DNA of 64,000 nt. It comes from an uncultured Bacteroidota bacterium. Its GTDB lineage: Bacteria > Bacteroidota > Bacteroidia > Bacteroidales > P3. Shown in pieces: positions 1 to 64,000 of the stretch. Each line of letters begins with the position of its first letter. The stretch's first letter is position 1. The notes below the pieces were generated by a model. That model did not search any database. It worked only from the letters and a program-made list of their open reading frames with translations, and was not told the DNA's origin. A program made the translations under genes and the position numbers. The DNA is taken from contig CACYPU010000001.1 of NCBI GenBank assembly GCA_902776365.1, positions 248,001-312,000 on the forward strand, given 5' to 3'.

Positions 1-26
1 AAAGCGCGGCAACTGCGTCGCGCTTT
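1..26 (-). terminator. hairpin 3' of the first lipoprotein gene
   Basis: Inverted repeat with 8-base arms AAAGCGCG and CGCGCTTT around a 10-base loop, about 24 bases beyond the stop of the minus-strand lipoprotein gene. The expected T-tract on the minus strand would lie outside the window, so the terminator call is only probable. Confidence 0.4.
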
Positions 27-49
27 CATATTTTCAAGAGCTAGAGTAT

Positions 50-499
50 TCATTTGTTGAGCGTCGAGAAGAGTGTTGTTGTCGTGGTGGACAAGGCCTG
101 CTGGTTTTGCTGGGTGGTGTTGCTTGAACTGACGTTGGAGAGGCCGTTGCACAGCAGCAGGGCGTTGATGAAGGCGTTAACGTTCTGGTTGGTAATCAGC
201 CCGGCGGACGACATAACGAGGCCGGTGGCGAAGGCGGTGCGGTAGCTGGAGTTGCCGGCGTTGGCCTTGATTTGCGTGTAGCAGGTGGCCAGCGAGATGG
301 CGTGGGCCAGGTTGTTGCCGGCGGTGAGGTTGATGGTGCCGGTGGACTTGTAGGAGTTGTAGAGACCCAGGACGGCGGTGCCGCAGGTCTGTCCCATGGT
401 GGTGGCGGCGGTGTTCGACGAGGTGACCGAGTTGAGGATGCCGCAAGAAGAGAATGCCATAGTGGCAAAACATACCAAAATGATAGATAAACGTTTCAT
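50..499 (-). CDS. small Bacteroidota lipoprotein of unknown function
   Basis: A 149-residue secreted lipoprotein. It begins MKRLSIILVCFATMAF followed by a lipobox (FSSC, lipidated Cys about residue 19), so it should be anchored in a membrane facing the periplasm or the surface. The mature part is rich in Ser, Thr, Asn and Ala, with two more cysteines (in TCGTAV and ATCYTQ) and a Thr/Ser/Gln-rich tail. No enzyme motif is visible. A TAnnTTTG promoter lies about 43 bases upstream and a hairpin follows the stop, so it looks like a single-gene unit. It is recognisable as a Bacteroidota-style small lipoprotein, but no function can be assigned. Confidence 0.75.
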   Translation of the reverse strand: MKRLSIILVCFATMAFSSCGILNSVTSSNTAATTMGQTCGTAVLGLYNSYKSTGTINLTAGNNLAHAISLATCYTQIKANAGNSSYRTAFATGLVMSSAGLITNQNVNAFINALLLCNGLSNVSSSNTTQQNQQALSTTTTTLFSTLNK

Positions 500-541
500 A
501 TTGTGTTGTTTTTAATTATTAATGATTCTATTTATCAATTG

Positions 542-549
542 CAAAGATA
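542..549 (-). promoter_or_regulatory. Bacteroidota -7 promoter box (lipoprotein gene)
   Basis: On the minus strand the sequence reads TATCTTTG followed by CA, the TAnnTTTG box used by the primary sigma factor of Bacteroidota. It leaves a leader of about 35-40 bases before the ATG at 499. No clear -33 box is visible. Confidence 0.7.
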
Positions 550-572
550 CAACTAATAATTAAAAATAAAAA

Positions 573-2443
<1,871 letters not shown>

Positions 2444-2444
<1 letters not shown>

Positions 2445-3169
2445 TAGCGTCGTTCACAAATCTTGTTGTATTCTTCGTGTGCCGCTTCCATGAGTTTGAG
2501 AAAACGTGGGTCGGCATGGAGGCGGGCCACGGCGGCACTGGCGCAGAGGCGGCCGGCGTCGACGTCGCTCTGCCAGTGGAAGCCGGCAATGACGCGGCTC
2601 TGGCCGTAGCGGTATCCGATGGTCAGGATGGCGTCGGCATGCTCAGGTGCTAACTCGGTGAGCAGCAGTGCGGCGCTCCATCCGAGGATGGTGTGGCCGG
2701 AGGGGTAGGAGCCGTTGTGGCTCAGCTCCTCTTCGTCGCCGGGGACGATGGTGGGCTCGCCAAAGAAGACATAAGGACGTGTGCGCATATAGTTGTCTTT
2801 GGGCACCTTGCCTACCTGGTCGGTGGTCATCACACCGACGCTGAGCATCTCGTAGATGGCTGGTGTGGCCTCCTTGCTGATGGTGAAGCCCAGGGCATCG
2901 GCGTAGATGCGGCACATGCATGCCACGCTCCATTCAGCGTCGGTCACGGCGATGGCGCAACGCAGGCTGTCTTTGCGCTGCTCGAGGCCCCAGCGGTACT
3001 GAGCCTTGTCGTAGGCGAAGGCTGCGCTGGCGGTGTCAGGTGGCGCCGGCAGGAAATGGACGGCATTGGGCATGTTCTCCTTGGTAATGAGAGGGTCCTG
3101 TCCCGAGGCGCAGAAGGGGAGGAGGAGCGCGAGGGCGAGACCTATGGTCAAGTAGAGGTTATTTTTCAT
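2444..3169 (-). CDS. class A non-specific acid phosphatase (PAP2 superfamily), secreted
   Basis: A periplasmic phosphomonoesterase of the vanadium-haloperoxidase/PAP2 fold, about 241 residues. The class A signature is complete: K and RP in KDNYMRTRPY, PSGH in the centre, and SRVIAGFHWQSD carrying the catalytic His and Asp. A signal peptide follows the chosen start (MKNNLYLTIGLALALLLP, cleavage near ASGQ). An in-frame ATG at 3205 would add a lysine-rich stretch of 12 residues ahead of the signal peptide, so 3169 is preferred. The stop overlaps the start of the ABC-F gene, so the two form a minus-strand operon. Physiological substrate unknown; such enzymes scavenge phosphate from organic esters. 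Confidence 0.9.
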
Positions 3170-3270
3170 TTTCTTTTTTATTTTTCGTTTCTTTAACGTC
3201 AGCATGTTTTTTTTATTGTACGGAATACAATAATCTATTCATTTTGGAGTTATAGAAGAAAAAGCCGACA

Positions 3271-4161
3271 ATGGTTAAGAAAGACAATAAATTCGACAAG
3301 GATAAGAAAGATTCCGGCAAAACTACCAAAGCCGGAACTGCCGGTGCTGCCAGAAGTGCCAGCTATACTCGAAAAACCAGGACCTCCCGTCCTGTGGGCA
3401 AGAAGCCTGCTGGACCGCAAAAGCCCAAGGAACCCCACCCTGAGGGGGCTATGCGGTTGAACAAGTATATCGCCCATGCCGGCATCTGTTCGCGTCGTGA
3501 GGCAGACGAGCTCATTGCCGCCGGCAGCGTGAAGGTCAACGGCAAGGTGGTCACCGAGATGGGCTACCAGGTGCTGCCCGGCGACGAGGTGCAGTACGGT
3601 GGCGAGAAGCTCCGCTCGGAGAAACTGCGCTATTTCCTCCTCAACAAGCCTAAAGGATTCATTACCACCACCGACGACCCGCAGGAGCGCCGCACGGTTA
3701 TGATGCTCATGGACGGCTGCTGCGCCGAGCGCATCTATCCCGTCGGCCGCCTCGACCGCGCCACCACCGGCCTGCTACTCTTCACCAACGACGGTGAGCT
3801 GGCCAAGAAGCTGACGCACCCTTCCACGCAGGTCTATAAGATATACCAGGTGGAGCTCAACAAGCCCGTCACCAAGGAGGACATGAAGAAGCTGCTCGAG
3901 GGCATCGAACTGGAGGACGGCCCCATGCATGTGGATGATATCCAGTATGCCGCCGTGGGCAAGACCATCGACAAGCGCATCGTGGGCGTCGAGCTGCACA
4001 GCGGCCGCAACCGTATCGTGCGCCGCCTCTTTGAGGCCCTTGGCTACGAGGTGTACAAGCTCGACCGCACCACCTTCGCAGGCCTCACCAAGAAAGACCT
4101 CCCCCGTGGCCGCTGGAGAGAACTGACCGAGAAGGAGGTGGGATTCCTGAAGATGATATGA
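3271..4161 (+). CDS. rluB: 23S rRNA pseudouridine synthase, RsuA/RluB family
   Basis: Isomerises uridine to pseudouridine in ribosomal RNA. The protein has a lysine- and proline-rich N-terminal extension (residues 1-60), an S4 RNA-binding domain (about 62-110, MRLNKYIAHAGICSRREAD), and the catalytic domain with GRLDRATTGLLLFTNDG holding the essential Asp. LHSGRNRIVRRLFEALGY near the C-terminus is the conserved last motif. At 296 residues it is longer than E. coli RsuA because of the basic extension, common in Bacteroidota. The stop overlaps the next start (ATGA), so rluB and the ExbD-like gene are probably cotranscribed. RluB rather than RsuA or RluE is a best guess. Confidence 0.9.
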   Translation: MVKKDNKFDKDKKDSGKTTKAGTAGAARSASYTRKTRTSRPVGKKPAGPQKPKEPHPEGAMRLNKYIAHAGICSRREADELIAAGSVKVNGKVVTEMGYQVLPGDEVQYGGEKLRSEKLRYFLLNKPKGFITTTDDPQERRTVMMLMDGCCAERIYPVGRLDRATTGLLLFTNDGELAKKLTHPSTQVYKIYQVELNKPVTKEDMKKLLEGIELEDGPMHVDDIQYAAVGKTIDKRIVGVELHSGRNRIVRRLFEALGYEVYKLDRTTFAGLTKKDLPRGRWRELTEKEVGFLKMI

Positions 4162-4622
4162 TTATGAGAACAAAAAGTTGGCTGCTTTGTCTCGTCGCGA
4201 TTTTCTGCGCTTGTGGCTCCCAGGATGCAGACAGGGGAGTTGAGCGTAAACTGCCCTCTGTCAAGGAGGAACAACTTGTCGTTCAGCAGCATAATATCTT
4301 GGTAGTGGAGGTGAATTCAGATGGTCAGCTGTTGGTCGACAATGAAAACATTGATATCAAGCAGCTGAAAGATAGAGCGAAAGCGTTCCTTAAGAAATCC
4401 GATGACGGTATCATCTCGCTACGCACCGACCGTAGCACATCCTACAATTTGTATTTTGAAGTCCAAGACTCGTTGACCGAGGCCATTATCGAGCTTCGCA
4501 ATGAAATGTCCATGCGTGAATTTGGCTGCGAGAACTACAGAGACCTGGAAGATGACCAACGCAAAGCCATAGAAAAAGCCATCCCTATGGCCATTTCTGA
4601 AGCTGAGCCTATTCGCCGATAA
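4158..4622 (+). CDS. ExbD/TolR-like periplasmic domain lipoprotein
   Basis: A 154-residue protein that looks like the periplasmic half of ExbD without the ExbD membrane anchor. NSDGQLLVDNENIDIKQL, the ISLRTDRSTSYNLYFEVQD block and the C-terminal AIPMAISEAEP match the Bacteroidota ExbD pattern. The N-terminus is a signal sequence with a lipoprotein-like cysteine (LVAIFCACGS, Cys about residue 20) instead of the single transmembrane helix carrying the proton-channel Asp. ExbB and TonB are not nearby. It may bind TonB or peptidoglycan, or be a detached relic; that is inference. It overlaps rluB by four bases and converges on the methylase gene with a 14-base 3' overlap. Confidence 0.75.
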   Translation: MIMRTKSWLLCLVAIFCACGSQDADRGVERKLPSVKEEQLVVQQHNILVVEVNSDGQLLVDNENIDIKQLKDRAKAFLKKSDDGIISLRTDRSTSYNLYFEVQDSLTEAIIELRNEMSMREFGCENYRDLEDDQRKAIEKAIPMAISEAEPIRR

Positions 4623-5322
4623 GGAACACTGTGTTTCTTTTGTGTAAATCAATCTTTTCTCTTTCCGTTTTCCATCTTCCGCTCGGGAGGGAGCGGATGT
4701 ATTGTGTCGGCAGCGTGAGGTCGCAGGCGATACAGACCATGGTATTGGGCTGAAGCACTGCGCTTAACGCTTCGAGCATCTGGTTGTTACGGTAGGGAGC
4801 TTCAATGAATATCTGCGTCTGGTGTTCGCGGTGAAGACGTTCTTCGAGATGGCGGATGGCGGCGGCACGTTTGCTCTTGTCGACGGGTAGATAGCCCACA
4901 AAGGCGAACGACTGGCCGTTGAAGCCCGAGGCCATCAGTGCCAGCATCAGCGACGAGGGTCCCACGAGCGGAACAATCTCTATGCCACGCCGTTGCGCCA
5001 CCTTGGTAATCATGGCGCCGGGGTCGGCCACGCAGGGCAGGCCGGCCTCGCTGAGCAGGCCGATGTTCTCACCCCGCTCGATGGCATCCAGGTAATGACC
5101 AATCTCCTCGTGCGTCGTATGCTCGTTTAATTCAAAGAATTGTGTGTCGTCGATAGGGAAGTGGTATCCTGCTTTCTTGAGGAATCGCCGTGCAGTGCGC
5201 AACTCCTCGACGATGAAGGTGTGGCAGGTGGCCAGCAGCTCCAGATTATGTTTTGGCAGCGAGAAATCCATCTCTTCTGCTCCGATGGGCACGGGGAAAA
5301 GTATTATTCGTCCTCTATTCAT
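4609..5322 (-). CDS. tetrapyrrole-methylase-fold SAM methyltransferase, RsmI-like
   Basis: A 237-residue SAM-dependent methylase of the YraL/RsmI type, whose best-known member 2'-O-methylates C1402 of 16S rRNA. Visible landmarks are GRIILFPVPIG at the N-terminus, NIGLLSEAGLPCVADPG, and VPLVGPSSLMLALMASG, all typical of this fold. E. coli RsmI is longer (286 residues) and carries a C-terminal extension that is missing here. Bacteroidota often carry a short paralogue of this kind, so the exact target is uncertain. It lies 19 bases downstream of the secreted-protein gene and probably shares its promoter. Confidence 0.82.
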   Translation of the reverse strand: MNRGRIILFPVPIGAEEMDFSLPKHNLELLATCHTFIVEELRTARRFLKKAGYHFPIDDTQFFELNEHTTHEEIGHYLDAIERGENIGLLSEAGLPCVADPGAMITKVAQRRGIEIVPLVGPSSLMLALMASGFNGQSFAFVGYLPVDKSKRAAAIRHLEERLHREHQTQIFIEAPYRNNQMLEALSAVLQPNTMVCIACDLTLPTQYIRSLPSGRWKTEREKIDLHKRNTVFLIGE

Positions 5323-5341
5323 TATTATCCTTTATAATAGT

Positions 5342-5959
5342 TCATTTCTTACCACGACCTGGGACATTATAGATTATGGGGCCGTTGACGTCGAACCACT
5401 TCAGTTTTCTTTCGGTAAGGTCGAAGTCAGCCTGCCAGAAGCTGTCTCCGCCATCGCATACGGCCAGTATGCGTTGCAGGTCTTCCACTTCGTGATAGAC
5501 ATAGAAGGTCATAAAGAGGCAGCGATGTCCCTCGGAATCAGTGTAGAAAAGATACTGTCGCCCATGGTCGTAGAAGCGCGGCGGGGTGAAGCAGCGGTGT
5601 ACCTCCTGGGCGGAGTCTACATAGGCGTTGAGGATGTCAACCATCTGTTGCTCAGCCTCTCGAAGCTCATTTAGCGTGATTCCACTCAGTGCTTTCTTTC
5701 TCGTATCTTTCAGAATCCAACTCAGTATCATCTTTGACCAGATGTCGTCCTTGGGTTCCATCAGGTAGCCTATCAGCGCATCACCGTTGCGTATGGCGTA
5801 GTAGGCGATGCTGTCTTCCGGCTGGGTACATTCGTCGACGGTCGACAGGCTGGTCATCGGCTTCGGCTGCAGACGTTCGGGTTCCCCGGACGACTGTGCT
5901 TTCGGTAGGAAAGGCATGAGCATCAGCGTGATGAAAGCAAGAATGGCCCGTTTGTTCAT
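5342..5959 (-). CDS. secreted protein of unknown function
   Basis: About 205 residues starting MNKRAILAFITLMLMPFLPKAQ, a Sec signal peptide. An upstream in-frame ATG at 5977 would fall inside the promoter box, so the ATG at 5959 is chosen. The mature part is acidic with many aromatic residues (PPRFYDHGRQYLFYTDSEG, FYVYHEVEDLQRIL) and no recognised catalytic motif. First gene of a probable two-gene operon with the RsmI-like methylase. Nothing in the sequence fixes a role. Confidence 0.7.
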   Translation of the reverse strand: MNKRAILAFITLMLMPFLPKAQSSGEPERLQPKPMTSLSTVDECTQPEDSIAYYAIRNGDALIGYLMEPKDDIWSKMILSWILKDTRKKALSGITLNELREAEQQMVDILNAYVDSAQEVHRCFTPPRFYDHGRQYLFYTDSEGHRCLFMTFYVYHEVEDLQRILAVCDGGDSFWQADFDLTERKLKWFDVNGPIIYNVPGRGKK

Positions 5960-5974
5960 TATCATATTTTTTTG

Positions 5975-5982
5975 CAAAAGTA
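5975..5982 (-). promoter_or_regulatory. -7 promoter box for the secreted protein / RsmI-like operon
   Basis: TACTTTTG followed by CA on the minus strand. It places transcription start a few bases before the ATG at 5959, giving a very short leader, and rules out the upstream ATG at 5977. Confidence 0.65.
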
Positions 5983-6052
5983 CATATTTTTATTGGCTTG
6001 TGCAATATTTTGGCATGTTTTTTGTTCTAGTAAAGAAAAAAACAATTTTGTC

Positions 6053-7180
6053 ATGAAGAAAATAATCTGTCTCTCCGTTGCAATCCTCTCGCTGTCAATG
6101 CTGTCGTGCAATGCACAACCCAGCGAGGGCTCAGTTCCCCCGTCGTCTGGCCAATCGTCTACTCAGTCGATTGTTCTTAAGGATTTTACCGATGTGGCTG
6201 CCGCAACCATTGACGGTGTGGTACATATCAAGACCGAGATGACACAACTCACCCCGACATACCAATCATTTTTTGGTTTCATTATTCAGCAGGGCGTTCA
6301 GCGTCAGGTGTATAACGCCTATGGCTCGGGTGTCATCATCACTTCCGACGGCTATATCTTGACCAACAACCATGTGGTGGAGGATGCCGAACGCATCACT
6401 GTCACCCTCAACGACCGTCGCGAACTGCCTGCCAAACTCATAGGCAACGACCCTGCCACCGATTTGGCGGTGATTAAGATACAGGCGGAAAACCTTACTT
6501 ATATTCCGTTCGGCAACAGCGATAACGTGCGTGTCGGAGAGCCTGTATTGGCCATCGGAAACCCCTTCAATCTGACTTCGACTGTCACCTCCGGCATCAT
6601 CAGCGCCAAGGCCCGTAACATGCATATTATCGATAATCCTCGCTCCAACGAGGCGCCGTTAGAGTCTTTCCTGCAGACAGATGCGGCCGTTAATTCAGGT
6701 AATAGTGGAGGTGCGCTAGTGAATGGACGGGCTGAGCTGATTGGCATTGTGACAGCCATCGCTTCGGGCAATAGCGGAAACTATATTGGCTACTCTTTCG
6801 CCATTCCCTCCAATCTGGCGGGGAAAGTGTCCAGCGACCTGAGGAAATATGGTTATGTGCAAAGAGGTTATCTGGGGGTGCAAGTGTCTGAGGTTGACGC
6901 TTCTCTGGCTCGTCAGGCAGGTGTCCGTGAGATTAAGGGACTCTTTGTAGAAAAGGCGAATCGCGACTTCGCCGCCGCTCGTGCCGGCATTCGCCGGGGC
7001 GACATCATCCTGCGTGTGGCAGGCAAGGAGGTGAACACTTTCGCCGAGATGATGGAGGAATTGGGACTCTTCAGTCCTGGCGATGAAGTTGAGGTGGAGT
7101 TTATTCGTGATGGAAAGCCGAATATTACAAAAGTGCAACTTCTTAATTTAAATGGCAATACGTCTGTTATCCGAAAGTGA
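6053..7180 (+). CDS. HtrA/DegP family periplasmic serine protease
   Basis: An envelope quality-control protease of 375 residues. The lipoprotein-type signal peptide MKKIICLSVAILSLSMLSC is followed by a Ser-rich linker. The trypsin-like domain has His107 (TNNHVVED), Asp137 (ATDLAVIKI) and Ser218 (NSGNSGGAL). One PDZ domain (about 265-360) starts at QRGYLGVQV. A single PDZ and a membrane anchor resemble DegS more than DegP. The ATG at 5972 would add a second hydrophobic stretch; the ATG at 6053, directly before a normal signal peptide, is preferred. Its stop overlaps the GTG of the MATE gene, indicating an operon. Confidence 0.93.
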   Translation: MKKIICLSVAILSLSMLSCNAQPSEGSVPPSSGQSSTQSIVLKDFTDVAAATIDGVVHIKTEMTQLTPTYQSFFGFIIQQGVQRQVYNAYGSGVIITSDGYILTNNHVVEDAERITVTLNDRRELPAKLIGNDPATDLAVIKIQAENLTYIPFGNSDNVRVGEPVLAIGNPFNLTSTVTSGIISAKARNMHIIDNPRSNEAPLESFLQTDAAVNSGNSGGALVNGRAELIGIVTAIASGNSGNYIGYSFAIPSNLAGKVSSDLRKYGYVQRGYLGVQVSEVDASLARQAGVREIKGLFVEKANRDFAAARAGIRRGDIILRVAGKEVNTFAEMMEELGLFSPGDEVEVEFIRDGKPNITKVQLLNLNGNTSVIRK

Positions 7181-8541
7181 CGCTTGAAGATAAATACAAC
7201 GAGATGACCACCAAGCCTGTCAAGGGTTTGGTGTGCAAGATGGCGGTGCCGACCATTATCGCAATGGTCACCACCGCTTTCTATAATGTCGTCGATGCGG
7301 CCTTTATTGGACGGCTTTCCACCGAAGGCACTGCCGGCATTGGCATCTCATTTGCCTACATGACCTTCATCCAGGCTCTTGGCTTTTATTTCGGACACGG
7401 CAGTGGAAATCACATTTCCAGGGCGTTAGGAGCCAAGGATGTCTCGTCGGCCTCGGTGGTGGCCACTGTGGGATTCATTACGCCGTTCCTGTTGGGTACC
7501 GTGGCCGCCCTGTGCTGTCTGCCTAACCTCAGCTGGCTAAGCCGCATCCTGGGCGCTCCGGAAGGTGTGGTGCCCTATGCGAATGACTATCTGCGCTATA
7601 TTGTTTTGGCTACGCCGTTTATGATGTCGGCACTCACGCTCAACAACCAACTCCGCCTGCAAGGCAACGCTCAGTTTGGCATGGTGGGTATCGTCAGCGG
7701 CGCCATCCTCAATATTGCCCTCGACCCGCTCTTCATCTTCACTTTTGATATGGGGGTGAGCGGTGCTTCGCTGGCCACTGCCATCAGTCAGTTCTTCGCC
7801 TGGTGTCTGCTTCTGTATGGTATGTTTCGTCCTGAAAGTGTGCATATAAAGTTGCGAGACTTTAAGCCTTCGTTTAAGGTGTATTATGAGATATTCCGTG
7901 GGGGGCTGCCCTCGCTTTTCCGTCAGGTGTTCAACTGTGCCGCCGCCGTCTCGCTCAACTATTGTGCCAAGATTTATGCCGACGGCCCTGCCCAGGAAGC
8001 GAGTGCTGTGGCAGCCTTCGCCGTGGTGACTCGCATCATGATGTTTGCCTTCAGTGTGGTGCTAGGTTTCTCGCAAGGGTTCCAGCCGGTGTGCGGATTC
8101 AACTATGGCGCCAAGCTCTATGCCCGTGTACGTGAGTCGTGGCTCTTCGCCACCTGTGTGGGCACCGCCTTTCTGCTGGCCATCTCCGCTGTGGGCATCC
8201 TCTTTGCTCCCGAGATTGTGGCGCTTTTCCGTGCCGAGGACCCCGTGCTCATCGAGATAGGTGCCGTCACCCTCCGTTGGCAGTGCGCCGCCTTCCCGCT
8301 GGTAGCCCTCTTTACCACCACCGGCATGCTCTTCCAGAACATCCGCATGACGGGGCCAGCCACGCTGCTAAGTGTCTGTAGGAATGGTCTCTTCTTCCTT
8401 CCGGCGCTGCTGTTGCTGCCCCTCTGGCTGGGGCTGCAGGGTGTGCAGATGGCACAGGCGGTGGCCGATGTGCTGACTTTCCTCCTTTGCATCCCCTACG
8501 CTGTCTGGATCAACCGAAAACTGAAAAATGAAATGAGATGA
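7177..8541 (+). CDS. MATE family multidrug/Na+ antiporter
   Basis: A polytopic inner-membrane protein of 454 residues with about 12 hydrophobic segments in two repeats, each starting with a MATE-type motif (VPTIIAMVTTAFYNVVDAAF and GLPSLFRQVFNCAAAVSLNY). Family members export cationic drugs or metabolites in exchange for Na+ or H+. The start is a GTG overlapping the htrA stop; an ATG at 7204 would drop nine residues that fit the usual N-terminus of relatives, so the GTG is kept with moderate certainty. The stop overlaps the next ATG (ATGA). Substrate not predictable. Confidence 0.92.
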   Translation: MTLEDKYNEMTTKPVKGLVCKMAVPTIIAMVTTAFYNVVDAAFIGRLSTEGTAGIGISFAYMTFIQALGFYFGHGSGNHISRALGAKDVSSASVVATVGFITPFLLGTVAALCCLPNLSWLSRILGAPEGVVPYANDYLRYIVLATPFMMSALTLNNQLRLQGNAQFGMVGIVSGAILNIALDPLFIFTFDMGVSGASLATAISQFFAWCLLLYGMFRPESVHIKLRDFKPSFKVYYEIFRGGLPSLFRQVFNCAAAVSLNYCAKIYADGPAQEASAVAAFAVVTRIMMFAFSVVLGFSQGFQPVCGFNYGAKLYARVRESWLFATCVGTAFLLAISAVGILFAPEIVALFRAEDPVLIEIGAVTLRWQCAAFPLVALFTTTGMLFQNIRMTGPATLLSVCRNGLFFLPALLLLPLWLGLQGVQMAQAVADVLTFLLCIPYAVWINRKLKNEMR

Positions 8542-9485
8542 AAAAGATTGTTGTTCTGCTATTTATATTGCCGATGTTGCTGTCGGCGCAATGTATCAAA
8601 GGGACGGTGACGGATGCTCAAACGGGAGAATCGATACCGTTTGTTCCGATCAATGTGTTGCAGGGTGGTGACATCGTTATGAGAGGAACGTCCGATATTG
8701 ATGGAGTGTATACGATACGTCTGTCCAAACCAGGACGATATGAACTGACTACTGGTTTCTACAATGGATACCGCTTTTTGGAAAAAACGGAAGTGGATGT
8801 CTCTCCACAGGGTTTCACGGTATTTAATTTTTCGTTGTATCCTACAGGAACCTCGAATGGACAGGCGGTCTTGAGATCGGGAACCCCCTTGATCCAACTT
8901 GTTGATAATCCTCCAAAGAGCGACACCGCTACTATCCTGTTGCCAGAATACAAGGTGAATGACGCTGGCTTGCGGCGGATGCTCGACCGGGTGGTAGAGG
9001 GAATGGAAAATACCTACGATGCAGATCCCGAGACCTATGGCTTCGAGAGAGGCCCCTTGCCGGAGGGCACCAGCTGCGACCTGAGGATGACTTCTCTACC
9101 AAAGATTGACAGCAGTCGTAATGCGTATGGCTCCTACAATGAGTCTCTGTATTATTTGTACAGCACCAGTCACCTTTTGCCGCAGGCGTTGGATGTTGAT
9201 GCCCCTGATTTTCAGCTGGACAAGCCGTCGGTGAAAGTAGATGTCAACATCACCCACCGCAAGGGAGAGGCTTGCGAGGCCTGGGGATATATAGAGTACC
9301 GCGGCGTGATATTCTTTCTCAACAGCAAGGTGGAGGAGCACCTCTTTATCGAGCCTTCAGGCAGCAAGCGCCGGTTCAAGAACGGCGGTGCGCGCTACGT
9401 AGGCATCTGGGACCCGCCAACTTGGATTTACTTCTTTGCAGAGGGATACTGGTACCGCTGGATTGAGTTCCCGCTGGGTTGGTGA
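8538..9485 (+). CDS. secreted protein with carboxypeptidase-regulatory-like (CarboxypepD_reg) domain
   Basis: A 315-residue exported protein: signal peptide MKKIVVLLFILPMLLSAQ, then about 85 residues of a prealbumin-like beta domain (IKGTVTDAQTGESIPFVPIN ... DGVYTIRLSKPGRYELTTGF) as found at the start of TonB-dependent receptors, and a C-terminal region without a recognised motif. The receptor plug and barrel are absent. It is the last gene of the htrA-MATE unit, joined by a four-base overlap and closed by a strong terminator at 9494-9524. Role unknown; an envelope location is likely. Confidence 0.8.
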   Translation: MKKIVVLLFILPMLLSAQCIKGTVTDAQTGESIPFVPINVLQGGDIVMRGTSDIDGVYTIRLSKPGRYELTTGFYNGYRFLEKTEVDVSPQGFTVFNFSLYPTGTSNGQAVLRSGTPLIQLVDNPPKSDTATILLPEYKVNDAGLRRMLDRVVEGMENTYDADPETYGFERGPLPEGTSCDLRMTSLPKIDSSRNAYGSYNESLYYLYSTSHLLPQALDVDAPDFQLDKPSVKVDVNITHRKGEACEAWGYIEYRGVIFFLNSKVEEHLFIEPSGSKRRFKNGGARYVGIWDPPTWIYFFAEGYWYRWIEFPLGW

Positions 9486-9493
9486 GAGAAATG

Positions 9494-9524
9494 AAAAAAG
9501 TCCGTCGAATGTCGGACTTTTTTT
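9494..9524 (+). terminator. intrinsic terminator of the htrA operon
   Basis: AAAAAAGTCCG, 8-base loop, CGGACTTTTTTT: a short GC stem flanked by A and T runs, starting about 9 bases after the stop codon. Confidence 0.9.
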
Positions 9525-9525
9525 G

Positions 9526-9533
9526 TATCTTTG
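9526..9533 (+). promoter_or_regulatory. -7 promoter box upstream of sufB
   Basis: TATCTTTG followed by CA, directly after the T-run of the terminator and 28 bases before the sufB ATG. Terminator and promoter are packed back to back. Confidence 0.75.
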
Positions 9534-9560
9534 CACTTTTAAATAAGGAATTTTTTTGTC

Positions 9561-11006
9561 ATGGAAGACAACGAAAAAGATATAATCCAGGAAGTTACCA
9601 ACGAAGAATATAAGTGGGGTTTCACCACGGATATCGACACAGAGACCATTCGCAAGGGTCTCGATGAAGAGGTGGTGCGTCTCATTTCGAAGAAAAAGGG
9701 CGAGCCGGATTGGCTCCTTGAGTTCCGCCTCAAGGCTTTCCACCGCTGGCAGAAGATGAAGGAACCCGACTGGGCACACCTCGAATACGAAACACCTAAT
9801 TACCAAGATATCATTTACTTTGCCGCTCCTAAGCAGGAGAAGAAGAAAAGCATGGACGAGGTGGACCCGGAGCTGCTGGCGACGTTCGACAAACTGGGCA
9901 TCCCGCTGCGTGAGCGCGAAGCGCTGGCGGGCGTGGCCTACGACGCCATCATGGACTCTGTCAGCGTGAAGACCACCTCGCAGAAGGCCCTCGAGGAGAA
10001 AGGCATCATCTTCATGCCCATCAGCGAGGCGGTGCAGAAGCACCCCGACCTGGTGCGCCAATACCTTGGCAGCGTGGTGCCTAGCACCGACAATTTCTTC
10101 GCGGCCCTCAACTCCGCCGTCTTCTCCGATGGCTCTTTCTGCTACATCCCCAAGGGGGTGCGCTGCCCGATGGAGCTCTCTAGCTATTTCAGAATCAACG
10201 CCAAGGGCACCGGCCAGTTCGAGCGCACGCTGATAGTGGCCGACGAAGGGGCCTATGTCTCCTATATGGAAGGTTGCACGGCTCCGCAACGCGATGAGAA
10301 CCAGCTGCATGCCGCCATCGTGGAGATTGTCGTCATGAAAGACGCCGAGGTGAAGTATAGCACCGTGCAGAACTGGTATCCTGGCGACAAGGAAGGCAAG
10401 GGCGGCATCTACAACTTCGTCACCAAGCGTGGCATCTGCAAGGGCTCACACTCGAAACTCAGCTGGACGCAGGTAGAGACGGGCAGCGCCGTGACCTGGA
10501 AGTACCCCAGCTGCATCCTGCAGGGCGACGACTCCACCGCCGAGTTTTACAGTGTCGCCGTCACCAACAACTACCAGCAGGCCGATACTGGCACCAAGAT
10601 GATTCATGTAGGCAAAAACACCCGTAGCACCATCATGAGCAAGGGTATCTCGGCCGGCAAGAGCCACAACAGCTACCGCGGACTGGTGCAGATTGGCCGC
10701 GGTGCCGACAACGCCCGCAACTACTCGCAGTGCGACAGCCTCCTATTGGGCGACCAATGCGGCGCCCACACCTGGCCCTACATCAAGGCCGACAACCACA
10801 CCGCCATCCTCGAGCATGAAGCCACCACCTCGAAAATCTCAGAGGACCAGCTCTTCTACTGTCAGCAGCGCGGCATCACCCCCGAGAGTGCCGTGGGCCT
10901 CATTGTCAACGGCTATGCCAAGGACGTGCTGAAGAAGCTGCCGATGGAGTTCGCTGTGGAGGCGCAGAAACTCCTCTCCATCAGCCTCGAAGGGAGTGTG
11001 GGGTGA
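9561..11006 (+). CDS. sufB: Fe-S cluster assembly scaffold SufB
   Basis: Core subunit of the SufBCD complex that builds and transfers Fe-S clusters in the cytoplasm. At 481 residues it is full length. Family landmarks include [15 protein letters not shown]-type [20 protein letters not shown], the EGCTAP motif ([18 protein letters not shown]), the conserved [14 protein letters not shown] block and [16 protein letters not shown] near the C-terminus with the beta-helix. Unusually, sufC, sufD and sufS are not adjacent; the next gene belongs to putrescine synthesis. It has its own promoter and is followed by a CCGTTAAA/TTTAACCG repeat. Confidence 0.95.
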
Positions 11007-11034
11007 TAAAGTTGAATAAAAAAAGTGAAAAATC

Positions 11035-11063
11035 ATTAACCGTTAAACTTTAAACTTTAACCG
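11035..11063. repeat. AACCGTTAAA/TTTAACCGTT palindromic word repeat
   Basis: TTAACCGTTAAACTTTAAACTTTAACCG-type mirror words fill the sufB-aguB gap. The same TAACGG word is tandemly repeated after pckA (38621-38650). Confidence 0.6.
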
Positions 11064-11068
11064 TTATT

Positions 11069-11935
11069 ATGAATAAAGTAAAAGTGGGTATTGCGCAGAT
11101 GAGTTGCGTCGAGGATAAGGCGCAAAACATTGAGCGCTACACAGAAAAGGTGCGTGAGCTGGCCGCTGGCGGCGCACAGATCATCTGTCTGCAGGAGCTC
11201 TTTGCTTCGCTCTATTTTTGCGACGAGGAGCGCTACCAGAACTTCAAGCTCGCCGAGCCGATTCCCGACGGTCCCACCACGCAGCACTTCATGGCGCTGG
11301 CCAAAGAGCTGGGGGTGGTGATTATCTGCTCGATGTTCGAGAAACGCGCTGAAGGCCTCTACCACAACACCACGGCCGTCATCGACGCCGACGGCAGCTA
11401 TTTGGGCAAGTACCGCAAGATGCACATCCCCGACGACCCGGGCTACTATGAGAAATTCTATTTCACCCCCGGCGACCTCGGCTATAAGGTGTTCAAAACC
11501 AAGTATGCCACCGTGGGCGTACTCATCTGCTGGGACCAGTGGTACCCCGAAGCCAGCCGCATCACCGCCCTCAAGGGCGCTCAGATACTCTTCTATCCCA
11601 CCGCCATCGGCTGGGACGTGCGGCAGGACGAGCACGACAACCGTGAGCAGTACGAGGCCTGGCAGACCATCCAGCGCAGCCACGCCGTCGCCAACGGCGT
11701 CCCCGTGGTGAGCGTGAACCGCACGGGTAGGGAAGGGGGCATGCAGTTCTGGGGCGGCAGCTTCATCACCAATGCCTTCGGCCGCGTCCTCTACCAGGCG
11801 CCGCACCTCGAGGAGACCATCCACATCGAGGAACTTGACCTCGACGAGACCGACCACTACCGCCGCCACTGGCCCTACCTCCGCGACCGCCGCATCGACT
11901 CCTACGATGACATCACTAAACGTTATATCGATTGA
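11069..11935 (+). CDS. aguB: N-carbamoylputrescine amidase (nitrilase family)
   Basis: Hydrolyses N-carbamoylputrescine to putrescine, CO2 and ammonia. The 288-residue nitrilase fold shows the catalytic triad: Glu in LQELFASLYF, Lys in YRKMHIPDDPGYYEK, and Cys in VGVLICWDQWYPEASR. The WDQWYPE context and the downstream agmatine deiminase separate it from other nitrilases. The aguA start is about 125 bases downstream, the gap being filled by a GGAGTGCAA palindrome. Confidence 0.94.
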   Translation: MNKVKVGIAQMSCVEDKAQNIERYTEKVRELAAGGAQIICLQELFASLYFCDEERYQNFKLAEPIPDGPTTQHFMALAKELGVVIICSMFEKRAEGLYHNTTAVIDADGSYLGKYRKMHIPDDPGYYEKFYFTPGDLGYKVFKTKYATVGVLICWDQWYPEASRITALKGAQILFYPTAIGWDVRQDEHDNREQYEAWQTIQRSHAVANGVPVVSVNRTGREGGMQFWGGSFITNAFGRVLYQAPHLEETIHIEELDLDETDHYRRHWPYLRDRRIDSYDDITKRYID

Positions 11936-11941
11936 ATCAAT

Positions 11942-12047
11942 GGAGTGCAAGGAGTACAAAGGAGTACAAAGGAGTGCTAGACAAATGCAACAGCATGGGT
12001 ATTGTCTTGTACTCCCTGCACTCCTTGCACTCCTCCTTGCACTCCCC
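11942..12047. repeat. GGAGTGCAA-word palindrome, complete intergenic copy
   Basis: Left arm: four copies of GGAGTGCAA/GGAGTACAAA (11942-11978). Core AGACAAATGCAAC ... TATTGTCT, itself able to pair at its edges. Right arm: TTGTACTCC, CTGCACTCC and further copies (12006-12047). It would form a long imperfect RNA hairpin between aguB and aguA, but has no T-run after it and so is not an ordinary terminator. Confidence 0.9.
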
Positions 12048-12059
12048 AAAAAATAAACA

Positions 12060-13130
12060 ATGACTCCAAAAGAACTCGGATATTACATGCCCGCCGAATG
12101 GGCCCGCCACGAGGCCACCTGGCTCACCTATCCCAAGAACCCCGATTCCTGGCCCGGCAAGATAGAGACCATCTATCCCTCCTACCACCTCTTTGTCAAG
12201 ACGCTGGCGGAGTGCGAGATGGTGCATATCAATGTCGACGATGACACGATGCTCCAGCATGTCAAGAAGGAACTCGAGGCCATCGGCACCAACATGCAGA
12301 ACATCACCCTGCATATCATCCCAAGCAACGACGCCTGGTGCCGCGACCACGGGCCCGCATTTTTGGTAAGGAGTGCAGGGGAGTGCGCTCCGAGGGCCAT
12401 TGTCAACTGGAACCATAACGCCTGGGGCGGCAAATACCCCTACGACCTCGACACCCAGGTACCTGTCCGCATCCATGAATATCTCATCTCTCACCTTTCA
12501 CCTTTCACCTTGTTCGAGCCCAACATCGTGATGGAAGGTGGCAGCATCGACGTCAACGGCTGCGGCGACCTCCTCACCACCACCTCGTGCCTCCTCAACC
12601 CCAACCGCAATCCGCAGCTCGACCAGGACCAGATAGAAGGTTATCTCCGCGACTACTATGGTGTGGAGAACATCATCTGGCTGGGCGACGGCATCGTGGG
12701 TGACGACACCGACGGCCACGTCGACGACCTCTCGCGCTTTGTGTCGCCCGACACCATCGTCACCGCCGTCGAGGAGGACGCCTGGGACGAGAACTACGAA
12801 CCCCTTCAAAAAAACCTCCGTATGCTCAACCGCTGTCGCCTGGCCAATGGCAAGCAGCCCACCATCGTCGAACTCCCCATGCCCGACCTCGTCTTCTACA
12901 ACAACCAGCGCCTGCCCGCCTCTTACGCCAATTTCTACATCGCCAACGATAAAGTCATCTTCCCCACCTACCGCTGCCTCGCCGACAACCAGGCCGCCTA
13001 CATCCTCGAGGCTCTCTTCCCCGACCGCGAAATCATCGGCATCGACTCCACCGACATCATCTGGGGCCTCGGCTCCTTCCACTGCCTTTCCCAGCAAATG
13101 CCCTTGGCAGAGGTGAAAGGTGAGAGGTGA
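12060..13130 (+). CDS. aguA: agmatine deiminase
   Basis: Converts agmatine to N-carbamoylputrescine, the substrate of aguB immediately upstream. 356 residues of the guanidino-group-modifying fold: MPAEWARHEATWLTYPKN at the N-terminus, SNDAWCRDHGPAF, the EGGSIDVNG block, GDDTDGHVDDLSRF with the catalytic His, and a C-terminal GLGSFHCLSQQMP with the nucleophilic Cys. Two segments are coded by repeat words: VRSAGECAP after the WCRDHGP motif (GGAGTGC words) and LISHLSPFTLF before EGGS (CTTTCACC words), both in loops between conserved blocks. The last codons (VKGER) lie in the left arm of the next palindrome. Putrescine from this operon would feed polyamine and wall synthesis. Confidence 0.95.
   Translation: MTPKELGYYMPAEWARHEATWLTYPKNPDSWPGKIETIYPSYHLFVKTLAECEMVHINVDDDTMLQHVKKELEAIGTNMQNITLHIIPSNDAWCRDHGPAFLVRSAGECAPRAIVNWNHNAWGGKYPYDLDTQVPVRIHEYLISHLSPFTLFEPNIVMEGGSIDVNGCGDLLTTTSCLLNPNRNPQLDQDQIEGYLRDYYGVENIIWLGDGIVGDDTDGHVDDLSRFVSPDTIVTAVEEDAWDENYEPLQKNLRMLNRCRLANGKQPTIVELPMPDLVFYNNQRLPASYANFYIANDKVIFPTYRCLADNQAAYILEALFPDREIIGIDSTDIIWGLGSFHCLSQQMPLAEVKGER
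12370..12386. repeat. GGAGTGC words inside aguA
   Basis: GGAGTGCAGGGGAGTGC, two copies of the GGAGTGCAA family word, in frame and coding the RSAGECA segment. Confidence 0.55.
12487..12512. repeat. CTTTCACC words inside aguA
   Basis: Three tandem CTTTCACC-type words in frame, coding the SHLSPFTL segment between two conserved agmatine deiminase blocks. Confidence 0.75.
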
Positions 13131-13235
13131 AAGGTGAGAGGTATTTGTTTTAAAAAAAAAGAAAAATAAAATGTTTAAGAAAATCAACTTATTACTAGCA
13201 GTTCTTTCACCTTTCACCTTTCACCTTTCACCTTG
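13110..13235. repeat. GGTGAAA-word palindrome bridging aguA and the S41 protease
   Basis: The left arm (GAGGTGAAAGGTGA repeated, 13110-13142) contains the aguA stop codon. The right arm (four CTTTCACC words, 13204-13235) encodes the hydrophobic part of the protease signal peptide. The start codon of the protease at 13171 sits in the loop of the predicted hairpin. Confidence 0.88.
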
Positions 13236-14763
13236 TTTTGCCCAGAGTCCCATTATCCCCGACACCCTCACTGCCGGACAGATACGGGTCGACGAGGTGA
13301 TGAAACTCATCGACGGCAACTACACCGAGGCTCCCGACATGGACCGTCTCTCCACCGAGGCCATCAACGCCATGCTCAAGACCCTCGACCCCCACAGCGT
13401 CTATATCCCCGCCAAGGACGTGGAACGTGCCAACGAAGGCCTTCAGGGCAACTTCGAAGGTGTCGGCATCTCGTTCCAAATCATCGAGGACACGATTGTG
13501 GTGCAGTCGGTCATCGCCGGCGGCCCTTCCGAGAAGGTGGGCATCGAGGTGGGTGACAAGCTGATTCGCATCGACGGTGAACCCGCCACGGGCGACAGCA
13601 TCAACAACCAGTTCGTCTTCAACCACCTGCGTGGAAAGAAAGGCACTGTTGTCAACATCGATATCCAACGTCAAGGCACCATCTATACCTTTGAAATCAC
13701 CCGCGACAAGGTGCCCATTTATTCCATTGACACATGGTTCATGGCCGACGACACCATCGGCTATATCCGCCTCATCCGTTTCGCCCGCACCTCCGTCGAC
13801 GAGTTTCGCAAGGCTCTCTCTTCCTTGCAGAAACAGGGTATGAAGGCCCTCATCCTCGATCTCCGCGGCAACACCGGCGGCTTCCTCGACGTCGCCTACA
13901 ACCTCGCCAACGAGTTTCTTGAGCGTAACCAACTCATAGTCTATCAGGAAGGTCGCCGCACCCCGCGACAGAATTTCCGTTCCAATGGCAGAGGGAAATT
14001 CAGAAACGGTCGTCTTGTCGTCCTCATCGACGAAGGCTCCGCATCGGCCTCCGAGATTGTCTCTGGCGCCGTGCAGGATTGGGATCGCGGCACCCTCATT
14101 GGCCGTCGCTCTTTCGGCAAAGGCTTGGTGCAGCGCATGTTCCAGCTCTCCGACGGTGGACAGATACGTCTCACGACGGCACGCTACTACACCCCCTCGG
14201 GCCGCTGCATCCAGCGTCCCTATGACGAAGGCTCCGACGCCTACCGCGACGACATCTCCCAGCGCTACAAAAACGGCGAGCTCGTCAATGCCGACTCCAT
14301 CCATTTCGTCGACTCGCTGATGTACAAGACTGCCGGCGGCCGCACCGTCTATGGCGGTGGCGGCATCATGCCCGACATCTTCGTACCCATGGACACCATG
14401 CGACTCTCCGACTACTTCATCTCCCTCCGAGGCAAAGGCCTCCTCAACAGCGTGCCCCTGCAGTGGGCCGACGCCCACCGCAACGACCCTGAGGTGAAGA
14501 CCTTCGAGCTCTTCCTCCAGAACTACGACCGCTTCAATCTCGACGTCATCCTCACCGATGCCGCCATCCAGAAAGGTGTCGTCCGCGACACCGAGAAGGA
14601 AGCTCTGGAGCCTGAACGTACGAAGCACAGCGACGAGTATATGCACCTGTTGCTCAAGGCCCAAGTGGCCAAAGACCTCTTCGGCATCGACTACTACTAC
14701 AAGGTGATGAAAGACACCGACGCCCCCTACCTCCGCGCCCTCGATTTCCTCCGCCAGAAGTAA
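13171..14763 (+). CDS. C-terminal processing protease, peptidase family S41
   Basis: A periplasmic serine protease of the Prc/CtpA type that cleaves the C-termini of envelope proteins, 530 residues. After the signal peptide comes an N-terminal helical part, a PDZ domain (about 85-170, containing GVGISFQIIEDTIVVQSVI), and the catalytic domain with LILDLRGNTGGF, SASEIVSGAVQDWDRG (Ser nucleophile in GSASAS) and RRSFGKGLVQ (general-base Lys). The signal peptide is odd: MFKKINLLLAVLSPFTFHLS, in which LSPFTFHLSP is coded by the CTTTCACC repeat. It follows aguA by 40 bases and may be cotranscribed with it. Confidence 0.93.
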   Translation: MFKKINLLLAVLSPFTFHLSPCFAQSPIIPDTLTAGQIRVDEVMKLIDGNYTEAPDMDRLSTEAINAMLKTLDPHSVYIPAKDVERANEGLQGNFEGVGISFQIIEDTIVVQSVIAGGPSEKVGIEVGDKLIRIDGEPATGDSINNQFVFNHLRGKKGTVVNIDIQRQGTIYTFEITRDKVPIYSIDTWFMADDTIGYIRLIRFARTSVDEFRKALSSLQKQGMKALILDLRGNTGGFLDVAYNLANEFLERNQLIVYQEGRRTPRQNFRSNGRGKFRNGRLVVLIDEGSASASEIVSGAVQDWDRGTLIGRRSFGKGLVQRMFQLSDGGQIRLTTARYYTPSGRCIQRPYDEGSDAYRDDISQRYKNGELVNADSIHFVDSLMYKTAGGRTVYGGGGIMPDIFVPMDTMRLSDYFISLRGKGLLNSVPLQWADAHRNDPEVKTFELFLQNYDRFNLDVILTDAAIQKGVVRDTEKEALEPERTKHSDEYMHLLLKAQVAKDLFGIDYYYKVMKDTDAPYLRALDFLRQK

Positions 14764-14767
14764 AAGA

Positions 14768-14830
14768 GTTGGTAGTTGAAAGTTGGTAGTGGGTAGCATT
14801 CTACCCCGAGTGTTATTCACTGCCGACTAC
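14768..14830. repeat. GGTAGT-word palindrome (degenerate copy)
   Basis: Left arm GTTGGTAGTTGAAAGTTGG and GGTAGTGGGTAGC, then the core ATTCTACCCCGAGTG. The right arm is decayed (CACTGCCGACTAC). The core is almost identical to that of the copy at 18806-18876. Confidence 0.8.
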
Positions 14831-14881
14831 TTAAAGATTTATAGTCGACGCAATCGGCTGTAAGTTAGTCTTTTCGACCTC

Positions 14882-14943
14882 TGTTCTTTCATTGTTCTTT
14901 CATTGTTCTTTCATTTTAATGGGAAAACAATGGGAAAACAGTG
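14882..14943. repeat. TTCTTTCATTG / AATGGGAAAAC mirrored repeats
   Basis: Three tandem copies of an 11-base word TGTTCTTTCAT face two copies of AATGGGAAAAC; CATTGTT and AACAATG can pair. It sits in the 478-base gap between the S41 protease and the barrel gene (14764-15241). Apart from this, the degenerate repeat before it and a promoter at 15131, nothing recognisable is present in that gap. Confidence 0.6.
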
Positions 14944-15130
14944 GTGAAAAAGAAAGGGATAGGTGTGTGAGGATGGAGAAAAATGTTTTCTCGTCTACAA
15001 TATGTGCCGACTGATACAAATCAAGAAATACCAACTAATTTTAATTGTGACGAAAAAAACTGGATATCAAACGATTACTCCCTTCCTTGTAAATATAGCA
15101 AATTTTTCATTTTCAAATGAAAAAAAGTCG

Positions 15131-15138
15131 TATCTTTG
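15131..15138 (+). promoter_or_regulatory. -7 promoter box upstream of the barrel protein
   Basis: TATCTTTG followed by CA, about 104 bases before the ATG at 15242, leaving a fairly long leader (15146-15241). Confidence 0.7.
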
Positions 15139-15241
15139 CACCCATAAACCTAATGTTAAACAACAGTCGTCTGGCAGATTTATGGGTTCTGTTCGGGTGG
15201 CCCCAAAGTGAATAAATAAAACCCACCATGATAAAGTTGTT

Positions 15242-16075
15242 ATGAAAAAGAGTTTGTTTTTTATCTTTTCTGTTCTTGCTATGGTCTCGGCTAGGGGACA
15301 GGTTCAGTACCATGTGGCGGACGTGCAGGTGATGTACGACGTGATGCGCCGCATGCCCAATCTCACGGGCGAATTCCTTTTCCGCAACGGACACAGCGCC
15401 TTCTCGGCGGAAATCAATGTTTTCCCCAAGTTTTACAAGTTTTCTTACAACCAAGATAACCCCCAGTCAAACATCGAGGCAAGGCTTGCCTATACCTATT
15501 TCTTCCGCGAGGGGATGAAGGGGTGGGGTATCCACGCCGGTTGGGACGGTGCTTTCTATCAGGCCGGACTTCATGTTGTGGACCCCAGCGCATACCAACC
15601 CTATAGGAGTTTTTTCCATGAGCTGGAGGACTTCTATTTCATCGGCCCGGAATACATGTACAGCAACAGCCGTGGAACGACGATCGAATACCGCCTCCTG
15701 TTGGGATACAATCTCAACTTTGCCTGCCCGATGGCCAAGTTCAAATTCCTGTGGGATGTCCCCGACCTCTTTGGTCTGACGGGTTTGTCGTTCATGGGCC
15801 GCTATACATTGTCGCTCGGCTCGCACTATGAGTTTCCTGTCGACAAGAAAAATGTTCCGTGGGCCTCGCAGGGCGAAATCACCCTCTTCTACAACACCGC
15901 CAGTCTTTTCGACGGCCGTGGCGCGGGCCACTATCTGGGCCGCGACGGGTTGGGGGTATTCCTCAAACTGCTTTACACCGACTTCCATCCCTCCGGCTGG
16001 CACAGCGGCGAGGACTACGGCGACAACTATGAAAGTACCCTCACCCCCTGCATAGGCCTGCGGTACGACTTCTGA
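15242..16075 (+). CDS. outer-membrane beta-barrel protein, DUF5020-like
   Basis: 277 residues with the signal peptide MKKSLFFIFSVLAMVSARGQ and many alternating amphipathic strands rich in Tyr, Phe and Gly (IEARLAYTYFFREGMKGWGI, SFMGRYTLSLGSHYEF). It ends in the aromatic signature typical of barrels (GLRYDF). The pattern resembles the Bacteroidota DUF5020 family, which is related to Tsx-like nucleoside channels; this assignment is from memory of the family and is moderate. It is transcribed alone between its own promoter and a terminator. Confidence 0.75.
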   Translation: MKKSLFFIFSVLAMVSARGQVQYHVADVQVMYDVMRRMPNLTGEFLFRNGHSAFSAEINVFPKFYKFSYNQDNPQSNIEARLAYTYFFREGMKGWGIHAGWDGAFYQAGLHVVDPSAYQPYRSFFHELEDFYFIGPEYMYSNSRGTTIEYRLLLGYNLNFACPMAKFKFLWDVPDLFGLTGLSFMGRYTLSLGSHYEFPVDKKNVPWASQGEITLFYNTASLFDGRGAGHYLGRDGLGVFLKLLYTDFHPSGWHSGEDYGDNYESTLTPCIGLRYDF

Positions 16076-16093
16076 GAGAGAAGGCAATAGAAG

Positions 16094-16134
16094 AAAAAAC
16101 TGGCCGGCAAACCTTCTGTCGGGCAGTTTTTTTT
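16094..16134 (+). terminator. intrinsic terminator after the barrel gene
   Basis: AAAAAACTGGCCGGC, loop, GTCGGGCAGTTTTTTTT. The stem has one G-G mismatch and is flanked by A and T runs. Confidence 0.88.
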
Positions 16135-16155
16135 GTCTATATTATAAAATATTTG

Positions 16156-16163
16156 TATATTTG
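16156..16163 (+). promoter_or_regulatory. -7 promoter box for the methylmalonyl-CoA operon
   Basis: TATATTTG followed by CA, about 100 bases before the mce ATG, and just after the previous terminator. Confidence 0.72.
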
Positions 16164-16264
16164 CATTTTCATACTTGGCGTCTTGTGGCGCCTAAGGGTA
16201 TGATTGTTAGTGGAATGAATAATATGGATAATTAATATAATAAATAATAAAAACACAAAAAGAT

Positions 16265-16672
16265 ATGACACCTTCACACATTGAACACATTGGCATTGCT
16301 GTGACCAACCTCGATGAGGCTATCCGCTACTGGGAGGACGTTATGGGTCTGAAGTGCTATGCCATCGAAGAAGTTAAGGACCAGAAAGTGAAGACCGCTT
16401 TCTTCCGCTGCGGTGACGTGAAAATCGAGCTCCTGGAGCCCACCTGCCCCGAGAGCACCATCGCCGCTTTCATTGAGAAGAACGGTGGCAAGGGTGGCAT
16501 GCACCACATCGCTTTCGCTATGGAGAACACCGACCAGGCCCTGAACGAGGCCAAGGAGAAGGGTGTGCGCCTCATCGACCAGCAGAGCCGTGGCGGCGCC
16601 GAAGGGCTCCACATCGGCTTCCTGCACCCCAAGAGCACCCTGGGCGTCCTCACTGAGTTCTGCTGCAAGTAA
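16265..16672 (+). CDS. mce: methylmalonyl-CoA epimerase
   Basis: Interconverts the R and S forms of methylmalonyl-CoA, linking the mutase to the decarboxylase. 135 residues in two beta-alpha-beta-beta-beta modules of the glyoxalase fold. Metal ligands and catalytic acids are in HIEHIGIAVTNLDEA, KIELLEP and MHHIAFAMEN, with the C-terminal TLGVLTEFC. It is the first gene of the six-gene methylmalonyl-CoA decarboxylase cluster, ahead of mmdA. Confidence 0.95.
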   Translation: MTPSHIEHIGIAVTNLDEAIRYWEDVMGLKCYAIEEVKDQKVKTAFFRCGDVKIELLEPTCPESTIAAFIEKNGGKGGMHHIAFAMENTDQALNEAKEKGVRLIDQQSRGGAEGLHIGFLHPKSTLGVLTEFCCK

Positions 16673-16683
16673 AAAAAAGTTAT

Positions 16684-16754
16684 TAGTTGGTAGTGGGTAG
16701 TGTGTAGCACTTGTCCACGATTGCTATCCACTATCCACTGCCCACTACCCACTA
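16684..16754. repeat. GGTAGTG-word palindrome between mce and mmdA
   Basis: Left arm AGTTGGTAGTGGGTAGTG, core GTAGCACTTGTCCACGATTG, right arm CTATCCACTATCCACTGCCC and further CCACTAC words. Fills the whole mce-mmdA gap. Confidence 0.88.
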
Positions 16755-16768
16755 AAAAAAATAAAATT

Positions 16769-18328
<1,560 letters not shown>

Positions 18329-18332
18329 GATT

Positions 18333-18431
18333 AAGGTTGAAAAGGTTCGCTTCGCTGAAAAGGTTAAAAGGGTTCATGCAAACAATCCATCACCTTTAAA
18401 ACCTCTTAAACCTTTTAAACCCTTTAAACAA
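18333..18431. repeat. GGTTAAAA-word palindrome after mmdA
   Basis: Left arm AAGGTTGAAAAGGTTCGCTT then GAAAAGGTTAAAAGGGTTC, core ATGCAAACAATCCATCACC, right arm of TTTAAAACC, TCTTAAACC and TTTTAAACC words. The sub-core GGTTCGCTTCGCT recurs at 61424 and nearly so at 20349. Confidence 0.9.
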
Positions 18432-18472
18432 AAGAAAATAATTATTAACCAATTTAATAAAACATCAAAAAA

Positions 18473-18802
18473 ATGAAGAAAGTATTTTTCACCGCTTTTG
18501 CCGCTCTGGCATTTGCTTTCACTATGACCGCCTGCGGCGGCGACAATGGTAACACCGACAGCACCGCTGACAGCACCAAGGTTGCTACCGAGCAGCCCTG
18601 CGAGCACAAGTGCGCCCACGAGGGTGACACCACCCACTGCTGCAAGGCCGACACCAACCATTGCTGCAAGGCCGAAGGCCAGGAGTGCAAACACCAGTGC
18701 AAGGAAGGCCAGGAAGGCTGCAAGCACCAGTGCAAAGAAGGCCAGGAAGGCTGCAAGCACCAGTGCAAAGAAGGCGAAAAGAAAGAGTGCTGCAAAAAGT
18801 AA
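18473..18802 (+). CDS. cysteine-rich repeat lipoprotein inside the decarboxylase operon
   Basis: A 109-residue lipoprotein (lipobox TAC, Cys21) whose mature part is hydrophilic and extremely rich in Cys, Lys, His and Glu. Besides the lipidated cysteine there are 14 more and seven histidines: two HCCKA units followed by three copies of an 11-residue unit CKHQCKEGQEG (residues 72-104, bases 18686-18784, a 33-base tandem repeat), ending in CCKK. This suggests metal binding or a redox-active, metallothionein-like envelope protein, but no family was recognised. It lies between mmdA and mmdD, separated from each by palindromic repeats, so it may be a passenger rather than a complex subunit. Confidence 0.8.
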   Translation: MKKVFFTAFAALAFAFTMTACGGDNGNTDSTADSTKVATEQPCEHKCAHEGDTTHCCKADTNHCCKAEGQECKHQCKEGQEGCKHQCKEGQEGCKHQCKEGEKKECCKK

Positions 18803-18805
18803 TTT

Positions 18806-18876
18806 AGTTGGTAGTTGACAGTTGGTAGTGGGTAGCATTCTACCCCGAGCGCTATCCACTACCCACTACCTACTAG
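18806..18876. repeat. GGTAGTG-word palindrome before mmdD
   Basis: Left arm AGTTGGTAGTTGACAGTTGG and GGTAGTGGGTAGC, core ATTCTACCCCGAGCG, right arm CTATCCACTACCCACTACC. Third copy of this family in the window. Confidence 0.9.
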
Positions 18877-18907
18877 TTTTTTTGATGTTTACAATTAAAC
18901 AAGAACA

Positions 18908-19885
18908 ATGAAGACCATTTATAAATTGCTGTTTGCAGGTCTGCTGTGCTTCTCCACGCTGACGGCTATGGCGAAACCCGATAAAGAGGATGTCGTTGCC
19001 GGCGCTACGCCCGAGATGGCCGAGCCTCATCAGGGGCCGGGTCCGATGTGTCCGGGCATGAATCCCGTCGTGGAGTTTCAGAGCGTGAAGATCTGCTATG
19101 CACCCATGATGGATGCATTCGTGGCCATCGACAGCGTCGAGTGTTCGGTACACATTGTGAAACAGGTGGGTCCGAAGTTCGACACCGTTGCCGTGTTTCA
19201 GACCGACAATATCCACAAGCGCCACGACCTGAAGAATATCCTGCGCCCTGTGAGCGTCACCGCCATGGGCGAATATGTTATTGTGCTGGCATCGGCTGTC
19301 AACGATACGGCCTATGTGGCCATCTTCGATTCACAACTGAACGAGGTGGCTCGCCGTGCGTTCCGCAGCCCCATGTATGCCATGGACCTCAAGCCCGGCC
19401 AACTCACCGTCGTGGGACGCAACCCCTATGGCTATGACATCAACATTCTGCCGCTTGATGTTCCCGCCTTCAAGGCTTTCGCCGAGAATGAGATTCCCTC
19501 GTACCACTACCGTGTGGCCAAGCAGGCTGAGAAAATCAAGGGTTCCGACCCCGTGGGTATCGGCCTCACCGCAGTGGCAGTCGCCGTGGTTTTCCTGGCG
19601 CTCGTCTGCATCGCCCTCATCCTGCAGGGTACTGGCAAACTGATGTCGGGCATGGATGATAAGAAGAAGGCCCAGAAGGAGACCAAGAAGCCCATCGGTG
19701 CCATCGCTTCGGCATCGCAGGATGACGAGGTCATTGCCGCCATTGCCACCGCCATACACCTCTATAATGATGAGCTCCACGACGAAGAGGAGGCTGTCAT
19801 CACCATTCAGAAGGTGGAGCGCGAATGGACACCTTGGAACGCCAAGTATTATAATATGAATCAATATTTCAATAATAGAAGATAA
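18908..19885 (+). CDS. mmdD: methylmalonyl-CoA decarboxylase delta subunit with an extra N-terminal exported domain (OadG-like)
   Basis: The C-terminal third (about residues 208-325) is an OadG/MmdD subunit: one transmembrane helix (GIGLTAVAVAVVFLALVCIA), a charged linker, and the conserved tail DDEVIAAIATAIHLYNDE with EREWTPWNAKYYNMN. Such subunits tether the catalytic part to the membrane beta subunit. The N-terminal 200 residues start with a signal peptide (MKTIYKLLFAGLLCFSTLTA) and form a probable periplasmic beta-rich domain of unknown role. Ordinary OadG proteins are only about 80-120 residues. mmdC follows after one base. Confidence 0.87.
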   Translation: MKTIYKLLFAGLLCFSTLTAMAKPDKEDVVAGATPEMAEPHQGPGPMCPGMNPVVEFQSVKICYAPMMDAFVAIDSVECSVHIVKQVGPKFDTVAVFQTDNIHKRHDLKNILRPVSVTAMGEYVIVLASAVNDTAYVAIFDSQLNEVARRAFRSPMYAMDLKPGQLTVVGRNPYGYDINILPLDVPAFKAFAENEIPSYHYRVAKQAEKIKGSDPVGIGLTAVAVAVVFLALVCIALILQGTGKLMSGMDDKKKAQKETKKPIGAIASASQDDEVIAAIATAIHLYNDELHDEEEAVITIQKVEREWTPWNAKYYNMNQYFNNRR

Positions 19886-19886
19886 T

Positions 19887-20327
19887 ATGAAGAATTATAA
19901 GCTCAAGATAAACGGCAACGACTATAATGTAGACATCAACGAGGTCGAAGGCCAGGAAATCAAACTCAGCGTCAACGGTGAGGCCTACACTGTCACCGTC
20001 GACCAGGAGATCAAACAGCAGCGCAAGCCTGTTGTCCGTCCCGCTGCAGCCCCCGCCGCTCAGGTGGCTCCCGCCGCCGGTGGCAATGTCCAGAAGGCCA
20101 ACGCTCCCGCCGCCGGCGCCAAGGTGACCACCCCGCTGCCCGGCACCATCCTCGACGTCTTCGTGAACGTCGGCGACGCCGTCAAGGCTGGTCAGACTGT
20201 GGTGCTCCTCGAGGCCATGAAGATGGAGAACAACATCGAGGCTGACACCGAAGGCACCGTCAAGGAAGTGAGAGTCCGCAAGGGCGACAGCGTCCTCGAG
20301 GGCGATATTTTGGTTGTTATTGGATAA
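19887..20327 (+). CDS. mmdC: biotin carboxyl carrier subunit of methylmalonyl-CoA decarboxylase
   Basis: Carries the biotin that shuttles CO2 from MmdA to the membrane subunit. 146 residues: an N-terminal beta part, a flexible Ala/Pro-rich linker (about residues 50-78), and a C-terminal biotinyl domain with EAMKMEN containing the biotinylated lysine. The KVTTPLPGTILDVFVNVGD entry into the domain is typical. It sits directly behind mmdD and before mmdB. Confidence 0.95.
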   Translation: MKNYKLKINGNDYNVDINEVEGQEIKLSVNGEAYTVTVDQEIKQQRKPVVRPAAAPAAQVAPAAGGNVQKANAPAAGAKVTTPLPGTILDVFVNVGDAVKAGQTVVLLEAMKMENNIEADTEGTVKEVRVRKGDSVLEGDILVVIG

Positions 20328-20329
20328 AT

Positions 20330-20434
20330 TGGTTAAAAAGGTTGAAAGGGTTTGCTTCGCTTAAAAGGTTAAAAAGGTTCATGCAAACAATCAGTCACCT
20401 TTAAAACCTTTAAAACCCTTAAAACCTCTTAAAC
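20330..20434. repeat. GGTTAAAA-word palindrome between mmdC and mmdB
   Basis: Left arm GGTTAAAAAGGTTGAAAGGG, TTTGCTTCGCTTAAAAGG, core TTCATGCAAACAATCAGTCA, right arm of TTTAAAACC and CTTAAAACC words. Near-identical core to 18333-18431. Confidence 0.9.
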
Positions 20435-20445
20435 ATAAGAAAAAT

Positions 20446-21615
20446 ATGATTAGTTTAGCAACAGGTGGCTTCATGGACTTCATGTCGACCCAGCTGGTAC
20501 AGTTCCTTGAATATACCGGCTTCGCCAACGTGACCTTGGGCCATATCGCAATGATTTTGATAGGCTTGACGTTCATCTTCCTGGGCATCAAGTACGAGTT
20601 TGAACCGCTCCTGCTGGTACCTATCGGATTCGGTATGCTCATCGGCAACATCCCCTTCTATCCGGGTCTGAAGATAGGTATCTACGAGCAGGGGTCTGTG
20701 CTCAACATCCTTTATCACGGAGTGCAAAACGGCTGGTATCCGCCGCTAATCTTCCTGGGGATTGGTGCAATGACCGACTTCTCGGCATTGCTCTCCAACC
20801 CCAAGCTGATGCTTATCGGCGCTGCCGCTCAGGTGGGTATCTTTGCCGCCTATATGGGCTCTCTGGCTCTGGGCTTCATGCCCAATGAGGCTGGTGCCAT
20901 CGGCATCATCGGCGGTGCCGACGGTCCCACGGCCATCTTCATCTCGTCGCAGCTGGCGCCAGAATTAATGGGCGCTATCGCCGTGTCGGCCTATAGTTAC
21001 ATGGCCCTTGTGCCTGTCATCCAGCCGCCCATCATGCGCCTGATGACCAGCCAGAAGGAGCGCACCATCCGTATGAAACCGCCGCGTCAGGTCTCCAAGC
21101 TCGAGAAGATCAGCTTCCCCATCATCGGTCTGCTCTTCTGCGCATTCATCGTGCCGAGCGGTCTGCCTCTGCTGGGTATGCTCTTCTTCGGCAACCTGCT
21201 GAAGGAATGCGGCGTCACCAAGCGTCTCTCCGACGTGGCCTCCAATGCTGTGGTGAACATCTGCACGCTGCTCATCGGCATCACCGTGGGTGCCTCCACC
21301 CAGGCTTCGGTGTTCCTTACAGGCAAGTCGGTGATGATCTTTGGCCTCGGCGCCGGCAGTTTCATCGTGGCTACCTTCTGCGGTGTGCTCTTCGTGAAGA
21401 TTATGAACCTCTTCCTCAAGGAAGGCAACAAGATCAACCCCCTCATCGGCAACTCCGGCGTTAGCGCCGTGCCCGATGCCGCCCGTGTGTCGAACAACGT
21501 GGGCCTCGAGTACGACAAGACTAACTACCTGCTCCAGCACGCCATGGGTCCCAATGTGGCCGGCGTGGTGGGCTCGGCAGTGGCTGCCGGTATCCTGCTG
21601 GCATTCCTGCACTAA
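20446..21615 (+). CDS. mmdB: Na+-translocating decarboxylase beta subunit
   Basis: Integral membrane subunit that couples decarboxylation of carboxybiotin to Na+ export. 389 residues with about nine to eleven hydrophobic segments. The family signature GGADGPTAIFISSQLAPELM contains the Asp needed for Na+ movement, and GNSGVSAVPDAARVSNNVG carries the conserved NxxxxxxxAARVS region near the C-terminus. Length is close to other OadB/MmdB proteins. Last gene of the operon: together these proteins convert methylmalonyl-CoA to propionyl-CoA and build a Na+ gradient. Confidence 0.96.
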   Translation: MISLATGGFMDFMSTQLVQFLEYTGFANVTLGHIAMILIGLTFIFLGIKYEFEPLLLVPIGFGMLIGNIPFYPGLKIGIYEQGSVLNILYHGVQNGWYPPLIFLGIGAMTDFSALLSNPKLMLIGAAAQVGIFAAYMGSLALGFMPNEAGAIGIIGGADGPTAIFISSQLAPELMGAIAVSAYSYMALVPVIQPPIMRLMTSQKERTIRMKPPRQVSKLEKISFPIIGLLFCAFIVPSGLPLLGMLFFGNLLKECGVTKRLSDVASNAVVNICTLLIGITVGASTQASVFLTGKSVMIFGLGAGSFIVATFCGVLFVKIMNLFLKEGNKINPLIGNSGVSAVPDAARVSNNVGLEYDKTNYLLQHAMGPNVAGVVGSAVAAGILLAFLH

Positions 21616-21627
21616 GAGTAAATAAGT

Positions 21628-21725
21628 AGTTCAAGGAGACAAGGAGTTCAAGAAGTTCAAGACAAATGCAAGGTACGGCACTTTTGTCCTGAACATCTTG
21701 AACTCCTTGAACTTCCTGAACTCCC
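21628..21725. repeat. GGAGTTCAA-word palindrome after mmdB
   Basis: Left arm AGTTCAAGGAGACAAGGAG and TTCAAGAAGTTCAA; core GACAAATGCAAGG ... TTTTGTCC; right arm TGAACATCTTGAACTCC and further copies. The core GACAAATG is shared with the GGAGTGCAA family (11942-12047, 53431-53530), although the arm word differs. Confidence 0.88.
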
Positions 21726-21738
21726 CATAACGCAATAG

Positions 21739-23538
21739 ATGATGGCTCATTTCTTACCAATCACGTTGGACGAGGTCAAGCGCCTCGGATGGGAGACGGT
21801 TGACGTAGTGCTGGTCACTGGTGACGCCTACATCGACCATCCCTCGTTTGGCACTGCCGTCATCGGCCGCACCCTCGAGGCCGCGGGCTACCGTGTGGCC
21901 ATCATCCCACAGCCCAACTGGCGCGACGACCTGCGCGACTTCCGCAAGTTCGGCTGTCCGCGTCTCTTCTTCGGTGTCACCAGCGGCGCTATGGACTCCA
22001 TGGTGAACCACTACACCGCCGCACGACGACTTCGCCACGACGACGCCTATACTCCCGGTGGACAGGCAGGCTTCCGCCCCGACAGAGCCACTTACGTCTA
22101 TACCCGCATCCTCAAACAACTCTATCCCGACGTGCCGGTCGTTATGGCCGGCATCGAGGCCTCCATGCGCCGCCTGGCGCACTACGACTACTGGGATGAC
22201 AAGTTGTTCCCCAGCATTCTCATAGACACTCCTGCTGACCTCCTCAACTATGGGATGGGGGAGAGGACCACCCTGAAAATCGCCAAGCTTCTCGACGAGG
22301 GCAAAGGCATCGAAGCCTGCTACGATCTCCCCCAAACAGCCTATATTACCCATTCACCCCATTTAACTCAAAATACCATCGAACTCCACCCCTTCGAGGA
22401 GTGCCTAAAAAGCAAGCGCGCCGAAGCCGAGAACTATCATATCATCGAACTCGAAAGCAATAAAATCGAAGCCTCCACGCTTGTCCAGAAGCACGGCGAC
22501 CGCTATGTTGTCGTCAATCCGCCCGAGCCGCCCATGACCACCGATGAGGTCGACGCCAGCTTCGATCTGCCATACCTGCGCCTGCCGCATCCCAAGTACA
22601 AGAAGCGTGGGGCCATTCCCGCTTTCGATATGATACGCTGGAGCGTCAACACCCACCGGGGCTGTTTCGGCGGCTGCTCCTTCTGCACCATCAGCGCCCA
22701 TCAGGGCAAGCAGATTGCCAGTCGCAGCGAGGAGAGCATCCTCCGCGAGGTGGAGACCATCACACAAGACCCCGAATTCCATGGTGTCCTCACCGACCTC
22801 GGCGGTCCCTCGGCCAATATGTGGCGCATGAAAGGCAGGAACCAGGACCTCTGCCGCAAGTGTAGCCGCTACAGCTGTTCCATGCCCACCCTCTGCAAGA
22901 ACCTCGACAGCGACCACCGTCCGATGATAGCTCTCCTGCGCAAGGTCGCCAGCCACCCCAAGGTGAAACACCTCTACGTCGGCAGTGGAATCCGCTGCGA
23001 CCTCTTTGCCGACAACTCCGGCTGGGATTATTTCCGCGAGGTGGTCCTCCACCACACCTCCGGACGCCTCAAGGTGGCGCCCGAGCACACCTCCGATCAT
23101 GTGCTGGCACTCATGCGCAAGCCCTCCTTCAGCCTCTTCCGCGAAACCAAGCGTCGCTTCGACGAGATTTGTAGGCAGGCGGGCCTCCGCTACCAGCTCA
23201 TTCCCTATTTCATCAGCAGCCACCCCGGCTGCCGACTCGAAGACATGGCGCAGCTCGCACTCGACATGAAACAGCTAGGCTACCGCCTCGAGCAAATTCA
23301 GGACTTCACGCCCACGCCTATGACACTCAGCACCGAGGCCTATTACACGGGCATCGACCCGGCCTCGATGAAGCCCGTCTATGTAGCCACGACGCCGGCC
23401 GACAAAGCCGACCAGCGTCGTATGTTCTTCTTTTATAAGCCTGACCAGCAGCGCGAAATCATAGCTTCGCTCCGCCGGAATGGTCTCTCACTTTTTATTC
23501 CCAAACTCTTCACATCACCTTCAAAAGCTCGACGGTGA
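21739..23538 (+). CDS. ygiQ: YgiQ family radical SAM protein (UPF0313)
   Basis: A 599-residue radical SAM protein of unknown reaction, conserved in many bacteria. The N-terminal B12-binding-like region (residues 1-200) contains DVVLVTGDAYIDHPSFGTA. The radical SAM core starts at about residue 305 with CFGGCSFC (three cluster cysteines) preceded by NTHRG. Family blocks such as GSGIRCDLF, HHTSGRLKVAPEHTSDHVL and TPTPMTLSTEAYYTG are present. The start has two adjacent ATGs; the first is used. The 3' end overlaps the convergent FKBP gene by 29 bases. Confidence 0.94.
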   Translation: MMAHFLPITLDEVKRLGWETVDVVLVTGDAYIDHPSFGTAVIGRTLEAAGYRVAIIPQPNWRDDLRDFRKFGCPRLFFGVTSGAMDSMVNHYTAARRLRHDDAYTPGGQAGFRPDRATYVYTRILKQLYPDVPVVMAGIEASMRRLAHYDYWDDKLFPSILIDTPADLLNYGMGERTTLKIAKLLDEGKGIEACYDLPQTAYITHSPHLTQNTIELHPFEECLKSKRAEAENYHIIELESNKIEASTLVQKHGDRYVVVNPPEPPMTTDEVDASFDLPYLRLPHPKYKKRGAIPAFDMIRWSVNTHRGCFGGCSFCTISAHQGKQIASRSEESILREVETITQDPEFHGVLTDLGGPSANMWRMKGRNQDLCRKCSRYSCSMPTLCKNLDSDHRPMIALLRKVASHPKVKHLYVGSGIRCDLFADNSGWDYFREVVLHHTSGRLKVAPEHTSDHVLALMRKPSFSLFRETKRRFDEICRQAGLRYQLIPYFISSHPGCRLEDMAQLALDMKQLGYRLEQIQDFTPTPMTLSTEAYYTGIDPASMKPVYVATTPADKADQRRMFFFYKPDQQREIIASLRRNGLSLFIPKLFTSPSKARR

Positions 23539-24118
23539 AGATGAGAGCTGCGTAGGGCGGGATGTCGGCGCCAGCGCCGTGCTCGCCGTAGGCGAGGTTG
23601 TAGGGGATGTAGAATTTGAAGATGGAGCCTTCCTTCATCAGTTGCACACCCTCGGTCCAGCCGGCGATGACTTGACGGAGGCCGAATTCGGCGGGCATGC
23701 CGCGACGGTAGCTCGAGTCGAAGACCGTGCCGTCGATAAGGGTTCCCTCATAGTGGCAGCGTACGGTGTCGCTGGCTTTAGGCTGACGGCCGTTGCCTTC
23801 CTTGACGACCTCGTACTGCAGGCCGCTGGCGGTGGTCACCACGTCGGCACGTTTCTTGTTCTCGGCCAGGAAAGCCTCGCCCTCGCCCTTGGCGGCTTTA
23901 CCGCGTTCGGCGGCTTCGGCCTGCTGGCGCTGCTCGAGTTCGGCGAAGTAGTGCTCAAGGACCTTGTGGGCCTCTTCGTGGCTCATCTTCGGCTCGCGCC
24001 CCTGCAGCACATCGGCGATGGCGGCGGCATAGTCTTCAATATTCAGGCTCTCTTTCAAGCCCATTCCTATCAGTTGGTGGCCAATGTTGTGGCCCAATGC
24101 ATAGCTAAGTTTATCCAT
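23510..24118 (-). CDS. FKBP-type peptidyl-prolyl isomerase, cytoplasmic
   Basis: 202 residues without a signal peptide. A helical dimerisation part (1-90, FKBP_N type, starting MDKLSYALGHNIGHQLIGMG) is followed by the FKBP domain (about 110-202) with GLQYEVVKEGNG, HYEGTLIDGTVFDSSYRRG, and VIAGWTEGVQLM. Acts as a folding helper speeding proline isomerisation. Last gene of the gapA-fabG-btuF-like-FKBP operon, two bases after the upstream stop. A paralogue with a signal peptide lies at 45141-45836. Confidence 0.93.
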   Translation of the reverse strand: MDKLSYALGHNIGHQLIGMGLKESLNIEDYAAAIADVLQGREPKMSHEEAHKVLEHYFAELEQRQQAEAAERGKAAKGEGEAFLAENKKRADVVTTASGLQYEVVKEGNGRQPKASDTVRCHYEGTLIDGTVFDSSYRRGMPAEFGLRQVIAGWTEGVQLMKEGSIFKFYIPYNLAYGEHGAGADIPPYAALIFTVELLKVM

Positions 24119-24120
24119 TT

Positions 24121-25047
24121 TTAATTGTTGTTCATTCTTTTTCTGAGGTAGAGGATACAGTCGATGTTGCGTGGCACCTGCAGGTCCATCATGCCGCTCT
24201 CGATGCCGATGACATGGCCTTGCTTGACGGCACTGAGGACGTTGTAGGGCTTCATGCCGCAGAAGGCGGCAGAATCCTCGCGACGCACAATGATGTAGTC
24301 GGGGTCCTCCTTCATCAAGGCTTCGAGGCTGTAGCTCCAGCCGTCGATGTTTTCGGCGATGTTATGTCCGCCGGCCATACGGATGATGTCGTTGATGAAA
24401 GTGTTGCCCCCAGAGGTGTAGTTGCCACCAGAGCCAAAGCCTACGACATAGTACACCTTTGGGGTGATTGTGTGATTGTGTGATTGCGTTATTGCGTTAG
24501 AGTTTGGCGCGTTGGCCTCTAACGCATTAACACGTTCAAGCATTAACGCATTTAATGAGTCGGCTTCCTTCTCTTTGTCCACCAGTTTCCCGATGGCAGC
24601 GATGTTTTCATAAAGAGCCTCGAACTTGGGTTTCTCGATGATGCACACAATCGGGATGCCCATGGCGTCGAGCTGGTCGGTGATTTTCTTGCTCACCATC
24701 GAGCCGCTGATGACCAAGTCGGGTTCCAGAAAGAGTATGCGCTCGATATTCATGTCGCTGATGCCCCCGATGCTGGGAATGCGTTCAGCTTCAGCTGGGT
24801 ATACGCAGAAGTCGGTACGTCCCACCAGCAGGTTTTCTGCCCCCAGGGCAAACAGAATCTCCGTCACCGCTGGCGATGTGGAGACCACGCGATGCGGATG
24901 GGTCGGCACCACCACGGTGCGGCCATAGTCGTCGGTGACAGTGTCGTTGCTTGATTGCCTGAGTGTTTGATTGCCTGAGTGGCCGCAAGCCACCAGCAAT
25001 ACACTGAACACTAAACACTGAACACTAAACACTAAGAACTTACGCAT
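24121..25047 (-). CDS. periplasmic substrate-binding lipoprotein, BtuF/FecB-like
   Basis: A 308-residue class III solute-binding protein for corrinoids or iron chelates. Typical features are the VVSTSPAVTEILFALGAENLLVGRTDFC block, the long central helix region and the C-terminal part with YIIVRREDS. The lipoprotein signal is unusual: FLVFSVQCLVFSVLLVACG, where FSVQCLVFSV comes from tandem repeat words. Two further repeat-coded segments follow: GNQTLRQSSNDT after the lipobox and NSNAITQSHNHTITP in the middle (24464-24550). No permease or ATPase gene is adjacent. The start overlaps fabG by eight bases. Confidence 0.85.
   Translation of the reverse strand: MRKFLVFSVQCLVFSVLLVACGHSGNQTLRQSSNDTVTDDYGRTVVVPTHPHRVVSTSPAVTEILFALGAENLLVGRTDFCVYPAEAERIPSIGGISDMNIERILFLEPDLVISGSMVSKKITDQLDAMGIPIVCIIEKPKFEALYENIAAIGKLVDKEKEADSLNALMLERVNALEANAPNSNAITQSHNHTITPKVYYVVGFGSGGNYTSGGNTFINDIIRMAGGHNIAENIDGWSYSLEALMKEDPDYIIVRREDSAAFCGMKPYNVLSAVKQGHVIGIESGMMDLQVPRNIDCILYLRKRMNNN
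24464..24550. repeat. GTGATTG / GCGTTA mirrored words inside the btuF-like gene
   Basis: GTGATTGT tandem words, TGCGTTATTGCGTTAGAG, then CTCTAACGCATTAACACG and CATTAACGCA as the mirror arm. Both arms are within the reading frame and code NSNAITQSHNHTITP and neighbouring residues. Confidence 0.75.
24947..25036. repeat. TTGATTGCC and AACACTGAACACTAA words in the btuF-like signal region
   Basis: TTGATTGCCTGAGTGTT tandem words at 24947-24982 and AACACTGAACACTAA tandem words at 25001-25036. The second array codes the FSVQCLVFSV hydrophobic core of the lipoprotein signal peptide. Confidence 0.75.
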
Positions 25048-25786
25048 CTTCCATTCCTCCGCAGACAGGCAGCATGACGCTCGTGATATAGGGGCACATG
25101 TCGCTGGCCAGAAAGACGCATGCTTGCGCCACTTCGTCGGTGGTGCCGGGGCGTTTCATGGGGATTCGGCTGCACCAGGTGTTCATCAGATCCTGCGGTA
25201 TGTCGGCGGTCATCTCGGTCTCGATGAAGCCCGGACAGACCACGTTGACGCGGATATTGCGGGCGGCGAACTCCTTGGCGCAACTCTTGCTGAAACCGAG
25301 AATGGCGGCCTTCGAGGCGGCATAGTTGGCTTGGTTGTAGTTGCCCGCCACACCGACCACCGAGCCGATATTGACGATGGAGCCGTGGCCCTGCTTCCAC
25401 ATGGAAGGCTGGATGGCTTTTGTCATGCAGAACACCGAGCCGAGGTTGGTGTGCATCACACGGTCGAACTGCTCCTCGGTCATCCGTTTCACGGCGGCGT
25501 CGTCGGTGATGCCGGCGTTGTTGACGAGGATGTCCACCTTCCCGAAGTCGGCCAGCACATCCTTCACGAAGGCCTGAGCGGAATCATAGTTGGCCACATC
25601 GGCGGCATACCCCTTGGCCTTCACGCCGATAGAGGCAAGTTCTTCTTCCACGGCGACCATCTTGTCGTTGCGTGCGCGTCCGCAGAAGGCCACATTGCAG
25701 CCCTCTTTGGCGAATCTCACAGCAATAGCGTGACCGATGCCACGGGTGGCACCGGTCACGATTGCAGTCTTATTTTCTAAGAGCAT
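25040..25786 (-). CDS. fabG: 3-oxoacyl-[acyl-carrier-protein] reductase
   Basis: NADPH-dependent reductase of fatty-acid elongation, 248 residues, short-chain dehydrogenase fold. GATRGIGHAIAVRFAKEG is the cofactor motif, NNAGITDD the structural one, and the catalytic set is Ser in NIGSVVGVAGN and YAASK for Tyr and Lys (YAASKAAILGFSKSCAKEF). The C-terminal DMCPYITSVMLPVCGGM corresponds to the usual YITGQV..VDGGM region. It follows gapA by one base and overlaps the btuF-like gene by eight bases. Confidence 0.93.
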   Translation of the reverse strand: MLLENKTAIVTGATRGIGHAIAVRFAKEGCNVAFCGRARNDKMVAVEEELASIGVKAKGYAADVANYDSAQAFVKDVLADFGKVDILVNNAGITDDAAVKRMTEEQFDRVMHTNLGSVFCMTKAIQPSMWKQGHGSIVNIGSVVGVAGNYNQANYAASKAAILGFSKSCAKEFAARNIRVNVVCPGFIETEMTADIPQDLMNTWCSRIPMKRPGTTDEVAQACVFLASDMCPYITSVMLPVCGGMEDA

Positions 25787-25787
25787 A

Positions 25788-26795
25788 TTAGAGCAGCTTG
25801 GCGAGTTTGGCAGCCAGGTCGCCGACGCGGGTGCTGTAACCCTTCTCGTTGTCGTACCAGCTGACGATTTTCACGAAGTTGCCGTCCATCACCTGGGTCA
25901 GCAGGCTGTCGAAGATGCTGCTGTGGGTGTTGTCGATGATGTCGATGCTCACGATGGGCTCGTCAACATACTGGAGGACACCTTTCATGGGGCCTTCGGC
26001 GGCTTCCTTGATGCAGGCGTTGATTTCCTCCTTGGTGACGTTGCAGTTCATCTCGGCGGTGAGGTCAACGACAGAGCCGTCGGGAGTGGGGACGCGCATG
26101 GCGAAGCCATCGAGTTTGCCCATCAGTTCGGGAATTACCAGGCCCACGGCCTTGGCAGCGCCGGAGGAGGTGGGGATGATGCTCACGGCGGCGGCACGGG
26201 CACGACGGAGGTCGCTGTGCGGCTGGTCGAGAATCTTCTGGTCGTTGGTGTAGCTGTGGATGGTGTTCATCAGACCGCGCTTGATGCCGAACTTGTCGTT
26301 CAGGGCTTTGGCCACGGGAGCCAGGCAGTTGGTGGTGCAGCTGGCGTTGCTGACGAGCTGCATCTCCTTGGTCAGGATGTTGTCGTTCACGCCCATGACG
26401 ATGGTGGCGTCGACGTCGTCGGCCTTGCCGGCGGGCACGGTGAGGATGACCTTCTTGGCACCGGCGTTGATGTGCTTCATCATCTGATCGCGTTTCTTGA
26501 ACAGACCGGTCGACTCAATCACGATGTCAACACCCAGCTCGCCCCAAGGCAGGTTCTGCGGGTCACGCTCAGCATAGATTTTCACCTTCTTGCCGTTCAC
26601 CACGAGGCAGTCGCCCTCGGCGTGCACTTCGCCGTCGAAGTTCTCGTGCACGGAATCGTATTTGAACAGGTAGGCCAGGGTGTCAGCACTGGTCAGGTCG
26701 TTGATAGCGACGATTTCCAGCTCGGGGTGGGCGAGCATGGCGCGGAAGCTCATTCTTCCAATTCGGCCGAAGCCATTGATTGCTACTTTTGCCAT
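25788..26795 (-). CDS. gapA: glyceraldehyde-3-phosphate dehydrogenase, type I
   Basis: Glycolytic/gluconeogenic enzyme oxidising glyceraldehyde-3-phosphate to 1,3-bisphosphoglycerate with NAD+. About 335 residues beginning MAKVAINGFGRIGRMSFRAM with the Rossmann motif. The active-site cysteine is in VSNASCTTNCLAPVAKAL. SWYDNEKGYSTRVGDL closes the protein. A longer in-frame start at 26858 lies upstream of the promoter box and is rejected. First gene of a four-gene minus-strand operon. Confidence 0.96.
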   Translation of the reverse strand: MAKVAINGFGRIGRMSFRAMLAHPELEIVAINDLTSADTLAYLFKYDSVHENFDGEVHAEGDCLVVNGKKVKIYAERDPQNLPWGELGVDIVIESTGLFKKRDQMMKHINAGAKKVILTVPAGKADDVDATIVMGVNDNILTKEMQLVSNASCTTNCLAPVAKALNDKFGIKRGLMNTIHSYTNDQKILDQPHSDLRRARAAAVSIIPTSSGAAKAVGLVIPELMGKLDGFAMRVPTPDGSVVDLTAEMNCNVTKEEINACIKEAAEGPMKGVLQYVDEPIVSIDIIDNTHSSIFDSLLTQVMDGNFVKIVSWYDNEKGYSTRVGDLAAKLAKLL

Positions 26796-26847
26796 AGTAT
26801 CTTGTTTTTTAATAATTTGTGAATTAATTGTTCCTAAATCGGTTCTG

Positions 26848-26855
26848 CAAAGGTA
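26848..26855 (-). promoter_or_regulatory. -7 promoter box for the gapA operon
   Basis: TACCTTTG followed by CA on the minus strand, about 53 bases before the gapA ATG; defines the true start of gapA. Confidence 0.75.
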
Positions 26856-26912
26856 CAAATTTTTTTTATATTATGAAACAATAATTTCTTTTTTTCGTTG
26901 TTTTATCTCGTA

Positions 26913-27749
26913 ATGATTAAAATAAATTCGCACAATTCGCCGACGGAAAAGAAGAGGCCATTCCTCAAGCCGTGGAAGGCTCTGGGGTGGGGGAGACGCA
27001 TACTCCGCGTCTTCTGGATTACCCTGCTGTCGCTGTGGCTCTATTCTGTGCTGCAGGTGCTGCTGGGCATCTTCTTCAACCCACCGTTGACGCCGCTGAT
27101 GGTGCAGCGTTTCTTCCAGCAGACTTTTGACGGCGACCGTTCTGTCAATTTCGAACGCGACTATGTGCCACTCGACTCCATCTCGCCCAACCTCATCACC
27201 GCTGTCATCTACGCCGAGGACGGACTTTTCCTCTATCACCATGGGTTCGACGTCAAGCAGATGAAGATAGCCCATGAGGAGAACAAATCGGGCCGGCGTT
27301 TCCGCGGGGGCAGCACCATCAGCCAGCAGACCGCAAAGAACGCCTTCCTGCCTCACTCCCGCACGATGGTTCGCAAAGCCCTCGAGGCTTACTACACCGT
27401 GATGATCGAAACCTTCTGGAGCAAGCGCCGCATTATGGAGGTGTACCTGAATATCGTCGAGTTCGGCGACGGCATCTATGGTGCCGAGGCCGCCGCACAG
27501 CACTACTTCGGCCACTCGGCCAAGACCCTCTCGCGCAATGAGGCGGCACAGCTCGCCGCCACCCTGCCGGCACCCCTCAAGCGCAACCCCAGCCACTCCA
27601 CACCCTACTTCCGCCGCTATACCTCCACCATCCAGAAGCGTGTGGGTGGCGCAAGAATCAACGTCGATAAACCCAACCCGAAGAAAGTCAAACAATACGA
27701 GGACCAGGAGACCCTCTGGGACTTCGTCAAGTGGTACTTGGAGAATTAA
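26913..27749 (+). CDS. mtgA: monofunctional peptidoglycan glycosyltransferase
   Basis: Polymerises lipid II into glycan strands at the inner membrane. 278 residues: a short cytoplasmic N-terminus, one transmembrane helix (about 28-52, VFWITLLSLWLYSVLQVLLG) and the GT51 domain with AEDGLFLYHHGFD (catalytic Glu), RGGSTISQQTAKNAFL and RRIMEVYLNIVEFGDGIYGA. No transpeptidase domain. The ATG at 26913 is preferred over an in-frame TTG at 26898. The first codons (INSHNSPTEKK) are coded by an AATTCGC-word repeat arm also seen at 54532-54608. Confidence 0.95.
   Translation: MIKINSHNSPTEKKRPFLKPWKALGWGRRILRVFWITLLSLWLYSVLQVLLGIFFNPPLTPLMVQRFFQQTFDGDRSVNFERDYVPLDSISPNLITAVIYAEDGLFLYHHGFDVKQMKIAHEENKSGRRFRGGSTISQQTAKNAFLPHSRTMVRKALEAYYTVMIETFWSKRRIMEVYLNIVEFGDGIYGAEAAAQHYFGHSAKTLSRNEAAQLAATLPAPLKRNPSHSTPYFRRYTSTIQKRVGGARINVDKPNPKKVKQYEDQETLWDFVKWYLEN
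26924..26951. repeat. AATTCGC-word repeat arm at the start of mtgA
   Basis: AATTCGCACAATTCGCCGAC followed by GGAAAAG; nearly identical to the right end of the intergenic palindrome at 54532-54608 (AATTCGCCGACGAAAAG). Here it is in frame and codes residues 5-13. Confidence 0.7.
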
Positions 27750-27777
27750 GAGTTAAGAATTAAGAGTTAAGAATTAT
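27741..27777. repeat. GAATTAAGAGTTAA tandem words between mtgA and xer
   Basis: Alternating GAATTAA and GAGTTAA words, containing the mtgA stop and reaching the recombinase ATG at 27776. Confidence 0.6.
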
Positions 27778-28702
27778 GGTTGTTTCGCCGACAGAAGTCT
27801 CTGCCGATTGGCGCCGCTGCCAACGCGACTTCGAGACCTGGCTTCGTCTCGAGAAAGGTCTTGCTGGCAACAGTGTGCTGGCCTACCTCCGCGATACGAA
27901 CCACCTCGCCGAGTTCTTCTCCGAACGGAATATCGGGCCCGAGCAGGTCACCCTCGACGACCTCCAGCAGCTCCTCCTCCAAATCAACGACCTCGGCATC
28001 GCACCTACCTCCCAGCGTCGTATGATTTCAGGCTGGCGCATGTTTTTCAAGCACCTCGTTGTCGAGGACGCCATCAAGGAGAATCCCGCCGACCTCCTCG
28101 ACCTCCCCCTGCGCCCCGAGCACCTGCCCGACGTGCTTACTGACGAGGACATTACGAAGATTCAGGACACCTTCGACAAGAGTCTCCCCGACCAGTACCG
28201 CAACAACGTCATCGTCGAGGTGCTCTACGGCTGCGGCCTCCGCGTTTCGGAGCTCGTAAACCTCAAGTTGTCAAATATCTATGCCGATGAGTTGATGCTG
28301 CAAATCTTTGGCAAAGGCAGCAAGGAACGTTGGGTGCCCATCAACCCCCATGCCCTCGAGATGCTGGCTACTTACATCCACACTGTCCGTAGCCACATCG
28401 AGCCCAAGCCCCACGAGGAGAAATATGTCTTCCTCAACCGTCGAGGGTCGCATCTTTCGCGCAACTATATCTTCATGTTCCTCAAGCAGGCCGTAGCCAA
28501 TGCTGGCATCAACAAGCATGTGAGCCCCCACTCCCTGCGCCACTCCTTCGCCACTGAGCTCGTCGAGAACGGTGCCGACCTCCGCGCCGTGCAGGAAATG
28601 CTGGGTCACGAAAGCATTTCTACCACCGAGATCTACACCCACCTCACCCGCGACACCCTCCGCAACACCATCGAGGCCTACCACCCCCACTACCGCAAAT
28701 AA
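27776..28702 (+). CDS. xerD: tyrosine recombinase XerC/XerD type
   Basis: Site-specific recombinase that resolves chromosome dimers at dif. 308 residues: N-terminal SAM-like DNA-binding domain (about 10-95) and a catalytic domain with Arg in YGCGLRVSEL, Lys in KGSKERWVPI, HSLRHSFA (His and Arg), GHESI (His) and the nucleophile Tyr in EIYTHLT. Length and spacing match host Xer proteins rather than phage or integron integrases, and there are no mobile-element genes beside it. XerD rather than XerC is a guess. Begins within the repeat-word tract after mtgA. Confidence 0.92.
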   Translation: MVVSPTEVSADWRRCQRDFETWLRLEKGLAGNSVLAYLRDTNHLAEFFSERNIGPEQVTLDDLQQLLLQINDLGIAPTSQRRMISGWRMFFKHLVVEDAIKENPADLLDLPLRPEHLPDVLTDEDITKIQDTFDKSLPDQYRNNVIVEVLYGCGLRVSELVNLKLSNIYADELMLQIFGKGSKERWVPINPHALEMLATYIHTVRSHIEPKPHEEKYVFLNRRGSHLSRNYIFMFLKQAVANAGINKHVSPHSLRHSFATELVENGADLRAVQEMLGHESISTTEIYTHLTRDTLRNTIEAYHPHYRK

Positions 28703-28732
28703 AAAAATTTTTTCCATATCGCAAAAAGGTCG

Positions 28733-28740
28733 TACTTTTG
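28733..28740 (+). promoter_or_regulatory. -7 promoter box for the Sel1 lipoprotein pseudogene
   Basis: TACTTTTG followed by CA, 30 bases before the ATG at 28771. Confidence 0.65.
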
Positions 28741-28770
28741 CAAAGTGAAAAAACATATTTTTCTTGAAAA

Positions 28771-29124
28771 ATGAAGAGCATAAAATTCTTTTTGATTCTC
28801 AGCGTTTTCTTCGCCCTTGGATGCGGAGGAAACAGCAATGACGACGAGGGTAATTGTCAAGAGTAGGAACTAAAGGCAAAGGCTGCAGAATATTTGAAGG
28901 CCGCCGAGCAGGGAGATGCCGAAGCTCAGTTTAGTCTGGGGGTTTGTTATTTTGGAGGACTGGGCGTGGAGCAATCCTATACAAAGGCTGTCAAGTGGTA
29001 CAGAAAAGCGGCGGAGCAGGAATTGGCCAAATCCTTTTCTGAGGCTGTCAAGTGGTTAGGAAAAGCGGCCGAGCAAGGTTCGCTGGAAGCACAGAGAAAA
29101 CTTCGAGAGCTGAACTATTATTAA
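28771..29124 (+). pseudogene. Sel1-repeat lipoprotein interrupted by an in-frame TAG
   Basis: The ATG opens a lipoprotein signal MKSIKFFLILSVFFALGCGG. Translation meets TAG at 28864-28866 (codon 32), but the same frame continues for 85 more codons to a normal stop at 29124. The downstream part is clearly Sel1-like: EYLKAAEQGDAEAQFSLGVC, YTKAVKWYRKAAEQ, AKSFSEAVKWLGKAAEQG. The second repeat also lacks its first half (the GDAEAQ..LG..Y..G.GV part is missing between AAEQ and AKSFSEAV), so there are two independent lesions. Most likely a decaying copy; readthrough or a base error is possible. Sel1 proteins mediate protein-protein contacts. Confidence 0.75.
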
Positions 29125-29226
29125 TCGGTTATTCATCAGTATTCTGGAAGGCAGTCACAAGGCCCGTTGTTCACTCGTCGTTTGCTATTTGTTCAATTTG
29201 TTCAGTCAATCTAATTTTTTTTTTTG

Positions 29227-29234
29227 TATATTTG
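29227..29234 (+). promoter_or_regulatory. -7 promoter box for the hydrogenase cluster
   Basis: TATATTTG followed by CA after a T-rich stretch, about 73 bases before the first ATG at 29307. The region 29125-29306 holds nothing else recognisable. Confidence 0.7.
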
Positions 29235-29306
29235 CAATATCGCCATTGTGGGGATTGTTTCTCACAAGTGGTGGATTATCAATATTTAATAATAAAAAAT
29301 GAAGAT

Positions 29307-29606
29307 ATGACAATAAAGGTTTGTGTGGGCAGTTCGTGCCATCTGAAGGGGTCCTACGACGTGATCGAGGCCTTCAAGACAGTGTTGAAAAAATATGATG
29401 TGGAGGATGTGGTGGACCTTCAGGCCAGTTTCTGCCTGGGCCATTGTGCCAAAGGAGTGACGGTGAGCTGCGAGGGTATGGAGGCGGCCGAAAAAGGGCC
29501 GCAAGTCGAGGAGACGCCCGACGGGTTCATTTTGCACAGTGTCAATGCCGACAATGTGGAAGAATTGTTCGCCAAAGAAGTGTATCCTAAAATCTTCAAT
29601 GCGTAA
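29307..29606 (+). CDS. thioredoxin-like [2Fe-2S] ferredoxin (NuoE/HydC-like)
   Basis: A 99-residue electron carrier. The four cluster cysteines are visible in CVGSSC (two) and SFCLGHC (two), in the spacing of the thioredoxin-like ferredoxins related to NuoE and to the small subunits of [FeFe] hydrogenases. There is no signal peptide, so it is cytoplasmic. The frame is open upstream of 29307, but that part has no protein-like features and contains the promoter. The stop overlaps the ATG of the hydrogenase-like gene (TAATG), so it probably hands electrons to or from that protein. Confidence 0.87.
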   Translation: MTIKVCVGSSCHLKGSYDVIEAFKTVLKKYDVEDVVDLQASFCLGHCAKGVTVSCEGMEAAEKGPQVEETPDGFILHSVNADNVEELFAKEVYPKIFNA

Positions 29607-31357
29607 TGTCGGAGTATCTGGAATTCAAGCCGGTGCAGTGCAAAGACTGCTACCGTTGCCTGCGCGAGTGCCCGGTGAAGGCCATCAACATCAAGGACCA
29701 TCACGCGCAAATCATTGAGGAACATTGCATACTCTGCGGCCATTGCACCAAGGTGTGCCCGCAGAAAGCCAAGATAGAGCACAGCGAGATGCCTGTGGTG
29801 CGCGAGATGCTGAAGAGCGGCGAAAAAGTGGCCGCCACGGTGGCGCCGTCGTTCATCAGCAGCTTGGGTCAGGAGGACTTCACCATCCTGCGCATCGCGC
29901 TGGCCAAGCTGGGATTCGCCATAGCCGAAGAGACCGCCGTGGGTGCGCAAGCCGTCACGGAGGAGTACAAGCGTGTGCTGGCGAAGGGCGAGATGAAGAA
30001 TTTCATCACTTCGGCTTGCCCTGCTGCCTGCCGCCTCATACAGATGTACTATCCCAAGGCGCTGCCTTATCTGGCTCCCGTCGACTCGCCGATGGTGGCG
30101 CACGCCAAGATGCTGCGCCGCAACGACCCCGACCTCAAGGTGGTCTTCATCGGCCCCTGCATCGCCAAGAAACGCGAGGCCGACGAGCACGGCATCGACG
30201 CCGTGCTGACCTTCGACGAGCTGAACCAGCTCTTCGAGGAGAACGGCATCGACCTGCAGAATATCAACCATCTGGCTGTTACTGCCGACAATGCCGGCGC
30301 TAACCGGGCAAAGGCCTATCCCGCCACGCAGGGCATCATCCGCTCGTTCGACGCGCTGCCCGAGGGCTACCGCTACCTGGCGGTGGACGGCGTGGATCGT
30401 CTCACCGAGGTTCTGGAGAACATCGAGTCGCTCGACCATACATTCATAGAGATGAACGTGTGCCCCGGCGGCTGCATCAACGGCCCCTGCGCCATTGCGC
30501 AGGAGGGAGGCATGATGAAGGCCGAGGCCGACGTCAACGCCTATGTGGAGCACGAGCTGGCCACCCGCAAGCACACGCCTGCCCCCGAGGCCGGCGTCTC
30601 GCTGGCGTATGCCCACCCCAGGTTGCGCTCAAAGAGCCGTCCCGCCACCGAAAAGGAGATTGAGGAGGTGCTGCACCGCACAGGCAAATTCACCAAGGAA
30701 GACGAGCTCAACTGCGGCGCCTGCGGCTACCCCACCTGCCGCGAGAAGGCGTGGGCGGTGGTCAACGGCTATGCCGACATCGACATCTGCCTGCCCTATA
30801 TGCGCAAGCGCGCCGAGAGCCTGGCCGTCGACATCGTGCACAACTCGCCCGAGGGTGTCATCCTTGTCGACCCCGACATGAATATCGTCGACATCAATGC
30901 CTCGGCCATGAGCATGCTGGGCCTCGGCGGCAAACCCGAGAATGTGCAGGGCCGTCCGGTGGCCGAGAACTTCCCGCCCATCGACTTCTACAACGCCTAC
31001 GCCAAGAAGCAGCGTATGGAGAACCCTTGCCTGCACATCGCCGCCACTGGCCGCTATGTGAGCCTCACCGTCAGTCTCCTCAGCGAGCAGAACCTCCTCT
31101 TTGGCTTGATGAAGGACATCTCCGACGAGGTGAACTACGAGAAGAAGCTCGACAAGGTGAAGATGGACACCATCGCCACCACCGACGACCTCATCATGAA
31201 GCAGATGCGCGTGGCGCAGGAAATAGCCTCGCTTCTCGGCGAAACCACCGCCGAAACCAAGGTGGCGCTGCTCAAACTGAAGAAGATGCTCTCTGACGGC
31301 AAAGGCGACCTGGGTGTCGACGGCCGTCCTACCGACTGGAAAACCGCCAAGATATGA
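29606..31357 (+). CDS. sensor-type [FeFe] hydrogenase with PAS domain (group C-like, HydS)
   Basis: 583 residues in four parts. Two [4Fe-4S] motifs: C12, C15, C18, C22 and C41, C44, C47, C51. The H-cluster domain (about 60-300) keeps all four ligand positions: TSACPAA (C138), GPCIAKK (C185) and CPGGCINGPC (C286, C290). A further Fe-S motif has C370, C373, C378 and C395 (NCGACGYPTC). A PAS domain (about 401-520) is followed by a coiled tail. The proton-transfer cysteine of catalytic hydrogenases (TSCCP) is alanine here, which fits slow sensory members of group C. It precedes a phosphatase gene with an ATGA overlap, suggesting an H2-responsive signalling pair. That role is inference from known group C loci. 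Confidence 0.88.
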   Translation: MSEYLEFKPVQCKDCYRCLRECPVKAINIKDHHAQIIEEHCILCGHCTKVCPQKAKIEHSEMPVVREMLKSGEKVAATVAPSFISSLGQEDFTILRIALAKLGFAIAEETAVGAQAVTEEYKRVLAKGEMKNFITSACPAACRLIQMYYPKALPYLAPVDSPMVAHAKMLRRNDPDLKVVFIGPCIAKKREADEHGIDAVLTFDELNQLFEENGIDLQNINHLAVTADNAGANRAKAYPATQGIIRSFDALPEGYRYLAVDGVDRLTEVLENIESLDHTFIEMNVCPGGCINGPCAIAQEGGMMKAEADVNAYVEHELATRKHTPAPEAGVSLAYAHPRLRSKSRPATEKEIEEVLHRTGKFTKEDELNCGACGYPTCREKAWAVVNGYADIDICLPYMRKRAESLAVDIVHNSPEGVILVDPDMNIVDINASAMSMLGLGGKPENVQGRPVAENFPPIDFYNAYAKKQRMENPCLHIAATGRYVSLTVSLLSEQNLLFGLMKDISDEVNYEKKLDKVKMDTIATTDDLIMKQMRVAQEIASLLGETTAETKVALLKLKKMLSDGKGDLGVDGRPTDWKTAKI

Positions 31358-32532
31358 AAGAACTCTGCATTGAATATGGATACACCTCGCTGAACCACTA
31401 CGGCGAAGAGCTCTGTGGCGATAATGTGGAAATAACCACGACGGCTCCCCAGGGCGATAGCGAATGGACCACCCTCGTCCTCGCCGACGGATTGGGCAGC
31501 GGCGTGAAGGCCAACATCCTCTCCACTCTCACCAGCAAGATTCTCTGCACTATGGTGGCCGGTGGCGCCGACATTGAAGACTGCGTCGGCACCATCATCC
31601 AGACACTCCCCGTCTGCAAGGAACGCGGGGTGGCTTACAGCACTTTCTCCATCATCCACGTGAACAACGAGGGTAGGGGATACCTGTATGAATTTGACAA
31701 TCCCGAGGCCATCTGGTATCATCAAGGCCACACCTGCGATTTGCCGCGCACAGAGCTGAATGTCTACGATAAACGGGTCTTTGTCACCGAACTAGCGCTC
31801 GACGAAGGCGATATGGTCTTCGTGATGAGCGACGGCACCATACACGCTGGCATAGGACAGATGCTCAACTTCGGATGGCAGCGCAAGGAGATTATGGAGC
31901 ACCTCGACCACAACATCGACGCCCACATGTCGGCCCGCGCTGCTGCCTGCCTGCTGGCATCCGCCTGCAACGACCTCTACCTCGACCGTCCGGGCGACGA
32001 CACAACGGTGGCGGCCATCCGCGTGCGTCCGCGCACCATGGTACATGTCATGGTGGGGCCGCCTGTCGACAAAGAGCGCGACGCCGAGTATGTGGATCGC
32101 TTCATGCACGACACCGACAAGCGTATCGTCTGCGGCGGCACTACATCGCAGGTGGTGGCGCGCTGTATCGGCCGCCAACTGAAGACCTCCTTCGACTTTC
32201 CCGACAAGGAGGTGCCGCCCATCGGCTTTATCGACGGCATAGACCTTGTCACCGAAGGCGTCATCACGATGCGCCGCCTGTTGGCGCTGTCGGACAAGTA
32301 TGTCTCGGTCAAGGACCTCACCCCCAAGACCTACGCCAAGAAGGACGGCGGCTCGCTGCTGGCAAACATCATTTTTGAGGAAGCCTCCCACATCGTCTTC
32401 TTCGTGGGGCAAAACGTCAATGCTGCCCACCAAGGCCTGGATATTGACATCACCATGAAACTGAAGCTCGTCGAGCATCTGGCCGACAACCTCCGCAAGA
32501 TGGGCAAACAAGTAACTGTAAACTACGACTGA
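31354..32532 (+). CDS. SpoIIE/PP2C-type serine phosphatase linked to the sensor hydrogenase
   Basis: 392 residues, soluble. The N-terminal 225 residues are a PP2C-like SpoIIE domain: GDN (D23), LADGLGSG (D45), VMSDGTI and PGDDTTVAAIRV supply the metal-binding aspartates. The C-terminal 165 residues (from about TMVHVMVGPPVDKERD) are a separate alpha/beta part of unknown role, also seen in phosphatases beside [FeFe] hydrogenases. It overlaps the sensor hydrogenase by four bases and lies two bases before the catalytic-type hydrogenase. It likely dephosphorylates a regulator in response to the PAS/H-cluster protein; the partner is not in the window. Confidence 0.85.
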   Translation: MKELCIEYGYTSLNHYGEELCGDNVEITTTAPQGDSEWTTLVLADGLGSGVKANILSTLTSKILCTMVAGGADIEDCVGTIIQTLPVCKERGVAYSTFSIIHVNNEGRGYLYEFDNPEAIWYHQGHTCDLPRTELNVYDKRVFVTELALDEGDMVFVMSDGTIHAGIGQMLNFGWQRKEIMEHLDHNIDAHMSARAAACLLASACNDLYLDRPGDDTTVAAIRVRPRTMVHVMVGPPVDKERDAEYVDRFMHDTDKRIVCGGTTSQVVARCIGRQLKTSFDFPDKEVPPIGFIDGIDLVTEGVITMRRLLALSDKYVSVKDLTPKTYAKKDGGSLLANIIFEEASHIVFFVGQNVNAAHQGLDIDITMKLKLVEHLADNLRKMGKQVTVNYD

Positions 32533-32534
32533 TT

Positions 32535-33992
32535 ATGGAACAGAAACTATTCGACACCAACGTACAATGGATCAAATACAAAGTCCTCAAGGAGGTTATC
32601 CGCCGTGCCTATGAGGGCGGTCTCGACGAGGCATACATGGAAATTCCGAAGATCATCAGCCCCGGTCCCAAGTCGGAACTCAACTGCTGCATCTACAAGG
32701 AGCGCGCCATTGTGCAGGAACGCATCCACATGGCCATGGGCGGCGACAAGCAGAACCCCAACCCCGTGCAGGTGATGGAGACGGCCTGCGACGAATGCCC
32801 CGCCGCCGGCATGCTTGTCACCGAGGCTTGCCGTGGCTGCATGATGCACGCCTGCAAGGATGTGTGCCCCAAGGGAGCCATCACCATTGTCAACCACCGC
32901 TGTCATATTGACAAGGAGAAGTGCATCGAGTGCGGCAAGTGCGCCGCCGCCTGCCCCTACAGCGCCATCATTGCCCAGAAACGCCCCTGCATCAAGAGCT
33001 GCAAGCCCAAGGCCCTCTCTATCCGCAAGGAGGACGACAAGGCAGTGATTGATAACGACAAATGTGTCTCCTGCGGTGCCTGCGTTGTCAGCTGCCCCTT
33101 CGGTGCCATCACCGACCGGTCGCTGGTGCTCGACATCATTGACATGCTTCGCCAGTCGGAGGGCAACACCAAGTATCGCGTCTATGCAGTCATTGCCCCC
33201 GCTATTGTGGGTCAATGTCGCTTTGGGCGCATCGAACAGGTAGTCACCGCCATCAAGCGCCTGGGTTTCCATCAGGTTGTCGAAGCTGCCCTCGGCGCCG
33301 ACATCACCCTCTACACCGAGGCCCGCGAGTTCCAGCACAAGTCCACCGAGAGTGACAACCCGGTGATGACCACCTCGTGCTGTCCCGCTTTCGTGCGCTT
33401 TGTGGAGACCAATTTCCCCGAATTCAAAGACGCTATTTCCACATCGCCCTCACCCATGATCACCACCGCCCGCCTCATCAAGCATGGCGACCCCTCGGCC
33501 AAGATTGTCTTCATCGGCCCCTGCGCCGCCAAGAAGTTCGAGTACACCCTCGAGAAGACGCACGGCATGATTGACAGCGTGATGAGCTTCGAGGAACTCC
33601 AGGCTTTCCTCGACGCCCGCGGCATCGACACCACGCAATGTGAGGACACCCACCTCGACAATGCCTCGTTCTACGGCCGCATCTTCGCCAAGAGCGGCGG
33701 CATAGCGCAGGGCGTTGCCCACGTGGCCGAAAAACTTGGCGTTGACGGAGTCAGGCCCGTTGTCATGAATGGCATCGACCAATGCCGCCAGCACCTCGCC
33801 CTGCTGCGCGCCAAGAAAGAGACGGCCAACTTCTTCGAGGGAATGGCTTGCGACGGTGGTTGCGTCGGTGGCCCGCTCTCCATTACGCGCTCCCCCAAGA
33901 ACGTCTTCGACGTCGACCAGTATGGCAACTCCGCAAAGGAAAAGGACATCGACGGCTCCGTCAACCTCTTCCACATGACCCTCGGCGACTGA
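32535..33992 (+). CDS. [FeFe] hydrogenase, monomeric group B type
   Basis: 485 residues, cytoplasmic. The N-terminal region has cysteine clusters C85-C98-C102-C107-C111, C130-C133-C136-C140 and C177-C180-C183-C187 for several [4Fe-4S] centres. The H-cluster domain has TSCCPAF (proton-transfer C282, ligand C283), GPCAAKKFE (C330) and EGMACDGGCVGGP (C439, C443). The intact TSCCP indicates real H2 chemistry, unlike the upstream sensor. The layout matches the group B ferredoxin-type enzymes of anaerobes. Maturases HydE, HydF and HydG are not in the window. Probably disposes of or takes up electrons as H2 during fermentation. Confidence 0.9.
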   Translation: MEQKLFDTNVQWIKYKVLKEVIRRAYEGGLDEAYMEIPKIISPGPKSELNCCIYKERAIVQERIHMAMGGDKQNPNPVQVMETACDECPAAGMLVTEACRGCMMHACKDVCPKGAITIVNHRCHIDKEKCIECGKCAAACPYSAIIAQKRPCIKSCKPKALSIRKEDDKAVIDNDKCVSCGACVVSCPFGAITDRSLVLDIIDMLRQSEGNTKYRVYAVIAPAIVGQCRFGRIEQVVTAIKRLGFHQVVEAALGADITLYTEAREFQHKSTESDNPVMTTSCCPAFVRFVETNFPEFKDAISTSPSPMITTARLIKHGDPSAKIVFIGPCAAKKFEYTLEKTHGMIDSVMSFEELQAFLDARGIDTTQCEDTHLDNASFYGRIFAKSGGIAQGVAHVAEKLGVDGVRPVVMNGIDQCRQHLALLRAKKETANFFEGMACDGGCVGGPLSITRSPKNVFDVDQYGNSAKEKDIDGSVNLFHMTLGD

Positions 33993-34116
33993 GAAAATGC
34001 CCATAGCCTACAGACAATCGTGGCAGCCGCACACAGCCGGCATGCCACCTGATTGCCTGTTGTCCCTCTGGCACACACCCGGCGCCCCCCAAATACATAT
34101 CCCGTCACCATTTTTT

Positions 34117-34147
34117 TTTGCCATGTGAAAAAAAATTCGTATCTTTG
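34117..34147 (+). promoter_or_regulatory. complete Bacteroidota promoter for ppdK
   Basis: TTTG at 34117-34120, exactly 19 bases, then TATCTTTG at 34140-34147 followed by CA. Textbook -33/-7 pair for the primary sigma factor. A leader of about 55 A/T-rich bases follows. The remaining 33993-34116 holds nothing recognisable. Confidence 0.88.
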
Positions 34148-34208
34148 CAGTCTCAATTTTTAGGAATAAATAATAAATAATAAATTAATAATAAACAAAT
34201 TAATCAAG

Positions 34209-36980
34209 ATGACAAAGTACGTTTACACGTTCGGTGGAAAGACCGCCGAAGGAAAAGCCGACATGAAGAACCTTTTGGGTGGCAAGGGTGCCAACCTTGC
34301 CGAGATGTGCCTCCTGGGTCTTCCCGTGCCTGCTGGTCTCACCATCACTACCGACTGCTGCACCGCTTATTATGCCAACAACTGCCAGCTGCCCGCCAGC
34401 CTTATGGACGAAGTGTGGAAAGGTGTGGAAAACATCGAGAAAATCATGGGTATGAAATACGACGACAGCGAGAACCCCCTGCTCGTCAGCTGCCGCTCCG
34501 GCGCCCGCTCCTCCATGCCTGGCATGATGGATACCGTCCTCAATATCGGCCTCAGCAGCAAGACCATCCCCGGTATGCTGAAGAAGACCAACAACCCCCG
34601 TTTCGTGTATGACTCGTACCGCCGTCTCATTATGATGTATGCCGACGTCGTGATGGAAAAATCCGAAGGCATTGAGCCTGCCGACGGCAAAGGCATCCGC
34701 AAACAGCTCGACGACATGCTCGACGAATACAAGGCCGTCAAAGGCTACAAGAGCGACACCGAGCTCACCGCCGACGACCTCAAGAAACTCGCCGACGCCT
34801 TCAAGGTGCGCGTGAAAGAAGTTCTCGGCACCGAATTCCCCGACGATGCCCGTGCTCAGATGGAAGGCGGCATCAAGGCTGTCTTCAAGAGCTGGAACGG
34901 TAAGAAGGCCGTGAGCTACCGTAAGATCGAGGGCATCCCCGACGACTGGGGCACCGCCGTCAACGTGCAGGCCATGGTCTTCGGCAATATGGGCGACACC
35001 TCCGCCACCGGTGTGGCTTTCACCCGCAACCCCGCCACCGGCGACAACCAGTTCTACGGCGAGTGGCTCATCAACGCCCAGGGCGAAGACGTGGTGGCCG
35101 GCATCCGCACCCCCAACCCCCTGAACGACGATACCAAGAACGAGAAAAACAAGGAAATGCCCTCCATGCAGGAGCTGATGCCCGAGACCTACAAGGAACT
35201 CTGCGACATCCGCACCATCCTTGAAAAGAACTATCACGACATGCTCGACATCGAGTTCACCATCCAGGACGGCAAACTGTACATGCTGCAGTGCCGCGTG
35301 GGTAAGCGCACCGGCGTGGCTGCCCTCACCATGGCTATGGATATGCTGAAAGAAGGCCTCATCGACGAGAGCGAGGTGGTGATGCGCATCAGCCCCGCCC
35401 AGCTCGACGAACTGCTGCACCCCATCCTCGATGCCGCCGACGAGAAGAAGCACACCGTGCTGGCCAAGGGTCTCCCCGCCGGCCCCGGCGGCGCCGTGGG
35501 TGTGATAGCTCTCACCAGCGAGAAAGCCAAAGAATACCACGCCGCCAAGATTAAGAACATCCTGGTCCGCGAGGAAACCAACCCCGAGGACGTCGAAGGC
35601 ATGCGTGCCGCCGATGGCATCCTCACTGCCCGCGGTGGTATGACCTCCCACGCCGCCCTCGTGGCCCGTGGCTGGGGCAAGTGCTGCGTGGTGGGCTGCG
35701 ACGCCGTGAAAATCAGTATGGAAGATGCCAGCGTGAAAACCGACCAATTCGGCAAGAAGAAAGTCAGCGTCGTCGAGAACGGCACCGTGACCATCAACGG
35801 CAAGGTGTTCCACGAAGGCGACCTCCTCTCCCTCAACGGCTCCAAAGGCTACGTCTACGACGAAGAGGTCAAGATGATCGACGCCACTGAAAATCCCCTG
35901 TTCCAGCAATTCATGAAGTTGGTCGACAAATACCGCAAGATGGGTGTCCGCACCAATGCCGACAACCCCGCCGACGCCCAGAAGGCTATCGACTTCGGCG
36001 CCGAGGGTATCGGCCTGTTCCGCATCGAGCACATGTTTTATGGCGAGAACAGCGAGGTGCCGCTGGAGAAGCTTCGCAATATGATTCTGGCCGACACGCT
36101 CGAGGCCCGCGTTGCCGCTCTAGCCGAGCTGGAACCCTATGTGCGTGAGAGTGCCAAGGGTACGCTGAAGGTGATGGACGGCAAGCCCCTGACCTTCCGC
36201 CTCATGGATCCCCCGCTGCATGAGTTCGTCCCCCAAACCGAGGAGAAGCAGCGTGAAGTGGCCAAAGCCCGCGGCATTGAATACGAGAAGCTCCATGCCC
36301 GCATCGAAGGCATGCACGAGGTGAACCCCATGATGGGTCTCCGCGGCGTGCGTCTGGGCATCATCTATCCCGAAATCACCGAGATGCAGTTCCGTGCCCT
36401 CTTCAGCGCCACCGTCGAACTCCTCAAGGAAGGCTTCGACCCGCATCTGGAAATCATGGTCCCGCTGACCATCAACGCCGCCGAGCTTAAACACCAGAAA
36501 GCCCTCGCCGACCGCGTGAAGAAAGAGGTCGAGGCCAAGTATGGCAAGGAGTTCACCTACAAGTTCGGCACCATGATTGAGATTCCGCGTGCCGCACTCG
36601 TGGCCAACCAGATTGCCGAGGTCGCTGAGTTCTTCAGCTTCGGCACCAACGACCTCACCCAGATGACCTTCGGCTTCAGCCGCGACGACGTCAACGCTAT
36701 CGTAAAGACCTATGTCGACGAGAAGATTATCCCCGCTGACCCGTTCAACAACTTCGACCGCGAGTGCGTGGGCGAGCTGGTGAAGATTGGCATCCAGCGT
36801 GGCCGCTCGACGCGTCCCGAGCTGAAGTGCGGCGTCTGTGGCGAGCACGGTGGTGACCCCACTGCCGCCGAATTCTTCTACAAGAACGGCATGACCTATG
36901 TGAGCTGCAGCCCGTTCCGTGTCCCCGTGGCACGCCTCGCCGCCGCCCAGGCCGCTATCAAGGAAGCAAGAGAGAAATAA
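34209..36980 (+). CDS. ppdK: pyruvate, phosphate dikinase
   Basis: Interconverts pyruvate + ATP + Pi and PEP + AMP + PPi, allowing PPi-linked glycolysis or gluconeogenesis. 923 residues in the usual order: nucleotide-binding domain (GGKGANLAEM, SCRSGARSSMPGMMDT), phosphohistidine domain (LTARGGMTSHAALVARGWGK with catalytic His) and the PEP/pyruvate TIM barrel (EGIGLFRIEHMF, GLRGVRLGI, FSFGTNDLTQMTFGFSRDD, CGVCGEHGGDP). Slightly longer than the common 870-900 residues. It has its own strong promoter and is followed 19 bases later by pckA, so the two set the PEP-pyruvate-oxaloacetate node together. Confidence 0.97.
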   Translation: MTKYVYTFGGKTAEGKADMKNLLGGKGANLAEMCLLGLPVPAGLTITTDCCTAYYANNCQLPASLMDEVWKGVENIEKIMGMKYDDSENPLLVSCRSGARSSMPGMMDTVLNIGLSSKTIPGMLKKTNNPRFVYDSYRRLIMMYADVVMEKSEGIEPADGKGIRKQLDDMLDEYKAVKGYKSDTELTADDLKKLADAFKVRVKEVLGTEFPDDARAQMEGGIKAVFKSWNGKKAVSYRKIEGIPDDWGTAVNVQAMVFGNMGDTSATGVAFTRNPATGDNQFYGEWLINAQGEDVVAGIRTPNPLNDDTKNEKNKEMPSMQELMPETYKELCDIRTILEKNYHDMLDIEFTIQDGKLYMLQCRVGKRTGVAALTMAMDMLKEGLIDESEVVMRISPAQLDELLHPILDAADEKKHTVLAKGLPAGPGGAVGVIALTSEKAKEYHAAKIKNILVREETNPEDVEGMRAADGILTARGGMTSHAALVARGWGKCCVVGCDAVKISMEDASVKTDQFGKKKVSVVENGTVTINGKVFHEGDLLSLNGSKGYVYDEEVKMIDATENPLFQQFMKLVDKYRKMGVRTNADNPADAQKAIDFGAEGIGLFRIEHMFYGENSEVPLEKLRNMILADTLEARVAALAELEPYVRESAKGTLKVMDGKPLTFRLMDPPLHEFVPQTEEKQREVAKARGIEYEKLHARIEGMHEVNPMMGLRGVRLGIIYPEITEMQFRALFSATVELLKEGFDPHLEIMVPLTINAAELKHQKALADRVKKEVEAKYGKEFTYKFGTMIEIPRAALVANQIAEVAEFFSFGTNDLTQMTFGFSRDDVNAIVKTYVDEKIIPADPFNNFDRECVGELVKIGIQRGRSTRPELKCGVCGEHGGDPTAAEFFYKNGMTYVSCSPFRVPVARLAAAQAAIKEAREK

Positions 36981-36999
36981 AAAATAAAAACCGAATATT

Positions 37000-38620
<1,621 letters not shown>

Positions 38621-38622
<2 letters not shown>

Positions 38623-38650
38623 CGGTTAACGGTTAATGGTTAACGGTTAA
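38621..38650. repeat. TAACGGT tandem words after pckA
   Basis: Four tandem copies of AACGGTT/AATGGTT words, overlapping the pckA stop codon. Only one orientation is present, unlike the mirrored copy at 11035-11063. Confidence 0.65.
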
Positions 38651-38675
38651 AGTTGAAAATAGAAAATTGAAAAAA

Positions 38676-40196
38676 ATGAATAAGAAAGTTGCCGTTGTCC
38701 TGGTTTTCATGGCTATGCTTGCCTTCCCGGCGAGGGCGTTTGATTTTGCCGTGCGTTTGAACAGTGGCGACTCGCTTTTCTTCGAGATTTCCGATGCGAA
38801 CCATCATTATGTGACGATAGTGCCTCCCAACAATATGGGCCCCGAGTATTACAAGGGGCACCGCAAGGTGGCGGGAGTGCTCGTCATTCCTTCGGAGGTC
38901 TACTTTAATGGTCAGCGTTATTCCGTCACAGCCATTGGAGAACGAGCCTTCTCGGGGTGCACCGACATGCGTATGGTTACCATACCGATGTCGGTCACTT
39001 CCATAGGCGACTATGCTTTCTATGGTTGTGTCGGTATCAACGACCCTATCGTCATCGGCGAGAACATCACGCGTGTGGGACTCTCGGCTTTCTATGGTTG
39101 TGCGCAACTTCCGGGGATAATCTTCAAGGCCCGCAATTGTGACTTCATGGGAGGCTCGCTCTCCACTGCCGCATTCGGTAATTGCACCCGTCTGCGGAGT
39201 GTGACCATTGCCGACGGTGTGACACAGATTCCCGACTACGCCTTCAGTGGCGCCGACGCCATCACCAGCGCTTTGGTATTTCCCCAGTCGCTGGAATACA
39301 TTGGTGACTACGCTTTCTCGTTCTGCAGCAAGATTTCTGGAAGCATCGACATCCCTGATGAAGTGACGACTATCGGCGAATGTGCGTTTAACCAGTGCCA
39401 TTCCATTACGGAGTTGATTATTGGCGCCAATGTGGATACCATCGGTAGCCGCGCTTTCTACAAGTGTATTGGTCTCCGCTCCGTGAAGGTCAATGCCCAC
39501 ATGCCGCCCGGTATTTCTTCCTCGACATTTTCCAGCATTTCCAGGTCGCTGACGTTAAGCATCCCTTGTGTCAGCAAGGTGTTGTATGAGAAGAATGCTG
39601 CTTGGAAAAAACTTGGACCTTTCAGCCTTCATGGCAGTTGCACCCTTGCTGTCGATGTCGAGGCTGCCGATTCGGCGGAGGCAACGGTTTATGGCGGTGG
39701 CAACTACAGGTACGGCGACAGTGTGACACTCATTGTGGCCTGTGCCAACGGTTATGGCTTCGTGGGTTGGTCGGATGGCAACAAGGAGAATCCCCGTACA
39801 CTCGTTGTCACAGAGGAGGTCCAGCTTACTGCTTTGACGCATGCGGCTAAAACGCTCACGCTGAAGGACACTGTCTATAGGGTAGATACGGTCTATAAAG
39901 ATGGCTATAAGATTATCCGCGACACTGTGGATGTCTTCAAAGTCCTCCAGCCCATCGACTCCACAAATACGCTCATCTCACTGGATGCAGCCAAAAAACG
40001 TCTCGTCTGGAATCTTCCCAAAGACGAGAAGATGCTCTCGCTGATGCTCTTCAACGACAAGGGTGAGTGCCTCTATCGTACCGACCGTCCGAGCGGAAAG
40101 CTCAAGATGCGTCGTTTCCTGACTGGTTCCTACTTTGTCCGCATCGAGACTGTCCGCCGTGTCTTCAACTATCACTTCTTTATGAATAATGAATAA
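38676..40196 (+). CDS. BspA-type leucine-rich-repeat surface protein
   Basis: 506 residues: signal peptide MNKKVAVVLVFMAMLAFPARA, then about six LRR_5 (BspA/Treponema pallidum type) repeats (residues 65-295), each with a pattern such as VTAIGERAFSGCTDMRMVTIP. A Listeria-type B-repeat-like beta domain (about 318-385) ends in GYGFVGWSDGNKENPRTL, followed by a spacer with DTVYRVDTVYKDG. The final 70 residues (LFNDKGECLYRTDRPSG ... LTGSYFVRIETVRRVF) resemble a type IX secretion sorting domain. An adhesin-like surface protein is likely. The ATG at 38676 is chosen over an in-frame TTG at 38667. Confidence 0.85.
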   Translation: MNKKVAVVLVFMAMLAFPARAFDFAVRLNSGDSLFFEISDANHHYVTIVPPNNMGPEYYKGHRKVAGVLVIPSEVYFNGQRYSVTAIGERAFSGCTDMRMVTIPMSVTSIGDYAFYGCVGINDPIVIGENITRVGLSAFYGCAQLPGIIFKARNCDFMGGSLSTAAFGNCTRLRSVTIADGVTQIPDYAFSGADAITSALVFPQSLEYIGDYAFSFCSKISGSIDIPDEVTTIGECAFNQCHSITELIIGANVDTIGSRAFYKCIGLRSVKVNAHMPPGISSSTFSSISRSLTLSIPCVSKVLYEKNAAWKKLGPFSLHGSCTLAVDVEAADSAEATVYGGGNYRYGDSVTLIVACANGYGFVGWSDGNKENPRTLVVTEEVQLTALTHAAKTLTLKDTVYRVDTVYKDGYKIIRDTVDVFKVLQPIDSTNTLISLDAAKKRLVWNLPKDEKMLSLMLFNDKGECLYRTDRPSGKLKMRRFLTGSYFVRIETVRRVFNYHFFMNNE

Positions 40197-40214
40197 TAAA
40201 AAATAACAACCTTT

Positions 40215-43064
40215 ATGACAAACAACAACTTTGCCTCGCGCCACAATGGCGTGTCCAACCCCGCCGAAGAGCAGAAGATGCTCGACGTTATCGGCGTGAA
40301 ATCCATGGACGAGCTCATCGAGAAGGCTGTGCCCGCCGCCATCCGTCTCAAAGAGCCGATGCCCCTGCCCGAAGGTATGAGCGAGTACCAGTTCCTCAAC
40401 CATGTGCGTTCGTTGGCTCAGAAGAACAAGATGTATAAGAGTTACATCGGCATGGGCTACTACGGCACCATCACCCCCGCCGTCATCATGCGCAATGTCT
40501 TCGAGAACCCCGGCTGGTACACCTCCTACACTCCTTACCAGACTGAGATATCGCAGGGCCGTCTCGAGGCTCTGATGAACTATCAGACCATGATTGCCAG
40601 CATGACCGGCATGCCTCTGAGCAACGCCTGTCTGCTTGACGAGGCTACCGCCGCTGGCGAGGCCATGATTATGTTCTTCAACAGCCGCTCGCGTCAGGCT
40701 GTGAAAGATGGTATCTGCAAGGTGTTTGTCGACGAAGGCATCCTGCCTCAGACTTTGGCTGTGATGCAGACCAATGCCGCCCCCCGTGGCATCGAGATTG
40801 TCACCGGCAAGGCCGCGCAGACCGAGCTTGATAGCAGCTACTTTGCCGCCTTCGTGCAGTACCCCAACCAGTTCGGCGAGGCCCAGGATTGGACCGAGTT
40901 CATCGCCAAGTGTCACGAGAAGGGCATCTTTGTCTGTATGGCCACCGACCTCATGGCCCTGGCCCTGATGAAGACTCCCGGCGAGATGGGTGCCGACTGC
41001 GCCGTGGGTAACGCTCAGCGTTTCGGCCTGCCCATGGGCTTCGGCGGTCCCCACGCCGGCTTCTTCGCCTTCACCGACACCTTCAAGCGCGCATTCCCCG
41101 GCCGTATCATCGGCTGGAGCGTCGACGCCAAGGGCAACCCCGCCCTCCGTATGGCCCTCGGCATGCGTGAGCAGCACATCAAACGCGACAAAGCTACCTC
41201 GAATATCTGCACCTCCGCCGCCCTCGTGGCCAACATGAGTGCTTTCTATGCCATCTGGCATGGTGCTGAAGGTATCCGCGAGATTGCCGTCCGCATCTGC
41301 GCCCGCGCCCACCGTTTGGCCATGGAACTCGAACAGTACGGCTACAAGCAGTGGAACAAGGTCTACTTCGATACCCTCGCCCTCCAGTGCCCTGTGCCCA
41401 CCGCCAAGGTGAAAGAAGTGGCTCTGAAGCACGAGATTAACTTCCGCTATATCTGTGACGAGTGCATCGGCATCTCCATCGACGAGACCACAGAGAAGTG
41501 TGACCTCGATGCCATCGTGGCCTGCCTGGCTGAAGCCGCCGGCAAGAGCGCCCAGCCGCTCGAGTGCAAGGGTTGCTGCTGCAAGTTCGCCGACGAGGCC
41601 ATCCCCGCCGAGTTGAAACGCACCAGCGCTTACCTCACCCAGAAGATTTTCAACCGCTTCCACGACGAGACCTCCATGATGCGCTACATCAAAATGCTCG
41701 AGGAGAAAGACCTCAGCCTCAACCGCGCCATGATTCCGCTGGGAAGCTGCACCATGAAGCTCAACGCCGCCGCCGAGATGATGCCCCTCAGCTGGAGCAA
41801 GTTTGCTGGCATGCACCCCTTCGTGCCCGCTGACCAGGCCCAGGGTTACCTCGAGATGATTAAGGACATCGAGCACCAGCTCGCCGTCATCACCGGCTTC
41901 GCCGGCTGCTCGCTGCAGCCCAACTCGGGTGCCTTCGGCGAGTACAGCGGCCTCACCGTCATTCGTAACTATCACATCGCCAACGGACAGCCGCAGCGCA
42001 ATGTCTGTCTGATTCCCGCCAGTGCTCACGGTACCAACCCCGCCTCTGCCGCCAAGGCCGGTATGACGGTGGTCGTGGTTAAGTGCAATGACAAGGGCGA
42101 CGTCGACATCGACGACCTCCGCGCCAAAGCCGAGCAGTACAAGGATACCCTTAGCTGCCTGATGATCACCTATCCGTCGACCCACGGTGCCTTCGAAGAG
42201 GGCATCCTCGACATCATCAATATCATCCACAGCGTGGGCGCCCTCGTCTATATGGACGGTGCCAACATGAACGCTCAGGTGGGCCTCACCAGCCCTGGTT
42301 ACATGGGTGCCGATGTGTGCCACCTCAACCTCCACAAGACCTTTGCTATGCCTCACGGCGGTGGCGGTCCCGGTGTTGGCCCCATCTGTGTCAGCCAGAA
42401 GCTCGTCGACTTCCTGCCCACGCATCCCGTGGTCGAGGTCGGTGGCAAGAAGGGCAACACCATGGCGGCAGCCCCCTACGGCAGCGCCTACCTCCTGCCC
42501 ATCACCTACGGCTACCTGCTGATGCTCGGCGGCGAAGGCCTGACGGATGTCACCAAACATGCCATCCTCAACGCCAACTACCTCCGTGCCCGCTTGCAGA
42601 AGTACTATAAGATTCTCTACACCAACCGCAACGGTATGTGTGGCCACGAGATGATTGTCGACTTCAACGAGTTCAGCCTCAAGGTCGGCGTCGGCGACAT
42701 CGCCAAGCGTCTCATGGACTACGGCTTCCACGCTCCCACGGTGGCCTTCCCGGTGCACAACACCCTCATGGTCGAGCCTACCGAGAGCGAGCCTCTCAGC
42801 GAGATGGACCGCTTCTGCGATGCCATGATTGCCATCCGTCAGGAGATTGATGACATCATGACCGGCAAGAGCGACGAGAAGAACAATCCCATCGCCAACG
42901 CTCCCCACACCATGCAGGTGGTCTGCGCCGATGAGTGGAACCTCCCGTACAGCCGTCAGAAAGCCGCCTTCCCGCAGCCCCACTGTGAGAAATACTGGCC
43001 CACTATCAGCAAGATTGACGACGCCTATGGCGACCGCAATCTCCAAGCCGTTTGGCCCGAGTAA
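40215..43064 (+). CDS. gcvP: glycine dehydrogenase (decarboxylating), fused P-protein
   Basis: PLP enzyme that decarboxylates glycine and transfers aminomethyl to lipoylated GcvH. 949 residues, the full-length form joining GcvPA and GcvPB halves. N-terminal half: YIGMGYYGTITPAVIMRN and TPYQTEISQGRLEALMNYQT. C-terminal half: PLGSCTMKLNAAAEMMPL, the glycine-rich loop, and HLNLHKTFAMPHGGGGPGVG with the PLP-binding lysine. gcvH lies 16 kb away on the other strand and gcvT is not in the window. A terminator follows directly. Confidence 0.97.
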   Translation: MTNNNFASRHNGVSNPAEEQKMLDVIGVKSMDELIEKAVPAAIRLKEPMPLPEGMSEYQFLNHVRSLAQKNKMYKSYIGMGYYGTITPAVIMRNVFENPGWYTSYTPYQTEISQGRLEALMNYQTMIASMTGMPLSNACLLDEATAAGEAMIMFFNSRSRQAVKDGICKVFVDEGILPQTLAVMQTNAAPRGIEIVTGKAAQTELDSSYFAAFVQYPNQFGEAQDWTEFIAKCHEKGIFVCMATDLMALALMKTPGEMGADCAVGNAQRFGLPMGFGGPHAGFFAFTDTFKRAFPGRIIGWSVDAKGNPALRMALGMREQHIKRDKATSNICTSAALVANMSAFYAIWHGAEGIREIAVRICARAHRLAMELEQYGYKQWNKVYFDTLALQCPVPTAKVKEVALKHEINFRYICDECIGISIDETTEKCDLDAIVACLAEAAGKSAQPLECKGCCCKFADEAIPAELKRTSAYLTQKIFNRFHDETSMMRYIKMLEEKDLSLNRAMIPLGSCTMKLNAAAEMMPLSWSKFAGMHPFVPADQAQGYLEMIKDIEHQLAVITGFAGCSLQPNSGAFGEYSGLTVIRNYHIANGQPQRNVCLIPASAHGTNPASAAKAGMTVVVVKCNDKGDVDIDDLRAKAEQYKDTLSCLMITYPSTHGAFEEGILDIINIIHSVGALVYMDGANMNAQVGLTSPGYMGADVCHLNLHKTFAMPHGGGGPGVGPICVSQKLVDFLPTHPVVEVGGKKGNTMAAAPYGSAYLLPITYGYLLMLGGEGLTDVTKHAILNANYLRARLQKYYKILYTNRNGMCGHEMIVDFNEFSLKVGVGDIAKRLMDYGFHAPTVAFPVHNTLMVEPTESEPLSEMDRFCDAMIAIRQEIDDIMTGKSDEKNNPIANAPHTMQVVCADEWNLPYSRQKAAFPQPHCEKYWPTISKIDDAYGDRNLQAVWPE

Positions 43065-43082
43065 AATAGTGAAAAATTAACG

Positions 43083-43122
43083 AAAGAGCCGCGAGCATCC
43101 GCCCGCGGTTCTTTTTTTTTTC
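43083..43122 (+). terminator. intrinsic terminator of gcvP
   Basis: AAAGAGCCGCG, 10-base loop, CGCGGTTCTTTTTTTTTT: an 8-base GC-rich stem plus A/T extension and long T-run. Confidence 0.93.
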
Positions 43123-43172
43123 GACTCCCGATTTATTCTACCATTTTTTACTACTTTGTTATCTTTTACCTG

Positions 43173-43226
43173 GGTAGGAGAGGTGTAAGGGATGGGTAAG
43201 ACATGAGTAAGAGTTGAGTAAGACCT
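43173..43226. repeat. GAGTAAGA-type tandem words in the gcvP 3' gap
   Basis: GGGTAAGACATGAGTAAGAG and TTGAGTAAGACC: about four copies of a 10-11 base word, one orientation only. The gap 43123-43392 otherwise shows only the hairpin at 43289-43322. Confidence 0.5.
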
Positions 43227-43288
43227 AGAGACTATAGAATATTGATAATATGCGAGTTGTACCAACTGTATAAATTTGTGTAAACGAT

Positions 43289-43322
43289 AAATAGCACTTA
43301 ACCAGACGGATAAGTGCTATTT
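43289..43322. terminator. perfect 12-base-stem hairpin between convergent genes
   Basis: AAATAGCACTTA, 10-base loop ACCAGACGGA, TAAGTGCTATTT: a perfect palindrome lying between gcvP and the minus-strand lipoprotein gene. It has A/T ends on both sides and could terminate transcription from the minus strand or both strands, but it is about 70 bases beyond the minus-strand stop and has no long T-run. Confidence 0.5.
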
Positions 43323-43392
43323 TGTGTCTATAACTTACTGATTTCTAGTAGTGGATTTGGAGGGAATCTTTTCTATGTCCTTTCATTCCTTT

Positions 43393-44205
43393 TTACTTCT
43401 TTTCACTCCCTTTCTCTCCTTCTTCTTGTCGGGCTAAAGCACTCCGTAGGTGCTCCGTGGTGTTTTTGAAGTGGAGGGTGTGGGGGTTGTCTGGGAGGGC
43501 CTGCTGGAGGCCTTGGAGGACGATGTCGTAGTAGTCGATACTGGCGGGATCGCGCGGGTCTATGAGGGGACGAGTGTTGAAGGGTTTGTAGAGTGCGATG
43601 AGGGTGGCCAGCGAGCCTTTGTTCTCTTCGATGAAGCGGCAGACATATTCCTGTTGCTCAATGAAGAGGGTGCGATAGATGGAGTCGGTCTCCTCGCGTT
43701 TGGCTTCGCGCTGCTTCTGTGTGATTTTGTTCACAGCTAGCAGACTGTCGTAGCGGTTGGAGGTGTCGACGATGGCTTTCAACGCCCAGGAACCGTCGTT
43801 GTAGAACTCCTGCATCTGCCAGAGGAGGATACTCTCGGGCGAGCCCGAGACGTTGTAGCTCAGCGAGAGCTGTCCCCACTGTCCCTGCACCTTGATAATT
43901 TCACCCAGGTCGGGGAGCAGCACCACGAAGTCGTTGTCCGAACAATGGAGGTTGTAGAGGCTGCGATAGGGCATGTCGTGGCAGTAGCGGAAATGGCCGG
44001 CGGCGTCGATGGGGATGGAGTCGACAAAGACGGGACCGTCGGGATTCATCTCCTCGAGCCATAGGCGCTGACCGGCACCGCCTTGGATGGTGCCTTCAAG
44101 GGCAAACATGGTTTTCGGGTCGAAGTTGTCCTTTTCGCTGTTGCTTTTACATCCGACGATTGTCAGCATCATAACCGCTGCAATGATATATTCTTTAATT
44201 TTCAT
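43393..44205 (-). CDS. lipoprotein with DUF4369-like domain
   Basis: 270 residues with lipobox VGC (Cys about 19). The first 120 mature residues (FALEGTIQGGAGQRLWLEEM, DSIPIDAAGHFRYCHDM) look like the DUF4369 beta domain that precedes a thioredoxin-like domain in many Bacteroidota TlpA-type proteins. Here the thioredoxin part is missing and is replaced by a helical, charged segment (about 150-270) with no CxxC. Role unknown. Last gene of the buk-FKBP-aroC unit, 12 bases after aroC. Confidence 0.75.
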   Translation of the reverse strand: MKIKEYIIAAVMMLTIVGCKSNSEKDNFDPKTMFALEGTIQGGAGQRLWLEEMNPDGPVFVDSIPIDAAGHFRYCHDMPYRSLYNLHCSDNDFVVLLPDLGEIIKVQGQWGQLSLSYNVSGSPESILLWQMQEFYNDGSWALKAIVDTSNRYDSLLAVNKITQKQREAKREETDSIYRTLFIEQQEYVCRFIEENKGSLATLIALYKPFNTRPLIDPRDPASIDYYDIVLQGLQQALPDNPHTLHFKNTTEHLRSALARQEEGEKGSEKK

Positions 44206-44217
44206 TTTTTTCTATTA

Positions 44218-45144
44218 TTAAATAAGGTCTGCGATTGTCATGGCTGCCATGGCTTCGACGACGACGGCGGCACGTGGCACCTGGCAGCGGTCGTGGCGAC
44301 CGTTGACTTGCAGCGTTCTCATCTCACCGTCGGCGGTGAGACATTCGACAGGCTGGGGAAGCGTGACCACGGGATGGAAGGCCACGCGGAATTCCACAGG
44401 CATGCCGTTGCTGATGCCCCCTTGGATGCCGCCGCAGTGGTTGGTTTTTGTGATTGCTTGATTGTTTGACGCATTCAAGCCACCATTCCAGCGGTCAATG
44501 TATTCGCTGCCTTTCATTTCGGCGGCTGCGAAGCCGGCACCCATCTCGAAGCCTATGGCCGAGGGGATGGACATCATGGCGAAAGCCAGTCGTGCGTTGA
44601 GTTTGTTGAAGATGGGTTCGCCGATGCCAGCGGGCAGGCTGGTGATGCGGCAGCTGACGACACCGCCGTGGGTATCGTTAACGTCTTCGGGTCCTGTCAG
44701 GGTTGCCTCGGCATGGATTTCGACGGGTGCAATCACCTGCTTGGCGATAGCGCCCGCCACCACCCGTGCCACTGTTTCGCGGGCCGAAGCACGGCCTCCG
44801 CCGCGATGGTCGCGGAGACCATATTTCTGCTCGTAGGTGTAGTCGGCATGTCCCGGACGGTAGCAGTCGGCCAATTGGTCGTAGTCCTCCGACCGTGTAT
44901 TTTTGTTCCTGATGGTAAAGGCGATGGGTGTTCCCATGGTGATGCCATCTTTCAATCCCGACAGCCACTCTATCTCGTCCTCCTCCTGCCGTAAGGCTCC
45001 TTGTCGCCGACGGACGAGGTCTCTGTGGATGGCTTCCATGTCGATAGCTATTCTCGATGGGCAACCATCTATAATGCCACCTACGGCGAGTCCGTGGGAC
45101 TCGCCGTAGGTCGTCAGTCTGAATTTGTTTCCAAAGGTGTTCAT
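44218..45144 (-). CDS. aroC: chorismate synthase (short form)
   Basis: Makes chorismate from EPSP with reduced FMN, last step of the shikimate pathway. Conserved blocks: FRLTTYGESHGLAVGGIIDG, RRRQGALRQEEDEIEWLSG, RPGHADYTYEQKYGLRDHRG, GGRASARETVARVVAGAIAK, GGIQGGISNGMPV and GRHDRCQVPRAAVVVEAMAA. At 308 residues it is about 50 shorter than usual: a segment of about 40 residues between the AIAK block and the SLPAGIGEP block is missing, and the C-terminus stops at TIADLI. NASNNQAITKTN precedes the GGIQGG motif and is coded partly by TTGATTG repeat words. Overlaps the FKBP gene by four bases. Confidence 0.93.
   Translation of the reverse strand: MNTFGNKFRLTTYGESHGLAVGGIIDGCPSRIAIDMEAIHRDLVRRRQGALRQEEDEIEWLSGLKDGITMGTPIAFTIRNKNTRSEDYDQLADCYRPGHADYTYEQKYGLRDHRGGGRASARETVARVVAGAIAKQVIAPVEIHAEATLTGPEDVNDTHGGVVSCRITSLPAGIGEPIFNKLNARLAFAMMSIPSAIGFEMGAGFAAAEMKGSEYIDRWNGGLNASNNQAITKTNHCGGIQGGISNGMPVEFRVAFHPVVTLPQPVECLTADGEMRTLQVNGRHDRCQVPRAAVVVEAMAAMTIADLI
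44446..44475. repeat. TTGATTG words inside aroC
   Basis: TGTGATTGCTTGATTGTTTG then ACGCATTCAAG, similar to the words in the btuF-like gene (24464-24550, 24947-24982). In frame, coding the NASNNQAIT segment. Confidence 0.55.
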
Positions 45145-45836
45145 TTCTCCGGATTAATCTCCAGCAGTTCGACTTCAAATACAAGGGTGGATCCCGGTGG
45201 AATGTTGCCCATGTCGCGCGTGCCGTAGCCGAGATAGTAGGGGATATAGAGGATGTACTTCGACCCCTCGTCCATCAACTGTAAACCTTCCGTCCAGCCA
45301 GGGATGACGGCGTTGAGAGGAAAGGTGATGGGTTCGCCACGGTCGATGCTGCTGTCAAATTTGGTGCCATCGATAAGGGTGCCGGTGTAGTGGACCTTCA
45401 CTTTGTCGGTGGCGGTGGGGCGCTTGCCGTTGCCCTCTTTCACCTTGCGGTACTTCAGGCCGCTTTTGGTGGTGTAGACAGACTTGTTGTTGCTTATTTC
45501 CTTTAGGTATTTCTCGCCTTTCTCGGCGTTTTCCTTGGCGACGGGATTTCTTTGGAGCTCCAGTTGCTGTTGGCGGCGTTCATATTCCTGCTGGAAACGT
45601 TGCAGCAGAGGGAAAGCCTGAGCGTCGTTGAAGCGGCTCTGGCCATTGGCGGCGTCGATGAGGGCCTGCCCAGCGATGCGGGCGTCGATACCGAGTTGCT
45701 GCTGCTCCCAGTTGCGGAAAATGTCGCGGCCAATGGCATAGGATGCGGAGTCATTGAATGTCTTCAGTTCCACGTTCTGCGCACAGACAGTGCCCATCAA
45801 GGCACACGCTGCCAACAATAAAAATGTTTTCTTCAT
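45141..45836 (-). CDS. FKBP-type peptidyl-prolyl isomerase, exported
   Basis: 231 residues with signal peptide MKKTFLLLAACALMGTVCAQ, an N-terminal helical dimerisation region (SYAIGRDIFRNWEQQQLGID ...) and a C-terminal FKBP domain (about 130-231) with GLKYRKVKEGNG, HYTGTLIDGTKFDSS and AVIPGWTEGLQLM. Resembles the periplasmic Mip/FkpA group of folding helpers. Lies 25 bases after buk and overlaps aroC by four bases, so its transcription is tied to metabolic genes. Confidence 0.93.
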   Translation of the reverse strand: MKKTFLLLAACALMGTVCAQNVELKTFNDSASYAIGRDIFRNWEQQQLGIDARIAGQALIDAANGQSRFNDAQAFPLLQRFQQEYERRQQQLELQRNPVAKENAEKGEKYLKEISNNKSVYTTKSGLKYRKVKEGNGKRPTATDKVKVHYTGTLIDGTKFDSSIDRGEPITFPLNAVIPGWTEGLQLMDEGSKYILYIPYYLGYGTRDMGNIPPGSTLVFEVELLEINPEK

Positions 45837-45861
45837 TGTGCTTAAATACTTAAACTGCAGA

Positions 45862-46953
45862 TTACTTATATTCTTTCACCTGAACGCCGTCGAGCACTTC
45901 CTTGCCGCAGATGGCGAGGGCGAGCATCTCGTTCTCTCCCTTGTAGATTTTCACTGGGGCAATCCAGCCCACGCGCTCTTCAATCATGGCCATCCATGGC
46001 TTGCTATAGGCGATGCCGCCGGTGAGGATGATGGCGTCGACCTTGCCGTTGACCACAGCGGCCAAGCGGCTAATCTCCATGGAGACCTGATAGGTGAAGG
46101 CGTCGACGAGGAGTTGACATTTGGCGTCGCCGGCGAGGGCTTTCTTCTCGACCTCATAGGCGTCGTTGGTGCCGAGGTATGCCACGAAGCCTCCTTCGGC
46201 AGTGACCATCTTCTTCAGCTTGGCCTCGTCGTATTTGCCGCTACAGGCCACCTCGATAAGCTTCGAGGCGTTGATGCTGCCGCAACGGGTGGGGGAGAAG
46301 GCACCGAGACCGCAGAGGGCGCGGTTGACCTCGACGCAACGGCCGTGGGCATGGACACCCACGCTGACGCCGCCGCCCATGTGGGCGATGATGAGGTTCA
46401 GGTCCTCATAGTGCTTGCCGAGCTCGCGGGCATACAGTTTGCCGGTCATCTTCTGGTTCAGGCAGTGCCAGATAACGCCTTCGCGGCTGGGGTCGAGGTC
46501 GAAAACGGGGTGGCCGCTGATTTTGGCGAACTCGGGGCGTTCGTCCACGATGCCGGGGTCGGCGATGTAGGCGCACTCGAGGCCAATCTCGCGGGCGATA
46601 GCGTCGGAGATAAGGGCGCCGAGGTTGCAGGCATGCTTGCCCTGGATGCCGGCGTGGCACTCCTCTTTCATAAGGTCGTTGACGCGGTAGCAGCCGCTCT
46701 CACAGGGGCGGGTGAGGCCACCGCGACCCATGACGACGGCAATCTCGTCGGTACTCACGCCATGGCGCTTCATCATGTCGAGGATGGCGGTCTTGCGGTA
46801 CTCGAACTGGTCCGCTACTTCGTGGAACTTCTGGATCTCCTCGATGGGGTGGGAGAGGTTCTCGGTGAAAACTTCGGTCTCGCCTTCGTAGATGGCGGCT
46901 TTCGTCGATGTGGCACCAGGATTGATAACCAACGTGTATTTCTTGTTACTCAT
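45862..46953 (-). CDS. buk: butyrate kinase
   Basis: Forms butyrate and ATP from butyryl phosphate. About 363 residues of the acetate/sugar-kinase fold: TLVINPGATSTKAAIYEGET at the N-terminus, VMGRGGLTRPCESGCYRVND, IIAHMGGGVSVGVHAHGRCV and ILTGGIAYS with the nucleotide-binding glycines. The ATG at 46953 is chosen; an in-frame ATG at 46983 lies against the promoter. Phosphotransbutyrylase, usually adjacent, is not in the window. Starts a probable buk-FKBP-aroC-lipoprotein operon. Confidence 0.94.
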   Translation of the reverse strand: MSNKKYTLVINPGATSTKAAIYEGETEVFTENLSHPIEEIQKFHEVADQFEYRKTAILDMMKRHGVSTDEIAVVMGRGGLTRPCESGCYRVNDLMKEECHAGIQGKHACNLGALISDAIAREIGLECAYIADPGIVDERPEFAKISGHPVFDLDPSREGVIWHCLNQKMTGKLYARELGKHYEDLNLIIAHMGGGVSVGVHAHGRCVEVNRALCGLGAFSPTRCGSINASKLIEVACSGKYDEAKLKKMVTAEGGFVAYLGTNDAYEVEKKALAGDAKCQLLVDAFTYQVSMEISRLAAVVNGKVDAIILTGGIAYSKPWMAMIEERVGWIAPVKIYKGENEMLALAICGKEVLDGVQVKEYK

Positions 46954-46987
46954 CGTATTATATATTTTATTGTTTTTTTCCAAGGTG

Positions 46988-46995
46988 CAAAATTA
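46988..46995 (-). promoter_or_regulatory. -7 promoter box for the buk operon
   Basis: TAATTTTG followed by CA on the minus strand, about 35 bases upstream of the buk ATG. Confidence 0.68.
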
Positions 46996-47109
46996 TGAAA
47001 AAAAAATCATTTCACAAAATCTTTTTTTTAACATCCTCGTTAATTTAATATTTAAGTGTTAAATGTCAGGCGTTTGTGTTTTATGATGGGAGCATCAGTC
47101 CCCGTTTGA

Positions 47110-47143
47110 GAAAAAGGAAAGGCCCCTTTTGAGGGACCTTTCG
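47110..47143 (-). terminator. intrinsic terminator of valS
   Basis: On the minus strand: GAAAGGTCCCTC, AAAA loop, GGGGCCTTTC followed by CTTTTTC. About 25 bases after the valS stop. Confidence 0.75.
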
Positions 47144-47167
47144 TGGATGTTATGTCCTGTGGGATAG

Positions 47168-49825
47168 TTAACCCAGAGAGGCAATCTGTGCCTTGAGGGC
47201 AGCGATCTTTGTCTCGGCGTCACGCTGTTTGTTGCGTTCCTTCTCGATGACTGCCGCAGGAGCGCCGTTGACGAATTTCTCGTTGGAGAGTTTCTTGAGC
47301 ACGCTGTTGAGGAAACCTTCGGCGTATTTCAGTTCGTCCTGCAGTTTCTTGAGTTCTTCGTCTTTGTTGACGTTCTCGGGCATGGGGACGAAGCATTCCA
47401 TGGTTCCCACCATGAAACTCAAGGCTCCGGCAGGTTTCTCCTTGACCTCGGTGATGGCGCTGACATTGGCGAGCTTGCGGACGATGCCGTCGAAGCGGGA
47501 GAAACGGTAGCGGTCGTCGGCAGCGATGAAGGAGACCTCGAGAGCCTCTTTGGGCGAGAGGTTGCGGGTGTTGCGGATGTTGCGCACGCCGGCGATGACC
47601 TCGCGTGCGGTGTCGAACTCGTCGAGCAAGCGCTGGTCGTAGAAGACGCTGGTGGGCATGTGCTGGTTCATAATGCTGTAGTTGGCATTGATGAAGGATG
47701 CTTTCTCGTCGTCGACGCCAATGGTCTGCAGGGCATGCCAGATTTCTTCAGTGACGAAGGGCATGTAGGGGTGCAGGAGGAGCATGAGACGGCTGAAGAT
47801 GCTGACGGTGGCATCGTAGGTCTCGCGGTCGATGGGGGTGCCGTAGGCGGGCTTGACCATCTCGAGGTACCAGGAGCAGAAGTCATCCCAAGCGAGTTTA
47901 TAGGTAGCCATGAGGGCTTCGCTGAGGCGGTACTGGTCGAAGTCCTTCTCTATTTCCTCGATAACCTGGGCCATACGCTGCTCCATCCATTGGACGGCAA
48001 CCTCGTTCGAATTCTGAATTCCGGATTCTGAATTGATTTGCCAGCCGCTAATCAGTCTGAGTGCGTTCCATAGTTTGTTGCTGAAGTTGCGGCCTTGCTC
48101 GCAGATGCTTTCGTCGAAGGGAAGGTCGTTGCCAGCGGGAGCGGTGAGGAGCATGCCCATGCGGACGCCGTCGGCACCATATTTCTCGATGAGCTCGATG
48201 GGGTCGGGGCTGTTGCCGAGGGATTTGCTCATCTTACGGCCCAGCTTATCGCGCACAATACCGGTGAAGTAGACGTTGCGGAACGGCACATCGTTGCGGT
48301 ATTCCTCGCCAGCCATGATCATGCGGGCCACCCAGAAGAAGATGATGTCGGGGGCGGTGATGAGGTCGGCAGTGGGATAGTAGTATTTTATCTCCTCGTT
48401 GTCGGGGTTGCGGATACCGTCGAAGAGTGAGATGGGCCAGAGCCAGGAGGAGAACCAGGTGTCGAGGACGTCCTCGTCCTGGCGCAGTTTACCGGTGTAG
48501 TTGTATTTCTCGGCGGCTATCTTCTTGGCTTCCTCTTCGTTGAGGGCCACGACGGTCTCCACACGGCCGTTCACGTCGAGGTACCAGGCGGGGATGCGGT
48601 GACCCCACCAGAGTTGGCGGCTGATGCACCAGTCCTTGATGTTCTCGAGCCAGTGACGGTAGGTGTTTTTGAACTTGGCGGGGTGGAAGCGGATGGTGTC
48701 GTCCTCGACGACTTCGAGGGCCTTCTTGGCGAGGTCTTCCATCTTGAGGAACCACTGGGCAGAGAGCTTGGGCTCGATGACGGCGTCGGTGCGCTCGGAG
48801 TGGCCCACCTTGTTGGTGTAGTCTTCGATTTTCTCGACGAGGCCGGCCTCCTCGAGGTCTTTCATGATGGCCTTGCGGCAGGCGAAGCGGTCCATGCCGG
48901 CATAGCGGCCGCCATTGTCATTCAGGGTGCCGTTGTCGTTGAATATATCGATGGACTCGAGGCCGTATTTCATGCCGAGGTTGTAGTCGTTGATGTCATG
49001 CGCCGGGGTGATTTTCAGGGCGCCGGTGCCGAACTCGCGGTCGACATACTCGTCCATGATGATGGGGACGACGCGGCCCACACCGGGGACGATGACGCGC
49101 TTGCCCTTGAGCCACTGGTAGCGTTCATCCTCGGGATGCACGCAGACGGCGGTGTCGCCCATGATGGTCTCGGGACGGGTGGTGGCTACGACGATGTATT
49201 TGTCTTCACCCTCGACGTAGTATTTCAGGTAGAAGAGCTTTCCGTGGCTCTCCTTGTAGATGACCTCCTCGTCGGAGACGGCGGTGAGTGCTTGGGGGTC
49301 CCAGTTGACCATGCGGACACCGCGGTAGATAAGGCCTTTGTTGTAGAGGTCGACGAAGACGCGGATGACGCTCTCGTAGCGTATGTCATCCATGGTGAAA
49401 GAGGTGCGGTCCCAGTCGCAGGAGGCGCCGAGTTTGCGGAGCTGCTGGAGGATGATGCCGCCATATTTCTCTTTCCATTCCCATGCGTATTTCAGGTACT
49501 CGTCACGGGAGAGGTCGCGCTTGTTGATGCCGCGGTCAGCAAGCATCTTCACCACCTTGGCCTCGGTGGAGATGGAGGCGTGATCGGTGCCGGGGACCCA
49601 GCAGGCGTTCTTTCCCTGCATGCGGGCACGGCGGATGAGGACATCCTGGATGGTGTTGTTGAGCATGTGTCCCATGTGCAGCACACCGGTGACGTTGGGC
49701 GGCGGTATGACAATGGTGTAGGGTACGCGGTGGTCGGGCTCCGAGTGGAAGAGTTTTTTATCGAGCCAGAATTGATACCATTTCTCCTCAATTTGCCGAG
49801 GGTCGTATTTTGATGCTAATTCCAT
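47168..49825 (-). CDS. valS: valyl-tRNA synthetase
   Basis: Class I synthetase of 885 residues charging tRNA-Val, with editing of mischarged threonine. HIGH motif in [15 protein letters not shown], editing domain (about 190-340) with [24 protein letters not shown] motif in [14 protein letters not shown], the anticodon-binding helices and a C-terminal coiled coil ([17 protein letters not shown]). A stretch [12 protein letters not shown] in the anticodon-binding region is coded by GAATTCTGAATTCC-type repeat words (48006-48035). Follows the barrel gene by six bases. Confidence 0.97.
48006..48035. repeat. GAATTCTGAATTCC words inside valS
   Basis: TTCGAATTCTGAATTCCGGA followed by TTCTGAATTG: three to four copies of an ATTCTGAATT-like word in frame, coding [12 protein letters not shown]. 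Confidence 0.6.
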
Positions 49826-49831
49826 ATATCG

Positions 49832-50410
49832 TTATTTTTTCTCGCCAGACACACGCTGGAGACGTTCGTTCATTTTCTTGGTGTTGAAGGGGATGGAGAA
49901 TCCGACGGAGAAGTTGATGCCGTTGATTTCCGTGAACTTGGGTACGAACTCATAGCCGACAGAGAAGTGGACCATCCAGAGGTTGACGGCGACGGTGGGA
50001 GCCATGGTGAAGTAGGTCTCGCCCTCCTGCTCCCAGGTGTTGGTGGTGGCATTGAGGTGGGTGTCCTTGGTTTTGTTGAAGCCCATCACGAGCATGGGGC
50101 GGATGGAGATGGCGCCCCAGCCGGTAATTTGCTGGTCGAAGGTGTATCCAAGCCAGCCGCAGCGGAGAGACCATGTGGGCTCACGGAACTCAGTGGCGGA
50201 GATGTCGAAGCGTGCGCCGTCCTCGGCAAGACCGATGGAGAGGAGGCTTCCGCCGGCTAATGAAATGCCGTATTTATAGCCGGGCTGGTAGGAGTAGCCT
50301 ACCAACTTCAGCCATTTGTATTTGATGTTGAAGATGTTTTGGTCATCGTTTTGTGCGAAAGAGGTGGCCATCAGGGAAAGCATGGCGACGAAGAGGATGC
50401 TTTTTTTCAT
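49832..50410 (-). CDS. small outer-membrane beta-barrel protein
   Basis: 192 residues with signal peptide MKKSILFVAMLSLMATSFAQ and eight or so amphipathic strands rich in Gly and aromatic residues (WGAISIRPMLVMGFN, TYFTMAPTVAVNLWMVHFSV, GINFSVGFSIPF). The barrel is followed by a basic tail (KKMNERLQRVSGEKK), so it does not end on a classic aromatic residue. No specific family recognised. It is transcribed ahead of valS from a promoter at 50488. Confidence 0.72.
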   Translation of the reverse strand: MKKSILFVAMLSLMATSFAQNDDQNIFNIKYKWLKLVGYSYQPGYKYGISLAGGSLLSIGLAEDGARFDISATEFREPTWSLRCGWLGYTFDQQITGWGAISIRPMLVMGFNKTKDTHLNATTNTWEQEGETYFTMAPTVAVNLWMVHFSVGYEFVPKFTEINGINFSVGFSIPFNTKKMNERLQRVSGEKK

Positions 50411-50487
50411 CTGTATTAAGGTATTATTATTTATAAATATTTTGTTTCTAGTTTTCTACGGGCAAACGTCCCCGCAGTTCAAACTTG

Positions 50488-50495
50488 CAAATATA
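50488..50495 (-). promoter_or_regulatory. -7 promoter box for the barrel-valS pair
   Basis: TATATTTG followed by CA on the minus strand, about 78 bases before the ATG at 50410. Confidence 0.68.
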
Positions 50496-50566
50496 CGCAA
50501 AAAATTTGAAAAAGATGTTACCGATGGAAAAGTTTATAAGAAATTAACATGGAGAACAAGTTTTTT

Positions 50567-50597
50567 TTTGCAGATTGGGATTTTATTCGTAATTTTG
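50567..50597 (+). promoter_or_regulatory. complete Bacteroidota promoter for the zinc-ribbon-like secreted protein
   Basis: TTTG at 50567-50570, 19-base spacer, TAATTTTG at 50590-50597 followed by CA. About 30 bases of leader to the ATG at 50633. Confidence 0.85.
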
Positions 50598-50632
50598 CAT
50601 TCTGAAATTAAATGTATAATAACCATGTAATT

Positions 50633-52051
50633 ATGAAACGTCTTGTTGTTTTATCGTTTAGTTTGTTTGGACTCTTTATATGCTACCCCAAAGAGGGTAG
50701 GGCACAGATTCCGCCGGTGAGTGACCCACATTGCGCCTACTGTGGGGTGAATCTGAAGACTGGAGAGGCGCACAAGAAGGGCTGTAAATATTATTCGGAG
50801 CCTGAGGAGGAAGAATCGTCCAGCAGCAGTTCGTCGACGATTTCCACTCCGAGCACGTCAACAGCTAAGCCCGACGGCTTGAATCCGCGGCTTCCTTTTG
50901 CGAACGGACGCTGCCCCGAGTGCGGCAGGACGGTTCCCGGAGGGAGTTATATCAACGCCGAAAACATCCACGGCAACTGCCTGCTGGGCGATGCCATCTG
51001 GAAATACTGGCACTACCAGGGCATCTGGGGTAAATCGAAGAAGCAGAAAGAGAGCGACGAGGCCTGGAAGCAGATGAAGGATGCGGAAGCGGAAATCCTG
51101 GCTTTGGCGGAGAAGGCATTGAAGAGGGGGTACCCGGTGAACAATCAGAAACCCTCCACCCATCTGGCGGATTACACACCGGAGACGGAACATGCGAGTC
51201 TGTCGGAGCCTTTGCTGGACTGCCCTGTGGTAAAAGTCCTGCCTCAATTCTCAAGCATCAACGAGAGCGACATCCGCTATGCCGAGTCGGTGCCTATCAC
51301 CGGCAAGCACGAGTGGGGCATGATTGATTATGAGGCCACACTCGAATATTTTACCAGAATCAACAATGGAAGGCCCATCTCCCTCAAGGATTTGGAATAT
51401 GACTTCGAACGCTATAACCATGACGGCGGCCCCGTGGTGCTGGGTTTTCATCAGGCCAACGGAGGAACCGTCTGGTTTGTGTTCACCAAGACATCCGACG
51501 GCAAGTATGCACCTGCGCTGGGTGCGATAAACAACCAAACGGAGACGTTGGACAATGGAAACAAGGTACGGACCGACAATGTGCGCTACGAGGGGCAGGG
51601 GAAGTTCCTTGTCCGCGAGTATGAGGGCGGCCTCAAGCAGATTTTCAACGTCACTACCGGCAAGGCCATCACCAATGGCCCTGATGTCGGCGCGCTCAAC
51701 AAGTCGGTGGACGGGAAGCAGTTGGTTTATCTGCAGTGGAAGAATCTCTACTATATCTATGATGAAACGGGGAAGAAAGTTGTCATCGGCAACCAGGTTG
51801 AGCAGTACAGCAACGCCCTTGTGGTGAATATTATAGGTATTTATGCTTTGTACAACTGGCGCGGCGAGCGGCTCAGCCTGGAGGGCGTCGATCAGTTCGC
51901 CGAAATCAAGGCCTACAACGACGGCGAAGGTGGTACCTTCTATGTGCTGAAGGACATGAGTCGTGGCTATGCCGTGGTGGGGAAAGGATTCAGACGTATG
52001 GGCGGCTGGTATGGTTCTGAGGCTGATGCACTTAGTGCCTGGAGAAGATAG
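50633..52051 (+). CDS. secreted protein with two zinc-ribbon-like N-terminal motifs
   Basis: 472 residues. The signal peptide MKRLVVLSFSLFGLFICYPK is followed by two short cysteine motifs: HCAYCGVNLKTGEAHKKGC (about 31-49) and RCPECGRTVPGG (about 91-102), separated by a Ser/Thr-rich low-complexity stretch. The middle is helical and charged. The C-terminal 280 residues (from about YAESVPITGKHEWGM) form repeated beta strands with YEGQGKFLVREYEGGLKQIF and YAVVGKGFRRMGGWYG, perhaps a propeller-like fold. Not recognised as any known family. Cysteine motifs of this kind are uncommon in exported proteins. Confidence 0.7.
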   Translation: MKRLVVLSFSLFGLFICYPKEGRAQIPPVSDPHCAYCGVNLKTGEAHKKGCKYYSEPEEEESSSSSSSTISTPSTSTAKPDGLNPRLPFANGRCPECGRTVPGGSYINAENIHGNCLLGDAIWKYWHYQGIWGKSKKQKESDEAWKQMKDAEAEILALAEKALKRGYPVNNQKPSTHLADYTPETEHASLSEPLLDCPVVKVLPQFSSINESDIRYAESVPITGKHEWGMIDYEATLEYFTRINNGRPISLKDLEYDFERYNHDGGPVVLGFHQANGGTVWFVFTKTSDGKYAPALGAINNQTETLDNGNKVRTDNVRYEGQGKFLVREYEGGLKQIFNVTTGKAITNGPDVGALNKSVDGKQLVYLQWKNLYYIYDETGKKVVIGNQVEQYSNALVVNIIGIYALYNWRGERLSLEGVDQFAEIKAYNDGEGGTFYVLKDMSRGYAVVGKGFRRMGGWYGSEADALSAWRR

Positions 52052-52066
52052 TATCCCGAAAAAAAT

Positions 52067-52097
52067 ATTGCAGATTCAACCTTTTTTTGTATCTTTG
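52067..52097 (+). promoter_or_regulatory. complete Bacteroidota promoter for kamA
   Basis: ATTG at 52067-52070, 19-base spacer, TATCTTTG at 52090-52097 followed by CA, 77 bases before the kamA ATG. Confidence 0.83.
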
Positions 52098-52174
52098 CAT
52101 ATTCTATATTGTGGGCCAAAAGGTCTACGTATAGTTGTATTTTGTTGAATAATAAATAAAAAGCAATAGATTAT

Positions 52175-53422
52175 ATGAAAGTAAACCGCAGAAAAGAACT
52201 GTTCCCGAACGTCACCGACGAGCAGTGGAACGATTGGAAATGGCAGGTGAAGAACCGCATTGAGACCTACGAGCAGTTGAGCCAGTATTTCACCTTCGCG
52301 CCCGAAGAGGCTGAGGGTATCAAGAAGGCCCTGGCCAAATTCCGCATGGCCATCACGCCGTATTACCTCTCGTTGATTGACCCCAACGACCCGTACGACC
52401 CCATCCGCCGTCAGGCTATCCCCGCCGGCGAGGAGTGCAACATCGCCCCCGCCGACCTCAACGACCCGCTGCATGAGGACGAGGATTCGCCCGCTCCCGG
52501 CCTGACTCACCGTTATCCGGACCGTGTGCTGTTCCTCATCACCGACATGTGCTCCATGTACTGCCGCCACTGCACCCGCCGTCGTTTTGCTGGACAGAAG
52601 GACGACGAGAGCCCCAGCGAGCGTATCGAGAAGTGCCTGGCTTACATCGAGAAGACCCCGCAGGTGCGCGACGTGCTGCTTAGCGGTGGCGACGCCTTGA
52701 TGGTCAGCGACCAGAAGCTGGAGTACATCATTGGTCGTCTGCGTAAGATTCCTCATGTGGAGATCGTCCGCATCGGCAGCCGCACCCCTGTGGTATGCCC
52801 GCAGCGCATCACCCCTGAGCTGTGCGACATGCTGAAGAAATACCATCCCATCTGGCTCAACACCCATTTCAATCACCCCAACGAGTTCACTCCCGAGGCC
52901 GAGCAAGCCCTCGCTCGTCTGGCCAATGCCGGTATTCCCCTGGGCAACCAGACCGTGCTGCTGCGTGGCGTGAACGACTGTGTCCACGTGATGAAGAAAC
53001 TGATGCACGAGCTGGTGCGCAATCGCGTTCGTCCGTACTATATCTACCAGTGCGACCTGAGCATGGGTCTCGAGCATTTCCGCACCCCCGTGAGCAAGGG
53101 TATCGAGATTATCGAGAACCTCCGCGGCCACACCAGCGGCTATGCCGTGCCTACCTTCGTGGTCGATGCCCCCGGTGGCGGCGGCAAGACGCCCGTCATG
53201 CCCCAGTACGTCATTTCGCAGAGCCCCGACAAGGTCATCCTGCGCAACTTCGAAGGTGTCATCACCACCTACACCGAGCCGCGTGAATACCACGAGGAGT
53301 GCCACTGCGAGGCCTGCCAGGCCAAGAAGCGCGTGGACGAGGGTGTTGCCAGCCTGCTGGAGACCGACCGCATGGCCCTCGAGCCCAGCCACCTGATGCG
53401 CCACGAAAGAAACAAGAAATAA
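52175..53422 (+). CDS. kamA: lysine 2,3-aminomutase
   Basis: Radical SAM and PLP enzyme turning L-lysine into L-beta-lysine, the entry step of lysine fermentation or of beta-lysine osmolyte synthesis. 415 residues, matching clostridial KamA. The cluster motif is CSMYCRHCTRRR; PLP lysine region AVPTFVVDAPGGGGKTPVMP; the C-terminal CHCEACQAKK supplies zinc-binding cysteines absent from the shorter EF-P enzyme EpmB. No kamDE or kce genes are nearby, so the downstream pathway cannot be judged. Has its own strong promoter; porQ begins three bases after its stop. Confidence 0.94.
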   Translation: MKVNRRKELFPNVTDEQWNDWKWQVKNRIETYEQLSQYFTFAPEEAEGIKKALAKFRMAITPYYLSLIDPNDPYDPIRRQAIPAGEECNIAPADLNDPLHEDEDSPAPGLTHRYPDRVLFLITDMCSMYCRHCTRRRFAGQKDDESPSERIEKCLAYIEKTPQVRDVLLSGGDALMVSDQKLEYIIGRLRKIPHVEIVRIGSRTPVVCPQRITPELCDMLKKYHPIWLNTHFNHPNEFTPEAEQALARLANAGIPLGNQTVLLRGVNDCVHVMKKLMHELVRNRVRPYYIYQCDLSMGLEHFRTPVSKGIEIIENLRGHTSGYAVPTFVVDAPGGGGKTPVMPQYVISQSPDKVILRNFEGVITTYTEPREYHEECHCEACQAKKRVDEGVASLLETDRMALEPSHLMRHERNKK

Positions 53423-53425
53423 TAA

Positions 53426-54508
53426 ATGAAGGGAGTGCAAGGAGTGCAAGGAGTACAGGGAGTGCAGGACAAATGTATCCGTTGGAGGTATTGTCTTGCA
53501 CTCCTTGCACTCCTTGTACTCCCACACTCCTCTTTTTCGCAGATTGCCGGCCTGAACACCCTGACGGTGCTGGATCTCAGCAGTCAGGCGAGGACGTCGG
53601 GTTTGGGTTTCGATTATCTGTCAATTTTCGATGTCGACCCGACCATTGCCATCGACAACCCGTCGCTGTTGCGGCGCGAGATGTGTGGCATTGGCTCGCT
53701 GAGTTTCGTCTCCGTCTTCGACGGCACCTCGACAGGGTCGCTCTCTTATGCCCATCATTTCAAGAAGATTGGAACGCTGATGTTCTCGTTCCGTTTCAAC
53801 AGTTATGGTTCCTTCGAGGGCTATGACGAGGAGGAGATGCCGATAGGCAAGACGAGTGCTGCCGACTACGCATTGACTGTGGGATGGGGGACATGGCTTG
53901 ACTCGAACCTCAGCGTGGGTGTGAATTTCAAGCCCGTGCTGTCGCACTATGATGTCTATACCGCCTTTGCGGTGGCTTTCGATGTGGCGGGCAGCTATGT
54001 CAGCGACGACCGCAGCCTTGCGGCCACGGTGATGGCTCGCAACATCGGGGCACAGATTGCCACCTTCGACGGCACAAGCGAGACACTGCCTTTTGAGCTG
54101 AGTGCCGAGGTGTCGTACAAACTGGCCAAGGCACCCTTCCGTTTCTTCTTTGCTGCCACGGAGTTGCAGCGGTGGAACCTGCGTTATGAAGACCCTAACA
54201 ACCCCACCACGACAGTGGACCCCTTCACTGGCGAGGTGGAGAAGGAGGGCTGGTTCGAGGGCTTCCTCGACAATCTGATGCGCCACACCCAGTTTGGCGT
54301 TGAGCTCAATCTTGGCAAGGCATTCTTTGCTCGTGTGGGTTACAGCTACCGCCAGACGGCAGAGATGAGCGCCATCGATGCCATCAACTTCAGCGGCTTC
54401 TCCTTCGGCTTCGGTTTGCGGACCAAAAAGTTTGAATTCAGCTACGCCCACCGCAACTATCACCTCGGCCAGGCTCCAGACTTCTTCACTCTCAGTTACC
54501 GCTTTTAA
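53426..54508 (+). CDS. porQ: type IX secretion system protein PorQ
   Basis: Outer-membrane barrel protein of the FadL-like PorQ/PorV group, needed for attachment or sorting of type IX cargo. 360 residues: LTVLDLSSQARTSGLGFD, NPSLLRREMCGIGSLSFV, KAPFRFFFAATELQRWNLRY and a C-terminal aromatic end (FFTLSYRF). The N-terminus is remarkable: M-K followed by four GVQ units, then DKCIRWRYC and the hydrophobic LALLALLVLP before SSFSQ. Everything from residue 3 to about 34 is coded by one GGAGTGCAA palindrome, so the right arm supplies the signal-peptide core. No other in-frame ATG exists nearby, so this start is forced unless translation uses a rare codon. Confidence 0.88.
   Translation: MKGVQGVQGVQGVQDKCIRWRYCLALLALLVLPHSSFSQIAGLNTLTVLDLSSQARTSGLGFDYLSIFDVDPTIAIDNPSLLRREMCGIGSLSFVSVFDGTSTGSLSYAHHFKKIGTLMFSFRFNSYGSFEGYDEEEMPIGKTSAADYALTVGWGTWLDSNLSVGVNFKPVLSHYDVYTAFAVAFDVAGSYVSDDRSLAATVMARNIGAQIATFDGTSETLPFELSAEVSYKLAKAPFRFFFAATELQRWNLRYEDPNNPTTTVDPFTGEVEKEGWFEGFLDNLMRHTQFGVELNLGKAFFARVGYSYRQTAEMSAIDAINFSGFSFGFGLRTKKFEFSYAHRNYHLGQAPDFFTLSYRF
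53431..53530. repeat. GGAGTGCAA-word palindrome coding the porQ signal peptide
   Basis: Left arm: GGAGTGCAA, GGAGTGCAA, GGAGTACAGG, GAGTGCAGG words (53432-53468). Core GACAAATGTATCC ... GTATTGTC. Right arm: TTGCACTCC, TTGCACTCC, TTGTACTCCC (53494-53522). Same core ends as 11942-12047, but here wholly within a reading frame. Confidence 0.92.
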
Positions 54509-54531
54509 TCTGCGAGAATTTATGTTATGGT

Positions 54532-54608
54532 CGGCGAATTTAGCGAATTATGCGAACCTTTTTGCTGCGTAGCATTCGTAAAATTCGTTTAATTCGCCGA
54601 CGAAAAGA
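54532..54608. repeat. GCGAATT/AATTCGC-word palindrome before lplA
   Basis: Left arm CGGCGAATTTAGCGAATTAT and GCGAACC, core TTTTTGCTGCGTAGC, right arm ATTCGTAAAATTCGTTTAAT and TCGCCGACGAAAAG. The outermost TCGGCGAATT and AATTCGCCGA are exact mirrors. Confidence 0.85.
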
Positions 54609-54617
54609 ATAAGCCGT

Positions 54618-55562
54618 ATGCAGTTTATTGTTTCGAACCAGACGAATCCGTATTGGAACATCGCGGTTGAGAATTACCTCGTGGAGCACGCCGGGAGTGT
54701 TACGTTATACCTCTGGCGCAACCGCCGCACTGTTGTCATCGGGCAGAACCAGAACCCATACAGCGAGGTGAACGTCGAAGCCTTGGAGGCCGACGGCGGC
54801 TACCTGATGCGCCGTAAGACCGGCGGCGGGGCTGTCTATCACGATGATGGCAACCTCAACTTCTCCTTCGTTGTCCCTAAAAAATTGTATGACCAGACGC
54901 GACAGTTCTCCGTCATCCAGCGCGCTGTGGAGAGTTTTGGCCTGCATACCGAGCTCTCCGGTAGAAATGATATCCTGGCGGAAGGCCGCAAATTTAGCGG
55001 CAACGCTTTCAGCAAGGGTCGCGTCAACGACCTGCACCATGGAACACTGCTTATCAACGGCGATATGAGCGACTTAGCCCGTTACCTGAAACCCAAGCCC
55101 GCCAAGTTGCAGAAGCATGGCGTGCAGTCGGTACGCAGCCGCGTGGTGAACCTTTCGGAGCTGAATCCTGAGATTACGCCCGAGAGCATCGTGCCGAGGT
55201 TGAAGGCAGCTTTCGAAACGGAATATTCCGAGATTTCGGAAGTCTCCGAATTCTCCGAGATTATTAAAAAGCCCGAGGTTCGTGCCCTCTATGAACAGTT
55301 TGCTTCCGATGAGTGGAAGTATGGCCGCTGGCGCACCTTCACCGCCCAACGAAGCGCACAGTTCGACTGGGGAGGGGTAGAGGTAGCCCTCACCGTCGAC
55401 GAAGCCCGAGGCATCATCACCGATGTACAGATAGCCTCCGATGCCCTCGACCTCACCGCCCTCGACGAGGCCCGCCACATGCTCACCGGTGCCTCGACTT
55501 CCGTTGCTCCGCAGAGCGACAAGCCTATATTGAAAGACATATTTTCATTGATTTATGATTAA
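54618..55562 (+). CDS. lplA: lipoate-protein ligase A
   Basis: Activates free lipoate with ATP and attaches it to proteins such as GcvH. 314 residues: NPYWNIAVENYLVEH, WRNRRTVVIGQNQNPYSEVN, the lipoate/AMP-binding RRKTGGGAVYHDDGNLNFSF, and GRNDILAEGRKFSGNAF with KFSG. The C-terminal accessory domain (about 230-314) holds WKYGRWRTF. A short insertion YSEISEVSEFSEII at the domain junction comes from repeat words (55226-55260). Supplies lipoylation for the glycine cleavage genes in this window. Confidence 0.95.
   Translation: MQFIVSNQTNPYWNIAVENYLVEHAGSVTLYLWRNRRTVVIGQNQNPYSEVNVEALEADGGYLMRRKTGGGAVYHDDGNLNFSFVVPKKLYDQTRQFSVIQRAVESFGLHTELSGRNDILAEGRKFSGNAFSKGRVNDLHHGTLLINGDMSDLARYLKPKPAKLQKHGVQSVRSRVVNLSELNPEITPESIVPRLKAAFETEYSEISEVSEFSEIIKKPEVRALYEQFASDEWKYGRWRTFTAQRSAQFDWGGVEVALTVDEARGIITDVQIASDALDLTALDEARHMLTGASTSVAPQSDKPILKDIFSLIYD
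55226..55260. repeat. TCCGAGATTTC / TCCGAATTC words inside lplA
   Basis: TTCCGAGATTTCGGAAGTCT then CCGAATTCTCCGAGA: four tandem copies of a 9-base word TCCGARNTT in frame, coding SEISEVSEFSE. Confidence 0.65.
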
Positions 55563-55566
55563 TTGT

Positions 55567-56442
55567 ATGAAAAAAGCATTGAAAACACTGGCATTAATGG
55601 CTTCTGCCATTTGTATAGTCGGCATGGCCTCCTGCTCGGTGCACAAGAGGAACGTTTTGACAGAACGTCCGCAGCCCGAACAGATACAGGCAGCCCTCGA
55701 CAGCATCTGCGCCGAGGGCTACAACCTTTTCGTCGCCGAGCGTGTCAACTGGGTGGCCACCGACTCGGCGCTGGCGCATTGCGATGAAAACAACCTTCGC
55801 GGCAACATCATTTGGCAGCCGAACAGCGGCATGTGGAGCGCCGTGTTTTTCGACAGGGAGCAGAAGAACTGCCTTTTCGAGCTCGTCTATGATACCCGTA
55901 CAGGGGAGGAGCACTGTTTCTATGAGCCGCGCCCCCTCAGCGAGCAAGAGCGTGCGCAATGGGAGCTGAAGGGGACGATGTTCGACAATGCGATAAAAAG
56001 TTACGGCGACAGCCTGCGCTACAACAGCGACTACGGTCGCCCCAATATCGACTTCGTTCGCGTCGACCCCAACACCATCCGCATGTATATACTCCAGGGC
56101 GTCGAGCGGCCAAATGTCATCCCCTTCGGCAACGACTACAGCATTGATTTCGACAACAAGGGCAACACCAAAACTTTCCGTCGCTATCACCGAGGTTTTC
56201 TTCCTATGCGGACGGTTGACGAGAATGGGGAGAAGGTGGCGGCTATCTACCATTCCCACCTGAAGGACAACCCCTATATCACCCCCACGGACATCTGCAA
56301 CTTCTTGCTTTACCGAGGTGAGTTGGAGCAAGTCTACATCCTCAGCACTGCCCTCGACGGCTACATTATCTACAACGCCAAAGACAACAGCGCCGTATTC
56401 CTCTCCCGCGAGGTGATGGATAAGATAAATGGTAACAAATAA
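55567..56442 (+). CDS. lipoprotein of unknown function
   Basis: 291 residues with lipoprotein signal MKKALKTLALMASAICIVGM and lipobox ASC. The mature protein is acidic, with NIIWQPNSGMWSAVFFDREQ, HCFYEPRPLSEQE and YIIYNAKDNSAVF; no known family recognised. An in-frame ATG at 55555 overlaps the lplA 3' end; the ATG at 55567 directly before a normal signal peptide is preferred. Closely follows lplA and ends at a hairpin. Confidence 0.72.
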   Translation: MKKALKTLALMASAICIVGMASCSVHKRNVLTERPQPEQIQAALDSICAEGYNLFVAERVNWVATDSALAHCDENNLRGNIIWQPNSGMWSAVFFDREQKNCLFELVYDTRTGEEHCFYEPRPLSEQERAQWELKGTMFDNAIKSYGDSLRYNSDYGRPNIDFVRVDPNTIRMYILQGVERPNVIPFGNDYSIDFDNKGNTKTFRRYHRGFLPMRTVDENGEKVAAIYHSHLKDNPYITPTDICNFLLYRGELEQVYILSTALDGYIIYNAKDNSAVFLSREVMDKINGNK

Positions 56443-56443
56443 A

Positions 56444-56469
56444 AAAGACTGGCATTTTTGCCAGTCTTT
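56444..56469 (+). terminator. hairpin after the lipoprotein gene
   Basis: AAAGACTGGC, loop ATTTTT, GCCAGTCTTT: a perfect 10-base stem starting 2 bases after the stop. The T-run is short, followed by GAAAGATATTTTTT. Confidence 0.75.
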
Positions 56470-56518
56470 GAAAGATATTTTTTCGCTCATATTCAACGAA
56501 TGACTTTTAATTTTTAGT

Positions 56519-57222
56519 ATGAAGAAAATCGTGATTCTATGCACTACGTTGCTCGCTTTCGCAGCCCCGTCATGGGCACAGGGCGATTGGGTAGATTTAG
56601 GGCTGCCCAGCGGGCTGCTGTGGGCAACTCATAATGTGGGCGCCAACAAACCAGAGGAGTTTGGCGACCATTTCTCATGGGGTGAGACCGAACCCAAATC
56701 GGAATACCGAAAATTGCCAACTACCGTTATTTCGGCGGCGATGAGAATCATATCATAAAATACTGTTATAATCCTGAATATGGTAAGGATGGCTATATCG
56801 ATACCCTCGCCGTCCTTGAACCCATGGATGATGCAGCCACTGTCAGATGGGGTAACGGCGTCCGTACTCCGACGATGGATGAGTGGTATGAACTGATGGA
56901 AAACACAGAGGGGAAAGCCGACACATTAAACGGCGTTAGTGGTTATCGGTTCACTGCAACCAACGGCAATTCAATCTTTCTGCCAGCGGCTGGAGCATAT
57001 ATGGGAGGTCAGTATGAATATTGGGAAGATTTTTCTCCCGATTGGCTCAAGAAATTATATAACGCCAATGTGTGGGGCTACTATTGGGCAAGTACACTCA
57101 ATACGTATTCCCCAAAAGGTATCGTGGCATTCTTTTTTTGCCATAATACGTGTTATGTGCAGGGGTATACAGGAGGAAGATATATGGGGTTTAGTGTCCG
57201 TCCTGTGCGTTCAGTCCGATAG
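56519..57222 (+). pseudogene. FISUMP (Fibrobacter major paralogous domain) secreted protein, frameshifted
   Basis: Signal peptide MKKIVILCTTLLAFAAPSWA, then the domain start WVDLGLPSGLLWATHNVGAN and HFSWGETEPKSEYRK. The frame is then lost and would stop at 56756. Reading from the other frame gives NYRYFGGDENHIIKYCYNPE and onward without break through TPTMDEWYELM, to YWASTLNTYSPKG and MGFSVRPVR, ending at 57222. One missing A in the AAAA run at 56710-56713 would join both halves into one protein of about 234 residues. Could be a real broken gene or a base-calling error. The domain is frequent in surface proteins of Bacteroidota; its role is unclear. Confidence 0.8.
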
Positions 57223-57241
57223 GGTCCGTTCAATAGACAAA

Positions 57242-57275
57242 CAGAAAAGCGAAACTATCTGGTCTCGCTTTTCTG
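57242..57275. terminator. bidirectional terminator between the FISUMP gene and glyS
   Basis: CAGAAAAGCGA, 12-base loop, TCGCTTTTCTG followed by CTTTT; on the minus strand also followed by a short T-rich stretch. Lies between two convergent genes. Confidence 0.8.
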
Positions 57276-57296
57276 CTTTTAGTATTGTATCGGTGA

Positions 57297-58811
57297 TTAC
57301 AACTTGGCTTTGAGGTAGGCGGGCAGCTGGTCGATGCTGACGCGCTCCTGCTGCATGGTGTCGCGGTGGCGCACGGTGACCGCGTTGTCGGTCAGCGTGT
57401 CATTGTCGACGGTGATGCAGAAGGGGGTGCCGATGGCGTCCTGACGGCGGTAGCGGCGGCCGATGGCGTCCTTCTCGTCGTACTGCACCATCATGTCGGG
57501 CATCAGCAGGTGCTGAATCTCGCGGGCCTTCTCTGGCAGGCCGTCTTTCTTCACCAAAGGCAGCACGGCGGCCTTGTAGGGCGCCAGCTTGGCGGGGAGG
57601 CTGAGCACCACGCGGGTGCTGCCGTCCTCCAGGGTCTCCTCCTTCAGCGAGTGGCTGAAGATAGCCAGGAAGGTGCGGTCGACACCGATGGAGGTCTCGA
57701 TGACATATGGCGTGTAGCTCTCGTTGAGCTCGCTGTCGAAGTACTGCAGCTTCTTGCCGCTGAACTCGCTGTGACGCGAGAGGTCGAAGTCGGTGCGGCT
57801 GTGAATACCTTCGAGTTCCTTGAAGCCGAAGGGGAACTTGAACTCAATGTCGGTGGCGGCGTTGGCATAGTGGGCCAGCTTCTCGTGGTCGTGGTAGCGG
57901 TAGCAGTCGGCCGGGATGCCGAGGGCGAGGTGCCACTGCAGACGCTCCTCTTTCCAGTGCTTGAACCACTCGAGCTCCGTTCCGGGACGCACGAAGAACT
58001 GCATCTCCATCTGCTCGAACTCGCGCATGCGGAAGATGAATTGGCGGGCGACAATCTCGTTGCGGAAGGCCTTGCCAATCTGGGCGATGCCGAAGGGAAT
58101 CTTCATGCGTCCGCTCTTCTGCACGTTGAGGAAGTTGACGAAAATGCCCTGTGCTGTCTCGGGACGCAGATAGAGGGTATCGGAATCGTCAATCACACTG
58201 CCCATCTTGGTGGCGAACATCAGGTTGAACTGGCGCACGTCGGTCCAGTTGCGCGTGCCACTGATGGGGCATACGATTTCGAGGTCGAGGATGATCTGCT
58301 TGAGGCCGTCGAGGTCGTTGCGGTTCATGCAGTCGGCATAGCGTTCGTGGATTTCGTCAATCTTCTTCTGGTGTTCGAGCACACGGGCGTTGGTGGTGAC
58401 GAACTGCTGGCGGTCGAAGGCGTCGCCGAAGCGTTTGTGGGCCTTCTCGCATTCCTTCTCGATCTTCTCCTCAATCTTGGCGATATGGTCCTCGATGAGC
58501 ACGTCGGCGCGGTAGCGCTTCTTGCTGTCCTTGTTGTCGATGAGGGGGTCGTTGAAGGCGTCAACGTGGCCGCTGGCTTTCCAGATGCGCGGGTGCATGA
58601 AGATGGCGCTGTCGAGGCCCACGATGTTCTCGTGCATCTGCACCATGGCCTTCCACCAGTACTGCTTGATATTATTCTTCAGTTCCACACCCAACTGGCC
58701 GTAGTCGTAGACGGCGGCGAGGCCGTCGTAAATCTCAGAACTCGGGAAGATGAAACCGTATTCCTTGGCGTGAGCCACCACTTTTTTGAAGAAATCGTCT
58801 TGATTTGCCAT
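57297..58811 (-). CDS. glyS: glycyl-tRNA synthetase (alpha2 type)
   Basis: Class II synthetase of 504 residues charging tRNA-Gly. N-terminal FIFPSSEIYDGLAAVYDYGQ is diagnostic of the homodimeric form. Motif 2 is FRNEIVARQFIFRMREFEQM and motif 3 lies at IETSIGVDRTFLAIFSHS-like VIETSIGVDRTFLAIF. The C-terminal anticodon domain starts near LAPYKAAVLPLVKK. It follows gcvH on the same strand with a terminator between, so glycine-related genes sit side by side without clear cotranscription. Confidence 0.96.
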   Translation of the reverse strand: MANQDDFFKKVVAHAKEYGFIFPSSEIYDGLAAVYDYGQLGVELKNNIKQYWWKAMVQMHENIVGLDSAIFMHPRIWKASGHVDAFNDPLIDNKDSKKRYRADVLIEDHIAKIEEKIEKECEKAHKRFGDAFDRQQFVTTNARVLEHQKKIDEIHERYADCMNRNDLDGLKQIILDLEIVCPISGTRNWTDVRQFNLMFATKMGSVIDDSDTLYLRPETAQGIFVNFLNVQKSGRMKIPFGIAQIGKAFRNEIVARQFIFRMREFEQMEMQFFVRPGTELEWFKHWKEERLQWHLALGIPADCYRYHDHEKLAHYANAATDIEFKFPFGFKELEGIHSRTDFDLSRHSEFSGKKLQYFDSELNESYTPYVIETSIGVDRTFLAIFSHSLKEETLEDGSTRVVLSLPAKLAPYKAAVLPLVKKDGLPEKAREIQHLLMPDMMVQYDEKDAIGRRYRRQDAIGTPFCITVDNDTLTDNAVTVRHRDTMQQERVSIDQLPAYLKAKL

Positions 58812-58840
58812 AGAATTAATTAAGAATTAAGAACTAAGAA

Positions 58841-58869
58841 AATGGCTGTCCTTAAGGGCAGCCATTCTT
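58841..58869 (-). terminator. intrinsic terminator of gcvH
   Basis: On the minus strand: AATGGCTGCCC, TTAA loop, GGACAGCCATT followed by TTCTTAG. It is also preceded by an A-rich run. About 20 bases after the gcvH stop. Confidence 0.8.
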
Positions 58870-58887
58870 TTTTAGACGTTGTTCTTT

Positions 58888-59265
58888 TTAGGCACCGATT
58901 TTGGCGGTGTAGGCTGCGGCGTCCATGAGGGCGTCGATGTCGGCCATGTTCTCGGGTTTGATTTTGATGATCCAGCCATTGCCATAGGGGTCGGCGTTGA
59001 TGGCGGAAGCATCTTCGAGGGCGGTGTTGAACTCCACGACCTCACCCTTCACGGGCATCAGCAGGTCGGCCACAGTCTTCACAGCCTCGACAGAGCCAAA
59101 GGGCTCGCCGGCCTCGACGGTGTCGCCTTCGCAGGTGACGTCAACAAAGACGATGTCGCCAAGCTCGTGCTGAGCGTAATCAGTGATACCAACGAAAGCA
59201 AACTCGCCTTCGATACGCACCCATTCGTCGTCCTGGGTGTACTTCAGATTTGCAGGAATGTTCAT
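58888..59265 (-). CDS. gcvH: glycine cleavage system H protein
   Basis: Lipoyl carrier that shuttles the aminomethyl group from GcvP. 125 residues: [20 protein letters not shown] at the N-terminus, the lipoylated lysine in [17 protein letters not shown], and NPYG-type [17 protein letters not shown]. Typical length. LplA (54618-55562) can lipoylate it. Has its own promoter and terminator, separate from gcvP. Confidence 0.96.
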
Positions 59266-59310
59266 ATTCTTATTTAATTATATGTATTAATTCGTTTACT
59301 AAAACAGATG

Positions 59311-59318
59311 CAAAAATA
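59311..59318 (-). promoter_or_regulatory. -7 promoter box for gcvH
   Basis: TATTTTTG followed by CA on the minus strand, about 46 bases before the gcvH ATG. Confidence 0.68.
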
Positions 59319-59391
59319 CACATTTTTTTTTATATCGGAGAAAAAAATGAAAAAAAAATCAAAATTTTTTCTCCAATTGAAAAAAAAGCGC

Positions 59392-59399
59392 TATTTTTG
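59392..59399 (+). promoter_or_regulatory. -7 promoter box for rho
   Basis: TATTTTTG followed by CA. Leaves an untranslated leader of about 118 bases before the rho ATG at 59524, long enough for autoregulation by Rho, which is known for rho genes in other bacteria. Confidence 0.65.
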
Positions 59400-59523
59400 C
59401 AACGTCAATTTGAGGACAAAAAGAGTGCGCCGTTCTTTGTGAATTGTTGATAATGAAATTTTTGTCCAGTTTTCCCCTTACAAGTTAACCCTCGTCAACG
59501 TATCAACTTATCATCTATTATAC

Positions 59524-61410
59524 ATGTATAGTAAATCTGAACTCACTGCCAAGGCCCATATCGAACTCATCGAGATGGCAAAAGAAATGGGCATCTCCAA
59601 AGCCACGCGCATGGATGCGCAAGAACTGGTCTACAAGATTCTCGACCACCAGGCCTCGAATCCTGAAAAGAATGAAAATGTAAAAATGAAAAATGAAAAT
59701 GAGGCTCCTCAGGAAAGGAGGCGTCAGCATTTGAAACCCAAGCTGCTCGCCGAGTCGACACTGAAAAACCCTGAACTCCACAAGAGCCGGAACAAGAATG
59801 AAAATGTGAAGATGAAGAATGATAATCCGGCCACCCCGGCTCCCCAACCGCAGTCTCCAACGTCCCAGCTCAATATCATGGACCTCGAGATGCCTGTGGT
59901 GCCCGAGATGCCTGAATGGAAGGTCGACAGCGGGAAATGGAAAGTGGAAAGTGCCGAAGTGAAAACCCCAGCCACCGAAATGACGGCAGAGGCTCCCAAG
60001 CCCGAGGCTCCCAAGCAGGAAGAGATGCCTGCGCAGCCCCAGAAGAAGAAACGTGGCCGTCCGCGCAAGAGCGCACAGGACAACCAGAACCCTCAGAACT
60101 CTCCGGCTCCTCAGAGCACTCAGAATACTCCGAATGCTCAAGAAAAACAGGAAACCCCGGAACCTCCGACTTACAAACCGGAACCTAAGCCGGAACCCAA
60201 GCCGGAGCATAGGCCTGAGCCCAAACCCGAGCAAAAACAGGAAAAGAAACAAGAGCAGAAGCCCGAGCAAAAGCGCGAATATCCCTTTGAGCACGAAGGT
60301 GTCATCGAGGCCGAAGGTGTCCTCGAGATGGTTCCCGACGGCTACGGCTTCCTCCGCTCCTCCGACTACAACTACCTCTCGTCGCCCGACGATATCTACA
60401 TCTCGCCCGCCCAGATTCGCAACTACGGCCTCAAGACTGGCGATACCGTGCGTGGCAAGGTGCGTCCCCCTCGCGAAGGCGACAAATTCTTCCCCATGGT
60501 CAAGGTGCTCGAAATCAATGGTCTCTCGCCCGACCGCATCCGCGACCGCATCCCCTTCGAGAGCCTAACGCCGCTCTTCCCCAACCAGAAGTTCAAACTC
60601 ACCGGTCATCCGCAGGAGACCCTCTCCACCCGCATCATCGACCTCTTCACCCCCATCGGAAAAGGTCAGCGCGGCCTCATCGTCGCCCAACCCAAGACGG
60701 GTAAGACCACCCTTCTCAAGGAGGTGGCCAACGCCATCGCCTTCAACCACCCCGAAGTCTACCTCATGGTGCTGCTCATCGACGAGCGCCCCGAAGAGGT
60801 CACCGATATGCAGCGCTCCGTCAAAGCCGAGGTCATCGCCTCCACCTTCGACGAGCCCGCCGACCGTCACGTGCGCATCGCCAACATCGTCCTCGAAAAG
60901 GCCAAACGCCTCACTGAATGCGGTCACGACGTGATGATCGTGCTCGACTCCATCACTCGTCTGGCTCGCGCCTACAACACCGTGCAGCCCGCCTCTGGCA
61001 AGGTGCTCTCCGGCGGCGTCGAGGCCAACGCTCTCCAGAAACCCAAGCGCTTCTTCGGCGCTGCCCGCAAAATCGAAGGCGGCGGCTCCCTCACCATCAT
61101 CGCTACCGCCCTCACCGAGACGGGTTCCAAGATGGACGACGTCATTTTCGAGGAATTCAAGGGCACCGGCAACATGGAGCTGCAGCTCGACCGCAAACTC
61201 TCCAACCGCCGACTCTATCCTGCCATCGACCTCACCGCCTCCTCCACACGTCGCGACGACCTGCTGGTGAAGCCCGACATCCTCACCCGCAGTGTCGTGC
61301 TCCGCAACCACCTCACCGACCTCACACCCGTCGAGGCTATGGAATTCCTACAAAAGCAGATGTCCCACACCCGCGACAACGAGGAGTTCCTCTATACTAT
61401 GGATAAATAA
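59524..61410 (+). CDS. rho: transcription termination factor Rho with long disordered insertion
   Basis: ATP-dependent RNA helicase ending transcription. 628 residues versus 419 in E. coli. Residues 1-45 are the Rho N-domain ([20 protein letters not shown]). Residues 46-255 are a low-complexity insertion: two copies of a [11 protein letters not shown]-like motif coded by repeat words, an AT-hook-like [11 protein letters not shown], a Gln/Asn/Pro stretch and Lys/Pro/Glu repeats ([10 protein letters not shown]). Then the RNA-binding domain ([20 protein letters not shown]) and the ATPase core with P-loop [23 protein letters not shown], and the Q/R-loops near [20 protein letters not shown]. Large insertions are typical of Bacteroidota Rho. 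Confidence 0.96.
59671..59703. repeat. AAAATGA words inside rho, first copy
   Basis: AATGAAAATGTAAAAATGAA and AAATGAAAATGAG: tandem AAAATGA/AAAATGT words, in frame, coding [11 protein letters not shown]. The second copy at 59794-59826 codes [11 protein letters not shown]. Confidence 0.7.
59794..59826. repeat. AAAATGA words inside rho, second copy
   Basis: AAGAATGAAAATGTGAAGAT and GAAGAATGATAAT; a diverged copy of the array at 59671-59703, separated by 30 codons, in the same frame. Confidence 0.68.
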
Positions 61411-61415
61411 AAGTA

Positions 61416-61504
61416 AAAAGGGTTCGCTTCGCTTAAAAGGTTTAAAAGGGTTGCATAATGGCCCTCACCTCTTAAACCCCTTAAACCTTTTTAACCCCTT
61501 AAAC
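61416..61504. repeat. GGTTAAAA-word palindrome between rho and ltaE
   Basis: Left arm AAAAGGGTTCGCTTCGCTTA and AAAGGTTTAAAAGGG, core TTGCATAATGGCCCTCACC, right arm TCTTAAACCCCTTAAACC and TTTTTAACCCC. The GGTTCGCTTCGCT sub-core matches that at 18349. Confidence 0.88.
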
Positions 61505-61514
61505 CAAGAAAATA

Positions 61515-62579
61515 ATGAAACGAGGATTCGGTTCCGACAACCATTCGGGCATCAGCCCCGAGATACTGCAGGCCATCGCCGCCGCCAACGTCGACCATGC
61601 ACTGGCATACGGCGGCGACGAGTGGTGCGCCCGCACCGAACAGCTCTTCCGCGACCATTTCGGCCCCCAAGCCAAGGTCTATTTCGTCTTCAACGGCACC
61701 GGCGCCAACGTACTCTGCATCGACGCCATGTGCCGCTCCCACGAGGCTGTGGTGTGCGCCGAGACGGCACACATCAACGTCGACGAGTGCGGCGCCCCCC
61801 AGCGTGTCGTGGGTTGCCGTCTGCTCACCGTCGACACACCCGACGGCAAGCTCACCCCCGAGCTCGTCCGCACACGCCTCCACGGCTTCGGATTCGAGCA
61901 CCACTCGCAACCCAAGGCCATCAGCATCACCCAGAGCACCGAACTCGGCACACTCTATACCCTCGACGAGATACGCGCCCTTGCCGACCTCGCTCATTCC
62001 TACAATATGTATCTCCACATGGACGGCGCCCGCCTGGCCAACGCCGCCGTGGCCCTTAGATGCTCGTTCAAGGAGATGACCACCGACCTCGGCGTCGACT
62101 GCCTCTCCTTCGGTGGCACCAAGAACGGCATGCTCATGGGCGAGAGCTGCGTGATACTTAATCCCGCCCTCGACATCGACCTCAAATACCGCCGCAAGCA
62201 GATGACCCAGCTCTGCAGCAAGATGCGCTTCATCGCCGCCCAGTTCGAGGCCTACCTCACCACAGGCCTCTGGCGCCGCAACGCCGAGCACAGCAACGCG
62301 ATGGCGCAGCTGCTGAAAAAGGAACTGCAGGAGCTAATGTCCCAGCACTCCCCGGCACTCCCCAGCACTCCCCAGCACTCCACAATAAAAATCATGTACC
62401 CCGTTCAGGTCAACAGCGTCTTCGTCCAGCTCCCTGCCGAGGTGTGGCACGCGTTGCAGAAGGAATACTTCTTCTACGACTGGGACGAAGCCCAGAACGT
62501 CGTCCGCTGGATGTGCTCCTTCGACACCACCGAGGACGACATCCACTCTTTCGTTTCCGCCCTGAAACGCTTACTTTGA
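61515..62579 (+). CDS. ltaE: low-specificity L-threonine aldolase
   Basis: PLP enzyme splitting threonine into glycine and acetaldehyde. 354 residues of the fold-type I aldolase family: FGSDNHSGISPEILQAI, AYGGDEWCARTEQLFRDHFG, DGARLANAAVAL, and the PLP lysine in CLSFGGTKNGMLMGE. Between the barrel helix region and the small C-terminal domain, the segment SQHSPALPSTPQHS is coded by CCCAGCACTCC repeat words. Glycine produced could feed the glycine cleavage system. Confidence 0.93.
   Translation: MKRGFGSDNHSGISPEILQAIAAANVDHALAYGGDEWCARTEQLFRDHFGPQAKVYFVFNGTGANVLCIDAMCRSHEAVVCAETAHINVDECGAPQRVVGCRLLTVDTPDGKLTPELVRTRLHGFGFEHHSQPKAISITQSTELGTLYTLDEIRALADLAHSYNMYLHMDGARLANAAVALRCSFKEMTTDLGVDCLSFGGTKNGMLMGESCVILNPALDIDLKYRRKQMTQLCSKMRFIAAQFEAYLTTGLWRRNAEHSNAMAQLLKKELQELMSQHSPALPSTPQHSTIKIMYPVQVNSVFVQLPAEVWHALQKEYFFYDWDEAQNVVRWMCSFDTTEDDIHSFVSALKRLL
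62341..62382. repeat. CCCAGCACTCC words inside ltaE
   Basis: CCCAGCACTCCCCGGCACTC and CCCAGCACTCCCCAGCACTC: four tandem 10-base words, one orientation, in frame, coding SQHSPALPSTPQHS. Related in form to the GCACTCC words of the GGAGTGCAA family. Confidence 0.75.
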
Positions 62580-62625
62580 ATTAAAAAAAAGAAAAAATAT
62601 TTTAATTTTTAATTCTTAATTTTAT

Positions 62626-63135
62626 ATGAAACGCATCGCCCTCATCCTCCTAATTTTCACCTTTCACCTTTCACCTTTCACCTTGAAGGCCCAGGATTTC
62701 ACCTTCGACGGAGTGAAGATGCTACAACCTGTAAGTCAGTTCAAGACCGATTTGGAGACCAAAGGCTATGTGGCCACAGCATCGTGGTACGAAGGCACCG
62801 AATACTGGTTCTCCGGCGTGTTCCTCGGACGCAGGCCCAATTATTTCAATGTCAGAGGATACAAGGATTACGTCATGGAGGTGAATGTGGCCTATTCTTT
62901 CGCCTCTATAAGCGAGGTCGACAAGTTCAAGCAGGAAGCTTTCGAACTTCTAAAAAAGACCTACCCCGACTTCAAGGCTCGTCAAGACGAGTATAGTTAT
63001 ATGTTGGAGGGCTCCACCGGCACCGTTTCCATCTACTGGGGATTTAAGGAAACATTCGCAGGAGGCGATATGATGTTCCCCGTAGAAGATGTCTATGTGG
63101 TATCCATTTTTTTCCAGCCGAAGAAGAAGAAATAA
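62626..63135 (+). CDS. small secreted protein with a repeat-coded signal peptide
   Basis: 169 residues. The N-terminus MKRIALILLIFTFHLSPFTL is the signal peptide, cleaved near LKAQ; its second half (FTFHLSPFTL) is coded by four CTTTCACC words. The mature part, about 145 residues, is compact with VKMLQPVSQFKTDLETKGYV, a WYEGTEYWFSGVFLGRR segment and a C-terminal VYVVSIFFQPKKKK. No family recognised. A terminator and a promoter separate it from feoB. Confidence 0.75.
   Translation: MKRIALILLIFTFHLSPFTLKAQDFTFDGVKMLQPVSQFKTDLETKGYVATASWYEGTEYWFSGVFLGRRPNYFNVRGYKDYVMEVNVAYSFASISEVDKFKQEAFELLKKTYPDFKARQDEYSYMLEGSTGTVSIYWGFKETFAGGDMMFPVEDVYVVSIFFQPKKKK
62654..62685. repeat. CTTTCACC repeat arm in the signal peptide gene at 62626
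   Basis: Four tandem CTTTCACC/TTTTCACC words. Only the right arm is present here; the same array forms part of the S41 protease signal peptide at 13204-13235. Confidence 0.85.
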
Positions 63136-63200
63136 CCCGTTTTAAGTCTACGGAAACTATCTGAAACAGTCGTCGGGGGAAGAAAATCACCAATAATGGT

Positions 63201-63224
63201 GACCCCGATGGGTCGTTTTTTTTG
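63201..63224 (+). terminator. short intrinsic terminator before feoB
   Basis: GACCC, loop CGAT, GGGTC, G, then a T-run of eight. Short stem but strong T-run, about 65 bases after the stop of the secreted-protein gene. Confidence 0.65.
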
Positions 63225-63226
63225 TG

Positions 63227-63234
63227 TATCTTTG
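63227..63234 (+). promoter_or_regulatory. -7 promoter box for feoB
   Basis: TATCTTTG followed by CA, 19 bases before the feoB ATG at 63254, directly after the preceding terminator. Confidence 0.75.
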
Positions 63235-63253
63235 CAACTCAAAATTGCATGTA

Positions 63254-64000
63254 ATGAAACAATATAAAGTAGCCGTAGTGGGTAGCGCAAACAGCGGTAA
63301 ATCAGAGCTCTGCAGAGCCCTGCAAGAGGCTGTTTCACGCCGCGGTGAAGAGGTGGAAATCGAGTGGATTGAGGTTCACGACTGCGAGGAGGTGGAGTCC
63401 CACGACCCCGATGTAGTGGTGCAGGCGGTGGATAGCACCGACCTCGACGAGAGCCTCGTCATCACGCCGCAGCTCATCGACATGCACCGCCGCCTGCTGC
63501 TGGCTTTCGTTAAATACGACCTCCTGCTGGCCACCGACCATTCGCTCGATATGCACAGCCTTGAGCGCCAGATGGGCGTGCTGGCGCGTAAGGTCAATCC
63601 GCTCACCGGCGACGGCATCGACGACCTCGCCGCTATGGTGGTGCATGCCGCCGAGGGTAGGGTGGAGGTGCTGCGCCACGTGCATGTGGATTACGGACAC
63701 GACGTGATGCATGCCGTCAAGCGCCTCATCGATTTCCTCATAGCGAAAACGGCCGCCCAACTACTCAGTCACCCAGCCACCCAACCACTCAGCCACTCGT
63801 CGAAGCGCTACCTCGCCATCCGTCTCCTCGAGCGTCCAGTGGAGACGCTGCCGCTCTTCAAGGACGAGCCTTGGTATGCCGACCTCGCCGCCTTGGTGGA
63901 GCGCGAACGCAAGCACCTCTTCGTGGAACTCAAGCGTCCGCCCGAGGAGATAATCCACGAGGCGCGCCACGGATATGTCAGCGGTGCCCTCGCCGCCGCC
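63254..64000 (+). CDS. feoB: FeoB-like iron transporter with degenerate G domain (partial, runs off the window)
   Basis: The first 249 codons, open to the window edge. Residues 1-140 match the FeoB GTPase domain and 140-249 its helical guard region (RHVHVDYGHDVMHAVKRLID, KRYLAIRLLE, EEIIHEARHGYVSGAL). The P-loop is GSANSGKSE, but the part that should hold the switch regions and the DLPG (G3) motif is missing: only about 40 residues separate the P-loop from VVVQAVDSTDLDESL, against about 85 normally. The G4 motif NxxD reads VKYD, losing the Asn. No FeoA domain is fused in front. QLLSHPATQPLSHSSK is coded by repeat words (63759-63799). The membrane part is outside the window. Confidence 0.85.
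   Translation, partial: MKQYKVAVVGSANSGKSELCRALQEAVSRRGEEVEIEWIEVHDCEEVESHDPDVVVQAVDSTDLDESLVITPQLIDMHRRLLLAFVKYDLLLATDHSLDMHSLERQMGVLARKVNPLTGDGIDDLAAMVVHAAEGRVEVLRHVHVDYGHDVMHAVKRLIDFLIAKTAAQLLSHPATQPLSHSSKRYLAIRLLERPVETLPLFKDEPWYADLAALVERERKHLFVELKRPPEEIIHEARHGYVSGALAAA
63759..63799. repeat. CCACTCAG/CACCCAG words inside feoB
   Basis: CAACTACTCAGTCACCCAGC and CACCCAACCACTCAGCCACT: five to six tandem 7-8 base words, in frame, coding QLLSHPATQPLSHS in the linker before the guard-domain helix. Confidence 0.65.

What the first reader, a model, noticed from the sequence alone, without database searches (positions are those of the whole stretch)
13110..62685. Repeat arms recruited repeatedly as signal-peptide cores
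Besides porQ, three more exported proteins have hydrophobic signal regions coded by repeat words: the S41 protease (LSPFTFHLSP, 13204-13235), the small secreted protein at 62626 (FTFHLSPFTL, 62654-62685), both from the CTTTCACC word, and the btuF-like lipoprotein (FSVQCLVFSV, 25001-25036) from AACACTGAACACTAA words. Right arms in these frames are pyrimidine-rich and so code Leu, Phe, Ser and Val, which signal peptides tolerate. This looks like a general route by which palindromic repeats survive in, or create, signal peptides.
Basis: partly seen in the sequence, partly recalled or inferred. Interest (0 to 1): 0.85.

Follow-up and report, generated by a model that had tools for sequence, protein, structure and literature searches.

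The report
Repeat arrays rewriting bacterial signal peptides
In a group of ruminant-gut bacteria, short stuttering DNA repeats keep overwriting the export tags of secreted proteins, and related species often carry different repeats at the same spot, which makes the tolerance of such tags easy to study.

Summary
The cited sites and porQ are real. They belong to a large repeat phenomenon. In 860 kb of this Bacteroidales genome there are 271 short tandem arrays, mostly of 7-nt or 14-nt period, against 0 in a Markov-shuffled copy. Within coding DNA they concentrate in predicted signal peptides: 25 against 2.5 expected. 27 of 222 signal-peptide genes carry one, against none in 200 codon permutations. 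A second species' sample showed no significant excess (2 against 0.83).

Relatives carry other words, or ordinary signal peptides, at the same place. In each of 9 exported proteins compared, some relative has a signal-peptide-like start without this word. So arrays overwrite existing signal peptides; creation of export is not shown.

'Palindrome arms' is mostly wrong: 4 of 28 such arrays have an upstream complementary stretch of score 14 or more, against 7 of 84 swapped controls. porQ is the exception: both arms change word together.

Tolerance alone predicts about 3-6 arrays, not 25. How words spread is unknown; the reverse-transcriptase (RVT_1) and Y1-transposase families were not found in two array-rich genomes.

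The parts
13171..13245 (+). N-terminal signal-peptide codons of the S41 protease gene (gene 13171-14763)
13204..13234 (+). CTTTCAC array coding LSPFTFHLSP in the h-region
13109..13142 (+). Complementary AGGTGAA left array; codes the last residues (EVKGER) and stop of the upstream PAD_porph gene
12488..12511 (+). CTTTCAC array inside the PAD_porph gene (12060-13130), coding ISHLSPFT in a variable loop
62626..62694 (+). Signal-peptide codons of the small secreted protein gene (62626-63135)
62655..62684 (+). TTTCACC array coding FTFHLSPFTL
24990..25047 (-). Lipoprotein signal-peptide codons of the BtuF-like gene (24121-25047)
25001..25035 (-). AACACTGAACACTAA array, read on the minus strand as LVFSVQCLVFSV
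53431..53457 (+). porQ left arm, GGAGTGCAA units, coding GVQGVQGVQ
53497..53523 (+). porQ right arm, TTGCACTCC units, coding LALLALLVL in the h-region

Best explanation
The signal-peptide cores are short tandem arrays, mostly of 7-nt units and about 30 nt long. They come from a set of repeat words that is dispersed through the genome and differs between species. Words are copied between loci and replace short stretches of DNA. Most placements in genes are removed by selection. The h-region of a Sec signal peptide is the coding stretch where a replacement survives most often: it needs only stop-free, uncharged, fairly hydrophobic residues. Because 7 is not a multiple of 3, a heptamer word codes the same repeating heptapeptide in all three frames, so usability depends on the strand and not on the frame.

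Shown: dispersal, enrichment in this genome, the strand rule, overwriting of existing signal peptides, and different words at the same place in different species. Inferred: that the copying is done by the host's recombination or by template switching, and that the excess over mere tolerance comes from similarity-guided copying among signal peptides or from retention once the old h-region is gone.
For: 271 arrays in 860 kb against 0 in a Markov shuffle. 25 non-3n arrays in signal-peptide codons 3-30 against 2.5 expected over coding DNA. 27 of 222 signal-peptide genes against 0 in 200 codon permutations. All 20 signal-peptide arrays of the three main words lie on the stop-free strand; of 40 arrays whose words have stops on both strands, none lies in a signal peptide. 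21 of 28 array-bearing signal peptides have AQ in residues 15-42 and 3 a lipobox. Different words or ordinary signal peptides in S41, BtuF-like, porQ and other orthologs. Word-anchored loci of other species: 10 in signal peptides against 8 distinct ones inside genes.
Against: In 472 kb of G105 the excess is not significant (2 against 0.83). The 20-species pool is not independent. Against intergenic density the excess in G000 is weak (p 0.026, or 0.17 with a stricter signal-peptide cut-off). Signal peptides were called with a home-made rule whose starts may favour array-coded N-termini (63 of 625 starts were moved). No copying event was observed, and no close strain pair with and without one array was compared.
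Confidence: 0.6

Rival explanations
1. Pure tolerance: arrays land at random, near genes as elsewhere, and survive wherever coding constraint is loose. Signal peptides have no further role.
For: Array density in signal peptides (1.45 per kb) is of the order of intergenic density (0.91 per kb) and not clearly above it (p 0.026 or 0.17). Arrays also survive in variable loops. The G105 sample shows no significant excess.
Against: Only 20-40% of strand-and-frame placements of intergenic arrays would be usable in a signal peptide, so about 3-6 are expected and 25 seen in G000. The estimate is rough, since intergenic DNA is constrained as well.
Confidence: 0.3
2. The arrays are parts of a small mobile element (hairpin arms with a core) moved by an enzyme supplied in trans, in the manner of REP or MITE elements.
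For: Some arrays pair as inverted repeats (18 of 46 neighbouring array pairs within 250 nt in the G000 sample). TGCGTCAGC stands close to arrays in signal peptides, read in more than one frame, and in intergenic DNA.
Against: Y1 transposase and RVT_1 families were not found in array-rich G100 and G107. The core is near few arrays (12 and 4 flanks, variants of the motif included). Words and unit lengths vary widely. No constant ends were seen.
Confidence: 0.25
3. Selection on mRNA: a hairpin over the start region controls translation of exported proteins, and the signal peptide merely pays for it.
For: porQ: own-arm complementarity 15.2 against 7.7 across word classes, higher in 29 of 30 orthologs. 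The S41 site here and in one relative pairs over the start codon.
Against: 24 of 28 signal-peptide arrays have no upstream partner of score 14 or more. In porQ, copying of one arm from the other would give the same pattern.
Confidence: 0.15
4. Chance: low-complexity coding, local slippage or assembly errors.
For: Short tandem repeats can arise by slippage (general knowledge); some arrays have periods of 9 or 12.
Against: Codon-permuted signal peptides give none in 200 permutations. The same words recur at unrelated loci, 28 arrays of one and 22 of another. Several separately named assembly sets (RUG, RGIG, UBA) carry them.
Confidence: 0.03

Closest known systems
Rickettsia palindromic elements (RPE) in protein genes
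   Same: Short dispersed repeats read in frame inside many proteins (passages of the review PMC2229807)
   Different: RPE are single families of 105-146 bp; here arrays of about 30 nt with many words that differ between species, most without a partner arm, and a signal-peptide preference in G000
Enterobacterial RU-2 repeat in YPO1552
   Different: One reported gene and one family there; here 27 of 222 signal-peptide genes of a sample, with word turnover between species
Heptamer repeats of other bacteria (TAACTGA in Beggiatoaceae, Cyanobacteria and some Bacteroidetes)
   Same: Tandem heptamers, many copies per genome, often near start codons (passages of PMC4679880)
   Different: One word, mainly intergenic and upstream of starts; here many words, also inside coding DNA
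Coding palindromes in Nematomorpha mitochondria
   Same: Both arms of an inverted repeat code protein, as in porQ (abstract of PMC6649704)
   Different: Long perfect palindromes (up to 284 bp) coding conserved regions; here tandem-word arms in a variable N-terminus
Satellites of prokaryotes
   Same: Families derived from heptamers occur in Bacteria (passages of PMC6749651)
   Different: That survey reports dispersal of non-coding satellites as rare; signal peptides were not in the passages I saw

Membership tests
Sec signal peptide (SPI or lipoprotein) | Charged start, hydrophobic stretch, cleavage site or lipobox | tested here: met
   Called by my own rule; 21 of 28 have AQ in residues 15-42, 3 a lipobox, 4 neither; AQ fits the Bacteroidetes Q-rule (abstract)
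Sec signal peptide (SPI or lipoprotein) | Export in the cell | not testable with these tools
   No SignalP and no experiment at hand
Short tandem heptamer repeats of bacteria | Tandem 5-11 nt units, heptamers commonest | tested here: met
   127 of 271 arrays have period 7 and 31 period 14
Rickettsia palindromic elements | In-frame presence inside many protein genes | tested here: met
   70 non-3n arrays in other coding DNA and 25 in signal peptides; contexts
Rickettsia palindromic elements | Palindrome of about 105-146 bp | tested here: not met
   4 of 28 signal-peptide arrays have a partner of score 14 or more; arrays are about 30 nt
REP elements served by a Y1 (RAYT) transposase | Y1 transposase gene in the genome | tested here: not met
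   PF01797 found in 17 of 22 genomes but not in array-rich G100 and G107
MITE | Terminal inverted repeats and target-site duplication | not tested
   No near-identical empty site was compared base by base

The most novel reading that the evidence does not exclude
The signal-peptide repertoire of this genus is being continuously rewritten by a copying process that spreads short repeat words from gene to gene. Signal peptides are a preferred port of entry, unrelated exported proteins come to share near-identical cores (for example CVSIIFNFQFSIFNS..AQ), and at some loci such as porQ both arms of a hairpin are rewritten together.
Probability: 0.35. Interest if true: 0.88.

Novelty: new variant of a known kind. 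Interest (0 to 1): 0.72.

Why it matters
Signal peptides are usually treated as quickly drifting but gene-specific. Here they look like interchangeable parts supplied by dispersed repeats, with many natural replacements within one genus. That makes the tolerance of the h-region, and the origin of new N-termini, countable.

It also warns that similarity of N-termini in these genomes need not mean homology. A search with the 62626 protein gave, besides G000's own places, 13 weak matches in nine other genomes, of which 8 end by residue 31, close to its signal peptide.

My searches of open-access papers listed no report of this pattern in Bacteroidales. They see only the listed best papers of a library that lacks most subscription journals and holds no bioRxiv preprints.

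Tried and rejected
Rejected: chance or low-complexity coding (codon permutations); a general palindrome model for signal-peptide arrays; RVT_1 reverse transcriptase (telomerase-like templating) or Y1 transposase as a necessary cause, although a very divergent enzyme could be missed and those genomes are 93-94% complete; creation of export de novo in the cases compared.

Led nowhere or limited: in the pool of 20 genomes of other genera my gene caller failed (63 genes from 400 kb), so only array density is used from it. Flank words near arrays were mostly continuations of 11-nt arrays. In the first S41 tree the automatic labels picked up arrays upstream of the ATG; before the count I relabelled four rows (L102, L108, L113, L114) by hand as array-free. 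In one search the 8 internal loci leave out L248 (same array as L239) and L227 (likely a signal peptide with a miscalled start); L229, L240 and L249 are G000's own and were left out too. The 'exported' status of two of the nine proteins (L038_12325, L040_5020) rests on a lipobox-like end seen by eye; my rule had not called them.
Full report
What is there. The window is G000:C1:248001-312000 of a 2.23 Mb draft genome. A scan of named genomes with the S41 protein finds as nearest records uncultured Bacteroidales or Bacteroidetes, many titled by ruminant gut samples, with 'bacterium P3' at 66% identity. Families: S41 peptidase PF03572 and Peripla_BP_2 PF01497, PorQ by NCBIfam. The 62626 protein has no hit in either library.

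How widespread. A simple lag-match detector finds 271 arrays (127 of period 7, 31 of period 14) and none in a first-order Markov copy of the same sequence. The commonest words are AAAGGTG (28 arrays), AAAATTG (22), ACCCACT (11) and AAGAATT (10). Arrays with a period that is not a multiple of 3 number 5.5 per 20 kb in G000, 3.5 in single 20 kb stretches of 20 other genomes of the genus and 0.55 in 20 genomes of other genera of the family. CTTTCACC x3 occurs in 15 of 99 genomes of the genus, G000 included, but in 5 of 247 across the order, G000 included; TTTTCAA x3 occurs in 49 of 99. In one search the reversed control pattern itself hit often in some species (G105: 29 and 20), because a related word, AAAGTGG/CCACTTT, is the commonest there. 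Words therefore differ between species.

Where arrays fall. I modelled genes with a codon score and signal peptides with a simple rule (625 genes, 222 signal-peptide-like; some are probably membrane anchors). Counting only periods that are not multiples of 3, there are 129 arrays in 142,359 intergenic bases, 70 in 665,285 other coding bases, 25 in 17,304 bases of signal-peptide codons 3-30 and 9 in 35,196 bases of other N-termini. Uniform placement over coding DNA predicts 2.5 in signal peptides (p 4e-18); with a stricter cut-off it is 16 against 1.9. Against intergenic density the excess is weak (p 0.026; 0.17 with the stricter cut-off). Permuting codons within each of the 222 signal peptides 200 times gave no array, against 27 observed; at a laxer score it was 36 observed against a mean of 0.3. 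Of the 28 array-bearing signal peptides, 21 have AQ in residues 15-42, 3 a lipobox and 4 neither. Among 159 array-free signal peptides 60 have AQ, and among 403 other genes 29.

Replication is partial. In 472 kb of G105 there are 2 arrays against 0.83 expected, not significant. A pool of other species of the genus gave 6 against 0.88, but all but one of the listed signal-peptide cases are the S41 or BtuF-like genes, around which many stretches had been chosen. Loci fetched by two words alone are more telling: of 60, 12 fall in signal peptides, 10 inside genes, 34 in intergenic DNA and 4 elsewhere. Three of the 60 are G000's own. Without these, one duplicate and one likely miscall, 10 signal-peptide loci from 7 genomes stand against 8 inside genes, although signal-peptide codons 3-30 are about 2.4% of coding DNA (sizes). 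The two words were picked because they occur in G000's signal peptides, so this says nothing about other words.

The strand rule. 7 and 3 share no factor, so a heptamer word gives one repeating heptapeptide in every frame (arithmetic; peptides). Among the listed words, those with stops on both strands make up 40 arrays: 37 intergenic, 2 internal, 1 C-terminal, none in a signal peptide. The three main signal-peptide words (12, 4 and 4 arrays) occur there only on their stop-free strand. A hydrophilic stop-free word, ACCCACT, was counted 3 times in N-termini not called as signal peptides and 8 times inside genes.

Relatives. Of 81 S41 orthologs, 12 have an array of score 13 or more near the start; in one of them (L136) it lies before the start. 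The other 11 are all at least 73% identical to the query, with words CTTTCAC, TTTTCAA and AATTCTC, while near relatives have ordinary signal peptides. On a tree of the mature protein (35 rows), 11 array rows among 27 close ones need 10 changes of state, no fewer than shuffled labels (mean 10.1; 121 of 200 as low). The BtuF-like protein has three different arrays in G000, G095 and G110 and none in G105. I queried 36 array-bearing N-termini of G000; 11 found an ortholog of 60% identity or more in the DNA held. Nine of these are exported proteins, and for each some relative has a signal-peptide-like start without this word. For two (L036_4008, L042_104) G105 has another word; in L042_104 it sits at equal length between conserved flanks. 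So arrays overwrite signal peptides that already exist.

Beyond signal peptides. The same words sit inside genes. In the PAD_porph protein beside S41 a loop is short in 22 of 27 genomes; it reads YLISHLSPFT here, YLTSHLSPFT in G061, YLVESxKWKAES in G095 and G105, and in G110 (L089) a complete left-and-right pair, IENLKLKIENS ... NNFQFSIFNFQ. An ABC protein (573-2444) has QGVQGSTRECKT at one loop here, other repeat-like peptides in G095 and G061 (their DNA not examined) and nothing in G105.

Arms and the porQ exception. Among 28 signal-peptide arrays 4 have an upstream complementary stretch of score 14 or more (5 at 12 or more), against 7 (8) of 84 controls with swapped upstream regions. In the G000 sample 18 of 46 neighbouring array pairs within 250 nt are inverted. 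In porQ 18 of 30 fetched orthologs have an array of score 11 or more near the start. The h-region and its upstream partner match each other (mean 15.2) better than across word classes (7.7), in 29 of 30 orthologs; 22 of 30 reach 12 against 9.8% of cross-class pairs. Some single cross-class values are as high as the own value. Selection for pairing and copying of one arm from the other would both give this; I cannot separate them.

A possible longer unit. In 17 distinct signal cores picked by a C-x-[AS]-[ILV] peptide rule before a word, 10 have exactly TGCGTCAGC, a partly circular choice. Independently of the peptide, TGCGTCAGC occurs 18 times in the G000 sample, 5 times close to an array, and once of these (L033) read in another frame; in G105 it precedes three intergenic arrays. 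This hints that more than the array may be copied; with variants of the motif it concerns 12 and 4 flanks in the two samples.

Mechanism. Sharing of the same words by unrelated loci speaks against purely local slippage. Tolerance alone would give about 3-6 signal-peptide arrays (intergenic density x 17.3 kb x 0.20-0.40), against 25. No RVT_1 and no Y1 match was found in G100 and G107, which have 8 and 5 arrays in their 20 kb stretches. I therefore favour copying by ordinary recombination or template switching guided by similarity, followed by selection. The copying step is inference.

Known relatives. In-frame repeats in proteins (RPE; passages of PMC2229807), one Yersinia signal peptide partly coded by RU-2 (passages of PMC2759123), intergenic heptamers (passages of PMC4679880), bacterial satellites (passages of PMC6749651), coding palindromes (abstract of PMC6649704) and the Q-rule (abstract of PMC5837995) are in print. 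The combination found here, with word turnover at the same signal peptide, is a new variant of these.

Noticed in passing
window 573-2444 (- strand), around 798-829 and 866-897: An ABC protein gene carries arrays at two loops; one loop has a different peptide, or nothing, in relatives.
   Followed up: partly
window 62341-62381: A 10-nt CCCAGCACTC array inside the gene 61515-62579 codes SQHSPALPSTPQHS.
   Followed up: no
window 13143-13170 and L071-L121: The gap before S41 is missing in several relatives, where the upstream gene runs into the ATG, and filled with other heptamer arrays in others.
   Followed up: partly
window 62626-63135: The small protein has no full-length match in 98 other genomes of the genus; weak matches elsewhere start at its signal peptide.
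   Followed up: partly
window 18626-18775: 24-nt and 33-nt tandem repeats in a small predicted lipoprotein gene (18473-18802), Cys/His/Lys-rich and variable between species.
   Followed up: no
G000:C2:312611-312739: A porQ-like GVQ...LALL double array lies elsewhere in the genome and matches the porQ N-terminus on both strands.
   Followed up: no
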